This document shows positions 1 to 64,000 of a DNA stretch of 64,000 nucleotides, one piece after another; position 1 is the first letter of the stretch, and the number at the start of each line of letters is the position of its first letter. Origin of the DNA: an uncultured Sphingomonadaceae bacterium (GTDB taxonomy: Bacteria; Pseudomonadota; Alphaproteobacteria; Sphingomonadales; Sphingomonadaceae). Position numbers and translations under genes: made by a program. Where the stretch lies: NCBI GenBank assembly GCA_947501695.1, contig CANMWO010000003.1, positions 149,001 to 213,000 on the forward strand. Reading direction: 5' to 3'. Under the pieces are notes generated by a model. It did not search any database and was not told where the DNA came from. It saw nothing but the letters and a program-made list of their open reading frames with translations.

Positions 1-87
1 TAACGCTTCGCGGCAAATTCTAGAATAGCAAGTTTTGATCCTTCTCTCTCGTTGGATCAACTGAGGCGGCTGGTTGGGGAACCGGTC

Positions 88-115
88 GCCTCTTTGCTTT
101 TTGGGACAAAGAGGC
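88..115. repeat. Short inverted repeat (stem-loop)
   Basis: The arms GCCTCTTT and AAAGAGGC are perfectly complementary and enclose a 12-nt loop. There is no T tract, so this is not a standard intrinsic terminator. It lies just before a copy of the dispersed GTCCGC palindrome in the gene-free first 235 bases of the window. Confidence 0.45.
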
Positions 116-121
116 AATCAG

Positions 122-156
122 CTAATGTCCGCTTTGGGCGCAAAAGCGGACATTAG
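122..156 (+). repeat. GTCCGC dispersed palindrome, copy 1 (right hairpin only)
   Basis: This is a perfect 14-bp inverted repeat (CTAATGTCCGCTTT paired with AAAGCGGACATTAG) around the loop GGGCGCA. It is the cleanest example of the right half of a repeat unit that recurs at 14 loci in the window. It sits downstream of the HxlR regulator gene. No gene is visible in bases 1-235. Confidence 0.9.
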
Positions 157-235
157 ATTTGGAAATTGCAATATTCTAGCGCCGCAAATAAACCGAGTAA
201 TTGCGGTCCCAAGGCGGATCAGAAGCCTTGTGTAT

Positions 236-943
236 TTAGGGAACAGCGACATCGTCATCGATAATCCGTTTCGGACGCACTTTGGCATAGCGGGATTGGG
301 GTATCCAACTGCTTATCGTGCGCATTAGATGTGATGAGCCTGTGATCATCACACCGTCCTCGTCCATCGCATCGCGAATACCGATGTCACCCATCCAAAT
401 TTCGGCCAGTGCAGCCAAGCTGCTTGAAATATAGAGGTCGACGTCCTTTCCAGGGTCATCTGTGCAAAGATCGACTGTATCGGCTTGAGCGATTAACCAC
501 CACCTATTGTGCGTTTCGATATCGCTGAAGTTGACGCTGATGACGGTTTCACCATCCGGTAGTTCTTCGGTTTTAAGGGAGCGATGAAAATCCCACATGA
601 AGCTTCCTGCATCGAGATCTTCGTCACGAATGCGTCGCCGCGCCCATCGCAGTCCCCATCGAGACATCTGGTCAATCAGCGGGGCCAATTCCCGCCCACA
701 TCGCGTAAGATGATATTCGGTGGACTTCTCACTCGCATTTGATTTCTTGATGATCATGCCGTTCGTTTCCATCTGTTTGAGACGGTTACTGAGTACGGTG
801 GGAGAAATACGCGGCAACGCGCTCTGGAAATCCTTATAACGTGAAGCGCCCATAAAGAACTCCCTGAGAATTAGGAGAATCCATCGATCACCGATCATAT
901 CGGCGGCTTTTACAGCGGGGCATAAACTGCCGGAATTGTTCAT
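236..943 (-). CDS. HxlR-family transcriptional regulator
   Basis: A winged-helix DNA-binding protein of the HxlR family. The family core is clear from residue 8: a conserved Cys8 before the first helix, then GDRW, LILR, and the signature RISPTVLSNRLKQME ending near residue 65. HxlR proteins often sense electrophiles or redox state through this early cysteine. Beyond the HxlR domain (about 100 residues) the protein has a C-terminal extension of about 130 residues of unclear role, so it is longer than the usual 100-150 residues. I chose the ATG at 943 because GAGGAAA lies just upstream; an earlier in-frame start at 988 lacks this. It is divergent from the tautomerase gene, and an array of GTAG/CTAC half-sites lies between them, suggesting that it controls both. 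Confidence 0.85.
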   Translation of the reverse strand: MNNSGSLCPAVKAADMIGDRWILLILREFFMGASRYKDFQSALPRISPTVLSNRLKQMETNGMIIKKSNASEKSTEYHLTRCGRELAPLIDQMSRWGLRWARRRIRDEDLDAGSFMWDFHRSLKTEELPDGETVISVNFSDIETHNRWWLIAQADTVDLCTDDPGKDVDLYISSSLAALAEIWMGDIGIRDAMDEDGVMITGSSHLMRTISSWIPQSRYAKVRPKRIIDDDVAVP

Positions 944-1012
944 CGGGTTTCCTCTGCACACAACGTCACTACCAACACGATAGTGCAAAATCGCCAGTTT
1001 CCAACCCTAGCT

Positions 1013-1067
1013 GTAGTTACTACGCAATGTGTAGTGCGATCCTACGCCTTTCGTAGTGGCTTACTAC
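1013..1067. promoter_or_regulatory. Phased GTAG/CTAC operator array in the HxlR-tautomerase divergent promoter
   Basis: Half-sites alternate in orientation at an exact 11-bp step: CTAC at 1020, GTAG at 1031, CTAC at 1042, GTAG at 1053, CTAC at 1064, plus GTAG at 1013. Adjacent pairs form palindromes such as GTAGTTACTAC (1013-1023), CTACGCCTTTCGTAG (1042-1056) and GTAGTGGCTTACTAC (1053-1067). Helical phasing of this kind fits cooperative binding of several regulator dimers on one face of the DNA. The HxlR protein encoded next to it is the obvious candidate. Binding is inferred; the spacing is seen directly. Confidence 0.65.
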
Positions 1068-1151
1068 ACTTGGCTAACTATCGCTAACCTTGGCTATCGG
1101 CGAATGTCATCTCATCGTCGGATAGGTTCCGACAAACTTTGGAGATAATTC

Positions 1152-1367
1152 ATGCCACTCGTTACAATTGACGTTATCAAGGACGTGTTCACCCCCGGCC
1201 AGAAGGCCGAGATTATTGAAAATATCACGGAAACAATGGTCGCCATCGAAGGCGAAGGACTGCGCGGTGCTACCTGGGTTCGCATCAATGAGTTCGAGCA
1301 AGGCGACTGGGCGATTGGCGGACAGATGCTCGGCGCATCTGATGTGCATGCGATGGCCTCTGGTTAG
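1152..1367 (+). CDS. 4-oxalocrotonate tautomerase-like enzyme
   Basis: A 71-residue protein of the tautomerase (4-OT/DmpI/MIF) superfamily. After removal of Met1 the N-terminus is Pro, the catalytic general base of this family, followed by the beta strand PLVTIDVI. Helix residues around 15-35 ([17 protein letters not shown]) and the C-terminal segment WAIGGQ fit the family. Such enzymes act as hexamers or trimers and isomerise enols such as those formed in meta-cleavage aromatic pathways, but the substrate cannot be read here. GGAGATAATTC precedes the ATG. The divergent HxlR gene and the operator array between them suggest inducible control. No other meta-cleavage gene is adjacent; a ring-cleavage dioxygenase lies 12 kb away. 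Confidence 0.85.
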
Positions 1368-1455
1368 TGGATATCAAAGCCGCCGGGAACCGATGGAGAG
1401 TCCCGGCGACTTGAAAAACCCGCTGACTGAGGGTTTTAACAAGGGGCTATGGGTT

Positions 1456-1523
1456 CTAATGTCCGCTTTCGGGATGAAGCGGCCACAGCGCTAGTGACTG
1501 CAATGGGTGCAAGAGCTGCATTA
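1456..1523 (+). repeat. GTCCGC dispersed repeat, copy 2 (degenerate full unit)
   Basis: The left half (CTAATGTCCGCTTTCGGGATGAAGC) is well preserved. The right half, starting with CTAGTG at 1491, is strongly degenerate and its terminal stem is weak. The copy occupies the intergenic space between the tautomerase gene and the 3' end of the acyl-CoA synthetase gene. Confidence 0.75.
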
Positions 1524-1579
1524 AATTTTGAGTATAGAACTGGCTGCTAAAACCAGTACCCGTTTCTTAAAAACAAAAT

Positions 1580-3094
1580 TCAAGTCCAATAGCGTTTCCG
1601 GAGTTCCTGCTTATAGAGCTTCCCTGTTTCATGACGCGGCAGTTTTCTGTCAAAATCTATCGATTGCGGGCATTTGTAATGGCTCAAATTGGTTCGACAA
1701 TGTTCGATCAAGCGGTCCGCCAGTGCCTTACCGCGTTGTTCCCATTTTTTGGGCTGCACAACCGCTTTAACCTCTTCTCCCATATCCGCATTGGGAACTC
1801 CGATAACAGCGACATCATCGACATCGGGATGCTGTACCAGAAGGTTTTCGACTTCCTGCGGGTAGATATTCACCCCGCCGGAAATGATCATGAAGCTTTT
1901 GCGATCGGTGAGATAAAGGTAGCCGTCTTCGTCAACATGACCAATGTCGCCTAACGTGCTCCAATTGGGGTGTTCCGGATGGCGGGAATCTTTTGTTTTC
2001 TGGGGATCATTCAGATATTCAAAATCTTCGCCACCGGCGAAATAGATCAGGCCATCTTCTCCAGCCGGTAGATCCTCGCCATTTTCACCACAAATGTGAA
2101 TAGTAGCGCCTTGCGCTTTCCCGACCGAACCCGGTTTTTCGAGCCATTCTTCTGGTCCGATGGCAGTAGAACCGTTGCCTTCTGATCCCGCATAATATTC
2201 AGAAACAATTGGTCCAAACCAATCGAGCATCTGGTGCTTGGTTTCGATGGGACAGGGAGCAGCAGCGTGCAGAACATTCTGCAAGGAGGAAATATCATAT
2301 CGCTCGCGAACCGCCCTGGATAATTTCAGCAGGCGGATAAACATGGTCGGGACCATCTGAACAAAGGTAACGCGATATTTCTCAATCAGTCGCAGCATCT
2401 CTTCCGCATCAAATCTGGGCATGATGACTATGGTTGCGCCCAGGCGCTGCGGAATGGTGGAAAATATCAGCGGCGCCGCATGATATAGTGGAGCGGGAGT
2501 TAGCAAAACGGAATCCTCATCAAACCCGAAGCTCTGCTGCATCAGTTTGGCGCGAACCATTGGTGCGTCGGCCGGTTCGTCAGACAAAGGGACCCTGACA
2601 CCCTTGGGACGCCCTGTTGTTCCAGAGGAATAGACCATCTGATAGCCCGCTCGTTCGTCGGCAATCGGTTTTTCTGGAAACGGCGCAATTGCCTCAGTCC
2701 ATTGCGTGCCCTCTAAAATGACAAGGGTATCGGAAATCAAGCTGCTTTTGCGATCCAGGAGTTCCTGTGCAGATTTCACGAGAATGTCGGTGACAACAAG
2801 TTTGGCACCGCTGTCGTTCAGGATATAGGCGGCATCTTCTGCGGTAAGTTGGGTCGATATCGGACATATGTAAACGCCCGCTCTTTGGGCCGCCCAGTAA
2901 ACCTCAAAAAATTCAATGCCGTTGGGCAACCAAATACCAATGGCATCTCCATTGTCGATACCAAGCGACCGGAAATAATGCGCGCCCTTGTTCGCGCGCG
3001 TTTCCAGCTCTGCGTAACGCAATGACCGAGAACCATCGGCCAGAATCGTTGCAAGATGGTCCGGGTGGGTTTTTGCAAAAACACGAGGATGCAT
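1580..3094 (-). CDS. Acyl-CoA synthetase (AMP-forming, ANL superfamily)
   Basis: Activates a carboxylic acid to its CoA thioester through an acyl-adenylate. The P-loop motif YSSGTTGRPKG is at about residues 155-165, the A5-type motif EYYAGSEGNG near 300, the A7/A8 region with GGVNIYPQEVEN near 410, and the adenylation lysine in TGKLYK near residue 492. The length of 504 residues is normal. It is closely similar over its length to the synthetase at 38.7-40.3 kb, so the two are paralogues. It is the last gene of a same-strand run with the MFS transporter only 14 bp upstream, so it is probably co-transcribed with the amidohydrolase and transporter. The substrate may be the acid released by the amidohydrolase (inference). 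Confidence 0.9.
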   Translation of the reverse strand: MHPRVFAKTHPDHLATILADGSRSLRYAELETRANKGAHYFRSLGIDNGDAIGIWLPNGIEFFEVYWAAQRAGVYICPISTQLTAEDAAYILNDSGAKLVVTDILVKSAQELLDRKSSLISDTLVILEGTQWTEAIAPFPEKPIADERAGYQMVYSSGTTGRPKGVRVPLSDEPADAPMVRAKLMQQSFGFDEDSVLLTPAPLYHAAPLIFSTIPQRLGATIVIMPRFDAEEMLRLIEKYRVTFVQMVPTMFIRLLKLSRAVRERYDISSLQNVLHAAAPCPIETKHQMLDWFGPIVSEYYAGSEGNGSTAIGPEEWLEKPGSVGKAQGATIHICGENGEDLPAGEDGLIYFAGGEDFEYLNDPQKTKDSRHPEHPNWSTLGDIGHVDEDGYLYLTDRKSFMIISGGVNIYPQEVENLLVQHPDVDDVAVIGVPNADMGEEVKAVVQPKKWEQRGKALADRLIEHCRTNLSHYKCPQSIDFDRKLPRHETGKLYKQELRKRYWT

Positions 3095-3108
3095 CTTATC
3101 GTGCCCTT

Positions 3109-4302
3109 CTATTCCGCAGGCTGAAGCGAGGCTGATCGGAGACTATCCGCCTTGAATGTGGCAGCAGCCATCAGCGTCATTCCAATGACCAGCACAGCAA
3201 CAATAAACCACCCAAGGGTTGCAAAACCTCCGATGTCAGAAATTGTTCCCGCGGCAACCGGTCCCATTGCCCCGCCCATGGTCGCGAAGGCTGGATGCGC
3301 TCCTGCAAGACGGCCTGTTGGATCAACCACCGCCAGACCGCCCAGAAAGGACGGTAACATGATGGCAGGCATAATCATGATCATCGGAACGCCGATGTAG
3401 AATCCGATTTTCTCTCCGCTGATCGCAATGCCAATCACCGCGAGACAAATAAACACACCAACGAGCACCAGCGGTTTCGTACTTCCGAAACGCGCGCCGA
3501 CGATGCCGGCACAGATAGGACCGACGATGGTCAAAAGACCTGCAAAGAAGAAGATTGTACCGATCTTGGCCAGCGGAATGCCGACATCAGCACCTATTCT
3601 TTCGACAAAGGCGGCGATACCTGCCTGACCAAAGAAGAAAATACCCAGGCCCAAAAGCGCAATCCATCCTGCATTCGCTTTGAACCGCCCGGCGGACTTT
3701 TTGTCATTCGATGCTTTTGCCGGAGCACTAATATTTGGGGCTTTGTTGTTTGGAATTACGGTGATCAAAATTAGCCCGATGACGGCAAGAGCAGTGTAGA
3801 GTCCATAGGCACCGTCCAGACCGCCGCGGATTATCGCAAAGGGAACGGCAAGTGCGAGGAGCGAGATGAAAGCGCCCGCGCTGGCATTCACCCAGCCAAA
3901 AGTCATTTCAGGCTTGGGGGTACGTGCGGCGGTTGCCATGATCGAACTGATGACCGTTCCGATACCCAAACCAGCCAATATGCGGCAGATGACCATCATC
4001 GGGATATCCGTCGCTATTACGGTTAGCGCATTGCCAGCAATTACTAGCAATACGCCCGCAACCAGCATTGTTTTCAGATAATATTTTGATATCAGGCGTG
4101 ATCCGACGATGGAAGCTAGCGAAACTGCGACCCCCTCGGCTGTCATAACCAGTCCAGCCTCGGTGCGCGTAGCATCGAACGTGGACACGATGGCGCCGAT
4201 ATTAAATGCAATGGTCAGGGGCGCTGCAAAAACAGTCATGAAAATGACCAGCAAGGCCGCGAGTTGATAGGGCTTTAGCACAACGATGTTATCACTGGTC
4301 AT
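3109..4302 (-). CDS. Major facilitator superfamily transporter
   Basis: A 397-residue inner-membrane protein with about 12 hydrophobic segments typical of MFS carriers. A motif-A-like loop after the second segment is weak (GSRLISKYYLKT), and RILAGLGIGTVISS near residue 108 matches a substrate-path helix of drug/sugar-type MFS proteins. It lies between the amidohydrolase and the acyl-CoA synthetase with gaps of 45 and 14 bp, so an operon is likely. Its direction of transport is not visible in the sequence. Uptake of the amidohydrolase substrate or product is plausible, given a TonB receptor upstream in the same gene run. Confidence 0.85.
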   Translation of the reverse strand: MTSDNIVVLKPYQLAALLVIFMTVFAAPLTIAFNIGAIVSTFDATRTEAGLVMTAEGVAVSLASIVGSRLISKYYLKTMLVAGVLLVIAGNALTVIATDIPMMVICRILAGLGIGTVISSIMATAARTPKPEMTFGWVNASAGAFISLLALAVPFAIIRGGLDGAYGLYTALAVIGLILITVIPNNKAPNISAPAKASNDKKSAGRFKANAGWIALLGLGIFFFGQAGIAAFVERIGADVGIPLAKIGTIFFFAGLLTIVGPICAGIVGARFGSTKPLVLVGVFICLAVIGIAISGEKIGFYIGVPMIMIMPAIMLPSFLGGLAVVDPTGRLAGAHPAFATMGGAMGPVAAGTISDIGGFATLGWFIVAVLVIGMTLMAAATFKADSLRSASLQPAE

Positions 4303-4347
4303 GAGATATTTCTCCCCCGGCAGATTGGCTCACTGATCTTGGCTCAC

Positions 4348-6102
4348 TCACCCGCGCAGCAAGTGGCCGGGCCGCGCGCCGGTATCCTGATCATTCGCTC
4401 TGGTTTTGACACCATTTACATAGGTCGCGATATAGCCCGATGCCGGTTGCAAGATGCGCTTGCCCCCAGCCGGCAGGTCTGCATGCACTTCCAGTCCGCC
4501 GAGTTTCAGTTGATCGAAATCGATAACGTTAATATCTGCCCGCTTGCCAACTTCCAGCGAACCCCGATCCTGCAGATTGTAAAGCTGGGCATTTTTATAG
4601 CTTTGTTTGTGGACGATAAATTCAAGCGGTATTTGCGCGCCCCGCTTTCGGTCACGGCTCCAGTGCGTCATCTGATAGGTGGGCGCGACACCATCGAATA
4701 TCAAAGTGACATGGGCACCGGCATCACTCAATCCGGTCACTGTTTCGGGATGCGACAGCATCTCGTGAATCGCGTCATGATTATAGTCATAGAAATTGCT
4801 GCCCAGTACGATGGCGAACCGGGACCCGTCATCTTTGAGCAGGAAATCATACATGAATTCCTCTTCATCCTGACCCAATGCGGCCGCCCGGGCTTTGAAG
4901 CTCTTGTCTGCGGTTGGCTCGTAATCGATCGGATCTTCGATCTCAAACAGACCGCCTGTCGCGATTTTGAACATGTAATAGACATTTTCCATCGTACCCG
5001 GCAGATCGGGTTTTACGTTCTCATCAGACAATATTGCTGCGCGGACTTCCGGTTTGCGCATCTCGGTCAGAAGCTGATCAAATGGCAAGTCGCGCAGCTT
5101 GAGAAATGTCTCCCGGCGCTGAAACAGATGATAGGTTCTGAGGTTTGTTACCAACCCGATTGGGCGCGAGGCAATTTGGGGAAAAAGATGCGCACCCTCC
5201 CGGTTAGCGGCTGACACTTTTTCGAGAATATCACGCCATGCCGTTTTTTCGTCGGCATGCTGAAGCAGAGTAAAGGTCACCGGCCGGCCACTGTCGCGTG
5301 ATATTTGCGTCATAAGTTCCAGTTCTTGTTCAGCGCTGCGTTTTTCACCGCCCAGCATTTCCAGATCGCCAATGACGCCAGCGGGGATAAGCTCGAAGAC
5401 GCCTTTGCCCGCCTCCGTCATCGCGTTGGCGAGTATCAGGATTTCCTCATCCGCAGCAAATGTGCCCGGAATGCTATGGCCATGTGTCGAACGGTGCCCG
5501 ATGGTGCGAGAGGTCGAAAATCCAACAGCTCCCGCTTCCAAGCCGTCTTTCACAATCTTTGCCATTTTATCGAGATCATCTTGCGTCGCCGCTTCGTTAT
5601 CCCGGCCGCGCTGACCCATGACATAGTTGCGCACGGCGGCGTGTGGGATTTGCGCGCCGATGTTCAATGCAAATTTTCGCGAGGCAATATAGTCGAGATA
5701 TTCGGGAAAGCTCTCCCAAGCGCCCCATTCTATGCCCTCATAAAGGGCAGTGCCGGGTATATCTTCAACTCCCTCCATCACTTCGATCAAATCCCGTTCT
5801 CCGCCCGGCGGAACCGGCGCAAAACCGACGCCGCAATTGCCCATCACTACCGATGTTACGCCGTGGCTGGCGGATGGATTCAATTCGTCGTCCCAGCTCA
5901 CCTGACCGTCATAATGGGTATGAATATCGACAAAGCCGGGCGTGACGATAGCGCCCTGTGCATCAAGCACTTCGTAGGCAGTCGTTGTGATCGCGTCATC
6001 CATCTCGACGATCATTCCGTCTTTGATGCCAACATCTCCAATGCGAGAGGCGCCGCCCAATCCGTCAATTATGGTCCCGCCTTTGATCACTATATCGAGC
6101 AT
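4348..6102 (-). CDS. N-acyl-D-amino-acid deacylase-like amidohydrolase (amidohydrolase_3)
   Basis: A 584-residue metal-dependent hydrolase of the D-aminoacylase branch of the amidohydrolase superfamily. The metal motif HTHYDGQ is at residues 61-67, the Cys-containing segment GNCGVGFAP (about 88-96) matches the cysteine ligand of D-aminoacylases, and the catalytic aspartate segment LSDAGAHV lies near residue 465. The family cleaves the amide of N-acyl amino acids or related amides. It is followed closely by MFS and acyl-CoA synthetase genes and preceded by TetR and TonB receptor genes on the same strand. This context suggests that an N-acylated compound is imported and deacylated and that the acid is then activated. 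The true substrate is unknown, and D-stereospecificity is not proven by sequence. Confidence 0.85.
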
Positions 6103-6172
6103 TTTTATCCTTTCACGTCATACCCGATACCGCGCAACGCCTGAAGCGGCGTCAGCTTTGGCGAGGGCGAAT

Positions 6173-6847
6173 CTAAGTCACATTGGAAAAATTCTTATCT
6201 GTGTCTGTGCCATCTGGTGATGGTTTCTCTTCCGCATTCTCCGGACGCATGGTCAGTTTCAAAACCGCATCGATGTGCTGTTCGATCTGATCATCATCAA
6301 AGACGTCAATGTCGAAGGCCCGTTTGATTTCCGGCGCCATCAGGAAGATATTCTTGGCTGCGGCAATATTGACATAATGCAAGTTCATCGCAGGCACGTC
6401 ATCAACATAGACGCCTTGCTCCTGCGCCAAGGCAACGCGGGCAATCGCACGCGATGTGTAGGGCCGGATAAAATTCTCTGTCAGCCATTCAAGACGTTCG
6501 CTCTCGTGCATCGTTTCGAAAAAAACGATCCGGCTCAATTCAGGATGCTTTGCAGAAAAGCGGATAAAATTGGTGGCACTGTTGATGATTTGCTCGCGCG
6601 GAGACATCTTTTTCCATTCTGCCTCATCCTTGTGCACGGCTTCATCGAGCAAGCCATAGAGATAGGCCACGGCGGCGCGCCAGAGGTCATCCTTGCTGGA
6701 ATAGTGATATTTGATCGAACCATGGTTTACACCAGCATCTTCAGCGATTTTGCGCACAGAGGTTCCGGCGAAACCAAATTTGCCAAATTGCACGACCGCC
6801 GCTTTCAGCAGTTTCGAGCGCGTATCTAGTTCCAGTCCGGTTTCCAT
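6173..6847 (-). CDS. TetR-family transcriptional regulator
   Basis: A one-domain TetR regulator with an N-terminal helix-turn-helix (RSKLLKAAVVQFGKFGFAG, then VRKIAEDAGVNHGSIKYHYSS) and a helical ligand-binding C-terminal domain. I chose the ATG at 6847: it has a GAGG element 7-8 bases upstream and leaves a 47-bp gap to the receptor gene, whereas the longer reading frame from 6925 would overlap the end of that gene. Its position between the TonB receptor and the amidohydrolase on the same strand suggests local control of this uptake/catabolic operon. A 22-bp palindrome at 9227-9248, upstream of the receptor, is one candidate operator. Confidence 0.88.
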   Translation of the reverse strand: METGLELDTRSKLLKAAVVQFGKFGFAGTSVRKIAEDAGVNHGSIKYHYSSKDDLWRAAVAYLYGLLDEAVHKDEAEWKKMSPREQIINSATNFIRFSAKHPELSRIVFFETMHESERLEWLTENFIRPYTSRAIARVALAQEQGVYVDDVPAMNLHYVNIAAAKNIFLMAPEIKRAFDIDVFDDDQIEQHIDAVLKLTMRPENAEEKPSPDGTDTDKNFSNVT

Positions 6848-6894
6848 ATTATCCTCGCAAATGATGACGAATTTCAAGCCGTCTTTCTGCTGTT

Positions 6895-9057
6895 CTAAAA
6901 GTCTTTTGTCACGCGAATACCCCATTGCCGTGGTTCACCAACCAGCCTGTTGGAGATTCCCCCAAACAGATCGAGCGCAATACCGCCGACAAAATATTCT
7001 TTATCCAAGATATTGGTTCCGAAGACGGCGACGTTCAGGCCGCCCCATTTCTCGAGATCGAGATCAATTTGGCCGTTCAGTAAGCCAATCGATGCAATGG
7101 ATCCTTCGCCCGGATCCAGCGCCGCGACAACAGCCGGGGCAGCAAGGACATCCTCGCCAATCCAGAAATAGTTCGCCTGAATACCAAGCTTGGCCGTGTC
7201 TGAAACATAATATTCGTACCGGCCGTTCAGACTGAACTGCCACTCCGGGCCGCCAAGCGGCTCGTCGGTCCGGTCAAGGAGATTTCCCGCCGCGTCAAAA
7301 TCAATAAACTCGTCAAATTCCGCGTTGGTATATCCAGCAGTGGCTCCCAATGACAATCCATCCACGGGCGTCACCTGAAGCTCTGCCTCGAAACCCCAGA
7401 TAGTGGCTTCGGCAGCATTTCGTAGCACGGTCGTTGGCACGCCCGTCATACCAATACTATCCGGGTCAAACGCTGTTCGCTGGATGTCGGTATAGTCGCT
7501 ATAGAAAACGGACGTGTTGAAACGAACATTGTTATCGAACAGATCTGCTTTAAAACCGGCTTCATAGTTCAAAACAAACTCGGGATCGACGATGGTCGCT
7601 AGATTGTCCTGATCGATCGCGCCGCTTCGGAAGCCGCGTGATACACTGGCGTATAGCAACGTCTCATCTGTTGGCTTGAAGTCGAGACTGGCCAGCCAGG
7701 AGAAGGCATCAAAACTAGCATTATTCTGAAGAAGCCCGGTTACAACCGGTGAAATATCGCGAACCTCGCGGTCTTCATTTGTGTAGCGAAGACCAAGTGT
7801 CAATTTCAATTGATCGGTAATTGCAAAGCTGTTCTGAGTGAACAAAGACCAGCCTTCATTTTCTGCCGCCGTTGTCTGAAATCCACCAACATTATCAATA
7901 TCTTCTCCGGACTCTGTCGAATAAAAGCCACCAACTTGCCAAGTTAGTCGGTCATCCAGCGCCGTTCCGGACAATCGGAGCTCCTGTGCGAACAGGTCAG
8001 AATCCTGACCCAAAGTGACGGATGTACTCGGAGCGGATTGCACCAGTGTCAGTGAATTTTGTTGCCGATAGCTGGTTATGGATTCCAGCGTGGCGCCGCC
8101 CAGATCAAGGGTCGCCGTAGCATTGATATTAAACTCATCCGATCTGGCAAACGGTGCCTCGGCGCGAAAATCGTTCCCGGCGTAAAAATTCGGATCGGTC
8201 GTTTCGACAGCTATTGGCAGGATGAAAAAGCCAAGGTCCAGCGATGCGGATCGCAGGGACCGGAAGATGGACGTGGACTCATCGACGTCATGATAGTCTG
8301 CATTGATGCGGATGGAGAACGTATCACTGGGTTCAAACAACAGCGAACCGCGAAGAAAAATTTCATTATCGTCTGCGAGTTCACGGCCCGTTCCAACCCC
8401 AATACCAAAACCATCGCGATGTGTCAGCGCAGCCCCAAGGCGAATACCAAGCGTGTCTTCCACCAGCGGCACATTGGCGACTAGCTGCGCGTCCGTCCGA
8501 TCAAAGGAACCATATGTAAACTGACCGTAGCCGCTTATCTCGTCCAGCTCCGGCCCCCTTGTGACGACATTCACAGCTCCGCCTGTGGTGTTTTTGCCAT
8601 AGAGCGTACCTTGTGGACCTTTCAGCACCTCAATGCGTTCAATATCAAACAGATTGGAGAATAAGCTGGTCCCACGTGTAATCGGCGCACCATTGATGTT
8701 TATCCCGACAGCCTGATCTGCATTCAGTGTCAAAAACCCGGAAGTTTGGCCGCGAATAGTCAGGTTAGCGAAAAGCGCTCCGGTGGCTCCTCGCGGCCTG
8801 ACGTCAAAATTGGGTGTCAGTTGGGATATATCGGCAAATTCGGTCAGTCCGGCTTCTTCAAAAGTTTCGCCGGTGAAAGCAGTAACTGAGACGGGAACGT
8901 CTTGCAGATTTTCCTGAACCTTTCGTGCGGTTACCACGATGGTCTCGTTTTGTGCATAGGCTGGCATGCTAGTCATGCCGACCGCGCCTGCAATGATTCC
9001 TGTGCCGATTAGCTGCCGCATGCGCCGCAGAGCGCGCTGAATTTGAGTTCCAGTCAT
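6895..9057 (-). CDS. TonB-dependent outer-membrane receptor
   Basis: A 720-residue outer-membrane beta-barrel receptor. It begins with a cationic signal peptide ending near AYAQ (residue 36), then a TonB-box-like segment NETIVVTARK and a plug domain containing the hallmark IERIEVLKGPQGTLYGKNTTGGAVNVV at about residues 145-170. A 22-strand barrel is expected to follow, and the protein ends in Phe (VTKDF), as usual for barrel assembly. The start has GGAGGG upstream. The substrate is unknown. Sphingomonads use such receptors for many organic substrates as well as iron complexes, and the amidohydrolase/acyl-CoA synthetase genes downstream argue for an organic substrate rather than a siderophore (inference). 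Confidence 0.92.
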   Translation of the reverse strand: MTGTQIQRALRRMRQLIGTGIIAGAVGMTSMPAYAQNETIVVTARKVQENLQDVPVSVTAFTGETFEEAGLTEFADISQLTPNFDVRPRGATGALFANLTIRGQTSGFLTLNADQAVGININGAPITRGTSLFSNLFDIERIEVLKGPQGTLYGKNTTGGAVNVVTRGPELDEISGYGQFTYGSFDRTDAQLVANVPLVEDTLGIRLGAALTHRDGFGIGVGTGRELADDNEIFLRGSLLFEPSDTFSIRINADYHDVDESTSIFRSLRSASLDLGFFILPIAVETTDPNFYAGNDFRAEAPFARSDEFNINATATLDLGGATLESITSYRQQNSLTLVQSAPSTSVTLGQDSDLFAQELRLSGTALDDRLTWQVGGFYSTESGEDIDNVGGFQTTAAENEGWSLFTQNSFAITDQLKLTLGLRYTNEDREVRDISPVVTGLLQNNASFDAFSWLASLDFKPTDETLLYASVSRGFRSGAIDQDNLATIVDPEFVLNYEAGFKADLFDNNVRFNTSVFYSDYTDIQRTAFDPDSIGMTGVPTTVLRNAAEATIWGFEAELQVTPVDGLSLGATAGYTNAEFDEFIDFDAAGNLLDRTDEPLGGPEWQFSLNGRYEYYVSDTAKLGIQANYFWIGEDVLAAPAVVAALDPGEGSIASIGLLNGQIDLDLEKWGGLNVAVFGTNILDKEYFVGGIALDLFGGISNRLVGEPRQWGIRVTKDF

Positions 9058-9226
9058 GTCTTCCCTCCTGTGAGCTGCCGTTTTAGTGCCAGCCCCCAGT
9101 TTTCCGGGTTGCTGACATGACAGTACCTTGTTGTCCGGTTTTCAGTACCGGAAGATGTTATCTATCTAACGCGACATTGATCCAGAACTCTCTAAAATGA
9201 TACGACTGGATATAAAATAATGATAT

Positions 9227-9248
9227 TGGATATATCGAAGTATATCCA
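9227..9248. promoter_or_regulatory. 22-bp palindrome upstream of the TonB receptor
   Basis: TGGATATA and TATATCCA form perfect 8-bp arms around a 6-bp spacer. A third copy of the arm (CTGGATATA) begins at 9206. The size fits a TetR-type operator, but it is about 170 bp from the receptor start, so assignment to that promoter is tentative. Confidence 0.35.
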
Positions 9249-9290
9249 GCTCAACTTGGTTCGGAGCACTGAATTCTGTGAGCAGGTATT

Positions 9291-9320
9291 AATGTCCGCT
9301 TTCGGGATATTGCTGACATT
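9291..9320 (+). repeat. GTCCGC dispersed repeat, copy 3 (left hairpin)
   Basis: AATGTCCGCTTTCGGGATAT is followed by TGCTGACATT. The outer arms AATGTC and GACATT pair around the loop characteristic of the left half of the unit. It lies upstream of the tyrosine recombinase gene. Confidence 0.8.
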
Positions 9321-9386
9321 GGGAATACGGAAGTTGCCGGTCGGGTAAGCGCCCCAATTTCGGACGTAGGCACACAAATTCTTAGT

Positions 9387-9403
9387 CCCTGAAAGCGGAC
9401 ATT
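9387..9403 (-). repeat. GTCCGC dispersed repeat, copy 4 (half, inverted)
   Basis: CCCTGAAAGCGGACATT is the reverse complement of the first bases of the left half with one inserted base. It is inverted relative to copy 3 and ends 32 bp before the recombinase start codon, so the two copies bracket a segment of about 65 bp. Confidence 0.75.
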
Positions 9404-9435
9404 CTCCGAGGTCATTCCGACCAAGGAGAAAGCAA

Positions 9436-10068
9436 ATGACGTATTCACAATTCGATCCTGCAGCACAAAACCGCGTGCCATGGAATTTCGGCGCGAAGAT
9501 TGGTCCCAAAAGACCGTTCAATCAAAAACAGATATGGGCAATCCGGTTCTTCCTCGACCGAGAGAAGCGCGTTCGAGATCGGGCACTCTTCGACTTGGCG
9601 ATCGACAGCAAGCTCCGGGGCTGTGATCTGGTTGAACTCAAGATCGGTGATATCGTCAATGGTTCTGACATAAGAAAGCGAGCAGCGATCACACAGCGCA
9701 AGACGGGGCGGCCAGTTCAGTTCGAAATTGCATCGGATGCGCGTGACAGCCTGTTCGCTTGGTTTGAACGTAGGGGTGGGTCACTCGGTGACTATGTTTT
9801 CCCAAGCCGTGTCGATCACTCACGACATTTGAGTACACGCCAATATGCAAGGCTAGTCGATGAGTGGACCCAAGCCATTGGATTGCGGGCTGAGGAATAC
9901 GGTACGCATTCGCTTCGTCGGACGAAGGCCTCGATCATCTACAAGGCCACAGGCAATATCCGGGCAATCCAGATATTGCTTGGTCATTCCAAGATCGAGA
10001 ACACGGTTCGTTATCTAGGCGTCGACATTGAAGACGCTCTTACACTCGCAGAAAAGACGGAAATCTGA
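9436..10068 (+). CDS. Minimal tyrosine recombinase/integrase
   Basis: A 210-residue protein consisting of the tyrosine-recombinase catalytic domain with little N-terminal arm-binding region. All expected active-site residues are present: Arg61 (KLRGCDL), Lys89 (QRKTGRP), His158 and Arg161 (HSLRR), His184 (LGHSK) and nucleophile Tyr193 (VRYLG). AAGGAG lies upstream of the ATG. Close relatives of this short integrase type are, to my knowledge, common in proteobacterial genomes without a well-defined role. It is flanked on both sides by GTCCGC palindromes (9291-9403 and 10101-10128), the same family that delimits accessory genes elsewhere in the window. That makes these repeats its possible recombination sites or its own boundary; this is inference only. 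Confidence 0.9.
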   Translation: MTYSQFDPAAQNRVPWNFGAKIGPKRPFNQKQIWAIRFFLDREKRVRDRALFDLAIDSKLRGCDLVELKIGDIVNGSDIRKRAAITQRKTGRPVQFEIASDARDSLFAWFERRGGSLGDYVFPSRVDHSRHLSTRQYARLVDEWTQAIGLRAEEYGTHSLRRTKASIIYKATGNIRAIQILLGHSKIENTVRYLGVDIEDALTLAEKTEI

Positions 10069-10080
10069 CTGATGTTGGGC

Positions 10081-10101
10081 GCCAGCTTCGAGCAGGCTGG
10101 C
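10081..10101 (+). terminator. Stem-loop after the recombinase gene
   Basis: GCCAGC and GCTGGC form a 6-bp stem around a 9-nt loop, 13 bp after the recombinase stop codon. There is no T tract, so termination strength is doubtful; it may be a transcript-end hairpin. Confidence 0.4.
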
Positions 10102-10128
10102 GTCCGCTTCTGGGGGTGAAAGCGGATG
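10101..10128 (+). repeat. GTCCGC dispersed repeat, copy 5 (divergent right hairpin)
   Basis: CGTCCGCTT and AAAGCGGATG pair around a TCTGGGGGTG-like loop. It is a diverged copy immediately downstream of the recombinase, so the recombinase gene is bracketed by the repeat family. Confidence 0.65.
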
Positions 10129-10209
10129 TGGGCTATATTTGTTTGTGAGCTCGGTCGCTTCTTTGGCTTCACATGACTGCGAAGCCGAGTCAGAGTCCTT
10201 CAGGCAGTG

Positions 10210-10629
10210 CTACCGAGCCATTGGCCAAAGCTGGCGAATGGCTATGGTGTAAGGGATGAATGCAAGAAAGATCATCGCAGATGTGTATCCAGTGATCCCG
10301 GTCGAATCCATTTGCGCAAACAGTATTGCGTCGAGCAAATCGCCCGCTTCAGTGATGAATCGCATGATCAGCACAACCACCAGCATCGCAGCCGAACGCC
10401 GATAAAGCGCGAAGACGGTTATCACAGCGGCGGCAATGTTGCGCACGGCATATTTGAACAACCCTGTTTCAGTTTCGGTTCCGTCTGCGAGCGTAACCGA
10501 TCCAAGGTCAGGACCTACCAGGGTCATCACCGCGTTCCCTAACGGCACCCCGATCATAAGGATTATCCCAAACCAGATTATCCATATCGGGATTGTGTCT
10601 TTGGTGGGTGCTGGGACATTTTCCATCAT
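10210..10629 (-). CDS. Small integral membrane protein of unknown function
   Basis: A 139-residue hydrophobic protein with three or four predicted membrane helices (about residues 13-37, 60-92 and 112-132) and a short polar loop with several acidic residues at about 42-58. I do not recognise a specific family or active site. AGGAG lies just upstream; the second of two consecutive ATG codons (10626) fits the ribosome site equally well. It is divergent from the LysR regulator with 147 bp between the starts. LysR proteins often control a divergent neighbour, so regulation by that protein is plausible. Confidence 0.65.
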   Translation of the reverse strand: MMENVPAPTKDTIPIWIIWFGIILMIGVPLGNAVMTLVGPDLGSVTLADGTETETGLFKYAVRNIAAAVITVFALYRRSAAMLVVVLIMRFITEAGDLLDAILFAQMDSTGITGYTSAMIFLAFIPYTIAIRQLWPMAR

Positions 10630-10776
10630 TGGCTCCTCTCACATCCAGCCCAAGGCCGGCCTGCTCATTTCGCAATTATCAGCTGGACAATTTTGCTCCT
10701 TTCTTGGCTGCTAACAACCCGCTATTGTCCGAGAAAGATGCTAAAACTGTAACTCTATTATACGGATTTCGGAACA

Positions 10777-11676
10777 ATGCTGGACTACCTTCGCCACATC
10801 GCGGTCTTCTCAAGAGTCGCTGAGCACGGCTCGTTCACCAAGGCGGCTAAGAGCCTCGGCATCGCCCCCTCTAGGGTCAGCGAGTCGGTTGCCAAGCTGG
10901 AAAGCCATATCGGTTTGACGCTTATCAATCGCACCACGCGCAAGATTGCTCTCACCAGCGAAGGGCGCCGTCTCTATGATGATACGGCAGGGCTCATGGA
11001 TGGGGCAGAGCACAGTATTAAGGCACTGCAAGGAACAGAGATGCAGGCGCAAGGATCTCTGCGAATTTCCTTGCCGACTTACTTGTCATCCACTTCAATC
11101 ACACAGGCGATAGGCCGGTTTGTTGCGCTCAATCCGCAGGTCCATATCGAAGCTCATCTGAGCGATCGACCCTTTGATCCGATCGAAGATGGCTATGACA
11201 TGTGCGTGCGCGCCGGCCACTTCGACAAACGCAAAGTCAAGTCTCAAGAACTTGATGTGTTTGAGCGCGCGATCTGCGTTGGCAAAGGCTATCTTGATGA
11301 GCACCTGCCTCTAGCACATCCGCAAGACCTGACCGGTTGGGATTGGATCAATTACCGCCACCGCAAACGCTCTTACGAGTTAACATCGCGATCGGGTAAA
11401 ACCACAAGGTTGTCGATCGAAGACGAAGCCCGACTTCAAGTCGACAACATAGAGGCCTTGTACAGCTTCGCATGCATGGGGGCAGGAGTGGCCGTCATGC
11501 CATTGGCGCTTGTCGAGCGAGGCGTTCGAGACGGAAAACTGGTACGGTTGTTCGAAGATTGGACCCTCCCGCAGGTGAGATATTCAGCCATTTGGAATGA
11601 TAACTCCCGGCGGCAGAGTTTGGTGCAGATCTTGGTCAGTTTCTTGGCAGACCATCTAAGCACAAGGCAGACCTAG
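10777..11676 (+). CDS. LysR-family transcriptional regulator
   Basis: A 299-residue LysR-type regulator. The winged helix-turn-helix is at residues 1-60 (FSRVAEHGSFTKAAKSLGIAPSRVSESVAKLE), followed by a periplasmic-binding-protein-like effector domain. The segment LRISLPTYLSSTSI near residue 90 and the subgroup-typical DGYDMCVRAG near 145 resemble the common LysR branch acting on aromatic or quinone-related genes. It is divergent from the small membrane protein and lies upstream of the SnoaL/dioxygenase/flavoprotein gene run on its own strand, with 106 bp to the next gene. Both flanks hold possible targets, including a 12-bp palindrome at 11734-11745. Confidence 0.9.
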   Translation: MLDYLRHIAVFSRVAEHGSFTKAAKSLGIAPSRVSESVAKLESHIGLTLINRTTRKIALTSEGRRLYDDTAGLMDGAEHSIKALQGTEMQAQGSLRISLPTYLSSTSITQAIGRFVALNPQVHIEAHLSDRPFDPIEDGYDMCVRAGHFDKRKVKSQELDVFERAICVGKGYLDEHLPLAHPQDLTGWDWINYRHRKRSYELTSRSGKTTRLSIEDEARLQVDNIEALYSFACMGAGVAVMPLALVERGVRDGKLVRLFEDWTLPQVRYSAIWNDNSRRQSLVQILVSFLADHLSTRQT

Positions 11677-11733
11677 ACCCAGCGCATTCCGGATTGAGTA
11701 ATAGTCTCTTACAGGAATCACGTCTTATCATTT

Positions 11734-11745
11734 CAATCCGGATTG
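11734..11745. promoter_or_regulatory. Palindromic site upstream of the SnoaL operon
   Basis: CAATCCGGATTG is a perfect 12-bp palindrome located about 40 bp before the first gene of the putative operon. A related sequence, TTCCGGATTGAG, occurs about 45 bp further upstream. Two related elements upstream of a gene next to a LysR regulator fit a LysR recognition plus activation site arrangement; binding is inferred. Confidence 0.45.
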
Positions 11746-11782
11746 TCTAATTCGGCCCCTTGAAAAGGAGGGAGGGAGGCGA

Positions 11783-12556
11783 ATGGGACAAGGACTCGAA
11801 AACGTTCGAAAAATCTATCTTGAAGGTATTGCTGGCGGTGATGCGCGGCAGGCGGTGGAGCAGTATACGGGCCACCGGTACACGCAACATTCCACTGGCG
11901 TTCCAGATGGCGCTGAGGGGTTTCTAGCGTTCTTTGAACCTTTCCTTGAGCGCAACCCAGAACGCGAAATCAGCATCGTGCGGATGTTCGAAGATGGTCC
12001 GTGGGTGTTTTGCAGCGCCTATCAATCGCTGAATGGTGGCGATGCCAAATGGGTTACAACCGACATGTTCTATTGCGGAAGTGACGGACTGATCCTTGAG
12101 CATTGGGATACGATCGCCGCTTATGTCGAGGTCACCGACACCAAGTCAGTTAATGACATGGTTGGCGGTCCTAGCACGGTCGATGAAACCGTTGATACGG
12201 CGACGACAAAGGCGCTGGTCCTCGAATACACCAAACAGGTCCTGCAAGAGGGCGATGCGACCAAGCTCGATCACTTTGTCGCCGTTGATCTTATTGAACG
12301 CGGCGCTGTGATTGGGGCCGGCCGTGAAGGCCTTGCGGATTGGATTGGCTCTGATGATTTCGGCTCTTACGAGTTTCTTTTCAATCTCATTGGTCAGGGT
12401 GATTTTGCCATGACCTATGGCAAGCGGCACGTGCGTGGAAAGGACGTGGCGGTCTTCGACATATATCGTGTTTCAGGTGGTAAAATCGTCGAGCATTGGA
12501 TGAATGAAGAAGAAATTGGCCCTCGAGAGAATTGGGGCAACTCAGGCAAATTTTAG
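11783..12556 (+). CDS. Tandem SnoaL-like (NTF2-fold) protein
   Basis: A 257-residue protein made of two SnoaL-like/NTF2-fold halves. The first spans about residues 5-115 (NVRKIYLEGIAGGDARQAVEQYTGHRYTQHS, then DMFYCGSDGLILEHWDTI). The second spans about 140-250 (LVLEYTKQVLQEGDATKLDHFV, then DIYRVSGGKIVEHWMNEEE). The recurring DGxI(V)EHWD(M) ending is typical of the fold. Such proteins are small hydrolases, cyclases, isomerases or ligand binders; no chemistry can be assigned. A very strong ribosome site (GGAGGGAGGGAGG) precedes the ATG. It is the first gene of a same-strand run that includes another SnoaL-like protein, a dioxygenase and two redox fusion proteins. Confidence 0.8.
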   Translation: MGQGLENVRKIYLEGIAGGDARQAVEQYTGHRYTQHSTGVPDGAEGFLAFFEPFLERNPEREISIVRMFEDGPWVFCSAYQSLNGGDAKWVTTDMFYCGSDGLILEHWDTIAAYVEVTDTKSVNDMVGGPSTVDETVDTATTKALVLEYTKQVLQEGDATKLDHFVAVDLIERGAVIGAGREGLADWIGSDDFGSYEFLFNLIGQGDFAMTYGKRHVRGKDVAVFDIYRVSGGKIVEHWMNEEEIGPRENWGNSGKF

Positions 12557-12625
12557 AAGCGAACACCCGAGGCAAGTGCTCACGACTATGCTGGGTGCAG
12601 ATGATATTACTATGGAGAAAGAAAA

Positions 12626-13141
12626 ATGAGACTTATTCACGCAGCAGCCGCTTCCGCGCTTTTGTTGGCCGTGTCAGCATGCAACGATGCTGGTGCATCA
12701 GATGTAGACGACGCAGCGACTGCTGAAAGCATCGAAGTGTCCGAAGCTCAGCAAATCGCAACGCAGTTTCTTGAGGCTGCCGGATCAGGCGACATGGACA
12801 CGCTCTCCAACCTGATGGCCGACGATTTTGTGTGGCACAATGAAGGCGACAAGACCTTGCCCTGGATCGGCAATTGGGAGGGTAAGGAAACCGTTCTAGG
12901 CACCTTCCTGCCTGCTTTCGGCGCTGGCTTGACCACGACCAGCTGGTCAACCGATTACACCTTCGTCAATGGTAATGACGTTGTTTTCATGGGCACAATG
13001 AGCGCGACAGCCAATCCTTCAGAGAACGAGACCGGTGTCTTCTCTTGGGCGGTGCGCGTCCATGTTGAGGACGGTAAGGTCAAAAGCTGGAATTGGTTCG
13101 AAGACAGCTTCGCCGTTTCCAAAGCATATCACGGCTCCTAA
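12626..13141 (+). CDS. SnoaL-like lipoprotein
   Basis: A 171-residue predicted lipoprotein. The N-terminal signal sequence ends in the lipobox AVSAC with the lipidated Cys19, so the mature protein should be anchored in the envelope. After an acidic linker (about residues 20-42) comes an NTF2/SnoaL-like domain beginning AQQIATQFLEAAGSGDMDTLSNLMADDF. The domain type matches its upstream neighbour but it is exported. GGAGAAAGAAAA lies before the ATG. It is co-directional with the SnoaL pair and the downstream dioxygenase; a hairpin in the 70-bp gap downstream may tune expression. The function is unknown. Confidence 0.8.
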   Translation: MRLIHAAAASALLLAVSACNDAGASDVDDAATAESIEVSEAQQIATQFLEAAGSGDMDTLSNLMADDFVWHNEGDKTLPWIGNWEGKETVLGTFLPAFGAGLTTTSWSTDYTFVNGNDVVFMGTMSATANPSENETGVFSWAVRVHVEDGKVKSWNWFEDSFAVSKAYHGS

Positions 13142-13144
13142 TCA

Positions 13145-13180
13145 AGCCAACGGGGCGGGCCAGCGCGCGCCCTGTTGGCT
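13145..13180 (+). terminator. Intercistronic hairpin
   Basis: AGCCAACGGGGCG pairs with CGCCCTGTTGGCT (13 bp with one G-U pair) around a 10-nt loop, directly after the SnoaL lipoprotein stop codon. There is no T tract, so it may be a partial terminator or an RNA-stability element between the lipoprotein and dioxygenase genes. Confidence 0.5.
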
Positions 13181-13211
13181 CTGACCGGGGTTCAATCCGA
13201 GGGGGCCGGCA

Positions 13212-14021
13212 ATGAACAATGGTTCGATCATCTATATTCCGCATGGTGGCGGGCCAATGCCGTTGCTTGGTCATTCCAGTCATGATGGTATGGTTGCGGG
13301 TCTGCAAGACATCGCGAAATCTCACAAAAGACCATCCGCAATTTTGGTGGTCAGCGCCCATTGGGAAGCTCCGCATCCAAGCATCAACATAAAGAGCTCT
13401 CACGAACTTCTATTCGACTATTCTGGCTTTCCACAAGAGGCCTATGACTATCGCTATCCTGCACCTGGTGAACCTGATCTCGGATCGTCCATCTTTGAGA
13501 AACTGGGCGCAGCCGGACTGGACCCACAGCTTGAACGCAGTCGCGGCCTCGATCACGGCGTGTTTGTCCCTCTCCTTCTTATGTATCCGGACGCGGATAT
13601 TCCAGTCGTAGAGCTCTCGCTGGTGCGCGGTCTTGATCCCGCTTTTCACATCAAGATGGGCAAGGCGATCGCTGATCTAGACTGGCCAAATCTCATGGTG
13701 ATTGGCTCTGGAATGTCATTCCACAATCAAGGCGCTATAGCCTCGCCGCCCCCTGGAGCTGATGAATTGAACCGGCTATTTCATGAGTGGATAAATGACA
13801 CGGTCGTAAGTCCAGACATTCCGTTTGAGCAACGTTCTGCCGCGCTCGCGGCTTGGGAGGAAGCGCCAGCGGCACGCTTCTGTCATCCGCGCGAGGAACA
13901 TCTGATTCCGCTACACGTGTGTTTCGGGATGAGCGCCGGCTCGCAGACACCAGCAAAGGTCGCATTTGAAACCGAAATAATGGGCACGAAAGTGACGTGT
14001 CTGGAATGGGGAAGGGAATAA
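13212..14021 (+). CDS. DODA/LigB-type extradiol dioxygenase family protein
   Basis: A 269-residue member of the class III extradiol dioxygenase superfamily (LigB fold, DODA/YgiD branch). Metal-site residues are visible as His11 in IPHGGGP and His50 in SAHWE. His115 in LDHGVFVPL corresponds to a conserved active-site histidine, and the C-terminal HPREEHLIPLH segment supplies another. Members open catechol-type rings (for example DOPA) using Fe(II) or Zn; the substrate here is unknown. A GAGGG element lies before the ATG. It is the third gene of the run and is followed without gap by the CDGSH flavoprotein, so a shared pathway is likely. Confidence 0.85.
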   Translation: MNNGSIIYIPHGGGPMPLLGHSSHDGMVAGLQDIAKSHKRPSAILVVSAHWEAPHPSINIKSSHELLFDYSGFPQEAYDYRYPAPGEPDLGSSIFEKLGAAGLDPQLERSRGLDHGVFVPLLLMYPDADIPVVELSLVRGLDPAFHIKMGKAIADLDWPNLMVIGSGMSFHNQGAIASPPPGADELNRLFHEWINDTVVSPDIPFEQRSAALAAWEEAPAARFCHPREEHLIPLHVCFGMSAGSQTPAKVAFETEIMGTKVTCLEWGRE

Positions 14022-14023
14022 CC

Positions 14024-15550
14024 TTGAAGAACAAACCAATTATCGCCGCAAAATCGCCAGCTATGGTCGATCTAGAGCAAGGAAAAGAGTATCATTGGTG
14101 CGCATGTGGGCGGTCCAAAAACCAGCCCTTTTGCGACGGTTCGCACGCAGGAACGGGCATCAATCCAGTTCCTTTCAAAGCATCTGAAACCGGCAAGGCG
14201 GCGCTTTGTCAGTGCAAAGCGAGCGGCAATAAACCCTTCTGCGATGGCACACATGCAACCTTGGGTGAAGTTGGCGTGGGCGAGGAAGCGCCAGAGATCA
14301 AGAGCGAGGTTCCAACCGCCAAGGCTACTCCTGAGGAACCAACCGTTGCGCACATCCATGAACTTGCCCGCGATGGCCTATCAAAGCTAGGCCATCATGG
14401 CGAAATGGGCGCAATGGGTGTTCCTCGAAAGGACTTGCCGCACTGGGACGACATCCAGATCCTCGCCGCCCAAATGGCGCGTCAACCGCTTCTTGATGAT
14501 GTCAAAGTGGCCACGGCGACGACGATTGGTCCGCGCGCGGCGAAGCCGTTGCAATTGAGCATTCCGCTGTTCGTCTCTGATATGAGTTTTGGCGCGCTCT
14601 CCTATGAAGCAAAAGTGGCACTTGCCCGAGGAGCTGAGCTGGCCGGCACTGGAATTTGTTCTGGCGAGGGCGGAATGCTTTCTGAGGAGCACGCGGAAAA
14701 CTCGCGCTACTTCTACGAACTGGCGTCGGCCAAATTTGGCTGGGACATTGCCAACGTCGATGATGTGCAAGCCTTCCACTTCAAGGGCGGTCAAGGCGCA
14801 AAGACGGGTACAGGCGGTCACTTGCCTGGCGCCAAAGTCGACGCAAAGATCGCTGAGGTGCGAGGGCTTGAAGTCGGCGAGACGGCGATTTCACCCTCAA
14901 CATTTCCAGACCTTCACACACCAGCCGACTTTAAGAAAATTGCAGACGAAGTGAGGGAGCGTTCAGGCGGAATCCCAATTGGATTTAAGCTCTCAGCCAA
15001 TCATATCGAAGCCGATATCGACTTCGCGCTTGAGGCAAGCGCGGACTACATAATCCTTGATGGACGCGGCGGCGGCACAGGGGCGGCGCCCCTAATTTTC
15101 CGCAACAACATCTCCGTCCCCACCATCCCTGCGCTTGCGCGAGCGCGCAAGCATCTTGACGCCAAGACCGGCGGTGAAGTGACATTGGTGATCACAGGCG
15201 GGCTTCGGGTGGCAGAGGACTTTGTGAAAGCGTTGGCGCTCGGTGCCGATGCGATTGCGGTCTCTAATTCTGCGATGCAGGCGGTTGGTTGTATCGCTGC
15301 GCGGATGTGCAATTCGAACAATTGCCCGGTTGGCGTCGCAACGCAAAAGCCAGAACTGCGGGCGCGGCTCGATATCCAGAACGGCGCAGAGAAGCTCGCG
15401 CGCTATTTTGGTGCAACCGTAGAACTGATGGAGGTTATGGCACGCGCTTGCGGGCATGATGATTTGTCGAAATTTACTGTGGACGACCTCACCACTTGGA
15501 AAAAGGAGATGGCTGAGCTTTCCGGCGTATCGTTCGGAGGGGTTGCATGA
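14024..15550 (+). CDS. Double-CDGSH / glutamate-synthase-like FMN oxidoreductase fusion
   Basis: A multi-cofactor flavoprotein of about 508 residues. Two CDGSH iron-sulfur domains occupy the N-terminus: ligands Cys26, Cys28, Cys37, His41 and Cys62, Cys64, Cys73, His77, each expected to bind a [2Fe-2S] cluster. From about residue 150 follows a glutamate-synthase-type FMN barrel with the conserved Cys-x5-Cys-x4-Cys segment ([12 protein letters not shown], then PVGVATQ), which binds a [3Fe-4S] cluster in true glutamate synthase. The glutaminase domain is absent and no small-subunit gene is nearby, so this is not a complete glutamate synthase. I favour a TTG start at 14024 (GGGGAAGGGA seven bases upstream); a GTG at 13997 and an ATG at 14006 are alternatives. 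The stop codon overlaps the next gene's ATG. Confidence 0.85.
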
Positions 15551-17532
15551 TGCTAGGATCAGACGAACTTGAATGGATCAAGGTTGGCAATGCTGACGAG
15601 TTGCCACAAGGCAGGGTCAAGACCGTCACTGCCAGAACTGTCTCTTTGTGTCTTTCGCATTTCGATGGCAAATTTGCTGCGATGGACAACCACTGCCCGC
15701 ACCAAGGTGGGCCGCTGGGAGAAGGATCTATCGAAGAAGGAACAGACGAGAAATGCTGGATCCGTTGCCCTTGGCATGGTTGGGACTTTGACCCGCTCAC
15801 CGGTATTTCGCCAGGTGGGCATCAAAATAGCGGGCAGCAGATCTACCCTACCAAAATCGAAGATGGCGAAGTCTTTGTCGGTTTGGAACCAGAGCCTGCC
15901 CATGTACGCACGACAATGGATGTCATGGCTGAAACCATGGTCAATTGGGGTGTAAAGCGCGTCTTTGGTATGGTTGGGCACAGCAATCTAGGCCTCGCCG
16001 ATTCCTTGCGCAGACGCACGCTGGATGGTGAGCTTGATTACATTGGCATCCGCCATGAAGGGGCAGGCGCTTTTGCTGCTTCGGCCTATGGCAAATTGAC
16101 TGGCCGCCCGGCTGCTCTTTTGACCATTGCAGGGCCGGGGGCGACAAACCTTCTTACCGGTCTGTGGGATGCACATGTGGACCGGGCCCCAGTGCTTGCC
16201 TTGACTGGTCAGGTGCAAACGCAGGTGTTTGGCCCTGGCACATTCCAAGATATCGATCTCGCCGCGGCATTTGATGCGGTGGCCCCATTTTCACAAACCG
16301 TACTTTCGACATCCGATCACGGCGAGTTGATGGCATTGGCCTGCAAGAAAGCCATCGATTCCAGCCATGTTTCGCACCTTATCTTCCCTGATGATGTTCA
16401 GACCCTACCGAGTGATAAGCCCGCCAAATCCAGCGCAGGCAGGCTTGGCGAAGAACACATCCGCCCTTCAGTCGAGGCCAAGACGAAAGCCATCAAGCTC
16501 TTGAACGACGCGAAGAGACCGATCATCATTGTGGGGCACGGAGCGCAAGGTTCACGCGATGAGATCATCGCTATTGCTGAAACGCTTGGCGCTCCTGTGC
16601 TCACCACTTTTAAGGCGAAGGGGCTTATCGGCGACGACCACCCCAATGCCGCGGGCGTCTTAGGCCGATCGGGCACCCCCATCGCAAGCTGGTTCATGAA
16701 CGAATGCGACCTTATCCTCGCGCTTGGGACTTCTTTTGCCAACCATACCGGAATCGATCGTAGCAAGCCCATTATTCAGGTTGACTATGACCGCACCCAA
16801 TTGGGCAAGTTTCATCCGGTTACTCTGCCGATTTGGTCCGAGATCGGCACATTCTGCAACGAGATTGGCGAAGCTGCTGAGCGCCACCCTGATGCAGCAG
16901 ACCAGGTTGGCGAACTGGCTTCGCGATGGGATATTTGGCGCGCAGAAAAGGCTCGTCGCCTTACAGAGGAAGGCGACAACGGTGTGCATAGCGCCGCTAT
17001 TTTTGCAGCACTCAGCGAAGCTGCGCCTGATGATGCCATAATATGCGTGGATGTTGGCAACAACACATACAGCTTTGGGCGTTATTTTGTGACGAAGCGC
17101 AACCAACGGGTGTTGATGTCGGGCTATCTGGGTTCGATTGGATTCGGCTTTCCCGCTGCTATGGGCGCCTGGGCTGCAACACAGGACTTTGACGAGTTTA
17201 AGGGCCGCAAGATCATTTCTGTGTCAGGCGATGGCGGTTTTGGCCAATACCCAATGGACTTCACAACTGCAGTGAAGCACTCGATGGATATCACGCACAT
17301 ACTGCTCCACAACAAGGAGCTTGGCAAAATTACCAAAGAGCAAAAGTCAGGTGAATTCACAGTCTGGGAAACCGGGCTTCACAATCCGTCATTTGCCGCT
17401 TTCGCCAAGCTATGCGGGGGGCATGGACAGAAAGTGACCAAAAGCGAAGATCTGTCAGAGGTAATTGCCAAAGCACTGTCCGCCGATGGTCCTGCAATCG
17501 TAGAAGTTATGGCAGATGCGGAGTTGATTTGA
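15547..17532 (+). CDS. Rieske ferredoxin / thiamine-diphosphate enzyme fusion
   Basis: A 661-residue fusion. Residues 1-113 form a Rieske-type [2Fe-2S] domain with ligands Cys50, His52 (CPH) and Cys74, His77 (CPWH). Residues 120-661 form a full ThDP enzyme of the acetolactate synthase/pyruvate oxidase type: activating Glu171 (IRHEGAGAF), middle domain near 300-450, and the GDG motif at 561-563. The downstream NN of the ThDP motif is replaced by HN. Such enzymes decarboxylate or ligate 2-oxo acids; the Rieske domain suggests electron transfer coupled to it. It overlaps the upstream flavoprotein gene by 4 bp (ATGA), implying translational coupling and probably a joint redox complex. The substrate is unknown. 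I know of no characterised enzyme with this domain order. Confidence 0.88.
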   Translation: MMLGSDELEWIKVGNADELPQGRVKTVTARTVSLCLSHFDGKFAAMDNHCPHQGGPLGEGSIEEGTDEKCWIRCPWHGWDFDPLTGISPGGHQNSGQQIYPTKIEDGEVFVGLEPEPAHVRTTMDVMAETMVNWGVKRVFGMVGHSNLGLADSLRRRTLDGELDYIGIRHEGAGAFAASAYGKLTGRPAALLTIAGPGATNLLTGLWDAHVDRAPVLALTGQVQTQVFGPGTFQDIDLAAAFDAVAPFSQTVLSTSDHGELMALACKKAIDSSHVSHLIFPDDVQTLPSDKPAKSSAGRLGEEHIRPSVEAKTKAIKLLNDAKRPIIIVGHGAQGSRDEIIAIAETLGAPVLTTFKAKGLIGDDHPNAAGVLGRSGTPIASWFMNECDLILALGTSFANHTGIDRSKPIIQVDYDRTQLGKFHPVTLPIWSEIGTFCNEIGEAAERHPDAADQVGELASRWDIWRAEKARRLTEEGDNGVHSAAIFAALSEAAPDDAIICVDVGNNTYSFGRYFVTKRNQRVLMSGYLGSIGFGFPAAMGAWAATQDFDEFKGRKIISVSGDGGFGQYPMDFTTAVKHSMDITHILLHNKELGKITKEQKSGEFTVWETGLHNPSFAAFAKLCGGHGQKVTKSEDLSEVIAKALSADGPAIVEVMADAELI

Positions 17533-17696
17533 GGAAGGTAACTCCGCCAAGTGTCAGAGCGAATGGTTGCGTTTGCGCTTTTGCTTTAGCTTGGTCCGGA
17601 ATTGGGTCTTAGCCGCAGGTCCGCTTGCGAGTATCCTCTAACTATAAGCGGACATTCCGCTAACGGCCCAGTTGCTGTTATTATAAACGACCTAAG

Positions 17697-17765
17697 CTAA
17701 TGTCCGCTTTCGGGATAAAGCAGCCACAACACTAGTTTCCGCTATGGGCGCAAAAGCGCACAACT
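17697..17765 (+). repeat. GTCCGC dispersed repeat, copy 6 (full unit)
   Basis: A full two-half unit: CTAATGTCCGCTTTCGGGATAAAGCA (left half), then CACTAGTTTCCGCTATGGGCGCAAAAGCGCAC (right half, split here only for quotation as CACTAGTTTCCGC and TATGGGCGCAAAAGCGCAC). The last stem bases are mutated. It ends 25 bp before the 3' end of the membrane hydrolase gene. A further short palindrome, AGCGGACATTCCGCT, lies at 17647-17661 in the same 257-bp gap. Confidence 0.85.
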
Positions 17766-17789
17766 CCCAACAGCGCGGTTGCCGTCGAT

Positions 17790-19067
17790 TTATTGTAAAA
17801 AATCTCGAACCAACCTTAAGTACTCATCGGGGTTTTCTCCATAAATCATGTGGCCTGTACCTTCTACCGCACTAAAATTCGAGTTAGAAAAAATCGAGGC
17901 ATATTGCTTGGCAACGGGCTCATTTTTGTAATCGCATGTGTCTCTGAGGACGAGGACAGGTAAACTATTCTTCTTTAACTCAGGCTTTGGATCATCAGTT
18001 CGATCAAGCAGAGTTTTTCCTGTCATTCGGCTAGACCAAAAACCATAGCCGTCAGACCACGCTTTAGCTTTGGTTGGATCACACAATGCCAAAGGCATGT
18101 AATGATCATTGGCGATTTTGTCGAAAAAAGAACCCATTTCTTGCTCTGGTGCAAATTTGGCCGCTGCAGCCGGGTTAATATCCGCTAAGATTAATGCTGC
18201 GAACAATCTCGGTTTTTCAATCGCAGCGTCAAATCGCTTCTTTTGTTCCGGATTCATCTTCTCATCCAAATTACCCTCGGGGATTTCCATCCAATCTGGG
18301 CGATAGATTGGACCCGGACCGGAGAAGATGGCTCGACCAACGTCATTTGGATATTTCGCCAAATAGTTGGCCGCGAGGGTCGCTCCCCAAGATGATCCGA
18401 TAAGTATAACTCGATCAGAGCCAATTCTATCGTGGATAGCTTTTAGATCATAAATATGCCGATCGAGTGAATATTCTGAAATATCTTTTAAGCGCGCTGA
18501 AAGACCTCCGCCTATTTGATCGTAAAAATATACATCATGACCGTTGGCTGTGAGTTTGGAATAGACATCCACCATTGGTTTGAAGGAAACGCTATATGCG
18601 CCGGGCCCTCCATGCAAGATGATGATAGGACGCTTTGTCTCATTTGTTTGAGAACTATATTTACGCACAGCTATCTTTGAACCTGTTGGCAAATCCCAAA
18701 AATCGAGACCTTTAACTTCGGCAGCAACAAACTGGTCTGTCTTGGATACAAGTGGCTGCAAGACGAAAAAAGCCATCAATCCGCAAAGCACCGCGATCAG
18801 AACACCTGTTTGCACAATCGTATAAAATTTTAGCTTTTCAACCTTGAACAACTTGCCAGACAAATAGGAACCCAGCGCGATGGTTCCTGCAGCGATCATT
18901 AACCCAAAAACCGTCATTACAATCGGCGAATTTGATATGAATGCGCTAACGAAAAATGCAACGACAAGCGCCAGGAAGCCGAGAACATATGTGGTGATCT
19001 GTAATAGGCCTGCTCCGGTAGAACGCACGAACCTCAATTTCTTGGTTTTCTGAGATGCTTCACCCAT
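17790..19067 (-). CDS. Membrane-anchored alpha/beta hydrolase (prolyl aminopeptidase-like)
   Basis: About 425 residues. The N-terminal third carries three predicted membrane helices (about residues 20-44, 48-68 and 82-104). The rest is an alpha/beta-hydrolase domain with the oxyanion motif HGGPG at 152-156, typical of proline iminopeptidases, the nucleophile elbow GSSWGA (Ser226), a later Asp (RDTCDY) and His (GTGHM). The catalytic domain probably faces the periplasm, but its topology is not certain. The substrate is unknown. I chose the ATG at 19067; a GTG at 19091 is in frame and would extend further into the upstream MarR gene. The start overlaps the end of that gene by 8 bp, so the two are co-transcribed and the MarR protein may regulate it. 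Confidence 0.82.
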   Translation of the reverse strand: MGEASQKTKKLRFVRSTGAGLLQITTYVLGFLALVVAFFVSAFISNSPIVMTVFGLMIAAGTIALGSYLSGKLFKVEKLKFYTIVQTGVLIAVLCGLMAFFVLQPLVSKTDQFVAAEVKGLDFWDLPTGSKIAVRKYSSQTNETKRPIIILHGGPGAYSVSFKPMVDVYSKLTANGHDVYFYDQIGGGLSARLKDISEYSLDRHIYDLKAIHDRIGSDRVILIGSSWGATLAANYLAKYPNDVGRAIFSGPGPIYRPDWMEIPEGNLDEKMNPEQKKRFDAAIEKPRLFAALILADINPAAAAKFAPEQEMGSFFDKIANDHYMPLALCDPTKAKAWSDGYGFWSSRMTGKTLLDRTDDPKPELKKNSLPVLVLRDTCDYKNEPVAKQYASIFSNSNFSAVEGTGHMIYGENPDEYLRLVRDFLQ

Positions 19068-19584
19068 GTGCTGATTCCAACCTTGCTTCACCGGATTTTG
19101 TTTTAAGTCGTTCCATCATGGAGCGTTGTGACAAGGCTTTTTGAGCGGCATCAAGCGCCGCTCCGAGATTAAAACCAAGCTCTTTGTTGAGGTCATCGAA
19201 GACGCCAATCGCTTCGCGGCAACGCTCTTCAATCAAAGCGACTTCTGCCGCGCCACGTTTTGTAAGGTGAAAAGTTTTGCGCCTCTGATCATTGGGATCT
19301 GGCTTGCGCTTGATGATTGACAGGCCTTCAAGCAAAGTGGTTCGCTGTGCCGTCAACTGATGCTGCTCACCAAGCGCCCTGGCTATCTCAACCAAAGAAG
19401 ATGGGCCATTGTGATCGATAAACAATATCGTAGATGTGGTTCGAGAAGGTGTTGTTAATCCAGCATCTTGGAAAAACTCATCGCCCTGCTTGCCGATAAG
19501 GTCAGTAAGGCTAAGCGCTCTTGCGCCAACAAAGGCCTCATCGAATGACAACAGTTCATAGAACGGACGCTTTTTCATTTTCAC
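19060..19584 (-). CDS. MarR-family transcriptional regulator
   Basis: A winged-helix regulator of about 174 residues with the MarR pattern: helix SLVEIARALGEQHQLTAQRTTLLEGLSIIKRKP, followed by the wing DPNDQRRKTFHLTKRGAAEV. The ribosome site GGAG fits a GTG at 19584 (6-base spacer); an ATG at 19578 and a TTG at 19599 are also in frame. It overlaps the downstream membrane hydrolase gene by 8 bp, so the two form an operon. The ligand is unknown. Confidence 0.82.
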   Translation of the reverse strand: MKMKKRPFYELLSFDEAFVGARALSLTDLIGKQGDEFFQDAGLTTPSRTTSTILFIDHNGPSSLVEIARALGEQHQLTAQRTTLLEGLSIIKRKPDPNDQRRKTFHLTKRGAAEVALIEERCREAIGVFDDLNKELGFNLGAALDAAQKALSQRSMMERLKTKSGEARLESAHG

Positions 19585-19663
19585 AAACAACTCCACCAAT
19601 TAGGTTTATAATTGCGCAATAGATTGCATAAATGTGCAAATGTCAATATTTACTGCAGGAAGT

Positions 19664-19691
19664 CTAGTGTCCGCTTTCGGGATAAAGCCGC
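19664..19691 (+). repeat. GTCCGC dispersed repeat, copy 7 (left half)
   Basis: CTAGTGTCCGCTTTCGGGAT followed by AAAGCCGC is the left half of the unit. The right half is missing; the copy stops directly at the 3' end of the short-chain dehydrogenase gene. Confidence 0.8.
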
Positions 19692-19694
19692 CGC

Positions 19695-20459
19695 TCAAGG
19701 TGTCCCGGCAATCCTTATACACTGCCCCGTCACCCATTCCGACGCGGGGGCGCACAGATAAAGGGTCAGCGCGCCGATATCCTGCGGTGTGCCTAATCGT
19801 CCGGCAGGCAAGCCCAATGTATCTTCAAACCCCACAAAATCCTCGTCCGTCATGCTCAGCGCTTTTTTGACCGTTTCGGTCGGGACAAAGCCTGGCAGGA
19901 TCGCGTTGACCCGCGTCTTGGGGCCCAGTTCGTGGGCGAGGGTTTTGGTGAGCATCAGCACGCCGGCCTTGGCCGCGCTATAATGGCCGCTGCCGGGGAA
20001 GGGGTCCTGGCCAGCCATGGAGCTGGTGTTGACGATGCGGCTGCCTTCGCCGAAATGCTTGCAGGCGGCGCGCACGCCGTGGAAGACCGAGGTCAGGTTG
20101 ACCGCCATCGTCTTGTCCCATTCAGCCTCATCGAGTTCGGTCAGCGGTGCGGAGACCAAGGAACCACCGGCATTATTGACCCAGATATCGAGCTTGCCAA
20201 ATTCATCGACCGCGCGCTGGGCGAGCGCGTCCATTTGTTCTGCGCTGGTGACATCGGTGACCTGCGCGATCGCGCGGCCACCCGTATTGCTCGCGTTGAT
20301 TTCATCTGCGACGGATTGGATCTCGCCCATACTGCGAGAGGCGCACACTATATTGCACCCCGCATCGGCTAGCGTCTTGGCCATGCCTTCACCAATGCCG
20401 CGTCCGGCGCCTGTGATAACGGCCACTTCGCCGGTAAGGTCGAATAAGGGGTTGGTCAT
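19695..20459 (-). CDS. Short-chain dehydrogenase/reductase (SDR)
   Basis: A classical SDR of 254 residues. The cofactor motif TGAGRGIG is at about residues 16-23, NNAGG near 94, and the catalytic Ser and Tyr-x3-Lys appear as NTSSMAG and YSAAKAG near 146-160. An acidic or Arg/Ser residue after the second strand (CASRSM) hints at NADP preference. These enzymes oxidise or reduce alcohol/ketone groups; in this gene neighbourhood the substrate may be a hydroxy intermediate of a degraded carbon skeleton. It lies 18 bp downstream of the molybdopterin oxidoreductase on the same strand and is probably co-transcribed with it. Confidence 0.88.
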   Translation of the reverse strand: MTNPLFDLTGEVAVITGAGRGIGEGMAKTLADAGCNIVCASRSMGEIQSVADEINASNTGGRAIAQVTDVTSAEQMDALAQRAVDEFGKLDIWVNNAGGSLVSAPLTELDEAEWDKTMAVNLTSVFHGVRAACKHFGEGSRIVNTSSMAGQDPFPGSGHYSAAKAGVLMLTKTLAHELGPKTRVNAILPGFVPTETVKKALSMTDEDFVGFEDTLGLPAGRLGTPQDIGALTLYLCAPASEWVTGQCIRIAGTP

Positions 20460-20477
20460 GACGGTTCCTTTATTAGG

Positions 20478-22694
20478 TTATTCGGCGGCTTCGAGCGCTT
20501 CCTGTTTGGCCCGCACCCGGATCGGAATGCTGCTCATCAGCGGAATGCCGGTGCGCTTGTCAAAGTCGCGGTCGTTGAAAGACAATCTGCCGGTATTGCC
20601 GCCGGCGCCCAGGGGATCTTCTTTCTCATCCGGATTGGTGCCCCAGCTATGGGGGAGCGACACACAGCCCGGTTTGACAGTCTTGTCCGCCTTGGCCACG
20701 CAGCTGATGAATGCCCGCGCGGATTCCACTTCGATCGGCTGATCTTCGCTTAGGCCGAGTGCCTCCATGTCCTCCGGATTCATAAAGGCAGGATGGTGCG
20801 GCACGCGTTTGCGCTGCACCGGATCTTCATGCCAATTGCTATTGTGGATTTCGGTCATCCGCCGTCCAATCATCCGCATCGGGAAAGCGTCTTCTTCAAC
20901 CGGCTGGCCTAGGCGCTCGGCATAGCCTGCCAGTTCTTCCATCATCGCAGCATTGCCGACAGATAGCTTGCCTTCCCAGTCAGCAGGCTTGGGTTGGACC
21001 ATCAAGGCTTGCGCATCGACAATCTTGCCCTTTTGCGCCTCGGGATCGGCATAGACATCGGCCACTGGTACCGGCGATCCGTTGAGCGCGGCACTCCACG
21101 CGGTAATCGGGTCAGGTGTTTCGCCCGGCTCGAAGGTCGTGGCTTTTTCCTCTCGCTCTTCGAGATGGGACACCAAAGCAAAGCTCTTGATTTTAAGCGG
21201 CTTGTCCATTTCGCTGGCGAGCGTGTGGAGAAATTCATATTCCTCACAAAGGTCTGATCCTTCCGGCGATTCCATGATCGGCAGGCTCGCCTGCGCATAA
21301 TTATTCTCAAAACCCCAGCCAGCGCCAAAGCCGCCATAGAGTTCGGGGGCTGCGGTATTGCCGTGCACTTCATAATGCAGTTTGGGCGCGATCACATAAT
21401 CCGCCAGTTCGGCGGTCTTCGACATGCGCGGATCTAGACAGACGAGCAGATCTAGTGCCTTCATCGCCTCAAATGTCTTGAGCTGGTCCGGCCAGGCGAG
21501 CATCGGATTGCCACCAAGACAGATCAGCGCTTTGACCTGTTTGTCACCGGGGGTCAGGATTTCGTCCGGCAGTGCCGCTGTCGGCATACCGGAAATGCTC
21601 TGCTCGAGATCACGGCTATGCAGTTTGCGACCAAAGCCCCAGGCATCCATCGGTCCGGGAGAGGCGGCGACCGGCGGGGCGGGTTTCATAAACACGCCGC
21701 TGCGCCGGTTAATATCGCCTTCGCGCAGCCAGTGGCCCATGATCGATGTCAGCGACAGGTTGAGATATTCGGTAATATTGCCGCCGCCCGCCATATTGGG
21801 GCCAGTGCCGACGCTGATGCTGCCTTTTTTCCAGCCGCCATACATGCGTGCAGCCTGCACAATTTCTTCGGCTGTCACATCGGCGCGCTCGGCGGCCAGA
21901 GCCGGGTCGAATGGGGCGACCGCCTTTTTCAGGGCGTCGAAACCATCTACATCGTTGGCGACGAATTGTTCGTCATAGAGCTTTTCTTCAATCACCACTT
22001 TGGCAATCGCGCCGAGGATGATCGGGTCTTCTCCGGGGCGACATTGCAGGTGCAAATCAGCCTGTTTCGCGCTGTCGGTCTTGCGCGGATCGATAACGAT
22101 CAGCTGCATGCCGCGCTTCTTGGCGTCATGGAGTTTTTTGGCAGGGTTCATGCCAAGGCCGCCATTCATCGACACAACCGGATTGGTACCGACCAGCATC
22201 AGGCCATCCCAGTCGCCAACGCGGGGGGCTCCTGCCAGCCACGGACCGACCAACGCGCGGGCTATGCCCTTGCCAGGTTGGTCAATGGTGACGCTGTCAT
22301 AAACGGAAGTTGAGCCGATGGCATCCATCAACGCCAGCATGAACGCATGACCGTTGAGATTATTGTAGCCGAAGGTGCCGACATAAGACGCGACGCTATC
22401 GGGACCATGTTCGTCGACAATGGCTTCGATGCGCTGGGCAATTTCCTTGGCGGCAGTGCGCCAGTTAACGGTTTCTTTCTGGCCGTGTTTCATGCCTTTG
22501 TAGCTGGTCAACAGACGCGTATCGAAACTATGATAATTGGCAAGCTGACGCCCCTTGATGCAGCTATAGCCTTCAAATTCCGGGTTATTCTTGTCGCCGT
22601 GGGTTTTAACCGGCACGCCATCTTCAAAATCGACAATCAGGCCGCAATGGGCGTGGCAGGCCCGGCACATCACATGTTTCTGTTCACTTGCCAT
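20478..22694 (-). CDS. Molybdopterin-dependent oxidoreductase (DMSO reductase/formate dehydrogenase superfamily)
   Basis: A catalytic subunit of about 738 residues. A [4Fe-4S] site is visible at the N-terminus: Cys10, Cys13, Cys17 and Cys45 followed by KGR. The three molybdopterin domains follow, ending with a C-terminal dinucleotide-binding domain containing HNSNWHEDP and LPHSWGTNP. There is no Tat signal, so it is probably cytoplasmic. No small or membrane subunit is adjacent. Its substrate could be a hydroxylated, formate-like or S/N-oxide compound; sequence alone does not say. I chose the ATG at 22694 with AGGAGA upstream. It is divergent from an acyl-CoA dehydrogenase gene, with a TTAATCG palindrome in the shared promoter region. 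Confidence 0.88.
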   Translation of the reverse strand: MASEQKHVMCRACHAHCGLIVDFEDGVPVKTHGDKNNPEFEGYSCIKGRQLANYHSFDTRLLTSYKGMKHGQKETVNWRTAAKEIAQRIEAIVDEHGPDSVASYVGTFGYNNLNGHAFMLALMDAIGSTSVYDSVTIDQPGKGIARALVGPWLAGAPRVGDWDGLMLVGTNPVVSMNGGLGMNPAKKLHDAKKRGMQLIVIDPRKTDSAKQADLHLQCRPGEDPIILGAIAKVVIEEKLYDEQFVANDVDGFDALKKAVAPFDPALAAERADVTAEEIVQAARMYGGWKKGSISVGTGPNMAGGGNITEYLNLSLTSIMGHWLREGDINRRSGVFMKPAPPVAASPGPMDAWGFGRKLHSRDLEQSISGMPTAALPDEILTPGDKQVKALICLGGNPMLAWPDQLKTFEAMKALDLLVCLDPRMSKTAELADYVIAPKLHYEVHGNTAAPELYGGFGAGWGFENNYAQASLPIMESPEGSDLCEEYEFLHTLASEMDKPLKIKSFALVSHLEEREEKATTFEPGETPDPITAWSAALNGSPVPVADVYADPEAQKGKIVDAQALMVQPKPADWEGKLSVGNAAMMEELAGYAERLGQPVEEDAFPMRMIGRRMTEIHNSNWHEDPVQRKRVPHHPAFMNPEDMEALGLSEDQPIEVESARAFISCVAKADKTVKPGCVSLPHSWGTNPDEKEDPLGAGGNTGRLSFNDRDFDKRTGIPLMSSIPIRVRAKQEALEAAE

Positions 22695-22738
22695 TGTCGC
22701 TCTCCTGACTGATATTTCAGACCATTGCTTTTTCAAAT

Positions 22739-22754
22739 TTAATCGTTCAATTAA
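22739..22754. promoter_or_regulatory. TTAATCG palindrome, site 1 (divergent oxidoreductase / acyl-CoA dehydrogenase promoters)
   Basis: TTAATCGTTCAATTAA is a 16-bp imperfect palindrome matching TTAA-N2-G-N2-C-N2-TTAA. The identical 16-mer occurs at 43170-43185 before the thiolase gene. It lies between the divergent starts at 22694 and 22837 and probably binds a TetR-type repressor of this catabolic region (inference). Confidence 0.6.
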
Positions 22755-22836
22755 TAGCAATTGATTCCCAAATTAGGGCAAGGCAGCGGACGCTGCCACT
22801 GACCCTATTGATAAGATATTTCAGGAGCGAAGCGCC

Positions 22837-24051
22837 ATGGCCGAAAAGCCCGATGCAGCAGAATTAAAGGACTATACCCAAGCCGCCGACGCGTGGTTCA
22901 AAGAAAACACGGTCCGCGATCCGGGCTTCATGTTGCCACTGACCTTCATGGAAGTGAGCACCGATCAACAATTTGATTTCCTGCGCGAATGGCAGCGCAA
23001 AGTCTATGAAGCGGGCTATCTCGGGGCGGCATGGCCAAAAGAATATGGCGGCGGCGGTCTCCATACCGATTTCCAGCGGGCCGCGACCCGGGCAATGAAA
23101 AAATATGACGCGCCGATCATGCTCAATGCGATCGGTAATGGCTGGGCCGGGCCGCTCATCCTTGATCTCGGGTCCGAGGAGCAGAAGCAGACGTATATCA
23201 AGGGGATGCTCACCGCCGAAGATATCTGGTGTCAGGGCTTTTCCGAGCCGGAGCATGGCAGTGACTTGGGCAACGCGCAGTTGAAAGCCGTAAAAGAGGG
23301 CGACGAATATGTCCTCAACGGGTCGAAAATCTGGACCTCGCTGGGTGACCGGGCGAAATATATGATCCTGCTCGCGCGCACCGATTTTGAGGCGGAGAAT
23401 AAATATAAGGGGCTTAGCTTCTTCTTCAATCCGATGAAGATTGACGGGATCAGCACCAGCCGGATCAAGAAGCTGACCGGTGAATATGGCTTTGTGCAAA
23501 CCTTCTTCACCGACGCGCGCATTGATGCCGATTGTTTGTTTGGCGGCGAGGGCAATGGCTGGTCGATGGCGATGAAGACGCTGGAATATGAGCGCGGCGC
23601 GAAGGTGAAACCGGTCGGCGGCTATTTCGTCAAGGAACTGGATGTGATGCAGATTGTTGAGCTGGCGAAAAACTCGATGCGCAATGGCAAGCCGCTGCTC
23701 GACGACCCGGTTATGCGCGACAAAATGACGCAATATATGATTGATATTCAAGCGCTTAACTTGAATAATACGCGCCGCAGGATGCCGCAATTGATGCAGG
23801 ACAAGCCCATGGGTCTTCCGCTGATGAACAAGCTGGCGCGGACCGAGTTGATCCGCGAGCTGACGGAATTTTCACTCGGTTTTCAAGGAACCAAAGCGGG
23901 CTATTATGTGGGGGACGAGAATGCGGTCGATGACGGCTATTGGCACCGCAGCTATCTCAACAGTTTCTCTGCCACCATCGGCGGCGGCACCTCAGAGATC
24001 CAGCGCAATATTGTAGCCGAGCATGCGCTTGGCCTTCCCAAGACACGATAG
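22837..24051 (+). CDS. Acyl-CoA dehydrogenase, pair 1 first subunit
   Basis: A 404-residue FAD-dependent acyl-CoA dehydrogenase. Visible are the FAD-binding segment WCQGFSEPEHGSDLGN near 130, the beta domain with LNGSKIWTSLGDRAKY, and the C-terminal GGGTSEIQRNIVAEHALGL. The position of the C-terminal catalytic Glu of medium-chain enzymes is Gly, but an upstream TLEYERGA segment near residue 250 could provide the base, as in isovaleryl/long-chain types. It introduces an alpha-beta double bond in a CoA ester. The next gene, 16 bp away, is a second dehydrogenase of different sequence. Such adjacent unlike pairs are known to form heterotetramers in steroid side-chain and ring degradation. Confidence 0.9.
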   Translation: MAEKPDAAELKDYTQAADAWFKENTVRDPGFMLPLTFMEVSTDQQFDFLREWQRKVYEAGYLGAAWPKEYGGGGLHTDFQRAATRAMKKYDAPIMLNAIGNGWAGPLILDLGSEEQKQTYIKGMLTAEDIWCQGFSEPEHGSDLGNAQLKAVKEGDEYVLNGSKIWTSLGDRAKYMILLARTDFEAENKYKGLSFFFNPMKIDGISTSRIKKLTGEYGFVQTFFTDARIDADCLFGGEGNGWSMAMKTLEYERGAKVKPVGGYFVKELDVMQIVELAKNSMRNGKPLLDDPVMRDKMTQYMIDIQALNLNNTRRRMPQLMQDKPMGLPLMNKLARTELIRELTEFSLGFQGTKAGYYVGDENAVDDGYWHRSYLNSFSATIGGGTSEIQRNIVAEHALGLPKTR

Positions 24052-24067
24052 ATCAGGATCGATAAAA

Positions 24068-25192
24068 ATGGATAATTTTGGCGAAATCGGCACGACCGAA
24101 GAGCAAATTGAATTGATGGACGTTGCGACGAACTTTTGCCGCGACAAGTCCCCGATGGATAAGGTGCGCGCACTGATGGAAGAGGATCTGGGTTACGATC
24201 CGCAAGTTTGGAAAGAAATCGGCGAACTCGGCTGGCTGGCCATCGCTATCCCCGAAGCGCATGACGGTGTCGGGCTTTCCATGGCAGAGGTTGTTCCCAT
24301 TGCCGAGCAAATGGGACGCAACCTGATGAGCACGCCATTTGGCACCACGACACTGGCCGCACAGGCGCTATTGGCGGGCGGCAGCGAGGCCCAGCAGGCG
24401 GCGTGGCTCCCGAAAATTGCTGCGGGCATTGCGGCGACCTTGGCTCTGGCGGAAGATAGCGGTGACTGGGATCTGAGCAATATCGCCTGTTCCGGCAAGC
24501 ATGACGGTGATCAGCTTGTACTGTCGGGCAAGAAGCAACTGGTGCGATGGGCGGATAGTGTGGAATTGATCATCGCATCGGTAAAGGTTGATGGCGATGT
24601 CCGATTTGCCATGATCGAACGGTCTACCTTGCCAGATGGTGCATTGCGGCGGGAAGCGATTATCGACGAAACCGCGCGCAGTTTTGAACTGACCTTGGAT
24701 GGCGTTACGATCCCGGCAGATGCGTTATTTGACGCCAGTCGCACGCGCGAAACCATCGAAAAGATTGAACTGGCCGCTGGCCTGATCCATGCCGCCGAAA
24801 TGTGTGGAGGGTCGCAAGCGGTGATTGATTACACGCTCGAATACTTGAAAACCCGCAAGCAGTTCGACAAGATTATCGGCAGCTTCCAGGCGCTGAAACA
24901 TCCCACGGTCGATAATTATGTCGAATATGAAAAAGCCAGGACGCATCTGTATAGCGCGGCTCATAGTTGGGGTGAACAAGGCCGCGGTGAAGTGGCTGTT
25001 CGGATGGCCGCAGCACAGGCGCATAGCAGTTACAGCCGTGCGGCTGATCGCTCGATCCAATTTCATGGTGGTTTTGGTTTCACCCATGATTGCGATGCCC
25101 AATTACATCGCCGCAAAGCTATTTTCGACGGCGCGCTTATTGGTGACGCCGCCTATCAACGGTCGAAATTGGCCGGCTTACTATTCGATTAA
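24068..25192 (+). CDS. Acyl-CoA dehydrogenase, pair 1 second subunit
   Basis: A 374-residue acyl-CoA dehydrogenase, more divergent than its upstream partner. The N-terminal helical domain, a middle beta domain and the C-terminal helix RSIQFHGGFGFTHDCDAQLHRRKA are recognisable. The middle FAD-binding segments are weakly conserved, which is usual for the partner subunit in alpha2beta2 acyl-CoA dehydrogenases. I chose the ATG at 24068, which leaves a 16-bp gap; the earlier in-frame start would overlap the upstream gene. An enoyl-CoA hydratase gene follows after 20 bp, giving the order dehydrogenase pair then hydratase, consistent with successive beta-oxidation steps. Confidence 0.88.
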   Translation: MDNFGEIGTTEEQIELMDVATNFCRDKSPMDKVRALMEEDLGYDPQVWKEIGELGWLAIAIPEAHDGVGLSMAEVVPIAEQMGRNLMSTPFGTTTLAAQALLAGGSEAQQAAWLPKIAAGIAATLALAEDSGDWDLSNIACSGKHDGDQLVLSGKKQLVRWADSVELIIASVKVDGDVRFAMIERSTLPDGALRREAIIDETARSFELTLDGVTIPADALFDASRTRETIEKIELAAGLIHAAEMCGGSQAVIDYTLEYLKTRKQFDKIIGSFQALKHPTVDNYVEYEKARTHLYSAAHSWGEQGRGEVAVRMAAAQAHSSYSRAADRSIQFHGGFGFTHDCDAQLHRRKAIFDGALIGDAAYQRSKLAGLLFD

Positions 25193-25212
25193 AATTTAGA
25201 GGAGAGAACATC

Positions 25213-25971
25213 ATGTCAGAAGTACTTACAGACATTCAAGACGGTTTCATCATTGTCACTATCAACCGGCCTGAAGCCAAAAATGCGATGACCAAGGCAG
25301 CAGCCGAAGGCATTCGCGCTGCTATGGAGCAGCTTGATAACGACAATAGCCTCAACGCCGGGATTATCACTGGCGCGGGAGGTACATTTTGTTCCGGAAT
25401 GGACCTTAAAGGCTTTTTGCGCGGGGAAACACCTGCTGTAAAAGGCTATGGCTTTGGCGGTATCACCGAAAAGGGCCCGGAAAAACCAATTATCGCGGCA
25501 GTCGAAGGCTATGCGCTTGCCGGTGGCCTAGAGCTGGCGCTTGCCTGTGATTTATGCGTTGCGAACGACAAAGCGAAATTCGGTATTCCCGAGGTGAAAC
25601 GCTCATTGGTCGCAGCAGCGGGCGGCGTGATAAAGCTCCAGCAATTGGTCGGTAAACGTATTGCGATGGAAATGGCGTTGACCGGTGATTTCTTCTCTGC
25701 CCAGCGTGCCTATGACGTGGGTTTTGTGAACCGCTTGACCGATGGTCCTGCTCTTGATGCGGCGATGGAATTGGCTGCCACTGTTGCTGCCAACGGCCCG
25801 CTGGCACTCAAAGCAACGAAGAAGATTATCAACGAGAGCTATGATTGGACCAGCGAAGAAGCTTGGAAGAAACAGGCGGAAATTACCGGCCCGGTATTCA
25901 CGTCCAAAGATGCTCAGGAAGGATCGCTGGCCTTCGCTCAGAAACGCAAACCCGACTGGAAAGGCGAATAA
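25213..25971 (+). CDS. Enoyl-CoA hydratase/isomerase family protein
   Basis: A 252-residue crotonase-fold protein. The two oxyanion-hole segments are GTFCSGMDLKGF (about residues 57-68) and EGYALAGGLELALACD (about 98-113). The segment FGIPEVKRSLVAAAGG near 125-140 carries one of the expected acidic catalytic residues. It probably hydrates the enoyl-CoA made by the adjacent acyl-CoA dehydrogenase pair. GGAGAG precedes the ATG. The RidA gene follows with a 2-bp gap. Confidence 0.9.
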   Translation: MSEVLTDIQDGFIIVTINRPEAKNAMTKAAAEGIRAAMEQLDNDNSLNAGIITGAGGTFCSGMDLKGFLRGETPAVKGYGFGGITEKGPEKPIIAAVEGYALAGGLELALACDLCVANDKAKFGIPEVKRSLVAAAGGVIKLQQLVGKRIAMEMALTGDFFSAQRAYDVGFVNRLTDGPALDAAMELAATVAANGPLALKATKKIINESYDWTSEEAWKKQAEITGPVFTSKDAQEGSLAFAQKRKPDWKGE

Positions 25972-25973
25972 CC

Positions 25974-26372
25974 ATGGCTGATATTGAGCGGATCAACCCC
26001 GATACGCTGCCTGATGCTGGCGCTATGGGCTACTCGCAGGTCACAACTTGTACGCCTGGGAAGATGATTTTCATCTCCGGTCAAGTGGCATGGACACCCG
26101 GAGGAGATCCGGTCCCCGATAATCTGGCCGAACAGGCGAAGATGGCGAGTAGCAATCTCGGTAAGGCGTTGGCATCGGCCGGAGCTGGGCCGGAGAACAT
26201 CGTTTCCGCCCGGGCTTTCGTCGTTGACTATACCGAAGAAAAGGGCGCGGAAGCCTTTCCTGAGATACTCGCATTTCTTGGCGGGAATCGGGTTGCTTTC
26301 ACTCTGATCGGTTGCGCGGCGCTGGCGTCGCCAGATCTGATGATCGAGATTGAGGCGATTGCGGTTGTCTGA
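25974..26372 (+). CDS. RidA (YjgF/YER057c/UK114) family protein
   Basis: A 132-residue RidA-family protein. The typical beginning with INPDTL, the segment KMIFISGQVAWTPGG, the helix NLGKALASAGAGPENIVSARAFV and the end TLIGCAALASPDLMIEIEAIAVV are all present. RidA enzymes deaminate reactive enamines or imines, but this member lacks an obvious arginine at the usual position near residue 105 (the segment reads IGCAAL), so it may belong to a non-deaminating subgroup or act on another substrate. It is two bases downstream of the hydratase gene and overlaps the next hydrolase gene. Confidence 0.85.
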   Translation: MADIERINPDTLPDAGAMGYSQVTTCTPGKMIFISGQVAWTPGGDPVPDNLAEQAKMASSNLGKALASAGAGPENIVSARAFVVDYTEEKGAEAFPEILAFLGGNRVAFTLIGCAALASPDLMIEIEAIAVV

Positions 26373-27333
26373 CCCTAAGGCGACGGGCAGCGGAGATATT
26401 GTTGATCTCTGGTCTGCTGATCAAGAACTGCCATCCTGGTTTACCGAAGCGCTGGACGTGCCGCGTGAAGAAGCATTTGTCGAAGTGGACGGACATAAGG
26501 TCCATTATTTCCGCTGGGGCAAACGCGGCAATCCGCCGCTGCTGCTGACGCACGGTTTTCTGGCTCATGCACGCTGCTTTGCGTTTATCGCGCCCCTCCT
26601 CGCCGAGGAATATGACATCATCGTCTATGATCTGGCCGGCATGGGGGAAAGCGAGATCGGAACGGTATTTGAGGGAACCCAGCGCGCCGAAGACATGGTC
26701 GCACTGGCCGAGGCGCTTGACCTATTTTCCGGTCCGGTGAAACCAAAGATCATTGCCCACAGCTTTGGGTCGGGCGTCGCTTTGACCGCTATGGAATTGG
26801 CGGGAGACCGGTTTGGCGGCCTGATCATCTGTGACCTCATGATCATGCGGCCCGAAAAGCTCGCTGCCCATTTCAAGGGCGGAGGTGGGCCTCCGGGGTC
26901 TGGCAAGTCGGACCGGCCGACCAATGTCTATCCCGATTATGAAACGGCGCGTGGGCGTTTTGTCCTGGCGCCGCCACAGGATGTACAAACGCCTTTTCTG
27001 CTGGAATATATGGCTTATCACAGCATGCGCCGGGTTGAGGGCGGCTGGACCTGGAAATTCAACCCCAAGGTCTTTCATCGCAGTGAGAATGATCAGGAAA
27101 AATGGCGGCAGGCGCCGCAACGGATAGTTGATTTGCCCCACCGGCAGGCGGTTATCTATGGCGAAAATAGCAGGTTGTTCGATGCCGACAGCGCGGCCTA
27201 TTTGCACGAGTTGGGAGGCGCACATATTCCGATGATCGCAGTGCCCAAGGCAGAACATCATCTGATGCTCGACCAACCGCTTGCATTTGTGACGGCGCTG
27301 CGCTCTGTTCTAGCGCTATGGGATGTTCCATAA
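26365..27333 (+). CDS. Alpha/beta hydrolase
   Basis: A hydrolase of about 322 residues. The oxyanion segment LLLTHGFLAHARCF is near residue 65, the nucleophile elbow AHSFGSG near 135, an Asp in RLFDADSA near 275, and the His in KAEHHLML near 297. Likely reactions are ester or thioester hydrolysis or C-C cleavage, as in catabolic meta-cleavage hydrolases. I favour a TTG start at 26365, overlapping the RidA gene by 8 bp, with GAGG about 9 bases upstream; no closer ATG exists. It is followed by a nitrilase gene 19 bp downstream. Confidence 0.8.
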   Translation: MSDPKATGSGDIVDLWSADQELPSWFTEALDVPREEAFVEVDGHKVHYFRWGKRGNPPLLLTHGFLAHARCFAFIAPLLAEEYDIIVYDLAGMGESEIGTVFEGTQRAEDMVALAEALDLFSGPVKPKIIAHSFGSGVALTAMELAGDRFGGLIICDLMIMRPEKLAAHFKGGGGPPGSGKSDRPTNVYPDYETARGRFVLAPPQDVQTPFLLEYMAYHSMRRVEGGWTWKFNPKVFHRSENDQEKWRQAPQRIVDLPHRQAVIYGENSRLFDADSAAYLHELGGAHIPMIAVPKAEHHLMLDQPLAFVTALRSVLALWDVP

Positions 27334-27352
27334 GCCAGAAAGAGGATAGGTT

Positions 27353-28300
27353 GTGAGCAGCAAATCCAAAACGCGTATCGTTTCAGTGGTTCAGGCCGGA
27401 TCCGATCCATTCGATACACCGGCAACCCTGAGCAAATTTGCTGAGCTGTTATCGGGCGCCAAGGCGGAGAAGAGTGATCTAGCCGTTTTCCCGGAAGCCT
27501 TCGTTGGCGGTTATCCCAAAGGCGTGGATTTTGGGGTTCGGGTAGGATCGCGCGATGATGCAGGACGGGAATTATTCCGGCTCTATTCGGACAATGCCAT
27601 CGAATTGGGTTCACCCGAATTTGGTACATTGAGCGAGGCTGTCGCGGCCAATGATCTTGCCGTGGTGGTAGGTGTCATCGAACGGAAAGGCGCTACGCTC
27701 TATTGCTCAACCTTTAGCTTTGAACGGGACGGGTCGCTGCTCGGCGTGCACCGCAAGCTCGTTCCCACCGCGATGGAAAGACTGATCTGGGGCCAAGGCG
27801 ATGGCAGCGACTTACCCCTAATGGACAGCAGCGCCGGGCGGCTGGTTAGCGCGATCTGCTGGGAAAATTACATGCCGTTATTGCGCAGCTATTATTATGA
27901 TGCCCAGCCCGATTTCTACTGTGTCTCGACCGTAGATGACCGGCCGGTATGGCTGCCAACCATGCAGACCATCGCACTGGAAAGTCGCGCATTCGTGCTT
28001 TCTGCCTGCCAATATCTAGAGCGCGGAATGATCGGATTGGACAAGGGTCAATTTGATGCCGTTCAGGGCAATGATTCCGATACGGTCCTGATCAATGGCG
28101 GAAGCTGTATCATCGCACCATCAGGTGAAGTGATTGCCGGTCCGATTTTCGGAAAAGAGACTCTTCTGACCGCCGAAATCGATTTGGACGACCGGACGCG
28201 CGGCAAGTTCGATATGGACGTCGCCGGCCATTATGCGCGGCCGGATGTGTTTGAGCTAAAGGCGAGTATTGAGGCGCAGCGGAACGTGCGGGATGACTGA
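27353..28300 (+). CDS. Nitrilase-family carbon-nitrogen hydrolase
   Basis: A 315-residue member of the nitrilase branch of the C-N hydrolase superfamily. The catalytic triad is clear: Glu48 (FPEAF), Lys135 (HRKLVPT) and Cys169 (ICWENYMPL). The pattern CWENYMPLLR is that of true nitrilases, which convert organic nitriles to acids. GTG start with AGGATAGG upstream. It is the last gene of the run that begins with acyl-CoA dehydrogenase pair 1, so it could supply acids to that pathway or act separately. Confidence 0.9.
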   Translation: MSSKSKTRIVSVVQAGSDPFDTPATLSKFAELLSGAKAEKSDLAVFPEAFVGGYPKGVDFGVRVGSRDDAGRELFRLYSDNAIELGSPEFGTLSEAVAANDLAVVVGVIERKGATLYCSTFSFERDGSLLGVHRKLVPTAMERLIWGQGDGSDLPLMDSSAGRLVSAICWENYMPLLRSYYYDAQPDFYCVSTVDDRPVWLPTMQTIALESRAFVLSACQYLERGMIGLDKGQFDAVQGNDSDTVLINGGSCIIAPSGEVIAGPIFGKETLLTAEIDLDDRTRGKFDMDVAGHYARPDVFELKASIEAQRNVRDD

Positions 28301-28490
28301 CCCGTGATTCATAACGTCCGTTCAAATCTTCACTTGATAGAGAAGGCGTTCAATCTGATCGCTGGATGAATAACCGCTTCTTTTCGCGACATATTGATAC
28401 AATAAACCCGAAATCTGACAAATCTCTGAGACCGGTTTGCGTCATACCTGTTTCTGACGCCGCAGTTGGCGCCGCGTAGAAGAGGAGTTT

Positions 28491-28904
28491 ATGATGAAAA
28501 AGATTCTGATGATATTGGCTGCATCAACAATGGTCGCATCGCCGATGGTTACCACACAGGCACAGGCTGCAACGCATAAGACGGTCAAGAAAACTGTAAC
28601 CAATAAGCAAGGCAAGCGCGTTGTTACCAAGACAACAACGGTGAAAAATGGTGCGGTGAGGAATGTTTCCAAGACGCGCTATTCAAAAACCAGTTACGTT
28701 CCTACCCAGAAACAGTGGGCGAAGGGACAGCGCTTTAATAGCCGTCACGCCGTAAACTATCGGGTCATCAACAATCCCCGGGCCTATCGCTTATCGAACG
28801 CCCCTCGCGGTTATCGCTGGGTCCGGTTAGGAAATGACGCTGTTCTGGTTGGTATTACCAGTGGAATTATCGGCGCTGTGATCGGCAACGCAATATCCCG
28901 TTAA
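28491..28904 (+). CDS. RcnB-family periplasmic protein
   Basis: A 137-residue exported protein. The signal peptide spans about residues 1-26 (ending AQAQA). A lysine/threonine-rich segment with repeated KTV/VTK motifs follows, then the RcnB-like C-terminal region with YRLSNAPRGYRWVRLGNDAVLVGI. RcnB proteins are periplasmic; the E. coli member affects nickel/cobalt efflux, while the role of the many sphingomonad homologues is unclear. GAGGAG is just upstream of two consecutive ATG codons. It is monocistronic, with a 190-bp leader and a bidirectional terminator downstream. Confidence 0.82.
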   Translation: MMKKILMILAASTMVASPMVTTQAQAATHKTVKKTVTNKQGKRVVTKTTTVKNGAVRNVSKTRYSKTSYVPTQKQWAKGQRFNSRHAVNYRVINNPRAYRLSNAPRGYRWVRLGNDAVLVGITSGIIGAVIGNAISR

Positions 28905-28927
28905 AACGGATGGCATAGGGTCAAGCT

Positions 28928-28957
28928 AAAGCCCCCCGGCGAAAGTCAGGGGGCTTT
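28928..28957. terminator. Bidirectional intrinsic terminator
   Basis: AAAGCCCCC and GGGGGCTTT form a perfect 9-bp stem with a 12-nt loop, flanked by A and T residues on either side. It lies between the convergent RcnB-like and SDR genes and suits termination in both directions. Confidence 0.8.
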
Positions 28958-28974
28958 ACTTATGTTGCCTGAAA

Positions 28975-29760
28975 TCAAGCATTCTTGACCGTCAGTCCCC
29001 CGTCCACCGGAATGACTGCTCCGGTCAGAAAACTGGCCGCCGGTAGGACGCAGGACAGGGTCATATGAGCCACTTCTTCCGGTATGGCATAGCGGCGCAG
29101 CGGCACGCGGCGTTTGGCGTAGATGGTCTTATGCTCTTCGGAAATCGCATCGGTGATACCGGTACGAATTGGTCCGGGGCAGATGCAGTTGACGGTGATG
29201 CCTTCGCGGCCAAGATCAACCGCGAGGCCTTTTGTCAGGCCAATAACGCCATGTTTGGCCGCGACATAGGGGCTGTTGCCCGGCGATGCGCCCAAGCCTT
29301 CGGTTGATGCGATATTGACTATGCGAGGGTGCTTGGCCTCTCTCAAATACGGCAAGGTTGCACGGATCATCCGTTGATGCGCGGCGAGCATGACCGACAG
29401 AGTCGGTTCCCAACTGTCCTCGTAGCTGTCCTCTGCAATATCTGCAGGAATCGCAAAGCCAGCATTGTTCACAAGAATATCGATACCACTCAGCGCTTGG
29501 GCAATATCGGCGACAACCGCTTTGATGATGTCCGGGTTGCTGACATCCAGCGACCAGGCCTCTGCTGAGCCTTGATAACCGGCATCGGCTATTTCCTGAA
29601 CGACAGCATCGCAAGCAGCCTGATCAAGATCGGTAACCGCAACCTGCGCGCCTTCCGAAGCGAACAGGTGAGCGGTAGCCCGGCCCATACCGCTAGCCGC
29701 ACCGGTGACAATGGCTTTCTTGCCAGCGATGGAACGGCTCAGCGGTTGATAGGGTAGCAT
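28975..29760 (-). CDS. Short-chain dehydrogenase/reductase (SDR)
   Basis: A 261-residue classical SDR with TGAASGMG at about residues 19-26, an acidic residue after beta-2 (VTDLDQ) suggesting NAD preference, NNAG near 97, and the catalytic Ser and Tyr-x3-Lys in NIASTEG and YVAAKHG near 150-170. It lies 2 bp downstream of the nitronate monooxygenase-like gene, so the two are co-transcribed. Likely role: oxidation of a hydroxy or hydroxyacyl intermediate. Confidence 0.88.
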   Translation of the reverse strand: MLPYQPLSRSIAGKKAIVTGAASGMGRATAHLFASEGAQVAVTDLDQAACDAVVQEIADAGYQGSAEAWSLDVSNPDIIKAVVADIAQALSGIDILVNNAGFAIPADIAEDSYEDSWEPTLSVMLAAHQRMIRATLPYLREAKHPRIVNIASTEGLGASPGNSPYVAAKHGVIGLTKGLAVDLGREGITVNCICPGPIRTGITDAISEEHKTIYAKRRVPLRRYAIPEEVAHMTLSCVLPAASFLTGAVIPVDGGLTVKNA

Positions 29761-29762
29761 GA

Positions 29763-30740
29763 TTAGGCGGCCTGAAGGCCTTTGAGGCGCCCGTTGATAA
29801 TCTCTTCGGCGTCATTCATGATGCCGTCGATCAATTCCTTACAGGTTGGAATATCATTGATCAGGCCTGCAACCATGCCGCAGCTCCATGCGCCTACATC
29901 CATGTCACCTTCCAGCATGATCTTTGGATAGACACCGGCAACCTGTTCGATAACATCTGTAAATTGCAGGTCCGCGCCTTTTTCCTTTTCGATTTCAAGC
30001 AGTTTCTCTACTGCGGGATTGGTCAGCACGCGTTCGGTATTGCGCAGGGGGCGCATGACGAGACGGGTGTCGAGTTCGCTTGCCGCGACAATCGCGTCTT
30101 TGACATTTTGATGGACGGGAGCTTCCTTTGTGGCAATGAAACGCGTGCCCATGTTCATGCCTTCTGCGCCCATGGCGAGTGATGCGACGAGCGAGCGCGC
30201 ATCTGCCTGACCGCCGGAAGAGACGAACGGAATATCCAGTTCATCGGCAGCGCGCGGCAACAGGATCATGTTTGGAATATCGTCTTCACCGGGATGGCCA
30301 CCACATTCAAACCCATCGACCGAAACCGCGTCGCAGCCAATTTTCTGTGCTTTTAATGCATGGCGCACGGCGGTGCATTTATGGATCACTTTGATGCCAG
30401 CACCTTGTAATGCGGGAAGCACTTGCTGGGGATTGTTGCCCGCCGTCTCTACGACTTTGACGCCGCCGTCGATAATCGCCTTGACCATGCCCTCATAGTC
30501 AGGGGAATTGACCACCGGCAGGAAGGTCAGGTTTACACCAAAAGGCTTGTCGGTCATGTCGTTACACTTGGCAATTTCATTGGCCAGCGCTTCAGCCGAG
30601 GGTTGGGTGAGCGCGGTGATAATCCCCAGGCCACCCGCATTGGAAACGGCCGCTGCCAGTTCCGCAAATCCCACATAGTGCATGCCACCTTGAATGATCG
30701 GATGCTGGATGCCGAAAAGCTCTGTGATGCGTGTTTTCAT
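29763..30740 (-). CDS. Nitronate monooxygenase / enoyl-reductase-like flavoprotein
   Basis: A 325-residue FMN TIM-barrel protein of the 2-nitropropane dioxygenase family. It shows the N-terminal pattern HPIIQGGMHYVGFAELAAAV, the GGLGIITA segment, and GFECGGHPGE around residue 145 with the conserved His. The family includes nitronate monooxygenases, FabK-like enoyl reductases, and reductases found in steroid degradation clusters. In this neighbourhood a CoA-ester or steroid-like substrate is more likely than a nitronate (inference). A perfect TTAATCG palindrome lies about 60 bp upstream of the start. Confidence 0.85.
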   Translation of the reverse strand: MKTRITELFGIQHPIIQGGMHYVGFAELAAAVSNAGGLGIITALTQPSAEALANEIAKCNDMTDKPFGVNLTFLPVVNSPDYEGMVKAIIDGGVKVVETAGNNPQQVLPALQGAGIKVIHKCTAVRHALKAQKIGCDAVSVDGFECGGHPGEDDIPNMILLPRAADELDIPFVSSGGQADARSLVASLAMGAEGMNMGTRFIATKEAPVHQNVKDAIVAASELDTRLVMRPLRNTERVLTNPAVEKLLEIEKEKGADLQFTDVIEQVAGVYPKIMLEGDMDVGAWSCGMVAGLINDIPTCKELIDGIMNDAEEIINGRLKGLQAA

Positions 30741-30800
30741 GGGATTGGTCCTCTTGTATTGGAGTGATTGGAGACGTTAGGTCAGATATCGAGAATCGGT

Positions 30801-30816
30801 TTAATCGCGCGATTAA
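30801..30816. promoter_or_regulatory. TTAATCG palindrome, site 2 (flavoprotein-SDR operon)
   Basis: TTAATCGCGCGATTAA is a perfect 16-bp palindrome about 60 bp upstream of the start of the nitronate monooxygenase-like gene; it overlaps the 3' end of the acyl-CoA dehydrogenase gene upstream. It fits the same TTAA-N2-G-N2-C-N2-TTAA pattern as three other sites in the catabolic region. Confidence 0.6.
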
Positions 30817-31838
30817 CTAGCAATCCAGGCGCCGGTTGTCACGCCTTTCCAAATCTGGTCTGGTGACGTTACGGCAAGCTCTGCGCCCAGCAACTTCGAC
30901 CAATGATGCTCATTGCCCAATGTGTCGCGCCATGCCCACAGGCGGCGGGTATAATGGTGGAGATCATATTCCTGCGTATAGCCCATTGCGCCATGCACTT
31001 GGTGGAAAGGTACGGTGACGGCTTCGACGCTGTGACCAATTTGGACTTTCGCGACGACAGCTTCATGCCACGCTTTTTCCGGATCATCGGCATTTTGCGC
31101 GAGAACGCTGGCCGCCTGTGTCGCGGCCATGGTCGCGGCGGCGCTTTCGGATGCGGCGACTGCCAGTTGATGCTGGATCGCTTGAAATTTGGATAGCGGG
31201 CGGCCAAATTGTTCGCGGTCGGACACATAGGCAATGGATAGGTTTAGCGCGGCTTCGATCGCGGCGGCCATTTGCACGGCCCTTACCGTCAGGATCAGTG
31301 CCTCGACGGCGCGCCGCGACAAGTTGGTTGCGGCGCTGGCAACCGGTGTCGCATTGGAAAAATCTAACCGGTTATCGGCATCAGGCGATAGTGCTTGCGC
31401 GTCTCCCGTCGTTGTATCGGCGGTCTTATAGAGGGCAATCTCATTCTGGCCTGAATCATAGATCGCCACATGATCCGCGACGCTGGCAAATGGGACGCTG
31501 GCTGACTGGCCGTCCAAAAGCGCAAAACTCGATGCGCCATCGGGAATCGCAATTCCTGCGTGATCGAGCAGCCAGTTGGCGATTAATGTCTCCGCGAAAG
31601 GAACCGGAGAGGCTGCCTCCGCCGATACCCAGACGGCCCCGAAGACTTCATCATAATCAGCGCCAAAGCCGCCATTATCTTCGCTCACCCAAGCCAGCGG
31701 CAGACCGTTTTCGGCGAGTGCGTTCCACAATCCTTGCGGATATTGTCCGGCTTCTGCTTCATGCGGCACTTCGCGTCCGCAAAGGTCTGTGTAAATTTTC
31801 GCAGCCGTTTCGGCGACCATGCCTTCCGTATTGATCAT
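30813..31838 (-). CDS. Acyl-CoA dehydrogenase, pair 2 second subunit
   Basis: A 341-residue acyl-CoA dehydrogenase with a short, divergent middle domain (residues 110-170) and a recognisable C-terminal helical domain (REQFGRPLSKFQAIQHQLA, then HQVHGAMGYTQEYDLHHYTRRLW). It starts within the last base of the upstream dehydrogenase gene (1-bp overlap), so translation is coupled and the two proteins very likely form one heteromeric enzyme, as in steroid-type acyl-CoA dehydrogenases. The substrate is unknown. Confidence 0.88.
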   Translation of the reverse strand: MINTEGMVAETAAKIYTDLCGREVPHEAEAGQYPQGLWNALAENGLPLAWVSEDNGGFGADYDEVFGAVWVSAEAASPVPFAETLIANWLLDHAGIAIPDGASSFALLDGQSASVPFASVADHVAIYDSGQNEIALYKTADTTTGDAQALSPDADNRLDFSNATPVASAATNLSRRAVEALILTVRAVQMAAAIEAALNLSIAYVSDREQFGRPLSKFQAIQHQLAVAASESAAATMAATQAASVLAQNADDPEKAWHEAVVAKVQIGHSVEAVTVPFHQVHGAMGYTQEYDLHHYTRRLWAWRDTLGNEHHWSKLLGAELAVTSPDQIWKGVTTGAWIAS

Positions 31839-32992
31839 TAGCGTAGCCCCAACTGGCGCGCGGTAATGCCGCGCATGACTTCGGTTGTGCCGCCGCGTAA
31901 CGTGTTGGGCGGCGATCGCAATATCCCGATATTGAGGATGCGCCGCATCTCATCGCTCAACTCTTCGGCCGGCAGATCGTTTAGCAAAGCCCGCACTTGC
32001 AGGGTCAGGTCATTTTCCAGACGGTTACCGAGGTCCTTGACCAAGGCGGCTTCTGTCTCTGGCGACACGCCCTGATGGAGCAGATTGGCAATGCCCCAAG
32101 ACATGCCGCGTAAGGTGCGCAAATTGGCAATCAGCTTGCCAAGGCGGCCATGGGAATCGGACCCCAACTTACCCTTCAATTGATGCAGTGCCGTTTCCAG
32201 GGTGATGTAGCTCGACAGAAACCGCTCGGGCCCGGAGCGTTCCATAGCCAGCTCTCCCGTCACCTGTTTCCAGCCGCCGCCTTCTTCACCAAGCAGGCAA
32301 TCATCCGGCACAATCACATCTTCAAAATAGACCTCGTTAAAATGCGCATCACCGGACAGATCGGTAATCGGCTTTATGGTCACACCAGGCAGGCTGAGAT
32401 CAATCATGATCTGGGAAAGGCCGACATGCCGGTTGCGGCCATCGGCCGGGGATGTGCGTAGAATCGCAACCATATAATGCGAAATATGCGCGCCGGACGA
32501 CCAGACTTTCTGACCATTGACCTTCCAGCCACCTTCCACTTTCTCCGCGTTGGTTTTGACATTGGCGAGGTCTGAACCGGCTCCGGGTTCCGAAAGGCCA
32601 ATAGCGAAATAGCATTCGCCCGCCGCGATACGCGGCAATATGTCGAGCTTCTGTTCTTCGGTCCCATGTTCGACCAGCATCGGTGCATGCTGACGGTCGG
32701 CAATCCAATGCGCGCCAACCGGAGCCCCCGCACGCAGGGTTTCCTCGGTCACGATATAGCGCTCCAGGGCGGTCTTGTCGTGGCCGCCATATTGGCTAGA
32801 CCAGGTCAGTCCAATCCATCCACGCTTGCCCATTTTCTTGGAAAAATCGGTATCGGAAGACGCCATCCAGCATTCTGGTTCGGGACGAAAATTACCGGCC
32901 TCTCGCTCTTCTTTCAAGAAAACCTGCAATTCGGCGCGCAATTCTTCAAGCGCCGGATCAGGCTGGACTACGGGGAAATTGAAACGCTGCAT
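31838..32992 (-). CDS. Acyl-CoA dehydrogenase, pair 2 first subunit
   Basis: A 384-residue acyl-CoA dehydrogenase with a well-conserved FAD domain: FAIGLSEPGAGSDLANVKTN near 135 and VNGQKVWSSGAHISHYM near 165. GELAMERSG near 245 offers the candidate catalytic Glu, and the C-terminus RGGTTEVMRGITARQLGL matches FadE proteins of polycyclic/steroid catabolism. It is the more typical partner of the pair; the smaller, divergent subunit overlaps its stop codon. The alkylsulfatase-like gene lies 24 bp upstream on the same strand. Confidence 0.9.
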   Translation of the reverse strand: MQRFNFPVVQPDPALEELRAELQVFLKEEREAGNFRPEPECWMASSDTDFSKKMGKRGWIGLTWSSQYGGHDKTALERYIVTEETLRAGAPVGAHWIADRQHAPMLVEHGTEEQKLDILPRIAAGECYFAIGLSEPGAGSDLANVKTNAEKVEGGWKVNGQKVWSSGAHISHYMVAILRTSPADGRNRHVGLSQIMIDLSLPGVTIKPITDLSGDAHFNEVYFEDVIVPDDCLLGEEGGGWKQVTGELAMERSGPERFLSSYITLETALHQLKGKLGSDSHGRLGKLIANLRTLRGMSWGIANLLHQGVSPETEAALVKDLGNRLENDLTLQVRALLNDLPAEELSDEMRRILNIGILRSPPNTLRGGTTEVMRGITARQLGLR

Positions 32993-33016
32993 CTAAAAAT
33001 GCCTCTGGGTTAAAAT

Positions 33017-35020
33017 TCAGGGTGTTACGATATTAAACTGTGCATCGACCGGATCAAGCGCACCGAACATCGCCGCCATCAGGCCGACATTGCCTAGCAC
33101 CCGCATGTTGCCGGACACAATAAGGTCACGCGGCGTGACTTCCCGCATCAGGACTCGCGTGAAATCGGCGCGGCTGACGGTGATTTGTGCAATCGAACGA
33201 TCATTGGTCCCGGTACGCGGGAACATGACGCTTTTGCCCAGATCGACATTTACAGCCTCACCGCGATCAGGGAAGGTGAACTGAATGATGCCGCCAGCAT
33301 TGCTCATCCGCGCCGGATTAAAACGCGCCGCTAAGGCATCGAAAAGGTCGACCGCCGGAATACTGTTCAACACCCGCGCATTATTGGTTGCTATGGCTTC
33401 GCCTTTGTCATTTCCTTCGCGCAGTTCCTTGGCGCCAGACAGATAGATGTTGCGCCATGTGCCTGCCTCGGCCTGAAAACCGAGCTGCTCATAAGTCGAT
33501 GCCAGCCATTTTTTTGCCGCATCATTGGTGGGATCGGCAAAGACGATATGGTTGAAGACAGTGGCTGCCCAGCGGTAATCGCCGGTTGCAAAAGCGCGTT
33601 CACCAACCGACAGGGCCTTGGGAGCACCACCCATGGCCGCGACATATTTGCGTGAAGCTTCTACTGGCGGCAATTCATGATAATGGGCCGGAACCCCGTC
33701 CCACCAGCCGAAATAGCGTTGGTAGACCGCCTTGCTGTTGTGATTGAGCGTGCCATAATAATCGCGGACACCGAAATCAGTCGCGGCAAAATCCGGCTCA
33801 CCAATATTCTCTGCAATTTCATGCATGGTCGCGCCCTGATTGGCCTGACGCAATGTCTGGTCATGGACATAGCGATATAGCCCGCGCTGGTTTTTCAGCG
33901 CCGTCTGCACATTCTCGCTGCCCCATGTTGGCCAGTGATGACTAGCGAGCATCACATCTGATTTCTCGCCATATTTGGCGAGCATCGCGTCAATGACCTT
34001 GCTCCATTTCAACGTATCCCGCACCAGCGCGCCGCGCGGGGTCAGGACATTGTGGAAATTGCGGGTGACGACTTCGGCAGTGTGGAGCGCCTTGAAATCC
34101 GGCAGGTAAAAGATTAATTCTGCCGGTGCTTCTGTTTCACCCGCATCCATGAATTCAAAATTGATACCATCAATAGTCAGGGTTTCGCCCTCTTTGCTGA
34201 TGGTCTTGGTTGGCGGCAATAGCGCCAAATCGCCCTTGGACAAATATTGGCCAAGACCAGTGCCGACATGACCGGTTTCTCCGGCGGGCAAATTTGTACC
34301 AAATTGAAATTGGACCCGGCGGTTCATAGCGGTTCCAGCCAGGACATTCTCGCCAATAGATTCACGCAAGAAGCCATGAGGTGCGATGATTTGCACCTTG
34401 CCATATTGTAATTCTTGCGGAGAGATAACACCGCTCACGCCACCGAAATGATCGCCATGGCTATGGGTGAAAATCACCGCCTGCACCGGGCGTGGGCCCA
34501 GCGTTTCATTGGCTAGTGCCAAGGCCGCTTTGGCTGGCGCAGGCGTGGTGAGCGGATCGATGACTATCCAGCCTGTCTTGCCGGCGATCAGCGTCATTTG
34601 TGCCAAATCATAGCCGCGCAGCTGGTAAATGCCTTCCTGTACCTTGAACAATCCGTGGATGCTATTGAGCTTACCTTGCCGCCAGAGCGACGGGTTTACG
34701 GTATCGGGAGCTGCGTCTTTGACAAAATCAAACTGTCCGACCTCCCAAGCGACCGAACCGTCTTCGTTGAGGATTTGCGGGTCTTCAATCTTGGCCAGAA
34801 AACCGCGATTGGCGTTGTCGAAATCCGTCTGGTCGGCAATCGGCAGGCGTGCGGCAACTCTCGCGTTAGCGGCCTTGGTGGATGCTGTCGCTACGCCTTC
34901 TGGTGGCGTGTTGGCGGGTGGAGTGTTGGCTGGCGGAGCGGTGGTTTGTGGTTGGCCAGCGGCCATCAACAAGGGAGCAGCTGCCAGGAGCGCAGTCGTT
35001 AGATATCCGGTTTTCGTCAT
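33017..35020 (-). CDS. Metallo-beta-lactamase-fold alkyl sulfatase-like hydrolase
   Basis: About 667 residues with a signal peptide (ends near LLMAAG), a Pro/Thr-rich linker with two PPANT repeats, an MBL domain with the zinc motif THSHGDHFGG near residue 187, the alkylsulfatase dimerisation region, and a C-terminal SCP2-like domain. This is the SdsA1/Bds1 architecture, which hydrolyses primary alkyl sulfates outside the cytoplasm. In this cluster it could desulfate a sulfated alkyl or sterol-like substrate before CoA activation (inference). I chose the ATG at 35020; a GTG two codons earlier is possible. An enoyl-CoA hydratase gene lies 15 bp upstream. Confidence 0.88.
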   Translation of the reverse strand: MTKTGYLTTALLAAAPLLMAAGQPQTTAPPANTPPANTPPEGVATASTKAANARVAARLPIADQTDFDNANRGFLAKIEDPQILNEDGSVAWEVGQFDFVKDAAPDTVNPSLWRQGKLNSIHGLFKVQEGIYQLRGYDLAQMTLIAGKTGWIVIDPLTTPAPAKAALALANETLGPRPVQAVIFTHSHGDHFGGVSGVISPQELQYGKVQIIAPHGFLRESIGENVLAGTAMNRRVQFQFGTNLPAGETGHVGTGLGQYLSKGDLALLPPTKTISKEGETLTIDGINFEFMDAGETEAPAELIFYLPDFKALHTAEVVTRNFHNVLTPRGALVRDTLKWSKVIDAMLAKYGEKSDVMLASHHWPTWGSENVQTALKNQRGLYRYVHDQTLRQANQGATMHEIAENIGEPDFAATDFGVRDYYGTLNHNSKAVYQRYFGWWDGVPAHYHELPPVEASRKYVAAMGGAPKALSVGERAFATGDYRWAATVFNHIVFADPTNDAAKKWLASTYEQLGFQAEAGTWRNIYLSGAKELREGNDKGEAIATNNARVLNSIPAVDLFDALAARFNPARMSNAGGIIQFTFPDRGEAVNVDLGKSVMFPRTGTNDRSIAQITVSRADFTRVLMREVTPRDLIVSGNMRVLGNVGLMAAMFGALDPVDAQFNIVTP

Positions 35021-35035
35021 GATCACTGCTTTCTC

Positions 35036-35833
35036 TTATTGGCCCTTGAATACCGGTTTTCGTTTCTCAAGGATCGCATCAATCGCTTCCTGATGATCAT
35101 CAAGTTGCTGGAGCACGCCCTGGAACAACGCGGCCTGATCGAGGTTTTCTTTCAGTGTTACGCTTTGCGCGGTGCGCACCAGTTCTTTGGTTTTGCGGAT
35201 TGCCAGCGGCGGCAACGCCACCACTTGTTCGGCCAGTTCATAGGCGCGTTTGAGCAAATCATCATTCGCCACCACTTCGGACACCAGACCGTAATCCAGC
35301 GCCTTATGCGCATCGATAAACTCACCGGTGAACAACATCTGGTTCGCACGCGCTTGACCGATGATGCGCGGCAACAGCCATGCGCCGCCGTCACCGGGAA
35401 TGATTCCGACGCGCAAGAAACTCTCGGCAAAAATCGCATCTTCGCCAGCGATCCTGATGTCACACATAGTGGTCAGGTCATTGCCCGCGCCAATGGCATG
35501 TCCGTTTACCGCCGCAATGACCGGAACCGAAAGCTCAGCCATGGTTAGCGGGATGCGTTGGATGCCGGTCTTATACCATTCTTCAATCTGCAGCGGTGTC
35601 ATATTTTGCTCGGCGGTCATCGCCTTGATCTCGTGCAGATTGCCGCCGGAGGAAAAGCTTTTGCCATTAGCGGCCAGCACAACACAGCTCACACCCTTGT
35701 CGGCATCTGCCTTTTTCATCGCCTCCACTAAAGCTGCGCAAAGATCGGTCGACAGCGCGTTGCGTGTCTCCGGCTTGTTCAATGTTATGGTGACCACGCG
35801 GTCTTGCTTGTCATAAAGAACGACGTCGCTCAT
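35036..35833 (-). CDS. Enoyl-CoA hydratase/isomerase family protein
   Basis: A 265-residue crotonase-fold enzyme. The oxyanion-hole segments are KSFSSGGNLHEIK (about residues 53-65) and AAVNGHAIGAGNDLTTMCD (about 103-121), followed by FLRVGIIPGDGGAWLLPRIIG. The Gly/Asp rather than Glu pattern at some catalytic positions leaves hydratase versus isomerase or other CoA chemistry open. It heads a same-strand run that continues with the alkylsulfatase-like hydrolase and acyl-CoA dehydrogenase pair 2. Confidence 0.88.
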   Translation of the reverse strand: MSDVVLYDKQDRVVTITLNKPETRNALSTDLCAALVEAMKKADADKGVSCVVLAANGKSFSSGGNLHEIKAMTAEQNMTPLQIEEWYKTGIQRIPLTMAELSVPVIAAVNGHAIGAGNDLTTMCDIRIAGEDAIFAESFLRVGIIPGDGGAWLLPRIIGQARANQMLFTGEFIDAHKALDYGLVSEVVANDDLLKRAYELAEQVVALPPLAIRKTKELVRTAQSVTLKENLDQAALFQGVLQQLDDHQEAIDAILEKRKPVFKGQ

Positions 35834-35945
35834 AATTTCCCCACCTGTTTATTTGGTCTGAATCACTTCATACTAAGGCTCATCCATTGCAGGCCCGCGC
35901 CGCTTCTGCAAGAGAGGGATCGGATGGAATTGATAAGCTACTATT

Positions 35946-36431
35946 ATGAAACTGCGCCGAAACCCTGATCACTGTCGTCATGAAACTGGCTTCACGCTGG
36001 TGGAACTCATGATTGTATTAGTGATAATAGGTCTCATGGCTTCTATCGTCGTGCTATCCTTTCCCGACGGCAGCAATGATCTGGAAGATGACGCGCAAAA
36101 ATTTGCAGCCCGCACGGCGGCTTTGCGCGACAATGCTATATTGCAATCCCGCCCGATGGCGGTGCAAGTCACGCCCTCCGGCTACAGCTTTCTGGAACGC
36201 CGCAAAGGCGCGTGGTCGGTGATGGAGGACAAACCCTTTCGGTCGACCAACTGGTCCAGCGGGGTGACGGCAGCGGTCGGTGAAACAGGGCCCTTGCTCA
36301 TCAGTTTTGAAAGCACAGGATTGCCGAGCGACCGCGCCGACGTGCGTTTGAATTATAAGGATTTTGCGCGCGATATCGTTATCGCCCCGATGGGTGATGT
36401 GCAGTTAGCCGGTGTGGAGCAAGCCCCATGA
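35946..36431 (+). CDS. gspH: Type II secretion minor pseudopilin GspH
   Basis: A 161-residue prepilin-like protein. The cleavage/methylation site G-FTLVELMIV follows a positively charged leader of about 15 residues, and the long hydrophobic helix (VLVIIGLMASIVVLSF) is the pilin assembly segment. The remainder resembles GspH (FimT-like). It overlaps the following gspI-like gene by 4 bp. The rest of the type II secretion operon is absent here. Confidence 0.8.
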   Translation: MKLRRNPDHCRHETGFTLVELMIVLVIIGLMASIVVLSFPDGSNDLEDDAQKFAARTAALRDNAILQSRPMAVQVTPSGYSFLERRKGAWSVMEDKPFRSTNWSSGVTAAVGETGPLLISFESTGLPSDRADVRLNYKDFARDIVIAPMGDVQLAGVEQAP

Positions 36432-36847
36432 GGTTCCTTAGAAAACAATCCGGCGAGGGCGGTTTTACCCTCATCGAAATGCTGGTGGCTCTGTCGGTCT
36501 TCAGTCTCGCCGCGCTCGCGCTGATCCGGTTGCAGGGCTATACCACGCGCAATGCTGCTGAGCTCGAATTGCGGGTGGTCGCCCAATCCGTCGTTCGCAA
36601 TCGCGCGGTGGAAATACTCACCGATCCGCGCCCACCGAGCCTGGGCGAAAGCAATGGCGAGGAAGAAAATGGCGGTTTGAGTTGGACCTGGACACAAAGC
36701 GCGAAGCTTACCGAAGAGGGAAATTTCGTGCAGGTTGATATTACCGCACAGGAAAAGATCAGCGGAGCGCCAGCTGCATTGACGATATTACGGCCAGTGG
36801 GCGTCTTGTTGGACGCCCCTCAACCGGTTCCGTCGCCCGAAAGCTAG
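36428..36847 (+). CDS. gspI: Type II secretion minor pseudopilin GspI
   Basis: A 139-residue pseudopilin with the prepilin peptidase site GG-FTLIEMLVAL and the GspI-like continuation SVFSLAALALIRLQGYTTRNAAELE. It is translationally coupled to gspH (ATGA overlap). In complete operons gspJ and gspK follow, but here the next sequence is the 3' end of purU on the opposite strand, 2 bp away. This is therefore an orphan gspH-gspI pair, with the remaining components either elsewhere in the genome or lost. Confidence 0.8.
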   Translation: MRFLRKQSGEGGFTLIEMLVALSVFSLAALALIRLQGYTTRNAAELELRVVAQSVVRNRAVEILTDPRPPSLGESNGEEENGGLSWTWTQSAKLTEEGNFVQVDITAQEKISGAPAALTILRPVGVLLDAPQPVPSPES

Positions 36848-36849
36848 AT

Positions 36850-37710
36850 TTAGCGAAACACCACCGTCCGGTTGCCGTTGAGCAATATCCGGTGCTCGCC
36901 GGCCCATTTCACGGCCTTGGCGAGGACCTGCGCCTCTATATCGCGGCCGATGCGGATCATCTCTTCGACATTCGCCCGATGATCGACACGCTCTACCGCT
37001 TGCTCGATAATCGGACCTTCGTCGAGATCGGCGCTGACGAAATGCGCGGTGGCACCGATCAGTTTCACGCCGCGCTCATGCGCGCGATGATAGGGCCTTG
37101 CGCCTTTGAATCCGGGTAGAAAACTGTGATGGATATTAATGCAACGCCCCGTGAGCTTGGCGCTGAGATCATCGGATAATATCTGCATGTAGCGGGCGAG
37201 GATCAGATAGTCGGCTCGCTCCTGATCCATGATATCCAATATGGCTTGTTCCTGCTCCGCGCGATTATCCGCGGTTACGGGCAGATGATGGAAAGGTACA
37301 TCATGCCATTCGGTCAGGTCCCGCAAGCTGTCATGATTGCTGACTACCCCGACGATATTTACGGGCAGTCCGCCAGTTTTCCAACGATGCAGCAGGTCAT
37401 TGAGGCAATGGCTGCCCTTTGACACCGCGATTACAATATTGGGCTTTGCCGCACCGCTCACCAGCGTCCAATCGAGCGCATAGCGGGTGCCGACCATCGC
37501 GAATGCCTCAGTCAGCGCGTCAAGGCTGGCGGGAAATTTGTCACCAGCACCCTTGAACTCGACCCGCATGAAAAAGCGCTCCAATTCCAGATCGGCATAT
37601 TGCTGACTGTCGAGAATGAAGCCGTCATGCTCGGCCAGAAAGCCGGTCACAGCGGCCACCAGGCCGACCCGGTCTTCTGCTGTCAGTGTCAATATGTAGT
37701 TTTGTGTCAT
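36850..37710 (-). CDS. purU: Formyltetrahydrofolate deformylase
   Basis: A 286-residue PurU. The N-terminal ACT domain (YILTLTAEDRVGLVAAVTGFLAEHDGFILDSQQY) is followed by the formyltransferase-fold catalytic domain with the family motif NIHHSFLPGFKGARPYHRA near residue 220 and Asp in ADLDEGPII. It hydrolyses 10-formyl-tetrahydrofolate to formate and tetrahydrofolate, balancing one-carbon pools. I chose the ATG at 37710 (an ATG two codons earlier, at 37716, sits very close to GAGG); the open frame continues upstream to 38208, but that part reads antisense to the lactonase gene and has no homology. Confidence 0.93.
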   Translation of the reverse strand: MTQNYILTLTAEDRVGLVAAVTGFLAEHDGFILDSQQYADLELERFFMRVEFKGAGDKFPASLDALTEAFAMVGTRYALDWTLVSGAAKPNIVIAVSKGSHCLNDLLHRWKTGGLPVNIVGVVSNHDSLRDLTEWHDVPFHHLPVTADNRAEQEQAILDIMDQERADYLILARYMQILSDDLSAKLTGRCINIHHSFLPGFKGARPYHRAHERGVKLIGATAHFVSADLDEGPIIEQAVERVDHRANVEEMIRIGRDIEAQVLAKAVKWAGEHRILLNGNRTVVFR

Positions 37711-37836
37711 ATGCATATCGCCTCTTCGGCTATCAATTGGCGCAAACTTGGCAGTTTGAAAAGCGGGATTTCCCCTTGTGCTGATTTCTGCAGCGATTAG
37801 AAGCCTCAACAAGACACCCGAAAGACAGGACGCGAT

Positions 37837-38574
37837 ATGAGTGAAGACGAATCTTGGGATTTGGATGATTTGCCGGAAGGCGAAGATTCTCAACTCGAAT
37901 GGTGGGATTTTGATGACAAGGCCGAGATGGTTGATGCTGTCGCTGGCGACATCGCCTTCATCATCGAAAGCGCACTGGATGCGCGCGGCGAAGCTTTGCT
38001 GGCACTGCCGGTCAGCGAAGACGCGATGCCCGTGCTCGAAGCGCTCGCGGAAAAGCAGATTAAGTGGAAATATGTCACCATCATTCCAACGGACGACTAT
38101 CTGGTCCCGGTTGATGATCCGCGCAGCCATGTGAAAACATTGGCGCAGATGTTTCTGACCCGCGGCGCCCGGGTTTTGCCGATTGCGACCGAGAATGAAG
38201 ACTATCACTTGGCTGGAGGCGCGGCCGATGCGCGGTTGCAGGACACCAAATGGCCACCGGATTTGGTCTGGCTCGGTATGGGTGAAGATGGCAGTACGGC
38301 CGGCCTGGTAGAAAGCGCCGATCTCGAAGAAGCGCTGGACGGCCCCAAGGAAAAACGCGCCGTCGGTATAATGCCCGACAATGGCGATACGCCTTTGGTG
38401 ACTATTACCAAGGCTGCGATATGCGAAGCGCGGACGGTATTGGTTCTACTAAACGGTGCGGGCGCGCAGATGTTCCTCGAACAAGCCATTTCCGAAGGGG
38501 CCAGTAGCATGGCGTCAATTGGGCGCGTGTTCGCTGATTTGAGCGTGCCTGTGGATATCTATGTGGAAAATTAG
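37837..38574 (+). CDS. pgl: 6-phosphogluconolactonase
   Basis: A 245-residue protein of the glucosamine-6-phosphate isomerase/6-phosphogluconolactonase family (SugarP isomerase fold). Visible are the substrate-binding segment TIIPTDDYLVPVDDPRSH near residue 85 and the family motif LVWLGMGEDGSTAGL near 145. An acidic N-terminal extension of about 20 residues precedes the domain. It catalyses the second step of the oxidative pentose phosphate/Entner-Doudoroff route. No zwf or edd gene is adjacent, so it is isolated here. Divergent from purU. Confidence 0.85.
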   Translation: MSEDESWDLDDLPEGEDSQLEWWDFDDKAEMVDAVAGDIAFIIESALDARGEALLALPVSEDAMPVLEALAEKQIKWKYVTIIPTDDYLVPVDDPRSHVKTLAQMFLTRGARVLPIATENEDYHLAGGAADARLQDTKWPPDLVWLGMGEDGSTAGLVESADLEEALDGPKEKRAVGIMPDNGDTPLVTITKAAICEARTVLVLLNGAGAQMFLEQAISEGASSMASIGRVFADLSVPVDIYVEN

Positions 38575-38622
38575 GGATCAATATTCTTTGTCTATGGCCA
38601 GAGGCTAAGACAATCCATTGAT

Positions 38623-38638
38623 TTAACTGCGCGCTTAA
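38623..38638. promoter_or_regulatory. TTAATCG-type palindrome, site 3 (acyl-CoA synthetase-P450 operon)
   Basis: TTAACTGCGCGCTTAA matches TTAA-N2-G-N2-C-N2-TTAA, though less symmetrical internally than sites 1, 2 and 4. It lies about 78 bp upstream of the acyl-CoA synthetase start. Confidence 0.45.
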
Positions 38639-38715
38639 ACCATGATGGGGAAAATGCGAATCGCCATGCTCAAATAGGGCAAAGACGATCGCCCCCAAAT
38701 GGAGAGACGCGACCA

Positions 38716-40251
38716 ATGCACCCCTATCTGCATGCACAGGAAAATCCTGACAAACCCGCGGTCATTATGGCCAGCACGGGAGCCATAGAAACTTTCGGTG
38801 AACTAGACAAAGCGTCAAATCAAATGGCGCAATTGTTTCGCAGCCAAGGCTTGCAAATTGGCGATACTGTTGCGGTGCTGCTCGACAATCACCCGAAGTT
38901 CTTTGACTTTGCTTGGGGCGCGCAGCGTTCGGGTCTTTATTATGTAGCCATTCCGAGCCGCCTGACCGCAGCCGAAGCATCCTATATTTTGAGTGATAGC
39001 GGTGCTTCGCTTTTGGTGAGTTCCGACACGAAGCTGGGTGTTGTCGACGAATTGTGCAAACTCAACCCAGATGTGAAGCAATATATCTATGGTGCAGGCG
39101 ACAATCGCGACATGGATGCGGCGTTAGCGGCGCTGCCTGACACGCCGATTGATGATGAGCGGCATGGAACGGATATGCTTTACAGTTCGGGGACAACCGG
39201 CAGGCCAAAAGGTGTGCGTATTCCGTTTCCCGAGAATGAGGATATTGCCGCGCCCAATGCATTGGTCGCGATATCACAAGGCGCCTTTGGCTTTACGCCA
39301 GGCTGCACCTATCTTTCCCCGGCTCCGCTATATCATGCAGCCCCATTGCGTTGGTGCATGACCGTCCACAAGATGGGTGGAGCAGTGATCGTCATGGAGA
39401 AGTTCGAGCCCGAAGAGGCGCTTGCCTTGATCGAAAAATACAAGGTTGATGTCAGCCAATGGGTGCCCACACATTTCAACCGGATGCTCAAGCTGCCGGA
39501 AGAAGTGCGCGCAAAATATGATGTCTCTTCGCTGAAAAGCGCCGTTCATGCCGCTGCCCCTTGCCCTGTACCGGTGAAGGAAAAGATGATCGACTGGTGG
39601 GGTCCGATATTGATGGAATATTATGCCGGTTCGGAAGGCAATGGTTTTACCTTCATCAATGCAACCGACTGGCTGGAGCATAAAGGCTCGGTGGGCAAGG
39701 CCCTGATCGGCACTGTGCGCATCTGTGATGAGGATGATGAAGAGGTTGCAACTGGCGAAGAGGGTCAAATCTATTTTGAAAATGGCAGTCCGTTTTCCTA
39801 TCATAATGATCCCGAGAAAACCAAAGCAGCCTCCAACAAACATGGTTGGACTTCACTAGGTGATGTTGGGAAGGTCGATGACGATGGCTTTCTCTATCTG
39901 ACTGATCGCAAGAGCTTTATGATCATCTCCGGCGGAGTGAATATCTATCCGCAGGAAATTGAAAACCTGCTCGTCACCCATCCCCAAATTGCTGATGCCG
40001 CTGTGATCGGTGCGCCGGATGAGGATATGGGTGAGAAGGTTGTAGCGGTTGTGCAGCCAGCGGACATGAACAATGCCACTGCTGATTTTGCGCAGGAACT
40101 GGAGGCCTATTTGCGGCAAACGCTGTCGGGGGTCAAAGTCCCTCGCCAGATAGATTTCCGCGCCGAGCTGCCGCGTGAGGCGACCGGAAAATTGTATAAG
40201 CGCCTGCTCCGCGATGAATATTGGGGCAAGACAGGGAGCAAGATTGTCTGA
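38716..40251 (+). CDS. Acyl-CoA synthetase (AMP-forming, ANL superfamily)
   Basis: A 511-residue paralogue of the synthetase at 1.6-3.1 kb, with matching blocks LYSSGTTGRPKGVR near residue 155, EYYAGSEGNGFT near 305, SGGVNIYPQEIENLL near 410 and the adenylation Lys in ATGKLYKRLLR near 492. It forms acyl-CoA from acid, ATP and CoA. The stop codon overlaps the P450 start by 1 bp, so the pair is translationally coupled: an oxidised acid produced by the P450 (or its precursor) and activation to CoA fit together. GGAGAG lies upstream of the ATG. Confidence 0.92.
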   Translation: MHPYLHAQENPDKPAVIMASTGAIETFGELDKASNQMAQLFRSQGLQIGDTVAVLLDNHPKFFDFAWGAQRSGLYYVAIPSRLTAAEASYILSDSGASLLVSSDTKLGVVDELCKLNPDVKQYIYGAGDNRDMDAALAALPDTPIDDERHGTDMLYSSGTTGRPKGVRIPFPENEDIAAPNALVAISQGAFGFTPGCTYLSPAPLYHAAPLRWCMTVHKMGGAVIVMEKFEPEEALALIEKYKVDVSQWVPTHFNRMLKLPEEVRAKYDVSSLKSAVHAAAPCPVPVKEKMIDWWGPILMEYYAGSEGNGFTFINATDWLEHKGSVGKALIGTVRICDEDDEEVATGEEGQIYFENGSPFSYHNDPEKTKAASNKHGWTSLGDVGKVDDDGFLYLTDRKSFMIISGGVNIYPQEIENLLVTHPQIADAAVIGAPDEDMGEKVVAVVQPADMNNATADFAQELEAYLRQTLSGVKVPRQIDFRAELPREATGKLYKRLLRDEYWGKTGSKIV

Positions 40252-41564
40252 TGGCCACACAAGCAGAACCTACATTAACGGGCGCCGATGCAATGGCGGT
40301 TATTGATCCGAAAAGCTACGCGGATTGGGATGGTTTACTGGACCGTTTTGACGCGTTGCGCCGTGAAACACCAGTTGTTCGGGTGGTCAATGACGAGCTC
40401 CATGACCCGTTCTGGCTGGTCACCGGATATGATGATGTCATGCGGATCAGCAAGGATAACAAGCTGTTCCTCAACAATCCGCGCGGCGTGGTTTTCGGTG
40501 CCAAGTCTGGCGAGGATATGGTCAAGGAAATTACCGGCGGTAGCCCGCATCTTGTGCGCTCGCTGGTGACGCTGGACGCGCCCACGCACCCCAAATATCG
40601 TCGCCTGACCCAAGACTGGTTCATGCCCAAAAATATCAACCAGATGGAAGAAGAGATTAGGGCCCTCGCCAAAACCACGGTCGACCGTTTGCTGGATGCT
40701 GACCAGAAAGGCGGGCAATATGAGGCGGATTTTGTGCCCGTCATTTCTGCGCCTTACCCGCTGCATGTGGTTATGCAGATATTGGGCGTGCCGGAGGAGG
40801 ACGAGCAACGCATGCTGTTCCTGACCCAACAGATGTTTGGCGGACAGGATGAAGATTTGAACAAGACCGGCATGGCCGATATGACGCCAGAACAAATCAC
40901 CCAGCTTGTGGTTGGTGCGGTCGCCGATTTTGAAGCCTATTTCGCAAAGCTGACCGAGGAAAAGCGCGCCAATCCGACCGATGATGTGGCGAGCGTGATC
41001 GCCAACGCTAAGGTCGATGGGGAATATCTGAATGACCGCGACATGGCGGGCTATTATATCATATTGGCCGCGGCGGGTCATGATACCACTTCCGCCTCAA
41101 CGGCAGGCGCAATGCAGGCTTTGGCGCAAGATCCAGAACAATTTGCGCGGTTGAAGGCAGATCGCGATTTGCTGCCTGGAATTGTTGAAGAGGCGATCCG
41201 CTGGACCACCCCGGTACAGCATTTCATGCGTACGGCGGCAGAAGATACAGAAGTTGGTGGTCAGAAAATCACCAAGGATGACTGGTTGATGATCAGCTAT
41301 GTCGCTGCCAATCATGATGAAAATGTGTTTCCTGACCCGCGCAAATTTGATGCATCGCGTTCGCCGAACCGGCATCTCGCTTTCGGAGCCGGCGCGCATC
41401 AATGCCTGGGCCTTCATATGGCGCGGATGGAAATGAAGATTTTGTTCAATGAACTGCTCGATCGGATCGAGACGTTGGAACTGGCCGGCGAACCGAAACG
41501 GGCCAATTCCACTTTTGTTGGCGGGCTCAAAACCCTGCCGATCAAATATACGCTGTCAAAATGA
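40251..41564 (+). CDS. Cytochrome P450
   Basis: A soluble bacterial class I P450 of 437 residues. The I-helix motif AGHDTT is at 275-280, ExxR is Glu314-Arg317, and the heme loop FGAGAHQCLG is at 378-387 with Cys385 as the thiolate ligand. The general pattern resembles CYP108-like terpene or related hydroxylases, but the family cannot be fixed by eye. It overlaps the synthetase stop codon (TGATG). No ferredoxin or reductase gene is adjacent, so electron partners are encoded elsewhere. It probably hydroxylates a hydrophobic substrate ahead of oxidation by the aldehyde dehydrogenase downstream (inference). Confidence 0.92.
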   Translation: MATQAEPTLTGADAMAVIDPKSYADWDGLLDRFDALRRETPVVRVVNDELHDPFWLVTGYDDVMRISKDNKLFLNNPRGVVFGAKSGEDMVKEITGGSPHLVRSLVTLDAPTHPKYRRLTQDWFMPKNINQMEEEIRALAKTTVDRLLDADQKGGQYEADFVPVISAPYPLHVVMQILGVPEEDEQRMLFLTQQMFGGQDEDLNKTGMADMTPEQITQLVVGAVADFEAYFAKLTEEKRANPTDDVASVIANAKVDGEYLNDRDMAGYYIILAAAGHDTTSASTAGAMQALAQDPEQFARLKADRDLLPGIVEEAIRWTTPVQHFMRTAAEDTEVGGQKITKDDWLMISYVAANHDENVFPDPRKFDASRSPNRHLAFGAGAHQCLGLHMARMEMKILFNELLDRIETLELAGEPKRANSTFVGGLKTLPIKYTLSK

Positions 41565-41659
41565 TGGATATAGGTAAAATGACAGGCGCGAGCGGCCTTG
41601 TAATAGGTTAAACACACACAAAATAGAAACGAACAGGCAAAATTCCAAAGGAGAGCGAC

Positions 41660-43087
41660 ATGGTTACCCAATATAAAAATCTCATCAACGGCGAGATGAT
41701 CAGCACGTCCGATATGCTCGACGTGGTCAATCCGGCCAATGAAGAAGTTATCGGTCAGGTGCCGTCCTGCGGCGAAGCGGAACTTAATCAGGCGGTAGCC
41801 GCCGCGCGTGCTGCTTTCCCGGCATGGAGCAAGAAGTCTATCGATGAACGCCGCGGCGTGGTTCAGGCCATTTCTGCGACGATCAAGGAAAATAGCGATG
41901 AGCTGTTCCGCCTGCTGACCGCTGAGCAGGGCAAACCCCATGCTCAGGCACAGGGTGAAATTATTGGCGCATCGATGATGGCCGGCGCGCAATCCACGCT
42001 GGACCTAGATGACGAGATTAACGAAGACACCGAAGAGCGTCTCAGCCGCACCCGCCGGGTTCCGGTTGGCGTGGTTGGCGGTATTGTACCGTGGAACTTC
42101 CCCGTCATGATGGCAGTACAGAAAATTGCCCCAGCACTCTTGTCCGGTTGCACCATCGTGTTGAAACCATCACCGTTTACGCCTCTCACCACCTTGCGGT
42201 TGGCGGAACTGATTAAAGATGTTGCACCCGCTGGCGTCGTCAACATCATTACCGGCGAAGATAGTCTGGGGCCATTGATTACCGGGCACGAGGATATCGA
42301 CAAGATCACCTTCACCGGTTCAACGGCGACGGGCAAGAAAATCATGGAAGGCGCGTCGAAAGATCTTAAGCGGATCACGCTGGAACTGGGCGGCAATGAC
42401 GCTTCGATTGTATTGCCTGACGCGAATGTTGAAAAAGTGGCGGAACAACTATTTTGGTCAAGCTTTACCAATGCTGGTCAAATCTGTGTCGCGGCGAAAC
42501 GCATTTATATCCACGAAGATATTTATGACGAACTGAGCGCGGCGATTGCTGAATATGCCAAGAACGTGAAGGTCGGCGACGGCGCGCAGCAAGGCACAGC
42601 CGTTGGTCCAATCCAGAACAAGAAGCAATATGATCGCGTGCTGGAACTGGTTCAGGATGCCAAGGATAATGGCTATAAATTCCTCGTCGGCGGCGATCAT
42701 GATCCCGATGTTCCAGGATATTATATGCCGATCACGATCCTCGACAACCCGCCAGAAGATGCGCGGATTGTGGCGGAAGAGCAATTTGGTCCGGTCATGC
42801 CGTTGATGAAATTCAGCACCGAAGAAGAAGTCATTAGCCGCGCCAATGACAGCGAATATGGTCTCGCCGGTGCGGTCTGGACGGCCGATCCCGACAAAGG
42901 CGTCGAAATTGCCGAGAAGCTGGAAACCGGTACGGTGTGGGTCAATGAATTTCTCCACCTGTCGCCTTTCGCTCCGTTTGGTGGCCATAAGCAATCCGGC
43001 TTTGGGGCTGAATATGGCAAAGAAGGCTTGCTGGAATTCACTTATCCACAGGTGATTACGGTTAAGAAGAATAATGTCCCTGCCTAA
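41660..43087 (+). CDS. Aldehyde dehydrogenase (NAD(P)-dependent)
   Basis: A 475-residue ALDH-superfamily enzyme. Visible: Rossmann segment VPWNFPVMMAVQKIAPAL near residue 140, FTGSTATGKKIM near 220, catalytic Glu in TLELGGN near 243 and catalytic Cys in NAGQICVAAKR near 277. It oxidises an aldehyde to the acid, plausibly the product of alcohol oxidation after the P450 reaction. GGAGAG precedes the ATG. An intrinsic terminator follows, separating it from the thiolase operon. Confidence 0.92.
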   Translation: MVTQYKNLINGEMISTSDMLDVVNPANEEVIGQVPSCGEAELNQAVAAARAAFPAWSKKSIDERRGVVQAISATIKENSDELFRLLTAEQGKPHAQAQGEIIGASMMAGAQSTLDLDDEINEDTEERLSRTRRVPVGVVGGIVPWNFPVMMAVQKIAPALLSGCTIVLKPSPFTPLTTLRLAELIKDVAPAGVVNIITGEDSLGPLITGHEDIDKITFTGSTATGKKIMEGASKDLKRITLELGGNDASIVLPDANVEKVAEQLFWSSFTNAGQICVAAKRIYIHEDIYDELSAAIAEYAKNVKVGDGAQQGTAVGPIQNKKQYDRVLELVQDAKDNGYKFLVGGDHDPDVPGYYMPITILDNPPEDARIVAEEQFGPVMPLMKFSTEEEVISRANDSEYGLAGAVWTADPDKGVEIAEKLETGTVWVNEFLHLSPFAPFGGHKQSGFGAEYGKEGLLEFTYPQVITVKKNNVPA

Positions 43088-43111
43088 AAACACAGGTTAG
43101 GATTGAAAAGG

Positions 43112-43145
43112 GCCGGTTATCACAAATGTGATGATCGGCTTTTTT
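43112..43145 (+). terminator. Intrinsic terminator after the aldehyde dehydrogenase
   Basis: GCCGGTTATCAC pairs with GTGATGATCGGC (12 bp with two G-U pairs) around AAAT, followed directly by six T residues. This is a classical Rho-independent terminator 24 bp after the stop codon. Confidence 0.88.
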
Positions 43146-43169
43146 ATTTGACGCTAGAGCAGCGCAAGT

Positions 43170-43185
43170 TTAATCGTTCAATTAA
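43170..43185. promoter_or_regulatory. TTAATCG palindrome, site 4 (thiolase operon)
   Basis: TTAATCGTTCAATTAA is identical to site 1 over all 16 bases and lies 30 bp before the thiolase ATG, where a repressor would block transcription. It lies right after the terminator of the preceding gene. Confidence 0.6.
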
Positions 43186-43214
43186 ATTTTGGATTCTCAT
43201 AAAGGAGCAGGATA

Positions 43215-44387
43215 ATGGCAGAAGCTTATATTGTAGATGCAGTTCGGACCGCAGGCGGTCGTCGCGGTGGCCGGTTAGCAGGAACCCATGCTGTGGATTT
43301 GGGCGCAGCGACGCTTGATGCCATCGCGGATCGCAATGATTTCGACGCTGCGGCGATTGAAGATGTGATTACCGGTTGTGTCATGCAAGGCGGCGAGCAA
43401 TCGGGCGATGTTGGCCGCAACAGCGTTTTGGCTTCCAAGCTTCCCGACAGCATCCCGTCGGTTTCAATCGACCGTCAATGCGGCTCTTCGCAGCAGTCGA
43501 TTCAGTTCGCGGCACAGGGCGTTATGTCCGGCACGCAGGATATGGTTCTGGCGCACGGTATTGAGAGCATGACTCGCGTGCCGATGGGATCAACCTTCAA
43601 ACTGTTTAAAGATGCTGATCTTGGCACCAACAAAAGCCCTCGGCTTGAAGAAGCCTATCCGGGCATAAATTTCAGCCAATTCATGGGCGCAGAAATGCTG
43701 GTGAAAAAGCATGGCTTTAATCGTGATGATCTCGATGCCTTCGCATTGGAGAGCCACAAGAAAGCCATAGCCGCCACGGAATCCGGCGCTTTTGCCAATG
43801 AAATTGTTGGCGTGCAGATTGAAACGCCAGAAGGCGATGCAACGCATAATGTTGACGAAGGCATTCGTTTCGACGCGTCAATGGAGAGCATTGGCGGCGT
43901 AAAAGTCTTGCAGGAAGGCGGCGCAATTACCGCGGCCAATGCCAGCCAGATTTGTGACGGTTCCAGCGCTGTTCTGGTCTGTTCCGAACAGGCTTTGAAA
44001 GATCATGGCCTTACGCCTCGCGCTCGGATCGTGAATCTGACCGTGACGGCTGGTGATCCGGTTATCATGCTCGAAGAACCTCTATTCGCAACCGACCGGG
44101 CTTTGCAGCGCGCTGGCATGAACATTGGTGATATTGATCTCTATGAGGTCAACGAAGCTTTTGCTCCGGTTCCTTTGGCATGGCTCAAGCATACCGGTGC
44201 AGACCGCAGCAAGATCAACGTCCATGGTGGCGCAATTGCTCTGGGACATCCGCTCGGTGCTTCGGGCACCAAGCTGATGGCAACCTTGCTCAATGCAATG
44301 GAAACGCGCGGCTCCAAATATGGTTTGCAGACCATGTGTGAAGGTGGCGGTCAGGCCAATGTCACCATCATCGAACGTTTGAATTAA
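43215..44387 (+). CDS. Acetyl-CoA acetyltransferase / thiolase
   Basis: A 390-residue thiolase. The nucleophilic Cys is in DRQCGSSQQS near residue 88, the catalytic His in GGAIALGHPLGASG near 345, and the second Cys in TMCEGGGQANVTII near 377. It cleaves 3-ketoacyl-CoA, completing a beta-oxidation round, or condenses acetyl-CoA. AAAGGAGCAGG lies upstream. It heads a probable operon with an SDR, an enoyl-CoA hydratase and possibly the TetR regulator, and has a TTAATCG palindrome in its promoter. Confidence 0.93.
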   Translation: MAEAYIVDAVRTAGGRRGGRLAGTHAVDLGAATLDAIADRNDFDAAAIEDVITGCVMQGGEQSGDVGRNSVLASKLPDSIPSVSIDRQCGSSQQSIQFAAQGVMSGTQDMVLAHGIESMTRVPMGSTFKLFKDADLGTNKSPRLEEAYPGINFSQFMGAEMLVKKHGFNRDDLDAFALESHKKAIAATESGAFANEIVGVQIETPEGDATHNVDEGIRFDASMESIGGVKVLQEGGAITAANASQICDGSSAVLVCSEQALKDHGLTPRARIVNLTVTAGDPVIMLEEPLFATDRALQRAGMNIGDIDLYEVNEAFAPVPLAWLKHTGADRSKINVHGGAIALGHPLGASGTKLMATLLNAMETRGSKYGLQTMCEGGGQANVTIIERLN

Positions 44388-44408
44388 GACTAAACAGAAA
44401 GAAAACTC

Positions 44409-45191
44409 ATGGAACTCAATAACACAATGTCGGCGGTCGTTACGGGCGGCGCATCCGGACTTGGCGCAGCGACTGCGCGGCGCTTGGCAGAACAAGGCGT
44501 CAAAGTCGCTTTGTTCGACTTGAATGAAGAAAAAGGCGAGGCGCTCGCCGCTGAGCTGGGTGGTGTTTTTTGCAAGGTCAATGTGACCGATGATGACAGT
44601 GTCGACGCTGGCTTTGAAAAAGCCCGTGCGGCTAATGGCCAGGAACGTATCCTCGTCAACTGTGCCGGTATCGGTAACGCAATTAAAACCGCCAGCCGGT
44701 CCAAGGAAGACGGATCGATCAAGCATTTCCCGATGGATGCGTTTAAATTTGTGGTTGAGGTTAATCTGATCGGTACGTTCCGCTGTATCGCCAAATCCGC
44801 CGCAGGCATGTTGACGCTAGATCCCATGGAAGATGGCCAACGTGGCGCAATGGTCAACACCGCGTCCGTGGCAGCCGAAGACGGTCAGATTGGGCAGGCG
44901 GCCTATTCTGCGTCCAAAGGCGGCGTGGTTGGTATGACGCTTCCCATCGCGCGAGATCTATCCCGCGAAGGCATCAGGGTAAACACGATCTTGCCCGGCA
45001 TTTTTGACACACCGCTGCTTGCCGGTGCGCCGCAAAATGTACGTGATGCTTTGGGCGCCATGGTACCCAATCCGGCGCGGCTTGGCATTCCGGACGAATA
45101 TGCAAAGCTGGCGCTCTGCATGATCGAGACGAACTATTTTAACGGCGAAGATGTGCGTCTTGATGGCGCAATCCGTATGGCGCCGCGTTAG
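44409..45191 (+). CDS. SDR, 3-hydroxyacyl-CoA dehydrogenase type 2-like
   Basis: A 260-residue SDR with VTGGASGLGAAT at about residues 11-22, acidic Asp after beta-2 (ALFDLNE, NAD preference), NCAGI near 84 and the catalytic Tyr-x3-Lys in AAYSASKGG near 160. The insertion KTASRSKEDGSIKHFPMDAF after NCAGIG resembles the substrate loop of HSD10-type 3-hydroxyacyl-CoA dehydrogenases. It probably oxidises 3-hydroxyacyl-CoA for the thiolase encoded 21 bp upstream. Confidence 0.88.
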   Translation: MELNNTMSAVVTGGASGLGAATARRLAEQGVKVALFDLNEEKGEALAAELGGVFCKVNVTDDDSVDAGFEKARAANGQERILVNCAGIGNAIKTASRSKEDGSIKHFPMDAFKFVVEVNLIGTFRCIAKSAAGMLTLDPMEDGQRGAMVNTASVAAEDGQIGQAAYSASKGGVVGMTLPIARDLSREGIRVNTILPGIFDTPLLAGAPQNVRDALGAMVPNPARLGIPDEYAKLALCMIETNYFNGEDVRLDGAIRMAPR

Positions 45192-45201
45192 ATATCACGA
45201 A

Positions 45202-45306
45202 GCCCCTCCCTGTTGAGGGAGGGGTTGGGGTGGGCGCGAAATTACAGATACCGCTTACGCAGCGGATAGAATTCTCCACCCCGAACCCCTCCTCTGAAGA
45301 GGGGGC
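45202..45306. repeat. REP pair of the sphingomonad C/G-rich type
   Basis: Two related hairpins face each other: GCCCCTCCC-TGTT-GAGGGAGGGG with TTGGGGTGGG at the left, and CCACCCCGAACCCCTCC ending in GAGGGGGC at the right, separated by about 50 bp. It lies between the SDR and hydratase genes. This is a different repeat family from the GTCCGC palindrome and resembles REP/BIME elements widely seen in sphingomonads. Confidence 0.75.
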
Positions 45307-45326
45307 CTACATGAGAGGACCTCCCC

Positions 45327-46196
45327 ATGACCTATACCCAGATCAAATATGAAGTTGCTGACAATGTCGCGACAATCACGATCAATCGTCCGGAAAAGAT
45401 GAACGCCTTCACCAATATAATGTTGAAGGAAATGTGCGACGCATTTGATCAGATTGATGCCGATGATAATGTGCGAGCGGTTGTGGTTACGGGTGCTGGC
45501 GAGCGAGCCTTTTGTGCCGGTGCCGACTTGACGCCAGAAGGCGGAGGAAAGCCGTTTGCCAGCAGCGATCCAGTGGAAGATTACTCTGACCCGCGTGTTC
45601 GCGATGGCGGCGGGAAACTGACGCTGCGAATCTATCAATGCCTGAAACCGGTCATTGCAGCGGTCAACGGGGCCGCGGTCGGTGTAGGGGCAACAATGCA
45701 ATTGCCTATGGATATTCGCCTCGCCAGCGAAACCGCGCGCTTTGGATTTGTCTTCGCGCGGCGCGGTATCGCTCCCGATGGGGCGGCTAGCTGGTTCCTG
45801 CCGCATATTGTCGGTCGGCCGCAAGCGCTAGAATGGTGCATGACCGGGCGCGTGTTCAATGCGCAGGAAGCATTGGATGGCGGCTTGATCCGGTCGATCC
45901 ACAAACCGGACGAGCTGCTGCCCGCAGCCTATGCTCTGGCGCAGGAAATTGTTCAGAATACCGCGCCGGTATCGATTGCGCTGACCCGCCAGATGCTTTG
46001 GCAGATACCTACCGCTGACCATCCGATGGAAGCGCACAAGATCGACAGCCGGCTCATCTATAACCTTGCGAAATCAGGCGATGCAGCAGAGGGCATTGCC
46101 AGTTTTCTGGAAAAACGCGATCCGGTCTATCCCGACAAAGTGTCGGCCAATATGCCAGACACCTTCCCTTGGTGGGAGGAACCTGCTTATAAGTGA
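45327..46196 (+). CDS. Enoyl-CoA hydratase/isomerase family protein
   Basis: A 289-residue crotonase-fold enzyme, somewhat longer than average. Oxyanion-hole segments are GERAFCAGADLTPEG (about residues 57-71) and AAVNGAAVGVGATMQLPMD (about 112-130), followed by FGFVFARRGIAPDGAASWFLP. The absence of a clear Glu at the first catalytic position suggests isomerase or other crotonase chemistry rather than simple hydration. It follows the thiolase and SDR genes on the same strand, separated by the REP pair. Confidence 0.88.
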   Translation: MTYTQIKYEVADNVATITINRPEKMNAFTNIMLKEMCDAFDQIDADDNVRAVVVTGAGERAFCAGADLTPEGGGKPFASSDPVEDYSDPRVRDGGGKLTLRIYQCLKPVIAAVNGAAVGVGATMQLPMDIRLASETARFGFVFARRGIAPDGAASWFLPHIVGRPQALEWCMTGRVFNAQEALDGGLIRSIHKPDELLPAAYALAQEIVQNTAPVSIALTRQMLWQIPTADHPMEAHKIDSRLIYNLAKSGDAAEGIASFLEKRDPVYPDKVSANMPDTFPWWEEPAYK

Positions 46197-46247
46197 TCAC
46201 TTGAGTAAGAGCCTGCGTTGGTAAAGGCTTGGCGAGTGAGGGGAAAT

Positions 46248-46892
46248 ATGATGAGCGCTGATAAACAGGCGGACAAAAACGGGGACATCGATGGTGCCAG
46301 CGCGCGTGGAAAACTGATCGAAACGGCCAGTCTGATCATGCGTGAAGGCGACACGATTGATATATCTTTTAGCGAGCTATCGGTTCGCTCGGGCCTCAAC
46401 AGCGCGCTGGTCAAATATTATTTCGGCAATAAAGACGGCCTGCTCGAAGCGATTCTCGAACGTGACATGACCAAGATTGTCGAAGATGTGGGTCTTTTGA
46501 TCGCGAAAGACATGCCGCCCGAAGACAAGCTGCGCCACCATATCGGGGCGGTTATCGATACCTATTATAAATATCCCTATATCCATCGACTGACGATGCG
46601 CCTGATCCGCGACCTGCCCCCCGAGGGCGCGCGCGATATCGCCAATAAATATCTCAAACCCCTGTCCGAAGCTTATGGGATTTTTGTCGGCGATGGCATC
46701 AAAACCGGCGTATTCCGCGATTTGGACCCGGACCTTTTCTATTCCGCAGTTACCGGTGCTGCCGATCGTTTCTTCACCGGCAAGCTGGTCTGGAAATATT
46801 GCTATGGCCGCGACGATTTCGACGAAAAAATGCGTGATGCCTATAGGGAACAGACGGTGGATCTCGTAATGGCTGGGATATTGGCGCGGTAG
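46248..46892 (+). CDS. TetR-family transcriptional regulator
   Basis: A 214-residue TetR regulator. The N-terminal DNA-binding helices run from GKLIETASLIMREG to SVRSGLNSALVKYYFGNKDGLLEA, followed by a helical ligand-binding domain. GAGGGGAAAT supports the ATG at 46248. It closes the thiolase-SDR-hydratase run. It is the leading candidate for the protein that binds the TTAATCG palindromes in the catabolic region, probably responding to a CoA ester; this is inferred from position and operator type only. A copy of the GTCCGC repeat follows 9 bp after the stop. Confidence 0.87.
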   Translation: MMSADKQADKNGDIDGASARGKLIETASLIMREGDTIDISFSELSVRSGLNSALVKYYFGNKDGLLEAILERDMTKIVEDVGLLIAKDMPPEDKLRHHIGAVIDTYYKYPYIHRLTMRLIRDLPPEGARDIANKYLKPLSEAYGIFVGDGIKTGVFRDLDPDLFYSAVTGAADRFFTGKLVWKYCYGRDDFDEKMRDAYREQTVDLVMAGILAR

Positions 46893-46901
46893 CTTTTTAG
46901 T

Positions 46902-46936
46902 CTGGTGTCCGCTTTGAACGCAAAAGCGGACATTGG
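46902..46936 (+). repeat. GTCCGC dispersed palindrome, copy 8 (right hairpin)
   Basis: CTGGTGTCCGCTTT and AAAGCGGACATTGG pair around GAACGCA. It lies between the TetR gene and the lipoprotein gene and is the left limit of the repeat-delimited accessory region. Confidence 0.85.
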
Positions 46937-46981
46937 GATTCTGTCGTTTCTCTTTGCTGAGCTAGCTGATAAAGACAACTG

Positions 46982-47458
46982 ATGATTTCTGATAGGCGAT
47001 CGCTGACGATTCTAACGTTCATGCTATACCTGCTTACCTCGGCGTGTGCCCGATCAGCAGAGCATGAAGGTGATAAACGGGATCTGAGTGAGGCATATGG
47101 CTGTTATGTGGCAGACGGTGTCCCAATGATAAAGATCAGCAGCGCAGGCATGGAAATTCCAGAGATCGACTATACCTATAAAAAGGTAGAATTGGTAATC
47201 CGTATGAACGGAAAATTATGGCTTCACACAATCCCAGCCTACAGCATCGTCAAGCAATCAGATGGCAGTTTTGCGTTTGGTGATGTCTACAAAGACAAAG
47301 ACATTAATGATTCAGGTTATTATACGAGGTTTTGGCAAGAAAACGGGGTAAAATACCTCGAAAACTATGCATATCCGGAAGGCCCGCTTTTTTTGTATAA
47401 ATCAGCAAATTGTGGAGGTTTACGTCATGATGTGGACGACGCTCTGATTGGAAAATGA
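46982..47458 (+). CDS. Predicted lipoprotein of unknown function
   Basis: A 158-residue protein with a lipoprotein signal: hydrophobic stretch then LLTSAC with the lipidated Cys22. The mature part has no family I recognise; it contains two further cysteines (YGCYVADG and SANCGG) that could form a disulfide, and several aromatic residues. The ribosome site is weak. Base composition is more AT-rich than the catabolic genes upstream. It is bounded by repeat copies 8 and 9: the second begins immediately after its stop codon, so the gene and repeats look like one unit. Confidence 0.65.
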   Translation: MISDRRSLTILTFMLYLLTSACARSAEHEGDKRDLSEAYGCYVADGVPMIKISSAGMEIPEIDYTYKKVELVIRMNGKLWLHTIPAYSIVKQSDGSFAFGDVYKDKDINDSGYYTRFWQENGVKYLENYAYPEGPLFLYKSANCGGLRHDVDDALIGK

Positions 47459-47515
47459 TTCGGGATACTGAAGACACAACGCTAGCGTCCGCTATGGGCG
47501 CAAAAGCGGACACTG
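47459..47515 (+). repeat. GTCCGC dispersed repeat, copy 9 (truncated left half plus right hairpin)
   Basis: TTCGGGATACTGAAGACACA is the remainder of a left half starting at the base after the lipoprotein stop codon. It is followed by GCTAGCGTCCGCTATGGGCG and the closing stem CAAAAGCGGACACTGG. Confidence 0.85.
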
Positions 47516-47590
47516 GAAAAACAGTTGATTGCTAGCTCTGGAGTTTTGCGACATTGAGACCGACTTTAACCAATAGTTCGGGATGAGTTG

Positions 47591-48085
47591 TCAATTTTCT
47601 AACCACTCAATACCCCCAATTTGACTGAGCACATCAATGTGAGTTTCCATGCTAAGAAATTTGAAGTGATGTAGCTGCGGGTCATCGCGTCCTTGGTAAT
47701 CTTGAAGACCTCGCTTCCATTTCGAATTTACTACTCTAAGAAATGGATAAGTAGCTCCGCCATCTATCCGTGGGATGTTTTTGATATCTTCTTCGGGAAT
47801 ATCTACCAACTGGATAAATTCCTCCTGAATTACAAAGGCATGAATGAAATCAAGATGCACGCGCATCAATCGATTAGCTTCTACAATTGGCTTTGCACCA
47901 CCCAAAATTTCGTTGATTTTCGGGTTTATATCCCGATCAATTATGTCAGTTGGCTCATCCAACACAATGGATGGAATCAAATCAACGGTCGCTGCTGTTC
48001 CATCGAGTTGAGCACGGATATTCCGTGGGAAGCTAATAAATGCGCCTTCTTCTGCCGCGATTTCGTACGTTTGAATATCTTTCAT
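47591..48085 (-). CDS. Conserved-looking protein of unknown function
   Basis: A predicted cytoplasmic protein of about 164 residues with no family I recognise. It is acidic in the middle (VLDEPTDIIDRDINPKINE) and the C-terminal half has several aromatic residues (TYPFLRVVNSKWKRGLQDYQG, then HFKFLSMETHIDVLSQIGG). There is no signal peptide or membrane segment. The start is uncertain: ATG at 48085 and TTG at 48103 are both possible and neither has a good ribosome site. The gene stands alone between repeat copies 9 and 10. Confidence 0.55.
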   Translation of the reverse strand: MKDIQTYEIAAEEGAFISFPRNIRAQLDGTAATVDLIPSIVLDEPTDIIDRDINPKINEILGGAKPIVEANRLMRVHLDFIHAFVIQEEFIQLVDIPEEDIKNIPRIDGGATYPFLRVVNSKWKRGLQDYQGRDDPQLHHFKFLSMETHIDVLSQIGGIEWLEN

Positions 48086-48191
48086 CCATTGCAAATTGCA
48101 CAACTATTGATTTCAACCAATGCCTTTTGCCCAAACTAATGTGAAAAACCCTATTCAATACCACTAGCCTTCAGTCACCATGCCAAAACTC

Positions 48192-48260
48192 CAATGTCCG
48201 CTTTCGGGATATTGCGGACACAACCCTAGTGTCCGCTATGGGCGCAAAAGCGGACATTAG
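48192..48260 (+). repeat. GTCCGC dispersed repeat, copy 10 (intact full unit, reference copy)
   Basis: The best intact two-hairpin unit. Left half: CAATGTCCGCTTTCGGGATA with closing TTGCGGACA. Linker: CAACCC. Right half: CTAGTGTCCGCTATGGGCG with closing CAAAAGCGGACATTAG. Each half can fold on itself. It lies 8 bp from the stop of the MarR gene and separates it from the unknown protein upstream. Confidence 0.92.
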
Positions 48261-48268
48261 ACTGCGTT

Positions 48269-48793
48269 TCAACGCTCAGGGACACCGCCTTCGACGATTG
48301 TCCCAACTCTGCTCATAAACTCCATGCCGTTGGCGATTTCCTCATCCGTTAGCTCGTCGGAAATCAACTTGATGAAGGCTTCTGTTCTTCGCATCATTTC
48401 ATCCACTGTCGCTTTTCCCTTTTTGGTCAGGCGAATTACTTTTTCTCGCGCCGATGACTTGCTCTCTTTGATTGAAATGAGGCTGAGATTTTTGTCCGCC
48501 ATTGCGCGCAATACTTTGGATATGGCGGGACTGCCCAAATCATACCATTCGCCAATGAGCCGTTCGATAGTTTTACGATGAATTATATGACCATCCTCCC
48601 CCTTTGAGTGAATGATCCACAATATTACCGTCTGATGCCGTGTCAGGTTTGATCCGCTCAACTGCTTCTCAACGGCCATCCCTACCGAATAGTGAAACGG
48701 GTAAAATAGCTTCAGGAAGTTTTGCGGAGCGGTTTCCCGTTTAATGGGATATTCTACACCGAAATCAGATTGCTCTTTCACCCTATGCTCCAT
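48269..48793 (-). CDS. MarR-family transcriptional regulator
   Basis: A winged-helix regulator of about 174 residues. The MarR core is HQTVILWIIHSKGEDGHIIHRKTIERLIGEWYDLGSPAISKVLRAMADKNL, followed by a wing with SSAREKVIRLTKKGKATVDE. The ATG at 48793 is chosen over an upstream TTG; ribosome sites are weak. It is divergent from the P450-TonB receptor-SnoaL genes across 300 bp containing a consensus-like promoter and nested inverted repeats, so it probably controls that unit and itself. Confidence 0.82.
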   Translation of the reverse strand: MEHRVKEQSDFGVEYPIKRETAPQNFLKLFYPFHYSVGMAVEKQLSGSNLTRHQTVILWIIHSKGEDGHIIHRKTIERLIGEWYDLGSPAISKVLRAMADKNLSLISIKESKSSAREKVIRLTKKGKATVDEMMRRTEAFIKLISDELTDEEIANGMEFMSRVGTIVEGGVPER

Positions 48794-49014
48794 AGCCAGA
48801 ATAACGCTCAATTTTATAACTTGTGATCGGACAGACTCGATGAACGAAAAACCATTGAAAGTCTATCTCTTCAATTGATGGGAAGGGTCTTCGATATGGA
48901 AAGTGTCCAGTCCAGGGCCATCGTCCACAAAGTACGTCGTCTATGTTTATGGAGTCATAAACTATTATAAAAAATGAATATTATTTTAACTTCTGCTCAA
49001 TTTCAATCGACTAG

Positions 49015-49044
49015 TTGACAAATAAATCCTCTCAATCTTATTAT
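49015..49044 (+). promoter_or_regulatory. Sigma-70-type promoter of the P450 operon
   Basis: A perfect -35 TTGACA (49015-49020) is followed after 18 bp by TATTAT (49039-49044). Transcription would begin near 49051, about 45 bases before the P450 start codon. The left arm of the large inverted repeat lies between the -35 and -10 boxes. Confidence 0.6.
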
Positions 49045-49092
49045 GTCGCAAAGAAATGGTGTCCATAGGACATATTAAGGTTGAGAGGATTT
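49024..49092. promoter_or_regulatory. Nested inverted repeats over the P450 promoter and ribosome site
   Basis: AAATCCTCTCAATCTTA (49024-49040) and TAAGGTTGAGAGGATTT (49076-49092) are 17-bp inverted arms with one mismatch and 35 bp between them. Inside lies the perfect palindrome TGTCCATAGGACA (49060-49072). One arm lies between the -35 and -10 boxes and the other contains the ribosome site of the P450 gene. A pair of operator sites for the divergent MarR protein is the simplest reading. Confidence 0.6.
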
Positions 49093-49096
49093 AGGA

Positions 49097-50329
49097 TTGA
49101 CGAAACCTGCGTTTAGTGTTGACCAATTGACCCGTCCGGAGGTGATCCGGAATCCTTATCCCTATTATGATCTGTTGCGTGATCAATCGCCGGTTTTTGG
49201 TTATCGGGACTATCCACCGGGCACCATGCCGGGCGTGGATGAGCCAAAGCCTGCATGGGTTATGCTTGATTTTGATGACGTTTCTAAAGTCGCATGGGAT
49301 CATGAGAGCTTTTCATCGCGTGATAGCCTGCAGGAAAGTTCTTCTGCGCCAACTTTGATGCTCGTAAACCATGATCGGCCGGAACACACCCGGCTGCGGA
49401 AAATTGCTGCCAAGGTTTTTCAACCCTCTTCCATCAAGGCACTCGCCCCCGAAGTTGATAAACTTGTGGCGGCCAGCATGGATGATTTCTTCACTGTTGA
49501 TCGGCCGGTTGATGTGATGGCCGATTATTGCGCGATGCTGCCGAGCAGAGTGATGGTATATTTGTTCGGTATGCCAGCCAAGATGGATCGGGATGTCCGC
49601 AATTGGGCAACCGCTTTCATGCTGTCGGCCGATATCAGCGCGGAAGAACGGCAATCATATAACAGGGAGGCGATGGCGTTCTTTGAACAGCACGTCAAAG
49701 AACAGATGAGCCGGATTGAACGGGGTGAGGAAACCCAAGGTCCGCTTCTCAACGCATTTATTCGTACTGAGGTCGATGGAGACAAACTATTGTTTGATGA
49801 GATTGTCCGGTTCTGCATGACCGCCACGGTGGCAGGGGCGGAGACGACTTCATTTTATCTCGGTAATCTTATCGCTGTTTTTGCTGACTTTCCGGATATC
49901 TGGAACCGGTTTGTCGAGGAGCCGGCGCTATTTGATGCAATTTACAAAGAAACCTTGCGCTTTCATGGCCCTCCACAGCGACTGTTTCGAGTGGCAACGC
50001 GCGATATCACGATTGGCTCTGCCGATATTAAGCGAGGCGATTGGGTGGCCTGTTTTTTTGGTGCCGCCAATTATGATCCCGAAGTATTTCCAGAACCTTA
50101 TGAGTTCAAACTGAACCGCAAAAATGCGAGCCGCCATATGAGTTTTGGCTATGGCATTCATCGTTGTTTGGGGGCCCCGCTCGCCCATTTGGAAGCCGAG
50201 TCAACAACGCGCCTGTTGAGAGAACGCTATAAAAAAATCGAACGTTCCGGAGAGGTCGATTGGCAGGATGTCAGTCTTTTGAACCATGGTCTGGCAAGCA
50301 ATCCCGTGACCTTCCGAGGCAAGGATTAA
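49097..50329 (+). CDS. Cytochrome P450
   Basis: A 410-residue soluble bacterial P450. I-helix motif AGAETT at 246-251, ExxR at Glu285-Arg288, and heme loop FGYGIHRCLG at 350-359 with Cys357 as ligand. The usual threonine pair of the I-helix is present. It differs clearly from the other P450 in the window. TTG start with AGAGGATTTAGGA upstream. A TonB receptor gene follows 66 bp downstream and then a SnoaL-like gene, suggesting uptake and hydroxylation of a hydrophobic compound under control of the divergent MarR regulator. Electron-transfer partners are not encoded here. Confidence 0.92.
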   Translation: MTKPAFSVDQLTRPEVIRNPYPYYDLLRDQSPVFGYRDYPPGTMPGVDEPKPAWVMLDFDDVSKVAWDHESFSSRDSLQESSSAPTLMLVNHDRPEHTRLRKIAAKVFQPSSIKALAPEVDKLVAASMDDFFTVDRPVDVMADYCAMLPSRVMVYLFGMPAKMDRDVRNWATAFMLSADISAEERQSYNREAMAFFEQHVKEQMSRIERGEETQGPLLNAFIRTEVDGDKLLFDEIVRFCMTATVAGAETTSFYLGNLIAVFADFPDIWNRFVEEPALFDAIYKETLRFHGPPQRLFRVATRDITIGSADIKRGDWVACFFGAANYDPEVFPEPYEFKLNRKNASRHMSFGYGIHRCLGAPLAHLEAESTTRLLRERYKKIERSGEVDWQDVSLLNHGLASNPVTFRGKD

Positions 50330-50395
50330 CCATCAGTCAGCTTTCAAGAAAATTAAATAACGATGATCCAAATCATCGCAATAGGGAGGAAAAAA

Positions 50396-52822
50396 ATGGA
50401 CATTAGAAATCGGAAGTCGGCGTCGAGAGTGACGGCAAGCCTGATCGCAATCACGGCGATGTCAGCACCCGTCCATGCACAAGAAAATACGGATAATGGC
50501 AATCAAATAGTATCTGCTGAGGCAGCAACGGATAACATGATCGTTGTCACTGCAAATCGCCGAGAAGCATCGCTTCAGGATACACCTTTGTCTATTTCCG
50601 CTTTCGGTGAAGATGAGCTTAAAAACCGCTCAATCACATCGATAGAACAAGTCGGTGCAATCGCGCCTGGTGTCCAGATTTCGACCTATCAGGGCGATAC
50701 GTCCATATTCATCCGTGGTATCGGCACGCCGACCATCATCGCCGGTACGGATAGCTCAACGGCGACCTATGTTGATGGCGTCTACATCAGCCGTCCCGCC
50801 GCGATCGGACCACAATTTTTTGACATCGAACGGATAGAGGTTTTGCGCGGCCCGCAGGGCACACTCTATGGTCGCAACGCAACGGGCGGGGCGGTCAATA
50901 TCGTGACCAATCGTCCGGCCGATATTCTGGAAGGCAATTTGCAACTAACGGTTGGAAATTATGACCGCTTTCGTGTCGCCGGAGCAGTGAGTGGGCCGCT
51001 AAGCGATGCTATCCTCGCGCGCTTGGCGTTCCAACTGGAAGATCGCGGCGGTTACGCGACCGTAACCCGACCAGATAATTCCACCGAGCGTGTAGAAGAT
51101 AAGGAAGACTTTTCTGTTCGCCTCACTGTGGAAGCAGATATCTCTCCCGATGCAACCTTAACCGTGAACGGTGATTATTATCGTGCCGATGACAAAGCGA
51201 ATGCCTATTTTTATGCCAGTGCGGGCTATGCCGATGAAGTTCCGGACTGGTATGGCACAAGAGAAGGCTCTCAGACCTTACCCTATTTTGCGATAAAAAA
51301 TGCAGGCCGGGTTTCCGCCGTCACTTCCAGAAATATTTTCGCTGATGTACCCTTTTTCAATGAAGTCGAAAACTGGGGACTTGGGGCGACGTTGGACTGG
51401 AATATCGCGGACTATAATCTCAAAGTAATTGGTAGCTACAGAGATACTAATCCGGTTTCGCAAAATGAATTTGATCTGTCCGACACGTTTAACAATTATG
51501 TCGGACGGGAAGAAGGTCATTGGCAGTGGAGCAGCGAGATGCAGTTGAGCTCCCCGGTGGATCAACCTTTTTCATGGATTGCTGGCGGTTATTATTTCCA
51601 AGAACGCAATGTTATCGACAATGATATTTTTGGAAATTTTTGGGAACCTATCCTCATTCAAGGGTTTACGGATCTTCAAGCCGCCGGCGTTCTGCCGCCA
51701 TTTCCGGTCGTATTCCCTGAAACGGACCTATGTTGTGAATTGCATTTAAGCGGGGAACAGGAAACAAAGGCTTGGGCGCTTTATCTGGATACGCAGTGGG
51801 ACGTATCGGATCAGTTTACGGTTCGGTTGGGTGGTCGCTATAGTGAAGAGAAACGAGACGGCCGCCAGAATTTCGATCTGGTGATGCTCCCCAACACGCG
51901 CATTGCGCCCAATACGATATTCTTTCCCAACGCGATCACCGAAGACCGTGCTGCGGCTCAACCCGATCCATTCGGTTTCATCATCGCCCCGGTCAATGGC
52001 CCGACGACATTCAGTGCCTTTACGCCCAAAATCGGCATTGATTATAAACCCAATGATGATGTGCTGCTCTATGCATCGATACAGCGCGGTTTCAAAAGCG
52101 GTGGCTATAATATCGGCAGCAGTCAGCGTGATCCGTTTGAACCGGAGAAAATCTGGTCTTACGAAATCGGCGCGCGGTCCGAGTTATTTGACCGGGCCTT
52201 GTTGCTCAATGCATCGGCATTTTGGTATGATTACACCAACCTTCAGGCACAGGATAGCGTCGGCAACCAACCCATAATTCGAAATGTAGGCAAAGCGCGG
52301 GTGCGCGGCTTTGAGGTGGAAACGGTAGCACGGCCCAGTGGTTTCTTCAGATTAGAAGGGGCTGTCACTTACGTAGATGCACAGTTTACCGAGGGGCAGC
52401 TTACAGAGTCTTTACGACCCGCGCCCCTGACACAGGTACCGGGCACTTTGCTGCGGGACCTGGATGGTTTGCGCTTGCCGCGTGCGCCGCGCTGGAAGTT
52501 CAGCGTCGCTGGTCAAGTAGACCAGCCACTGGGTGATATGGGCAATATTACGGCACGCGCGGAATATCATTGGCAGAGCAAAATATATTTCACCGTGTTC
52601 AATATCGATGCGGCGTCACAGGAAAGCTATGGCTTGCTGCGCGCAAGCCTTGGCTTCACCAGCGCTGATGAAAAATGGAGCATTCGGCTGTTCGGGGACA
52701 ATCTAACTGGTGAGACCTATTTCACCAATCAAATCCTTACAGGAACCGTCTATGGCGCAGAATTTGTGGGACCGCTTGGCGCGCCGCGGACCTATGGCAT
52801 CGATCTGGGGTTGAGTTTCTGA
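50396..52822 (+). CDS. TonB-dependent outer-membrane receptor
   Basis: An 808-residue receptor with a signal peptide ending near VHAQ (residue 29), a TonB-box-like DNMIVVTANRR, and a plug with the pattern IERIEVLRGPQGTLYGRNATGGAVNIVTN near residue 135-165. The barrel ends in Phe (GIDLGLSF). GGGAGGAAA supports the ATG at 50396. It sits between a P450 and a SnoaL-like protein, so the ligand is probably a hydrophobic organic compound rather than a metal complex (inference). Confidence 0.92.
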   Translation: MDIRNRKSASRVTASLIAITAMSAPVHAQENTDNGNQIVSAEAATDNMIVVTANRREASLQDTPLSISAFGEDELKNRSITSIEQVGAIAPGVQISTYQGDTSIFIRGIGTPTIIAGTDSSTATYVDGVYISRPAAIGPQFFDIERIEVLRGPQGTLYGRNATGGAVNIVTNRPADILEGNLQLTVGNYDRFRVAGAVSGPLSDAILARLAFQLEDRGGYATVTRPDNSTERVEDKEDFSVRLTVEADISPDATLTVNGDYYRADDKANAYFYASAGYADEVPDWYGTREGSQTLPYFAIKNAGRVSAVTSRNIFADVPFFNEVENWGLGATLDWNIADYNLKVIGSYRDTNPVSQNEFDLSDTFNNYVGREEGHWQWSSEMQLSSPVDQPFSWIAGGYYFQERNVIDNDIFGNFWEPILIQGFTDLQAAGVLPPFPVVFPETDLCCELHLSGEQETKAWALYLDTQWDVSDQFTVRLGGRYSEEKRDGRQNFDLVMLPNTRIAPNTIFFPNAITEDRAAAQPDPFGFIIAPVNGPTTFSAFTPKIGIDYKPNDDVLLYASIQRGFKSGGYNIGSSQRDPFEPEKIWSYEIGARSELFDRALLLNASAFWYDYTNLQAQDSVGNQPIIRNVGKARVRGFEVETVARPSGFFRLEGAVTYVDAQFTEGQLTESLRPAPLTQVPGTLLRDLDGLRLPRAPRWKFSVAGQVDQPLGDMGNITARAEYHWQSKIYFTVFNIDAASQESYGLLRASLGFTSADEKWSIRLFGDNLTGETYFTNQILTGTVYGAEFVGPLGAPRTYGIDLGLSF

Positions 52823-52859
52823 TGAGCAAAAGTGCCAATAAACATAATGGAGAAACGCA

Positions 52860-53255
52860 ATGATTGCCCCAATTGATGTCACCCAGAATGTCTTCGAGGC
52901 ATTTGGCGCCCATGACGTCGATACGATCGTCGAATGGCTGCATCCCGATATCCGGATCGAATTTTATGGTCCGAACATCATTCCCTATGCCGGCAATTAT
53001 AACGGCCTCGAAAAAGCGCGTGGTTTTTTTGAAACCGTTTTATCCTCGGTGGATATTCATCAGTTTGATCCAGAGGATTATATTTGTGAGGGCGACAAAG
53101 TCGTCGTTACAGGGCATCTAAGGCTCACCGCGCTTTCGACGGGTAAACTCATCGAATCTGATTTCGTCCATGTTATCACGGTGGCGGACGAAAAGTGGCT
53201 TTTGTTCAGGGACTTTATGAATACTTTCGAAGCCGTCAGCGCTTTTTCCGCTTAA
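52860..53255 (+). CDS. SnoaL-like / nuclear transport factor 2-fold protein
   Basis: A 131-residue NTF2-fold protein with TQNVFEAFGAHDVDTIVEWLHPDIRIEFYGP at the N-terminus, then a cone-shaped beta sheet with VVVTGHLRLTALSTGKLIESDFVHVITV. Family members are isomerases, cyclases, hydrolases or binders. GGAG lies before the ATG. It is the third gene of the P450-receptor unit and may act on the oxidised product. Repeat copy 11 follows 57 bp downstream. Confidence 0.82.
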   Translation: MIAPIDVTQNVFEAFGAHDVDTIVEWLHPDIRIEFYGPNIIPYAGNYNGLEKARGFFETVLSSVDIHQFDPEDYICEGDKVVVTGHLRLTALSTGKLIESDFVHVITVADEKWLLFRDFMNTFEAVSAFSA

Positions 53256-53312
53256 CCGAATTTGGGTTTCGATATTGTTTTTGACGTTGATGCTGGGGGA
53301 CAGGTGTCAATC

Positions 53313-53381
53313 CTAGTGTCCGCTGTTGGGATGAAGCAGCCACAACGCCAGTGTCCGCTTTGGGCGCAAAAGCGGACATTA
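53313..53381 (+). repeat. GTCCGC dispersed repeat, copy 11 (full unit)
   Basis: CTAGTGTCCGCTGTTGGGAT with AAGCAGCCACAACGC form a slightly diverged left half. CAGTGTCCGCTTTGGGCGC with AAAAGCGGACATTAA form a near-perfect right hairpin. It separates the SnoaL-like gene from the serine hydrolase gene. Confidence 0.9.
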
Positions 53382-53483
53382 AAGAACAAACCCTTTGACT
53401 GGCGAATTACCGCTAAAGCTCATCTTTGATGAGCATCACGAGTGGCCCAAAAAGTGTGAAATCAGCTTTAAATGCTCGGGCGG

Positions 53484-53509
53484 TTGACAGTGTATTATCT
53501 ATATAATAC
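53484..53509 (+). promoter_or_regulatory. Promoter/operator of the serine hydrolase gene
   Basis: TTGACA (53484-53489) is close to TATAAT (53502-53507), but the 12-bp spacing is too short for both to serve one sigma-70 promoter. A palindrome, GTATTAT-CTAT-ATAATAC (53492-53509), covers this region and could be an operator. Confidence 0.4.
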
Positions 53510-53537
53510 GCTTAGCTAATAATACAGGAGACGATCG

Positions 53538-54929
53538 ATGCCGCGCTTCATAACAATTATTGCTACCGCTATCTGCTTTATCGTCTTATCGGCATGCGCA
53601 ACATTGCCAGTATCTTCAAATATACGGCCTGATCAAAGGCTTGAAACCTCAACCATGACTGGCTTAGCCAAACGTATCGATGACTATCTCGCACCGCTGG
53701 CAGCGACATCGGATTTATCTGGCACCATCCGTGTAGATCGTGATGGGGAGCCGCCCATAATATTACATTATGGTTATGCGGATTGGCCAAAAGGCGCTCC
53801 ACATAATAATTCTACAAGATACAGCGCCGCATCTATAACCAAGGGTGTGACTGCGGCTACTCTGATATCTTTGGAACGGGAAGGGACGCTCTCACTGAAA
53901 GATCCGGTTGGACTGTGGCTGCCTTCTCTCGCCAATCGTCCCGACGTCACGATACTGGCGGTTCTAAGGCACCGTGCTGGCCTTCCTCGAGATTTGCCTG
54001 ACAACTTTGATCTCTCGAAAGATACTGTAGCTTCGTGGCTTTCGACACATATAGAAAAAATTCAGCCGGCTGATAAGGAAAGATACTCAAACATCGGTTA
54101 TTCTCTGCTGGCAGAAGTCATCTCGGCGGCTGAGGCAAAGCCATTCCCGCAAGTGGCCCGAGAACGTATACTAAAGCCCGCCGGAATGGGCGACAGCGTA
54201 ATTCAGTTAGAAACTGCTGATAATTTTTCTGGTGGAGCGCTTCCATATACAGCCGGTCCTGATCCAAAAGGAGTACAAACTCCAGTGCCAGCACCGCTGG
54301 AAGTCGGCAGTTCGGGACTTATTACGACATCGTCTGATCTTTCGCGTTGGGCGCGCACTTTAGCTGACGGAGCCTATCCTGAATTGTTCGTGGGTTATGA
54401 CCCACTCGGTTCTATAGATATCGGTAAGGACGACAATGGAAACTATGTTTCAGTACAAGGAACATTGCCGGGATATGTCGCCAATGCCATTGCGTGGCGC
54501 AACCGAGAATTGACGATCAGTTATGTCGGTAATCTTTTTAGCTACCCGGCATTGAACATGAGTAAGATATTACGTTCTTTGGTTAGCGAAAAACCTTTGA
54601 TACCGTTTTACACTCGACCAACTGCGGTTGAGCTGACTGCTGCGCACAAGGCTCTGGTTGGTATATACCGCCACCCTGATTTTGGAATGATTGAAATTGT
54701 TCATGATGAGGTGCGAAAAGGAATGTTCCTGAAGATGCCAGGACAGCCTGCATATTGGTCTTTTTACCTGACGCCACTTGAAGATGCAGGGCTTCATTGG
54801 CGTGCATTTGGCAACATTCTTAGAGCTCGCGACAACAGCTTCGAAGCTACCAGCCAGCGGCTCGGCCAAGACGATCGTGTACTATCCTTGACTAGTCAGG
54901 ACAGTGATACGGAAACTGTCAAGGAATAA
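53538..54929 (+). CDS. Lipoprotein serine hydrolase (beta-lactamase/class C family)
   Basis: A 463-residue envelope protein. The signal sequence ends in the lipobox VLSAC with lipidated Cys20. The serine hydrolase domain has SITK (Ser99-Lys102), YSN (Tyr183-Asn185) and HRAGLP near 146, the conserved pattern of the beta-lactamase/penicillin-binding-protein-like esterase family. A further domain of about 120 residues follows from about 355. Likely an esterase, D-aminopeptidase or amidase; a true beta-lactamase role is not indicated. The gene stands alone between repeat copies 11 and 12. Confidence 0.85.
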   Translation: MPRFITIIATAICFIVLSACATLPVSSNIRPDQRLETSTMTGLAKRIDDYLAPLAATSDLSGTIRVDRDGEPPIILHYGYADWPKGAPHNNSTRYSAASITKGVTAATLISLEREGTLSLKDPVGLWLPSLANRPDVTILAVLRHRAGLPRDLPDNFDLSKDTVASWLSTHIEKIQPADKERYSNIGYSLLAEVISAAEAKPFPQVARERILKPAGMGDSVIQLETADNFSGGALPYTAGPDPKGVQTPVPAPLEVGSSGLITTSSDLSRWARTLADGAYPELFVGYDPLGSIDIGKDDNGNYVSVQGTLPGYVANAIAWRNRELTISYVGNLFSYPALNMSKILRSLVSEKPLIPFYTRPTAVELTAAHKALVGIYRHPDFGMIEIVHDEVRKGMFLKMPGQPAYWSFYLTPLEDAGLHWRAFGNILRARDNSFEATSQRLGQDDRVLSLTSQDSDTETVKE

Positions 54930-54949
54930 GCCGCCTCAATTAGTTTCGG

Positions 54950-54981
54950 CTAGTGTCCGCTTTCGGGATATAGCGGACATT
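54950..54981 (+). repeat. GTCCGC dispersed repeat, copy 12 (single hairpin)
   Basis: CTAGTGTCCGCTTTCGGGATA then TAGCGGACATT, with the left-type loop but well-paired stems. It lies between the serine hydrolase and the convergent serine recombinase gene. Confidence 0.88.
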
Positions 54982-55013
54982 GCCAAATCACATCTACTAC
55001 TGTGGAGCCTCAG

Positions 55014-55664
55014 CTAGCCGTCCTGACAATTCCAATATCTAAACATTCGCGAAACACTTGATCGATACCACTTCCCACCAGATGCAGTCTTCAAGCCTGA
55101 TACGTTCAGTTGATCGGCAACCGCTTGCAAGTTCATTCCCGGCGCGAGTCCTAAGGCTTGAAGCCTGGGCTTAACAGACTGCGAAAATTGGACCGCTTGA
55201 TCCCGATTTATATCCGCTAGTTTTTGTCCGTGCACACCCAACTTCACACCCCGGCGCTTTGCAGCCTTCAACGCCGCTTTCGTGCGTTCACTGATCCGTC
55301 GCCCCTCTTCTTCTGCCATGGCCGCGTACACATGAAGCATGAACCTATCGGCTTGGGGTATATCAGCAGCGAGAAAATCTACCCCGCTTTCCATCAACCC
55401 ACTGATGAAGTGGACATTTCGGGCAAGCCGATCCAGTTTTGCAATCACCAATCGAGTTTTATGCTTGCGGCAATATGAGATTGCGGCTTCCAGCTTAGGG
55501 CGCTTGGATTTCTTGCCACTCTCAACCTCTATGAACTCTTCGAACGGTTCATCACCAAGCAGCATTATGATTGCGTGCCGCTGGGCCTCCAGCCCCAACC
55601 CTGATTGCCCCTGTCGCTGAGTGCTTACACGCAAGTAAGCGGCTGGCTTTGTATCGCTAGTCAT
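55014..55664 (-). CDS. Serine recombinase (resolvase/invertase family)
   Basis: A 216-residue serine recombinase. The catalytic domain starts with AAYLRVSTQRQGQSGLGLEAQ, with nucleophile Ser14 and Arg12, and carries the conserved KLDRLARN segment near 76-83 and the EEEGRRISERTKAALKAAKRRG helix near 120. A C-terminal helix-turn-helix (LQAVADQLNVSGLKTASGGKWYRSSVSRM) should bind DNA. It is the size of a resolvase/invertase or small serine integrase. It lies next to repeat copy 12 and upstream of nothing else obviously mobile; its neighbour at 55.7-56.8 kb is a protein of unknown function on the same strand. Confidence 0.9.
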   Translation of the reverse strand: MTSDTKPAAYLRVSTQRQGQSGLGLEAQRHAIIMLLGDEPFEEFIEVESGKKSKRPKLEAAISYCRKHKTRLVIAKLDRLARNVHFISGLMESGVDFLAADIPQADRFMLHVYAAMAEEEGRRISERTKAALKAAKRRGVKLGVHGQKLADINRDQAVQFSQSVKPRLQALGLAPGMNLQAVADQLNVSGLKTASGGKWYRSSVSRMFRYWNCQDG

Positions 55665-55725
55665 GCTGGAAACACAAGAGTGGGAATGTCACAGGTAAAG
55701 GTTGGTTTATGTGTTACGGATCGGC

Positions 55726-56817
55726 TCATAGATGCTCCTCCGACATTGGGTAGCGAAGCATAGCCATGCCTAATTGTATCGCTCCCTCAGCCATTGCATC
55801 TGCCGACAGCCCAAAGCCGACCATATCTGCGCGGTTTCTAATCTTGCGGCCGGTTACCCAGATTTGACGATTGGCACATAGGGAAGACTTCGAACGGAAA
55901 TACAGCTTTCGAAGCAATTGACGGGCCGTGGACTTTGGCACGGTATTTCTGAGGTAGCAGGACAAATCATCATCAATAGAAGACAGCCAATATAGATATT
56001 TCCGTCCGGATCGCGTGTTTCCGTCAAAAGCATAACGGGGAATAGACGCAATTTCATAGTCATGCCCGAAATCATCTGATTGCTGATGATCGGCTGCCCC
56101 CCCTTCTTGCCATCCATGCCAAAGCAGAGCGGTCAGGGCAGGCAATATCGTTTGGGTCCGTTTTACCGCTTCCACGCATGATGTTACCAAGTCCGGTGAA
56201 CAACCGGCAATAGAGCCCAGTACCGATATCGGATCACCGTCTGCCGGTTTGAGGTGCAAATGGTCTGAAGAGAGCCTTGCAGTGCCCATTGCATAATGAA
56301 GGGCAATCGCTCGCTGATCAATTGGAGCACTATTGTCCTGTAGCAGACTTTGTCTTTGCTTGGGAGTTGCGAAGGCCAACCTATCTCGCTCAATCTGCAA
56401 TTCTTGGTCATGTTCTATTACTGTTAGCAAATCGTCAGCGGAACGATCTTTTGGTACGCTGCAAAGCCTAGTGACGAGATATGCTGCAACGCGCCATTCA
56501 CCGCCCAATTTTGTCCGCAGCCGTTTTGACCGAGCTAGCGCAATTACAGAATCGCACAAACCAATATTAGTCAGTCCGACATCTTCCCATGCGATAATTG
56601 GCAAGCGCCTCCAGAAGCTTTTCTCATCTAATTGAATTGCAAACATTGTTGCTCGTAACGCTTGTGCCACATCGTTTCGTCTGATGGCTTTCTGAAGTAA
56701 GCTTTTTGCGATCCAGATATCAGGCAACGATGCCAGCAACTGCGTAGGCTCTTGAAATCGAGCTAGGTCTTCTGCGATCCGTTCGACCAATTCCTGGTCA
56801 CTTACAAATTTAGTCAT
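55726..56817 (-). CDS. Protein of unknown function next to the serine recombinase
   Basis: A predicted cytoplasmic protein of 363 residues, rich in helices, with no confident family. The segment SLLQKAIRRNDVAQALRATMFAIQLDEKSFWRRLPIIAWEDVGLTN (about residues 40-85) resembles the collar-type helices in the C-terminal half of RarA/MgsA-like clamp-loader relatives, where a similar LQKxIR...DVxxAL...RRLxxIAxEDIGLA pattern occurs; no ATPase motifs are present. GGGAG supports the ATG at 56817. It is transcribed toward the serine recombinase with a 61-bp gap, and the pair is bracketed by repeat copies 12 and 13. Confidence 0.65.
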   Translation of the reverse strand: MTKFVSDQELVERIAEDLARFQEPTQLLASLPDIWIAKSLLQKAIRRNDVAQALRATMFAIQLDEKSFWRRLPIIAWEDVGLTNIGLCDSVIALARSKRLRTKLGGEWRVAAYLVTRLCSVPKDRSADDLLTVIEHDQELQIERDRLAFATPKQRQSLLQDNSAPIDQRAIALHYAMGTARLSSDHLHLKPADGDPISVLGSIAGCSPDLVTSCVEAVKRTQTILPALTALLWHGWQEGGAADHQQSDDFGHDYEIASIPRYAFDGNTRSGRKYLYWLSSIDDDLSCYLRNTVPKSTARQLLRKLYFRSKSSLCANRQIWVTGRKIRNRADMVGFGLSADAMAEGAIQLGMAMLRYPMSEEHL

Positions 56818-57145
56818 ACTGCACTCCCATTGTTCCATGGGAGCAAAACAGTTTACCCCTTTAAGGGCGTAACTAGGAGCGGCTGGTAGTCAATTATTGA
56901 TACTGAAAGTTCCAAATGGATGCAGGTAATTTCACAAAATGAGGATTTGGGATCCTATCAGTTCTCATTGATAGCGTGATTGCAACTAGTGTCCGCAATA
57001 TCCCGAAAGCGGACATTAAACTTAGCAATGTTAAATCAGCTGCAGGTAATACAAGATCAAAACCACGACCATGAAAACCTTAGCTATCGGGTTGCGGACA
57101 AACATGATAGTCACTTCGCAGGGTCGCTGATCGGGAGACAGCGAA
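56818..57145. other. Gene-free stretch with repeat copy 13 and divergent promoters
   Basis: These 328 bases separate the divergent unknown protein and methyltransferase genes. The only structure I can support is repeat copy 13; no gene or clear operator is seen. Confidence 0.6.
56986..57018 (-). repeat. GTCCGC dispersed repeat, copy 13 (single hairpin, inverted)
   Basis: CTAGTGTCCGCAATATCCCG then AAAGCGGACATTA. Its loop is the reverse complement of the left-type loop, so this copy is inverted relative to most others. It lies between the unknown protein and the methyltransferase gene. Confidence 0.88.
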
Positions 57146-58207
57146 ATGACGGAGCAAGTGAACGAAGCCGAATTAGAAGCACTAGCCGGAAAAGTAATCG
57201 GTGATGTAGCCGGAGCTATGAGCCTTTTTATGTCCTATATCGGCGATCAGGCCGGGGTATACGATATTATGGATGGCGCAGGCGCGTTGACCGTGGATGA
57301 ACTCGCTGCGAAAACCGGACTCAATTCAAAATATCTATCGCAATGGTTGGGCTCAAATGCTGCGGCCGGTTATGTCACTTATCATGCTGATGAAGACCGG
57401 TTTTCATTGTCGGAAGAACAAGCCCTTATTTTTGCGAGAGAAGGACAGCCAGCCTGTATGCAAGGGTTTTTCCAATCCGTGGTTTCGCAATATGAAACAC
57501 AAGCCAAAGCAGTCGAGACTTTCAAGTCGGGCGAAGGACGGCCATGGGGTGATCATAGTGAGTGTTGTTTCTGCGGCACAGATCGCTTCTTCCGCCCCGG
57601 CTATGCTGCAAACCTGATCGACAATTGGATACCATCGCTCGGCGGGGTTGAAGAAAAGCTCAAGGCTGGAGCAAAGGTTGCGGACATTGCCTGCGGACAT
57701 GGATCATCCACAATATTGATGGCGGAAGCCTATCCAAATTCGACAATTGTCGGAATTGATTTTCATGGACCGTCTATCGAGGAAGCAAAAGCCAAGGCCA
57801 AAAAAGCAGGCGTCAGCAACGTGGAGTTCCAGGTTGCCCGGGCTCAAGACTTTGAAGGTGATGATTTCGACTTCGCATGTATTTTTGATGCACTGCATGA
57901 CATGGGAGACCCGGTTGGGGCCGCGTCACATATCAAAAAAGCGCTGCGGCCGGATGGCACTTTCATGCTCGTCGAACCGCTCGCAGGAGACAGCATGAGT
58001 GAAAACCTGCATCCACTGGGTCAAATTTTCTATGCTTTCTCAACCACGATTTGTACTCCAACATCGGTAGCGCAGGAAGTGGGCCTAGGTTTGGGTGCAC
58101 AGGCGGGTCAGAAGCGGCTGACTGAAGTGCTCAATCAAGCCGGTTTTGCGAATGTCAGTCGTGCAACGGAAACGCCGACCAATATGGTGCTTGAGGTAAC
58201 TGGCTAA
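57146..58207 (+). CDS. Class I SAM-dependent methyltransferase with N-terminal winged helix
   Basis: A 353-residue protein. Residues 20-95 form a winged-helix-like dimerisation region (LTVDELAAKTGLNSKYLSQWLGSNAAAGYV), as in Rv2258c-type and plant O-methyltransferase-like enzymes. The Rossmann methyltransferase domain has motif I VADIACGHGSST (Asp180 to Thr189), an acidic residue IVGIDFHGP after beta-2, and DALHDMGDP after motif III. It probably methylates a small molecule; the substrate is unknown. GGGAGACAGC lies upstream. The gene stands alone between repeat copies 13 and 14. Confidence 0.88.
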   Translation: MTEQVNEAELEALAGKVIGDVAGAMSLFMSYIGDQAGVYDIMDGAGALTVDELAAKTGLNSKYLSQWLGSNAAAGYVTYHADEDRFSLSEEQALIFAREGQPACMQGFFQSVVSQYETQAKAVETFKSGEGRPWGDHSECCFCGTDRFFRPGYAANLIDNWIPSLGGVEEKLKAGAKVADIACGHGSSTILMAEAYPNSTIVGIDFHGPSIEEAKAKAKKAGVSNVEFQVARAQDFEGDDFDFACIFDALHDMGDPVGAASHIKKALRPDGTFMLVEPLAGDSMSENLHPLGQIFYAFSTTICTPTSVAQEVGLGLGAQAGQKRLTEVLNQAGFANVSRATETPTNMVLEVTG

Positions 58208-58216
58208 CAGTCCCGC

Positions 58217-58251
58217 CTAGTGTCCGCTTTTGCGCCCAAAGCGGACACTAG
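58217..58251 (-). repeat. GTCCGC dispersed palindrome, copy 14 (perfect, inverted)
   Basis: CTAGTGTCCGCTTT and AAAGCGGACACTAG are perfect 14-bp arms around TGCGCCC, the reverse complement of the loop in copy 1. It lies 9 bp after the methyltransferase stop and is the right limit of the repeat-delimited region; none is seen in the island beyond it. Confidence 0.92.
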
Positions 58252-58507
58252 AAAGACCGGCTGGATGAAATAATTGACGCAATCTTGATATAGCTATGTG
58301 TCTTTCAAAACAGCCTACAAAAGCGACGTAATTTTACTCGATTTTGTGGCCATTTTTCATACTCTATGGGGTTTGGTTTTTGTTCGGTATCAAGGACAAT
58401 GTGCAATTAATTGCAAATGGGTAATTTGTGGCAATATTCCGTGGTTTTTAGTTGGCGATTTTATGATTCTGGATCGGCGTCAACGCGTGGGAGTCTATAC
58501 TGTCTAG

Positions 58508-58531
58508 AAACACTGTCTTGAGACAGTGTTT
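58508..58531. terminator. Strong perfect hairpin
   Basis: AAACACTGTCT and AGACAGTGTTT are perfect 11-bp arms around TG, followed by one more T. It resembles a weak intrinsic terminator but has no gene directly upstream, so it may be a protein-binding or recombination site. Confidence 0.45.
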
Positions 58532-58822
58532 TGGGTGCCTATTTGGGGTTGTGAATTGCCCGCCCAAATATTGTTCTTGAGAAGGTAAAATTGGACTGCT
58601 TTTACGCCTGGGCACTGGAGATTTAAGAACCCAAAACCAATCCACCAATTAAGTGGCCTAGAGAACTTTCAACCAGCCTATTTTGGCATTTGAGAGTATT
58701 TTATGCCCTTATCGGTGTTTTGCTCTTTAGGATGGGAATTTGAACGATTTATGACCAATGTCGGCTGGTAATTGAACCCTCCTCTCGCCGACAGGCCCCT
58801 GTACCACCCAAATACCCTGAAT

Positions 58823-59497
58823 TCAGATTTTCCCGGCTGCTTCCTTGTTTTTGGCAGCGACGGCGTCGAGGTATATTTTACTTAACCGCACATGATTGTA
58901 TCTGAGACAATATCTCTCGGTATGTCCGCATCGAAACGTCAATGTGATAGCACTGCTGGCGTTCGACCATGCTGATTTGGATGACTCGAATACAGCTCCA
59001 GCTCTTGTCTGGAATGGTTGCTTAGTGGTTTTGGGAACTCCGTATTTACCGTTGAGGGCCTCGAGAACACCTTGATAATATTCTGTGTTCGCTCGGAAGC
59101 TTATCTCAAACAATCGATAAGTAGCGCCATCCTTGATGAATTCGAACACCGGCGGCCCTTTCCCACTCCCTAAATCTACCCAATGCTCGCTCGGAGACAT
59201 GTAAGCCATATTTTCATATCTAGAGAACCACTGGCACGAGATCACGCCATGATCTTTGTCGGCAGCCCTTGGGTCGATGAAAACACCTCGTGGAAGCTTG
59301 TCATTGTCACACCATGTTTGCAAATCGGTCATGCCGGTATCATTAATGATTGGTTCGGCTCTGAATTGCTCAAGAGTGATCCCAAGTTTAATTGATCTCA
59401 TCGAATATACGCCATCTTCTGCGATAGCGGGTGATATGGCAAAAAAAGTGCAATTAATTGCAACTGCCACGGCTAGTTTAGTCAAAGTGTTTTTCAT
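58823..59497 (-). CDS. Exported protein of unknown function
   Basis: A 224-residue protein with a Sec-type signal peptide (residues 1-26, ending SPAIA). The mature part contains four cysteines (TWCDND, ISCQWF, FRCGHT, RYCLRY) that could form two disulfides, and the segments SIKLGITLEQF and FEISFRANTEYYQGVLEALNGKYGVP, a pattern seen in small periplasmic proteins of unknown role. It is the first gene of the AT-richer island and is divergent from the XRE regulator. Confidence 0.65.
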   Translation of the reverse strand: MKNTLTKLAVAVAINCTFFAISPAIAEDGVYSMRSIKLGITLEQFRAEPIINDTGMTDLQTWCDNDKLPRGVFIDPRAADKDHGVISCQWFSRYENMAYMSPSEHWVDLGSGKGPPVFEFIKDGATYRLFEISFRANTEYYQGVLEALNGKYGVPKTTKQPFQTRAGAVFESSKSAWSNASSAITLTFRCGHTERYCLRYNHVRLSKIYLDAVAAKNKEAAGKI

Positions 59498-59544
59498 AAG
59501 GCCCCCGTTAGATATAACTCAATCAACACCAAAATGGGTCGTAA

Positions 59545-59832
59545 ATGCCGTGGCCTTATATGCGCTTTAAATTCATTTGTCATGAGGTGAAGCGAGTATC
59601 TGGAAAAAATGATTTAGACGGCATTCTGATCGATATTGGTCAGGCTATTCGCGTTGAACGAAAACGGGCAAACTTATCTCAAGAATCGCTGGCCCATCAA
59701 GCTGGAATTGACCGGTCCCACATGGGGCGTATTGAGCGTGGTGAGAGAAACGTCACGTTGATAAACGTTCATCGAATTGCGGCCGCACTCAATTTAAAGA
59801 TATCCGAACTAACTTCAAAAGCAGGCCTTTGA
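59545..59832 (+). CDS. XRE-family (Cro/C1-type) transcriptional regulator
   Basis: A small DNA-binding protein (95 residues from this start). The helix-turn-helix covers IGQAIRVERKRANLSQESLAHQAGIDRSHMGRIERGERNVTLINVHRIAAAL. The start is uncertain; an ATG at 59560 and a GTG at 59587 are also in frame and none has a clear ribosome site. It is on the opposite strand from the surrounding island genes and ends 23 bp from the convergent reverse transcriptase gene. A regulator next to a reverse transcriptase and exported protein fits control of an island-borne function. Confidence 0.8.
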   Translation: MPWPYMRFKFICHEVKRVSGKNDLDGILIDIGQAIRVERKRANLSQESLAHQAGIDRSHMGRIERGERNVTLINVHRIAAALNLKISELTSKAGL

Positions 59833-59855
59833 GTTGATCCTATTTTTCTATCTAA

Positions 59856-61190
59856 CTAAGGAAACGATTTGAGCGGCGGCGCATGCTTTAAGCTTAGAAT
59901 CGTTCCATGCTCACTAATGAGAATCAAGGCCTCACTTTGCAACGCATAGATTTGCTCGTGTGTTGGTTGCCAAACCGAATGACCTTTAATCCAATTGTCC
60001 ACATAGCTCTCAATCCGTTGTGTCTTTTTCTCAAACGTTTTTCCTTCAAGATCATCGAGCATTCGAAATATATTGTAACGAAAGTTGTTCTTTGCTTCCT
60101 TGTCGGGAAAAACCATACAATCATCTGGATACAGATCACCAGAATGGAAAAATCGATAGTTGAGAAAACTCATGCCCTTGCGGACATCGTAGATACCAAA
60201 TTTCTTGAAAGTGAGCGGTCCGGCTGTGTGGTTTGTAAATTGGTCCTTGATGGCCTTTGCGACCTTCTCGAGCCCGGCGAGGGAGCAAGCCCCTATCGCA
60301 ACGTCATCAACGCACGATAATCCCTCTTGATCGCTCCCCAAAAGGGGGGCGACTTGCCCTTCGATAAAGCTGCCCGCTAAAATGCCGGACGCCGTCGCGC
60401 CTGGAGGCAAACCTAACCGGACCGCACTTTCTGCCGTCGCATCTGGTATGTCTTTCATATGAACGTATGAATTCCAGAATACTCCAGTTTTCAACATCTC
60501 CTTTGGCAGGTTAGTGCCTTGGAGATGCCCAAGCCCTATCGAGGGGTAACAGTTTTCCAGATCGAAAATCAGCCAATAGCGATATCCGTTCTCAACAAGA
60601 TTTTTGATTTTTAACGCTGCTCGGTTTCGACCCTTATTAAGGCGATTGAAATCTATAAGGCTGCGCTGACCTGTAGCTTTTAAAATATTGCATAGAATGT
60701 GATCCGAAGCTCTCAAATTTGAGCACGGCGACAAAACATAACGCTTTTTACTGGCAGACTTATGTTGCACTTTAATTTTGGCCGACCCGCCTGTTCCTTT
60801 TAAGGAATTAATTTGGTTCGCCTTTTTTTCAAGGGCCGCTAAATTCAGCTGCGCTGGACTGAGTTTCGAGCCCTCGCGATCAGCGATTACCTTGAGGGTT
60901 GCTACTATCCGGGTTGAAAAGCTGGCAAAGTATCGCTGAGATATGTTTCGAGCCTTTTTGTCGTTTCCGGATTTCGCTGCTTTTTGGATTCTGCACAAAA
61001 CTTTCATAGATTGGTTGAAGTGGGTGCTTATCGTACAGAATACCGCATCGTCCAATTCCGCTACCTTTTTGATCTTTACGAGTAGTTTCTCATAATCGCT
61101 TAAGATTTGTGTGATTGAAAAGCGCTCCTGTTTCGCTCCTGCTTTTCTGATTTTGTCCAGGCAGGTGTTGTGTAAGATAATCGATGACAA
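59856..61190 (-). CDS. Divergent reverse transcriptase
   Basis: A 444-residue protein. Residues 150-350 show the order of reverse-transcriptase motifs: RYVLSPCSNLRASDHILCNIL and GRNRAALKIKN (finger motifs 1-2), motif A FDLENCYPSI with Asp210, motif B GLPPGATASGILAG (260-273), motif C CVDD (293-296) with the two catalytic Asp, TFKKFGI (motif D region), and FLNYRF (342-347, the FLGY-like motif E). The motif C first residue is Cys rather than Tyr. The N-terminal 150 residues are lysine-rich and helical, and there is no maturase or endonuclease domain, so it is not a typical group II intron protein. I see no msr/msd retron RNA signature nearby. Located on an integrative island, a defence-type role is possible but not shown. 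Confidence 0.75.
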   Translation of the reverse strand: MSSIILHNTCLDKIRKAGAKQERFSITQILSDYEKLLVKIKKVAELDDAVFCTISTHFNQSMKVLCRIQKAAKSGNDKKARNISQRYFASFSTRIVATLKVIADREGSKLSPAQLNLAALEKKANQINSLKGTGGSAKIKVQHKSASKKRYVLSPCSNLRASDHILCNILKATGQRSLIDFNRLNKGRNRAALKIKNLVENGYRYWLIFDLENCYPSIGLGHLQGTNLPKEMLKTGVFWNSYVHMKDIPDATAESAVRLGLPPGATASGILAGSFIEGQVAPLLGSDQEGLSCVDDVAIGACSLAGLEKVAKAIKDQFTNHTAGPLTFKKFGIYDVRKGMSFLNYRFFHSGDLYPDDCMVFPDKEAKNNFRYNIFRMLDDLEGKTFEKKTQRIESYVDNWIKGHSVWQPTHEQIYALQSEALILISEHGTILSLKHAPPLKSFP

Positions 61191-61343
61191 TTTAACTCTC
61201 CCTGGTCAAAATGGCGAGCGCAAGATTCTCAATGCTGGCTGGATTACCGCCGGCGTATTGATGTTAATTGCATTAATGTTGGTAGCTGGGTCCCGTTGAT
61301 GTCGTTGCTGGCATTAGCGTGCAACGATGCGATCAATTCGAAC

Positions 61344-61541
61344 TCAATATTCAGAAGTTGATAAATGCGTATTATCCAAGAGCCATTGCTCTAGGTCCGC
61401 AAGTTTATACAAAACCCGTTTTGTGCCTGATTTGATAAATTGCGGCCCATCTCCTCGCATACGCATCTTGGCGAGCGTTGATTCAGACAGGTGAAGAAAT
61501 TCCGCAGCCTGCTTGGGTCGTAGATACTTGGTCGGAGACAT
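61344..61541 (-). CDS. AlpA-like helix-turn-helix protein (excisionase type)
   Basis: A 65-residue MerR-like winged-helix protein: YLRPKQAAEFLHLSESTLAKMRMRGDGPQFIKSGTKRVLYKLADLEQWL. This is the standard form of phage/island excisionase or AlpA regulators. It lies on the island near the integrase gene on the same strand and probably directs excision or integrase expression. Confidence 0.85.
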   Translation of the reverse strand: MSPTKYLRPKQAAEFLHLSESTLAKMRMRGDGPQFIKSGTKRVLYKLADLEQWLLDNTHLSTSEY

Positions 61542-61607
61542 TTATGATTCCTTTGATTGCTGCTTCTGCGACAATCATTCCGGTTCGGGCAGGGAAATAC
61601 TATGCCT

Positions 61608-62216
61608 TCAATTCAACAGTTGCTTACCCGATTTTGATTTTGTAGTCTGAAAGTCGCCGATAGGGCGGATAAGAGGATAATAATCTTTTGCGAATTTTTC
61701 TGATCCTATTTCGCGTTTTACCTTATGATAGGATTTTCTGACTTGGTCTATATCGGCCTCAGCTGTCGCACCTACCAGCAATTCACAAGCTCTCTCGAAT
61801 GCAGCAAAGCCCTTCAGAACTTTCCCGTTGCCGTCCTTTTCTTCACGCGCATCTAGAACTACCAAATAGCGGGCCAAATGATTTTGTTGGTTTCTAAAAA
61901 ATGCATTGGAGTTGCCATACTTACCTTTGCCCAGCACTATTCCTTTTCCAGTGTAGGATTGTTCGATCATTTCCGAGATGCCTTGTAAAACCCAGTCAGG
62001 AAAGAAATAGCGTTTTGTGAGCAAATGACTGTCGTCAGAATGAGGAAATGTCTTCGTCAAATATAAGCAGTAAGATATAGCGTCACGAAGCGCCACGGCA
62101 TGCCCGCTATCGTAAAAAAACTTGAACGCCGCCAAAGTTTCTCCAGGCCTGATCAGCCCCCCTTTGGAATCACCTACGTTTAAAAAATGCTCGTTTGTTT
62201 CTTTTTTGCCGATCAC
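61608..62216 (-). CDS. Island protein of unknown function
   Basis: A 202-residue protein with no signal peptide or membrane segment and no family I recognise. It has a helical N-terminal half (ALRDAISYCLYLTKTFPHSDDSHLLTKRYFFPDWVLQGISEMIEQSY) and a basic C-terminal half (QVRKSYHKVKREIGSEKFAKDYYPLIRP). It is on the integrase strand, between the integrase and excisionase-like genes, so it is probably part of the island core rather than cargo, though a defence-related function cannot be excluded. Confidence 0.6.
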   Translation of the reverse strand: MIGKKETNEHFLNVGDSKGGLIRPGETLAAFKFFYDSGHAVALRDAISYCLYLTKTFPHSDDSHLLTKRYFFPDWVLQGISEMIEQSYTGKGIVLGKGKYGNSNAFFRNQQNHLARYLVVLDAREEKDGNGKVLKGFAAFERACELLVGATAEADIDQVRKSYHKVKREIGSEKFAKDYYPLIRPIGDFQTTKSKSGKQLLN

Positions 62217-62323
62217 ATTATCACCTAGATTTTGCTACCCTCTCACTGCCATGCATGAAGCTTTCCGAAGCAATGGCTCAAACGTTTGCAGTTCACAAAC
62301 AATTACAGCCAATCTCTTTGCCA

Positions 62324-64000
62324 TCATTCAGACAGTATATTGGGCAAGCTGATAGGAACCTTCATTGCCGATATAGCTTCTGCCTTTAGTTCGATATTTG
62401 GTCCTACTCCATAAATAGAGCTTACTTTTCCATCGCTGTGTCCCATGACGGCATCTATTAAATATTGGGGCTGAGAGGCATTTCGAAATGCATCTTCCGC
62501 CCCATGCCGAAAGCTGTGGAACGTCAACGCTGGATCTTTCAGACCAACTCGGTCCATAATTCTTGTAAATTTTTTCGAAAATTCTGTGGAGGCTTGACCG
62601 TCAACGCCGAACTTCACTTCTGAAAAAAGGCGCCTAGACGAATGCTTCCAGTGCTGCCTTCTTTTAACAAAGTCCAGAAAACCCAAATCGATCAAATCTT
62701 GGTGTAACGGAATTTGCCTTACACCTGCCTCTGTTTTAACGTGTTTTTTATCACCGGAGCCTGACTTCTCGTTGATGTCCAAATGAGAAGTTCCGCTTTC
62801 AAACTTGACGTCTGAAACATGCAACTGGACCAGTTCGCCCAGCCTTGCACCTGTGTAATAACCCAAAATTGGTATCCAATATTGTGCATCTTTATAGATT
62901 TCTTTACCCGGTTCAAATCGGCGACCTTTTGATTTGCAGCCTATGAACATTGGCGATTGGAACAAAGTCAAAAGCTCTTTTTCCACAAATGGGCGACGAG
63001 TTTTCAAGCCCTTCGGCAGCTTTTCAGTAATCCATTTTACATCATCAGCTGGATTAATGGCTATTAAACCTTCTTCAGATTTAGCCCATCTGAAAAATGC
63101 TTTAGCTGGCTCATAAATCAAACGAGCTGTTTTGTTTTTAATCCGAGCGAATTTATTGGAGGTCAGTTTTTCAAAAAAACTCAACGACTTACCTTGGCCG
63201 TGCTTTTTACGGAGCATTAATAGCTTGTCGCGAAAGTCGCGGATTTGGCTGGAAGTGACACTGTTAAGCGATGTGTCAGAGCCTAAGAATTCCTGAAGAT
63301 AACCCAATTGCCAAGTTCGAGCCTTGTGAGTTTTCGCTATCCAAGAACTTTCTTTCACAGCCAGATAAGATGCGACCGCTTGCCCAACTTTTGGTCCGGC
63401 TGCCTCATTCTTGTGCTTTGAACACGAACCGCTGTGAGTGACATCACCATTTACGTGATTAAACAGAGAGTCTTTCGGTTGATATTCGCTAAGCGGATCC
63501 CGAACTCTTTCAATAAAATAGCGCTCGTTCTCAATCAAAACTCGAGCAAAGCCATTGAGCAACCGCATTTGTCCTTCTTTCGATAGACCCTTGAATTGCG
63601 CGCCGTGCCGATCGAGATATTGGTCAGCAAGTTTGGAAATACTTTTTTCAAAGTCGTTTAATTCAACCTGGTTTTCCAGACAGCTGATGCGATCCCGTGA
63701 AAAGCCGATCTGTTCGCGTCGTTCCAGATCAGGCCAATCAGTGCGCGGCAGGAATGGGCCAGTTTGATCTGCTAATAACTGGATATCTGAGAAACACGTA
63801 CGAACCAGTTTTCGGGCTTCTTTAGGACTTATATAAACATCTTGCTCAATCACGACAAAAACCTCCTGCAGTCTTCCTGAAATCTTCGCCGCAAACCGCT
63901 GAGCTAAAATACTAGAGTAAGTTCCAAGTGACTTGGAAACTTCCGATCGCTCAATACGCAGTCGCAACCGATCCGGCACTCGCATACGCAAATGATAGAT
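62324..64000 (-). CDS. Tyrosine integrase of the island (5' end outside the window)
   Basis: A phage-type tyrosine recombinase, at least 559 residues. The reading frame stays open to the window edge (reading IYHLRMRVPDRLR), and integrases of this type usually begin a few residues before an RRVP-like segment, so the true start lies beyond 64000. The catalytic domain shows Arg in YYTGARLGEL, His-x2-Arg in FHSFRHG, GHS and the nucleophile Tyr in SSIYG, all in normal order. The N-terminal part is long and probably holds arm-binding and core-binding domains. It identifies the 58.8-64 kb region as an integrative element extending past the window. Confidence 0.9.
   Translation of the reverse strand: MYHLRMRVPDRLRLRIERSEVSKSLGTYSSILAQRFAAKISGRLQEVFVVIEQDVYISPKEARKLVRTCFSDIQLLADQTGPFLPRTDWPDLERREQIGFSRDRISCLENQVELNDFEKSISKLADQYLDRHGAQFKGLSKEGQMRLLNGFARVLIENERYFIERVRDPLSEYQPKDSLFNHVNGDVTHSGSCSKHKNEAAGPKVGQAVASYLAVKESSWIAKTHKARTWQLGYLQEFLGSDTSLNSVTSSQIRDFRDKLLMLRKKHGQGKSLSFFEKLTSNKFARIKNKTARLIYEPAKAFFRWAKSEEGLIAINPADDVKWITEKLPKGLKTRRPFVEKELLTLFQSPMFIGCKSKGRRFEPGKEIYKDAQYWIPILGYYTGARLGELVQLHVSDVKFESGTSHLDINEKSGSGDKKHVKTEAGVRQIPLHQDLIDLGFLDFVKRRQHWKHSSRRLFSEVKFGVDGQASTEFSKKFTRIMDRVGLKDPALTFHSFRHGAEDAFRNASQPQYLIDAVMGHSDGKVSSIYGVGPNIELKAEAISAMKVPISLPNILSE

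Follow-up and report, generated by a model that had tools for sequence, protein, structure and literature searches.

Palindromic repeats bounding exchanged genes in a sphingomonad: candidate recombination sites of a mobile gene-cassette system with a small tyrosine recombinase

The window (the whole stretch of DNA analysed here, 64,000 nucleotides) belongs to the 3.6-Mb genome of a sphingomonad, a marine bacterium, and carries short palindromic repeats between runs of accessory genes (Table 1). A preliminary description had listed 14 loci of a dispersed two-hairpin repeat. All 14 places were read, and 12 contain a left palindrome (L), a right palindrome (R) or both. Of the other two, which lie on either side of a tyrosine recombinase gene (9436-10068), locus 9387 is a single inverted arm and locus 10101 is a palindrome whose centre is of a third type. 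With up to 3 mismatches, the left consensus matches the window 14 times, where 1.69 matches are expected; 8 of the 14 are L sites and the other six, all with 3 mismatches, are R sites or the half site found via the shared arm. The right consensus has 7 matches against 0.00 in 100 shuffles, so the repeat does exist as a dispersed two-palindrome unit. Both hairpins of the unit were found as palindromes, whereas its length, given before as about 69 bp, is 71 columns, ungapped in 14/14 aligned composite copies: L of 31 bp, a linker of 4 bp and R of 35 bp. Each palindrome has two inverted arms of 11-13 bp (consensus CTARYGTCCGC) flanking a core that is asymmetric and about 8 bp long (TGGGCGCA in R, TCGGGATA in L). 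Copies 13, 14 and 4 had been called inverted; the L site at 56989 and the R site at 58217 are indeed on the minus strand, and 9387 is inverted but has one arm only. Inverted arms around a core are also the build of dif, with its 11-6-11 layout, and of loxP.

Table 1. Repeat sites, genes and modules in the window (positions counted from its first nucleotide).
Feature	Position	Strand	Remarks
R site	122-156	+	35-bp palindrome, arms CTARYGTCCGC, centre TGGGCGCA; PWM 57.6 bits; model R1 match G000:C3:149090-149157
L+R composite, R half decayed	1456-1525	+	Left edge of the 1456-9319 module; homology to G317 from 1458 (95.9%), truncated on the other side where the fetched stretch stops
Module genes	1580-9057		AMP-binding enzyme, MFS transporter, amidohydrolase, TetR regulator, TonB-dependent receptor (Pfam)
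L site	9289-9319	+	Right edge of the 1456-9319 module; homology to G318 stops at 9316 (94.2%), truncated on the other side by the limit of the fetched stretch
Single arm (half site)	9386-9403	-	In front of the recombinase gene found in the window
Small tyrosine recombinase, 210 aa	9436-10068	+	Belongs to a sister subfamily with 56% identity to the R-flanked one
Palindrome with third centre GTCCGCTTCTGGGGGTGAAAGCGGAT	10102-10127	+	Downstream of the recombinase gene
L+R composite	17697-17766	+	Site model, alignment of composites
L site	19664-19694	+	Bounds the conserved 27-kb backbone block on the left; homology to 10/10 relatives starts at 19668-19697
R site	46902-46936	+	Right end of the backbone block; homology stops at 46883-46913 in 9/10 relatives (the tenth, G278, has no match within the fetched stretch at this end)
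R site	47482-47516	+	Decayed L just in front, about 47449-47481, in which the listed locus 47459 falls
L+R composite	48191-48260	+	Its R core bounds the mobile module on the left
Mobile module, R core to L core	48226-53343	+	Winged-helix protein, cytochrome P450, TonB-dependent receptor, SnoaL-like protein
L+R composite	53313-53382	+	Its L core bounds the 48226-53343 module on the right
L site	54950-54980	+	20 bp after the single gene 53538-54929 (Pfam Beta-lactamase family PF00144)
L site, inverted	56989-57019	-	Site model
R site, inverted	58217-58251	-	9 bp after the stop of the methyltransferase gene 57146-58207

Above the score threshold, no site lies in the 19.7-46.9 kb block or from 58,251 on to contig position 253,000, as had been noted for the block and for the DNA beyond 58.3 kb. 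This block is part of the genus backbone, since 32/32 genomes have a match (partial in a few) to a 4.5-kb probe taken at its left end, and its homology to relatives stops at sites on both sides. The claim that the repeats delimit accessory genes is therefore borne out. The host genome has about 100 sites, which is a lower bound because 150 of 2098 first-look candidates were scored, with weak matches at the end of that list. Sites are scattered over the chromosome, occur on plasmids too and are nearly confined to one genus; an exact 18-mer search gave zero matches in viral contigs.

With genes called by a home-made caller, 437/476 sites are intergenic. Neighbouring genes have their 3' end at most 30 bp from a site in 149 of 583 cases, against 11 of 376 for 5' ends, and convergent gaps are over-used (161/425 sites vs 265/1322 gene pairs). 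This 3'-end bias is the one argument for the transcription-end hairpin proposed earlier, according to which the repeats would act behind genes as terminators or as RNA hairpins of another kind. However, the unit has no T-run and no Rfam match at the gathering threshold, and RNA hairpins are not expected at homology breakpoints. Nor do the arms covary: in 183 distinct R copies from this genome and its relatives, pairing is 0.848 with the true partner arm and 0.848 with shuffled partners, which makes a folded single strand unlikely. The arm sequence itself is conserved across these copies, and the arms of sites assort independently. We consider the terminator explanation hardly credible, and the compensated stems formerly read as selection on structure are not supported.

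REP/RAYT was the first working idea. RAYT-associated REP and REPIN sequences are likewise short, palindromic, intergenic, high in copy number and nearly limited to one genus, and the genome contains one Y1 transposase gene (C4:1882-2547, minus strand). The idea was dropped because the repeat flanking this gene is another one, GGTGACAGTTTACTTAATCCCC. Whereas REP/REPIN elements have a cognate Y1 transposase, none of the 22 Y1 loci of the genus (gene plus up to 1.5 kb on each side) is directly flanked by the repeat, and the sites here bound exchanged genes; one L/R composite was seen near a Y1 locus (G000 C4), more than 1 kb from the gene. Two genomes with many site matches, G243 (66) and G153 (59), have no Y1 match. 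If single units were mobilised by a transposase as REP-like or MITE-like elements, solo insertions into collinear sites would be expected, but 0 collinear small gaps hold a site. The proposed check for empty sites gave no collinear site lacking exactly one unit, the nearest cases being slots with different content. Despite the high copy number of these intergenic palindromes, a mobile REP-like or MITE-like element is thus very improbable.

What the sites do bound is DNA exchanged between genomes. Only 2/485 sites lie at least 60 bp inside cross-genome alignments, against 217/754 site-free intergenic gaps (Fisher 7e-50). We found 59 shared segments and set aside the 18 that reach an end of a fetched stretch; in the remaining 41 (15 of them copies of the recombinase unit), 45/82 ends are at sites in both sequences, or 23/52 without the recombinase-unit copies, while 1.95% of bases are equally near a site. 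The stretches of the relatives were picked around sites, so these fractions describe site-rich DNA and not whole genomes. In one slot, sequences of unlike length and content (30.0 kb in G000 C1, 4.0 kb in G317) have all four edges at sites, and a second slot of this kind holds 3.1 vs 2.5 kb. Among 15 collinear variable gaps, 5 hold sites (2 with all four edges at sites) and 10 hold none. The 5.1-kb module at 48,226-53,343 is 99.5% identical to G317:C3:424268-429415, from another species and a different place, against 84-93% identity for the backbone, and duplicate modules exist within G243 (100%) and within G318 (99.6%). These alignments show that the sites are breakpoints of homology and boundaries of exchange and that entire modules move, with precise ends, from one site to another, which fits the recombination-site option of the preliminary description, whose interpretation is partly supported overall. 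Exchange of whole site-bounded modules between contexts is also a feature of dif modules.

The junctions of recent modules point to where the crossover falls. Mismatches number 4/126 in the arm next to the module and 24/120 in the distant arm (Fisher 3e-5), which places the crossover, as judged from these alignments, between the two arms. The comparison took 10/12 junctions, one pair of unlike site types and one junction with the site missing on one side being dropped; two of the ten belong to a segment with its opposite end off-site or truncated at a stretch end, and one shares both arms at the site chosen by the script. When the identity limit is lowered to 87%, giving 44 junctions in all, the two arms do not differ significantly (20 vs 24, p 0.27).

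A comparable pattern was seen in E. coli prophages. Ten of 13 fetched stretches were used (L267, with no cargo and no site, and L263 and L275, at other loci, were left out); seven of the ten were picked from 25 of 1012 records, and two have identical cargo. The left arm and core are common to the ten (95%) and the sequence differs right after the core: past it, 44/45 pairs are less than 50% identical, the 45th being the pair with the same cargo. Six prophages show a mirror half-site at the other end. In these prophages, cargo is swapped at such a site, with the exchange at a 7-bp core. Our first guess had put the crossover in the outer arm, and it was replaced by the inter-arm core after the junction and prophage comparisons.

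One module, present in four species, encodes a 208-aa tyrosine recombinase. In 5/5 intact copies the gene lies between two inverted R sites, with its stop codon inside the site. The protein matches PF00589 (E 1.7e-21), residues R59, K87, H156, R159, H182 and Y191 are invariant in 24/24 aligned homologues, and the predicted structure (pLDDT 83.8) has XerA (5hxy) as its best fold match, others being IntI4 (2a3v) and Cre. It has both the catalytic R-K-HxxR-H-Y set, with every residue intact, and the catalytic-domain fold of the tyrosine recombinase superfamily. The usual N-terminal DNA-binding domain is apparently missing from this recombinase of about 200 aa. Homologues were found in 64/398 Pseudomonadota genomes (among the 40 homologue rows, the gene of the window appears twice and two reading frames are shortened). 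A related flank motif occurs near 27 homologues across the phylum as a group (p 1.7e-10), many of these flanks being too decayed to count singly and 2 of 29 loci having been dropped for short flanks. Strong site matches number 59-101 in genomes with an intact copy, 86 and 18 in those with a relic or split copy, and at most 23 in the other 26. In G318, with 86, the gene survives only as a relic, and G278 reaches 22 although it lacks a close homologue, so the enzyme may work from another location, may have been lost afterwards or may be a passenger.

If it were an ordinary passenger, the sites could be passive repeats at which RecA carries out homologous exchange. They are 31-71 bp long and similar to each other, exchange occurs at them, and G318 has many of them where the recombinase gene is not intact. 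We find this unlikely, since in recent modules the crossover lies between the arms, the prophages exchange right at the short core with different sequence beyond it, and recombinase homologues across the phylum keep, as a group, related palindromes on both sides. The host XerC/XerD could also act on the sites, again with the small recombinase as a passenger. Modules bounded by Xer-recognised sites are a known pattern: in Acinetobacter plasmids, pdif modules are bounded by recombination sites and the same modules recur in many contexts (PMC9455709). Genes for tyrosine recombinases of about 300 aa, which by size would be XerC/XerD, are present in 8/8 genomes searched. Against this stand the R sites around every intact copy of the recombinase unit and the related palindromes kept by its homologues, and action of XerC/XerD seems quite improbable. 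Like the pdif modules, the modules here are site-bounded and recur in many contexts, but they include a dedicated small recombinase that is itself site-bounded, and the sites are both chromosomal and on plasmids.

The reading we strongly favour is that the repeats serve a mobile gene-cassette system as its sites of site-specific recombination, with the small tyrosine recombinase probably cutting and joining. A cassette would extend between the cores of successive sites, such as an R and an L core, with the result that each arm would travel with the gene next to it, and an L+R composite would be the connector between two cassettes. The recombinase, of about 208 aa and carried between two inverted R sites, would probably cut between the arms and join cassettes in chromosomes, plasmids and prophages. 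We infer that this enzyme performs the joining; a circular cassette would be the intermediate.

Integron attC sites were the second idea, since several clusters have copies spaced by 300-900 bp that share one orientation. Integrons likewise have a tyrosine recombinase, palindromic sites, runs of small modules and a site often just after a gene end. The idea failed on core triplets, integrase and structure. According to PMC3053210, attC sites are bounded by RYYYAAC and GTTRRRY; among 187 distinct R sites, the left AAC is present in 12, the right GTT in 34 and both in 3. No integron integrase (TIGR02249) scored above the cut-off in 8 genus genomes, the nearest being in G203 (100.8 bits vs 265), and P0001 gave 20.7 bits against the same cut-off of 265. 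Conservation of structure over sequence, as in attC with its folded bottom strand, was not seen in the R copies compared above. Unlike in integrons, the recombinase here, of 208 aa, travels as a cassette and the sites are scattered over the chromosome, and we infer a cassette system probably distinct from integrons. FimB/FimE-type tyrosine DNA invertases, of about 200 aa and with inverted-repeat sites, are similar in size and site type, but here there is no one-promoter phase switch, and the curated models of such invertases gave 24.4 and 20.9 bits (cut-offs 221 and 222).

With somewhat less confidence, we think it probable that this is a further mobile gene-cassette system across Pseudomonadota, beside integrons and Xer/dif modules, in which the recombinase of about 200 aa, itself a cassette, would act on palindromic sites having dif-like arms and an R or L core, and would shuffle genes and operons in sphingomonad chromosomes, enterobacterial plasmids and the cargo slot of E. 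coli P2-like prophages. If this is true, accessory-gene exchange in the P2-like cargo slot would be explained. No description of these sites or of the recombinase came up in the open-access literature searched, where related papers dealt with integrons and dif modules. Integrons are the model for single-gene shuffling in bacteria; should a distinct recombinase act likewise at widely shared sites, small islands, plasmid segments and prophage cargo would gain an explanation, and exact cassette boundaries would be predictable from sequence. With so small a recombinase and a prophage slot in E. coli, the mechanism is open to tests in a laboratory strain, and the site model allows accessory genes to be excised in silico as cassettes. 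Among ten proteins between sites, two have weak matches to defence families.

The dispersed palindromic repeat is real, its frequency in the window being far above chance. As in the preliminary description, the full unit joins two palindromes (L palindrome, 4-bp linker, R palindrome), but it spans 71 columns rather than about 69 bp, gap-free in 14 of 14 aligned composite copies. R sites (35 bp) read CTARYGTCCGC - TWTGGGCGCAAAA - GCGGACRYTAG, and L sites (31 bp) share this left arm but are centred on TTTCGGGATA and have a more variable right arm. Scanning the 3.6-Mb genome (G000; 7 contigs, the window being G000:C3:149001-213000) with the composite model gave 134 matches at E <= 1. Since more than 25 of them are the same site on the other strand, the genome holds about 100 sites, a lower bound whose weakest members are uncertain. 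In several clusters, same-orientation copies recur at intervals of 300-900 bp, each interval holding a small gene. The composite pattern is present in 12 stretches from 5 named assemblies, all from uncultured Sphingomonadaceae or Sphingomonadales. A second dispersed sequence, GGGAATACGGAAGTTG(C/T)CGGTCGG..AAGCGCCCCAATTTCGGACGT, whole or partial, abuts or neighbours L or R sites at several genomic locations (Table).

Two earlier readings of the repeat were not borne out. Selection on structure had been suggested, yet arm pairing in 183 distinct R copies (0.848) equals that of shuffled partners, 283 of 500 shuffles reaching this value, and L arms pair no better. Variable arm positions assort independently (chi-square p 0.17 and 0.26), each arm holding one shared consensus and not the complement of its partner. 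Without arm covariation or a match in Rfam, an RNA element was rejected. A mobile REP-like element was rejected as well: 13 of the 32 genus genomes have Y1 (REP-type) transposase genes, yet the repeat directly flanks 0 of these 22 loci, and the site-rich G243 and G153 carry no such gene. One 221-aa Y1 (RAYT-type) gene lies between inverted copies of a different repeat, GGTGACAGTTTACTTAATCCCC, and a similar sequence adjoins the Y1 genes of the relatives G317 and G318 (fetched stretches L102 and L103).

The L and R sites are breakpoints of homology. In stretches of G000 and its relatives fetched around sites, only 2 of 485 sites are embedded by 60 bp or more in a cross-genome alignment, against 217 of 754 site-free intergenic gaps (Fisher 7e-50) and 31% of positions overall; the two are one site viewed from both genomes, within a shared module. 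In 45 of 82 cases (23 of 52 when copies of the recombinase unit are left out), the end of a shared segment is no more than 15 bp from a site in each of the two sequences; 1.95% of bases satisfy this criterion. Fifteen collinear variable gaps were listed, 10 without sites and 5 with them; in 2 of these 5, all four edges are at sites and both length and content differ (30.0 kb in G000 vs 4.0 kb in G317, with flanks 91-92% identical; and 3.1 vs 2.5 kb).

The repeat-free "catabolic core" at 19.7-46.9 kb is a conserved block between sites and belongs to the genus backbone. A 4.5-kb probe from its left end matches 32 of 32 genus genomes, and its homology starts at 19,668-19,697 in 10 of 10 relatives and stops at 46,883-46,913 in 9 of 10. 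These limits coincide with an L and an R site, which thus mark the ends of the block's conserved surroundings; no relative with the same neighbours beyond them was found. A 213-bp inverted match (76%) links two window genes (1752-1964 and 39846-40058), likely paralogous enzymes since the first copy falls within an AMP-binding enzyme gene.

Modules move exactly from site to site. The window segment 48,195-53,342 (winged-helix protein, P450, TonB-dependent receptor and SnoaL-like protein) is 99.46% identical to a G317 stretch in a different context, while the two genomes share 84.0-88.6% identity in the conserved block and 91-93% in certain collinear stretches elsewhere. It runs from an R core to an L core, the same form as the E. 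coli prophage cargo described below. Immediately before its P450 gene, a 25-bp inverted repeat (49023-49093; 92% complementary, 21-bp spacer) may be an operator. The segment 1,456-9,319, encoding an AMP-binding enzyme, an MFS transporter, an amidohydrolase, a TetR regulator and a TonB-dependent receptor, is common to G317 and G318 at 94-96%; its left end is at a site against G317 and its right end against G318, the opposite ends being cut by the limits of the fetched stretches. Recent within-genome duplicates also end at sites in G243 (608 bp, 100%) and G318 (447 bp, 99.6%). Five of ten further between-site proteins had no Pfam match; the matched ones include a SUKH-family protein, a ring-hydroxylating oxygenase and a diguanylate cyclase. 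The interval from the L site at 54950 to the one at 56989 encodes a short serine recombinase of the resolvase family, and the product of the adjacent gene weakly resembles MgsA (55014-56817).

In recent cases, exchange took place between the two arms. At 10 junctions of modules at least 97% identical, where the site type agrees between the two locations, the module-side arm has 4 mismatches in 126 positions and the outer-side arm 24 in 120 (Fisher 3e-5); random R or L pairs differ at 16-34% of arm positions. With the inner arm conserved and the outer one divergent, the crossover is placed between them. Across all 44 junctions (identity down to 87%) the difference is not significant (20 vs 24, p 0.27), as expected if old junctions had undergone renewed exchange, yet this gives no support.

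Most genomes here contain a module of ~760 bp (G000, G153 twice, G243 and G317), with broken copies in G000 and G323 and a relic in G318. Its 208-aa product has a phage-integrase domain (PF00589, E 1.7e-21), with R59, K87, H156, R159, H182 and Y191 invariant in 24 of 24 aligned homologues. In the predicted structure (mean pLDDT 83.8, first 20 residues of low confidence) only a short segment appears to precede the catalytic-domain helices, and the nearest solved folds are XerA, XerH, IntI4 and Cre. The gene is bounded by sites: in 5 of 5 intact copies the upstream R site is on the opposite strand and the downstream one on the gene strand, the latter supplying the stop codon (TAA or TAG). The fourth and fifth copies of the preliminary description proved to be an inverted arm and a palindrome with a third centre, bracketing a sister recombinase gene.

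Table. Coordinates of sites, recombinase-associated features and other repeats
Feature	Position	Strand	Remark
Second dispersed sequence	window 9318-9370; also fetched stretches L014, L011/L012		GGGAATACGGAAGTTG(C/T)CGGTCGG..AAGCGCCCCAATTTCGGACGT
Inverted single arm	window 9,386		one side of sister recombinase gene
Sister recombinase gene	window 9,436-10,068		56% identical to the ~208-aa recombinase
Palindrome with third centre	window 10,102		other side of sister recombinase gene
L site	window 19,664-19,694		coincides with left limit of conserved block
R site	window 46,902-46,936		coincides with right limit of conserved block
Y1 transposase gene, 221 aa	L032:1882-2547 (fetched stretch, G000 C4)	minus	flanked by GGTGACAGTTTACTTAATCCCC

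Strong site matches (E <= 0.001) number 59-101 in genomes with an intact recombinase gene and 86 and 18 in those where it survives as a relic or is split; none of the remaining 26 genomes exceeds 23 (Mann-Whitney 2e-4, intact, split or relic vs none). The 86 matches of G318, which has a relic only, and the 22 of G278, which has no close homologue, indicate that a site-bearing genome can currently be without the gene.

In dif and loxP, the core between the arms serves as the crossover region. We suggest that the small tyrosine recombinase makes the joints between sites in the same manner, the core being its crossover region and a circle carrying the cassette the probable intermediate. Host XerC/XerD or RecA are possible joining agents instead. 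In the way it works, the system resembles integron cassettes (PMC3053210) and dif modules (PMC9455709). An integron itself was rejected on three features, namely core triplets, integrase and structure. In the open-access literature, we found no account of these sites or of the recombinase.

Exact L sequences are almost restricted to the genus, matching 13 of 298 family genomes, with 8-62 copies in 5 of 6 sampled genus members and 1-2 in each of the other 8 genomes. The recombinase family (E <= 1e-30) is found in 64 of 398 Pseudomonadota genomes, G000 included, in 434 of 72,556 plasmid records and in just 3 of 50,697 phage records. Around 27 homologues, each from a different genome, a related palindrome (GTCCGCT..TTGGCCG..AGCGGAC) occurs within 300 bp on each side with a mean of 7.4 and 7.5 mismatches of 25, against 9.4 and 9.8 in windows 900-1200 bp away (p 1.7e-10). 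Two-palindrome sites of the same build are seen on Klebsiella, Enterobacter and Pantoea plasmids (e.g., NZ_CP054998.1 115307-115380, stretch L116). For the site first met on 4 Klebsiella plasmids (75% identity), related sequences turn up on 444 plasmids, 199 of them covering 80% or more of the site, and in 101 of 5426 E. coli genomes, 91 of them with that coverage; among the 15 records listed, no annotated feature underlies the plasmid matches.

In E. coli, such sites delimit cargo in prophages that are probably P2-like, judging from gene order, in a slot we take to be the Z/fun cargo locus. The AVS0578 prophage has the tail sheath gene directly beside the tail-fibre assembly gene; in LS4 these two are separated by a DUF6650 gene, an L+R composite and a 378-bp gene. 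HS13-1 lacks the DUF6650 unit and keeps the 378-bp gene, followed by a recombinase gene 55% identical to the sphingomonad one; its site is a hybrid of the left arm of the first LS4 site and the right arm of the second, joined at the common 7 bp TGAGCGA. Across 10 such prophages, similarity is 87% over the left 60 bp, 95% over CTGACAGTCTGCTTTGAGCGA and 37% over the 60 bp that follow. This last segment, which mostly opens with a right-arm-like sequence, is below 50% in 44 of 45 pairs, the remaining pair carrying the same cargo. At the opposite end, 6 of 10 have phage DNA joined to a half-site of L type, in which TGGCAC or TAGCAC precedes a right arm. When 80 bp of the left border (phage flank, arm and core) served as a probe, 1012 of 5426 E. 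coli genomes gave a match. Among the cargo are genes for HNH endonucleases, an S1 peptidase and a FlxA-like protein, besides unknowns. In the prophage stretches L266 and L268-L274 the cargo varies behind one constant half-site, and this slot is worth mining for cassette-borne genes.
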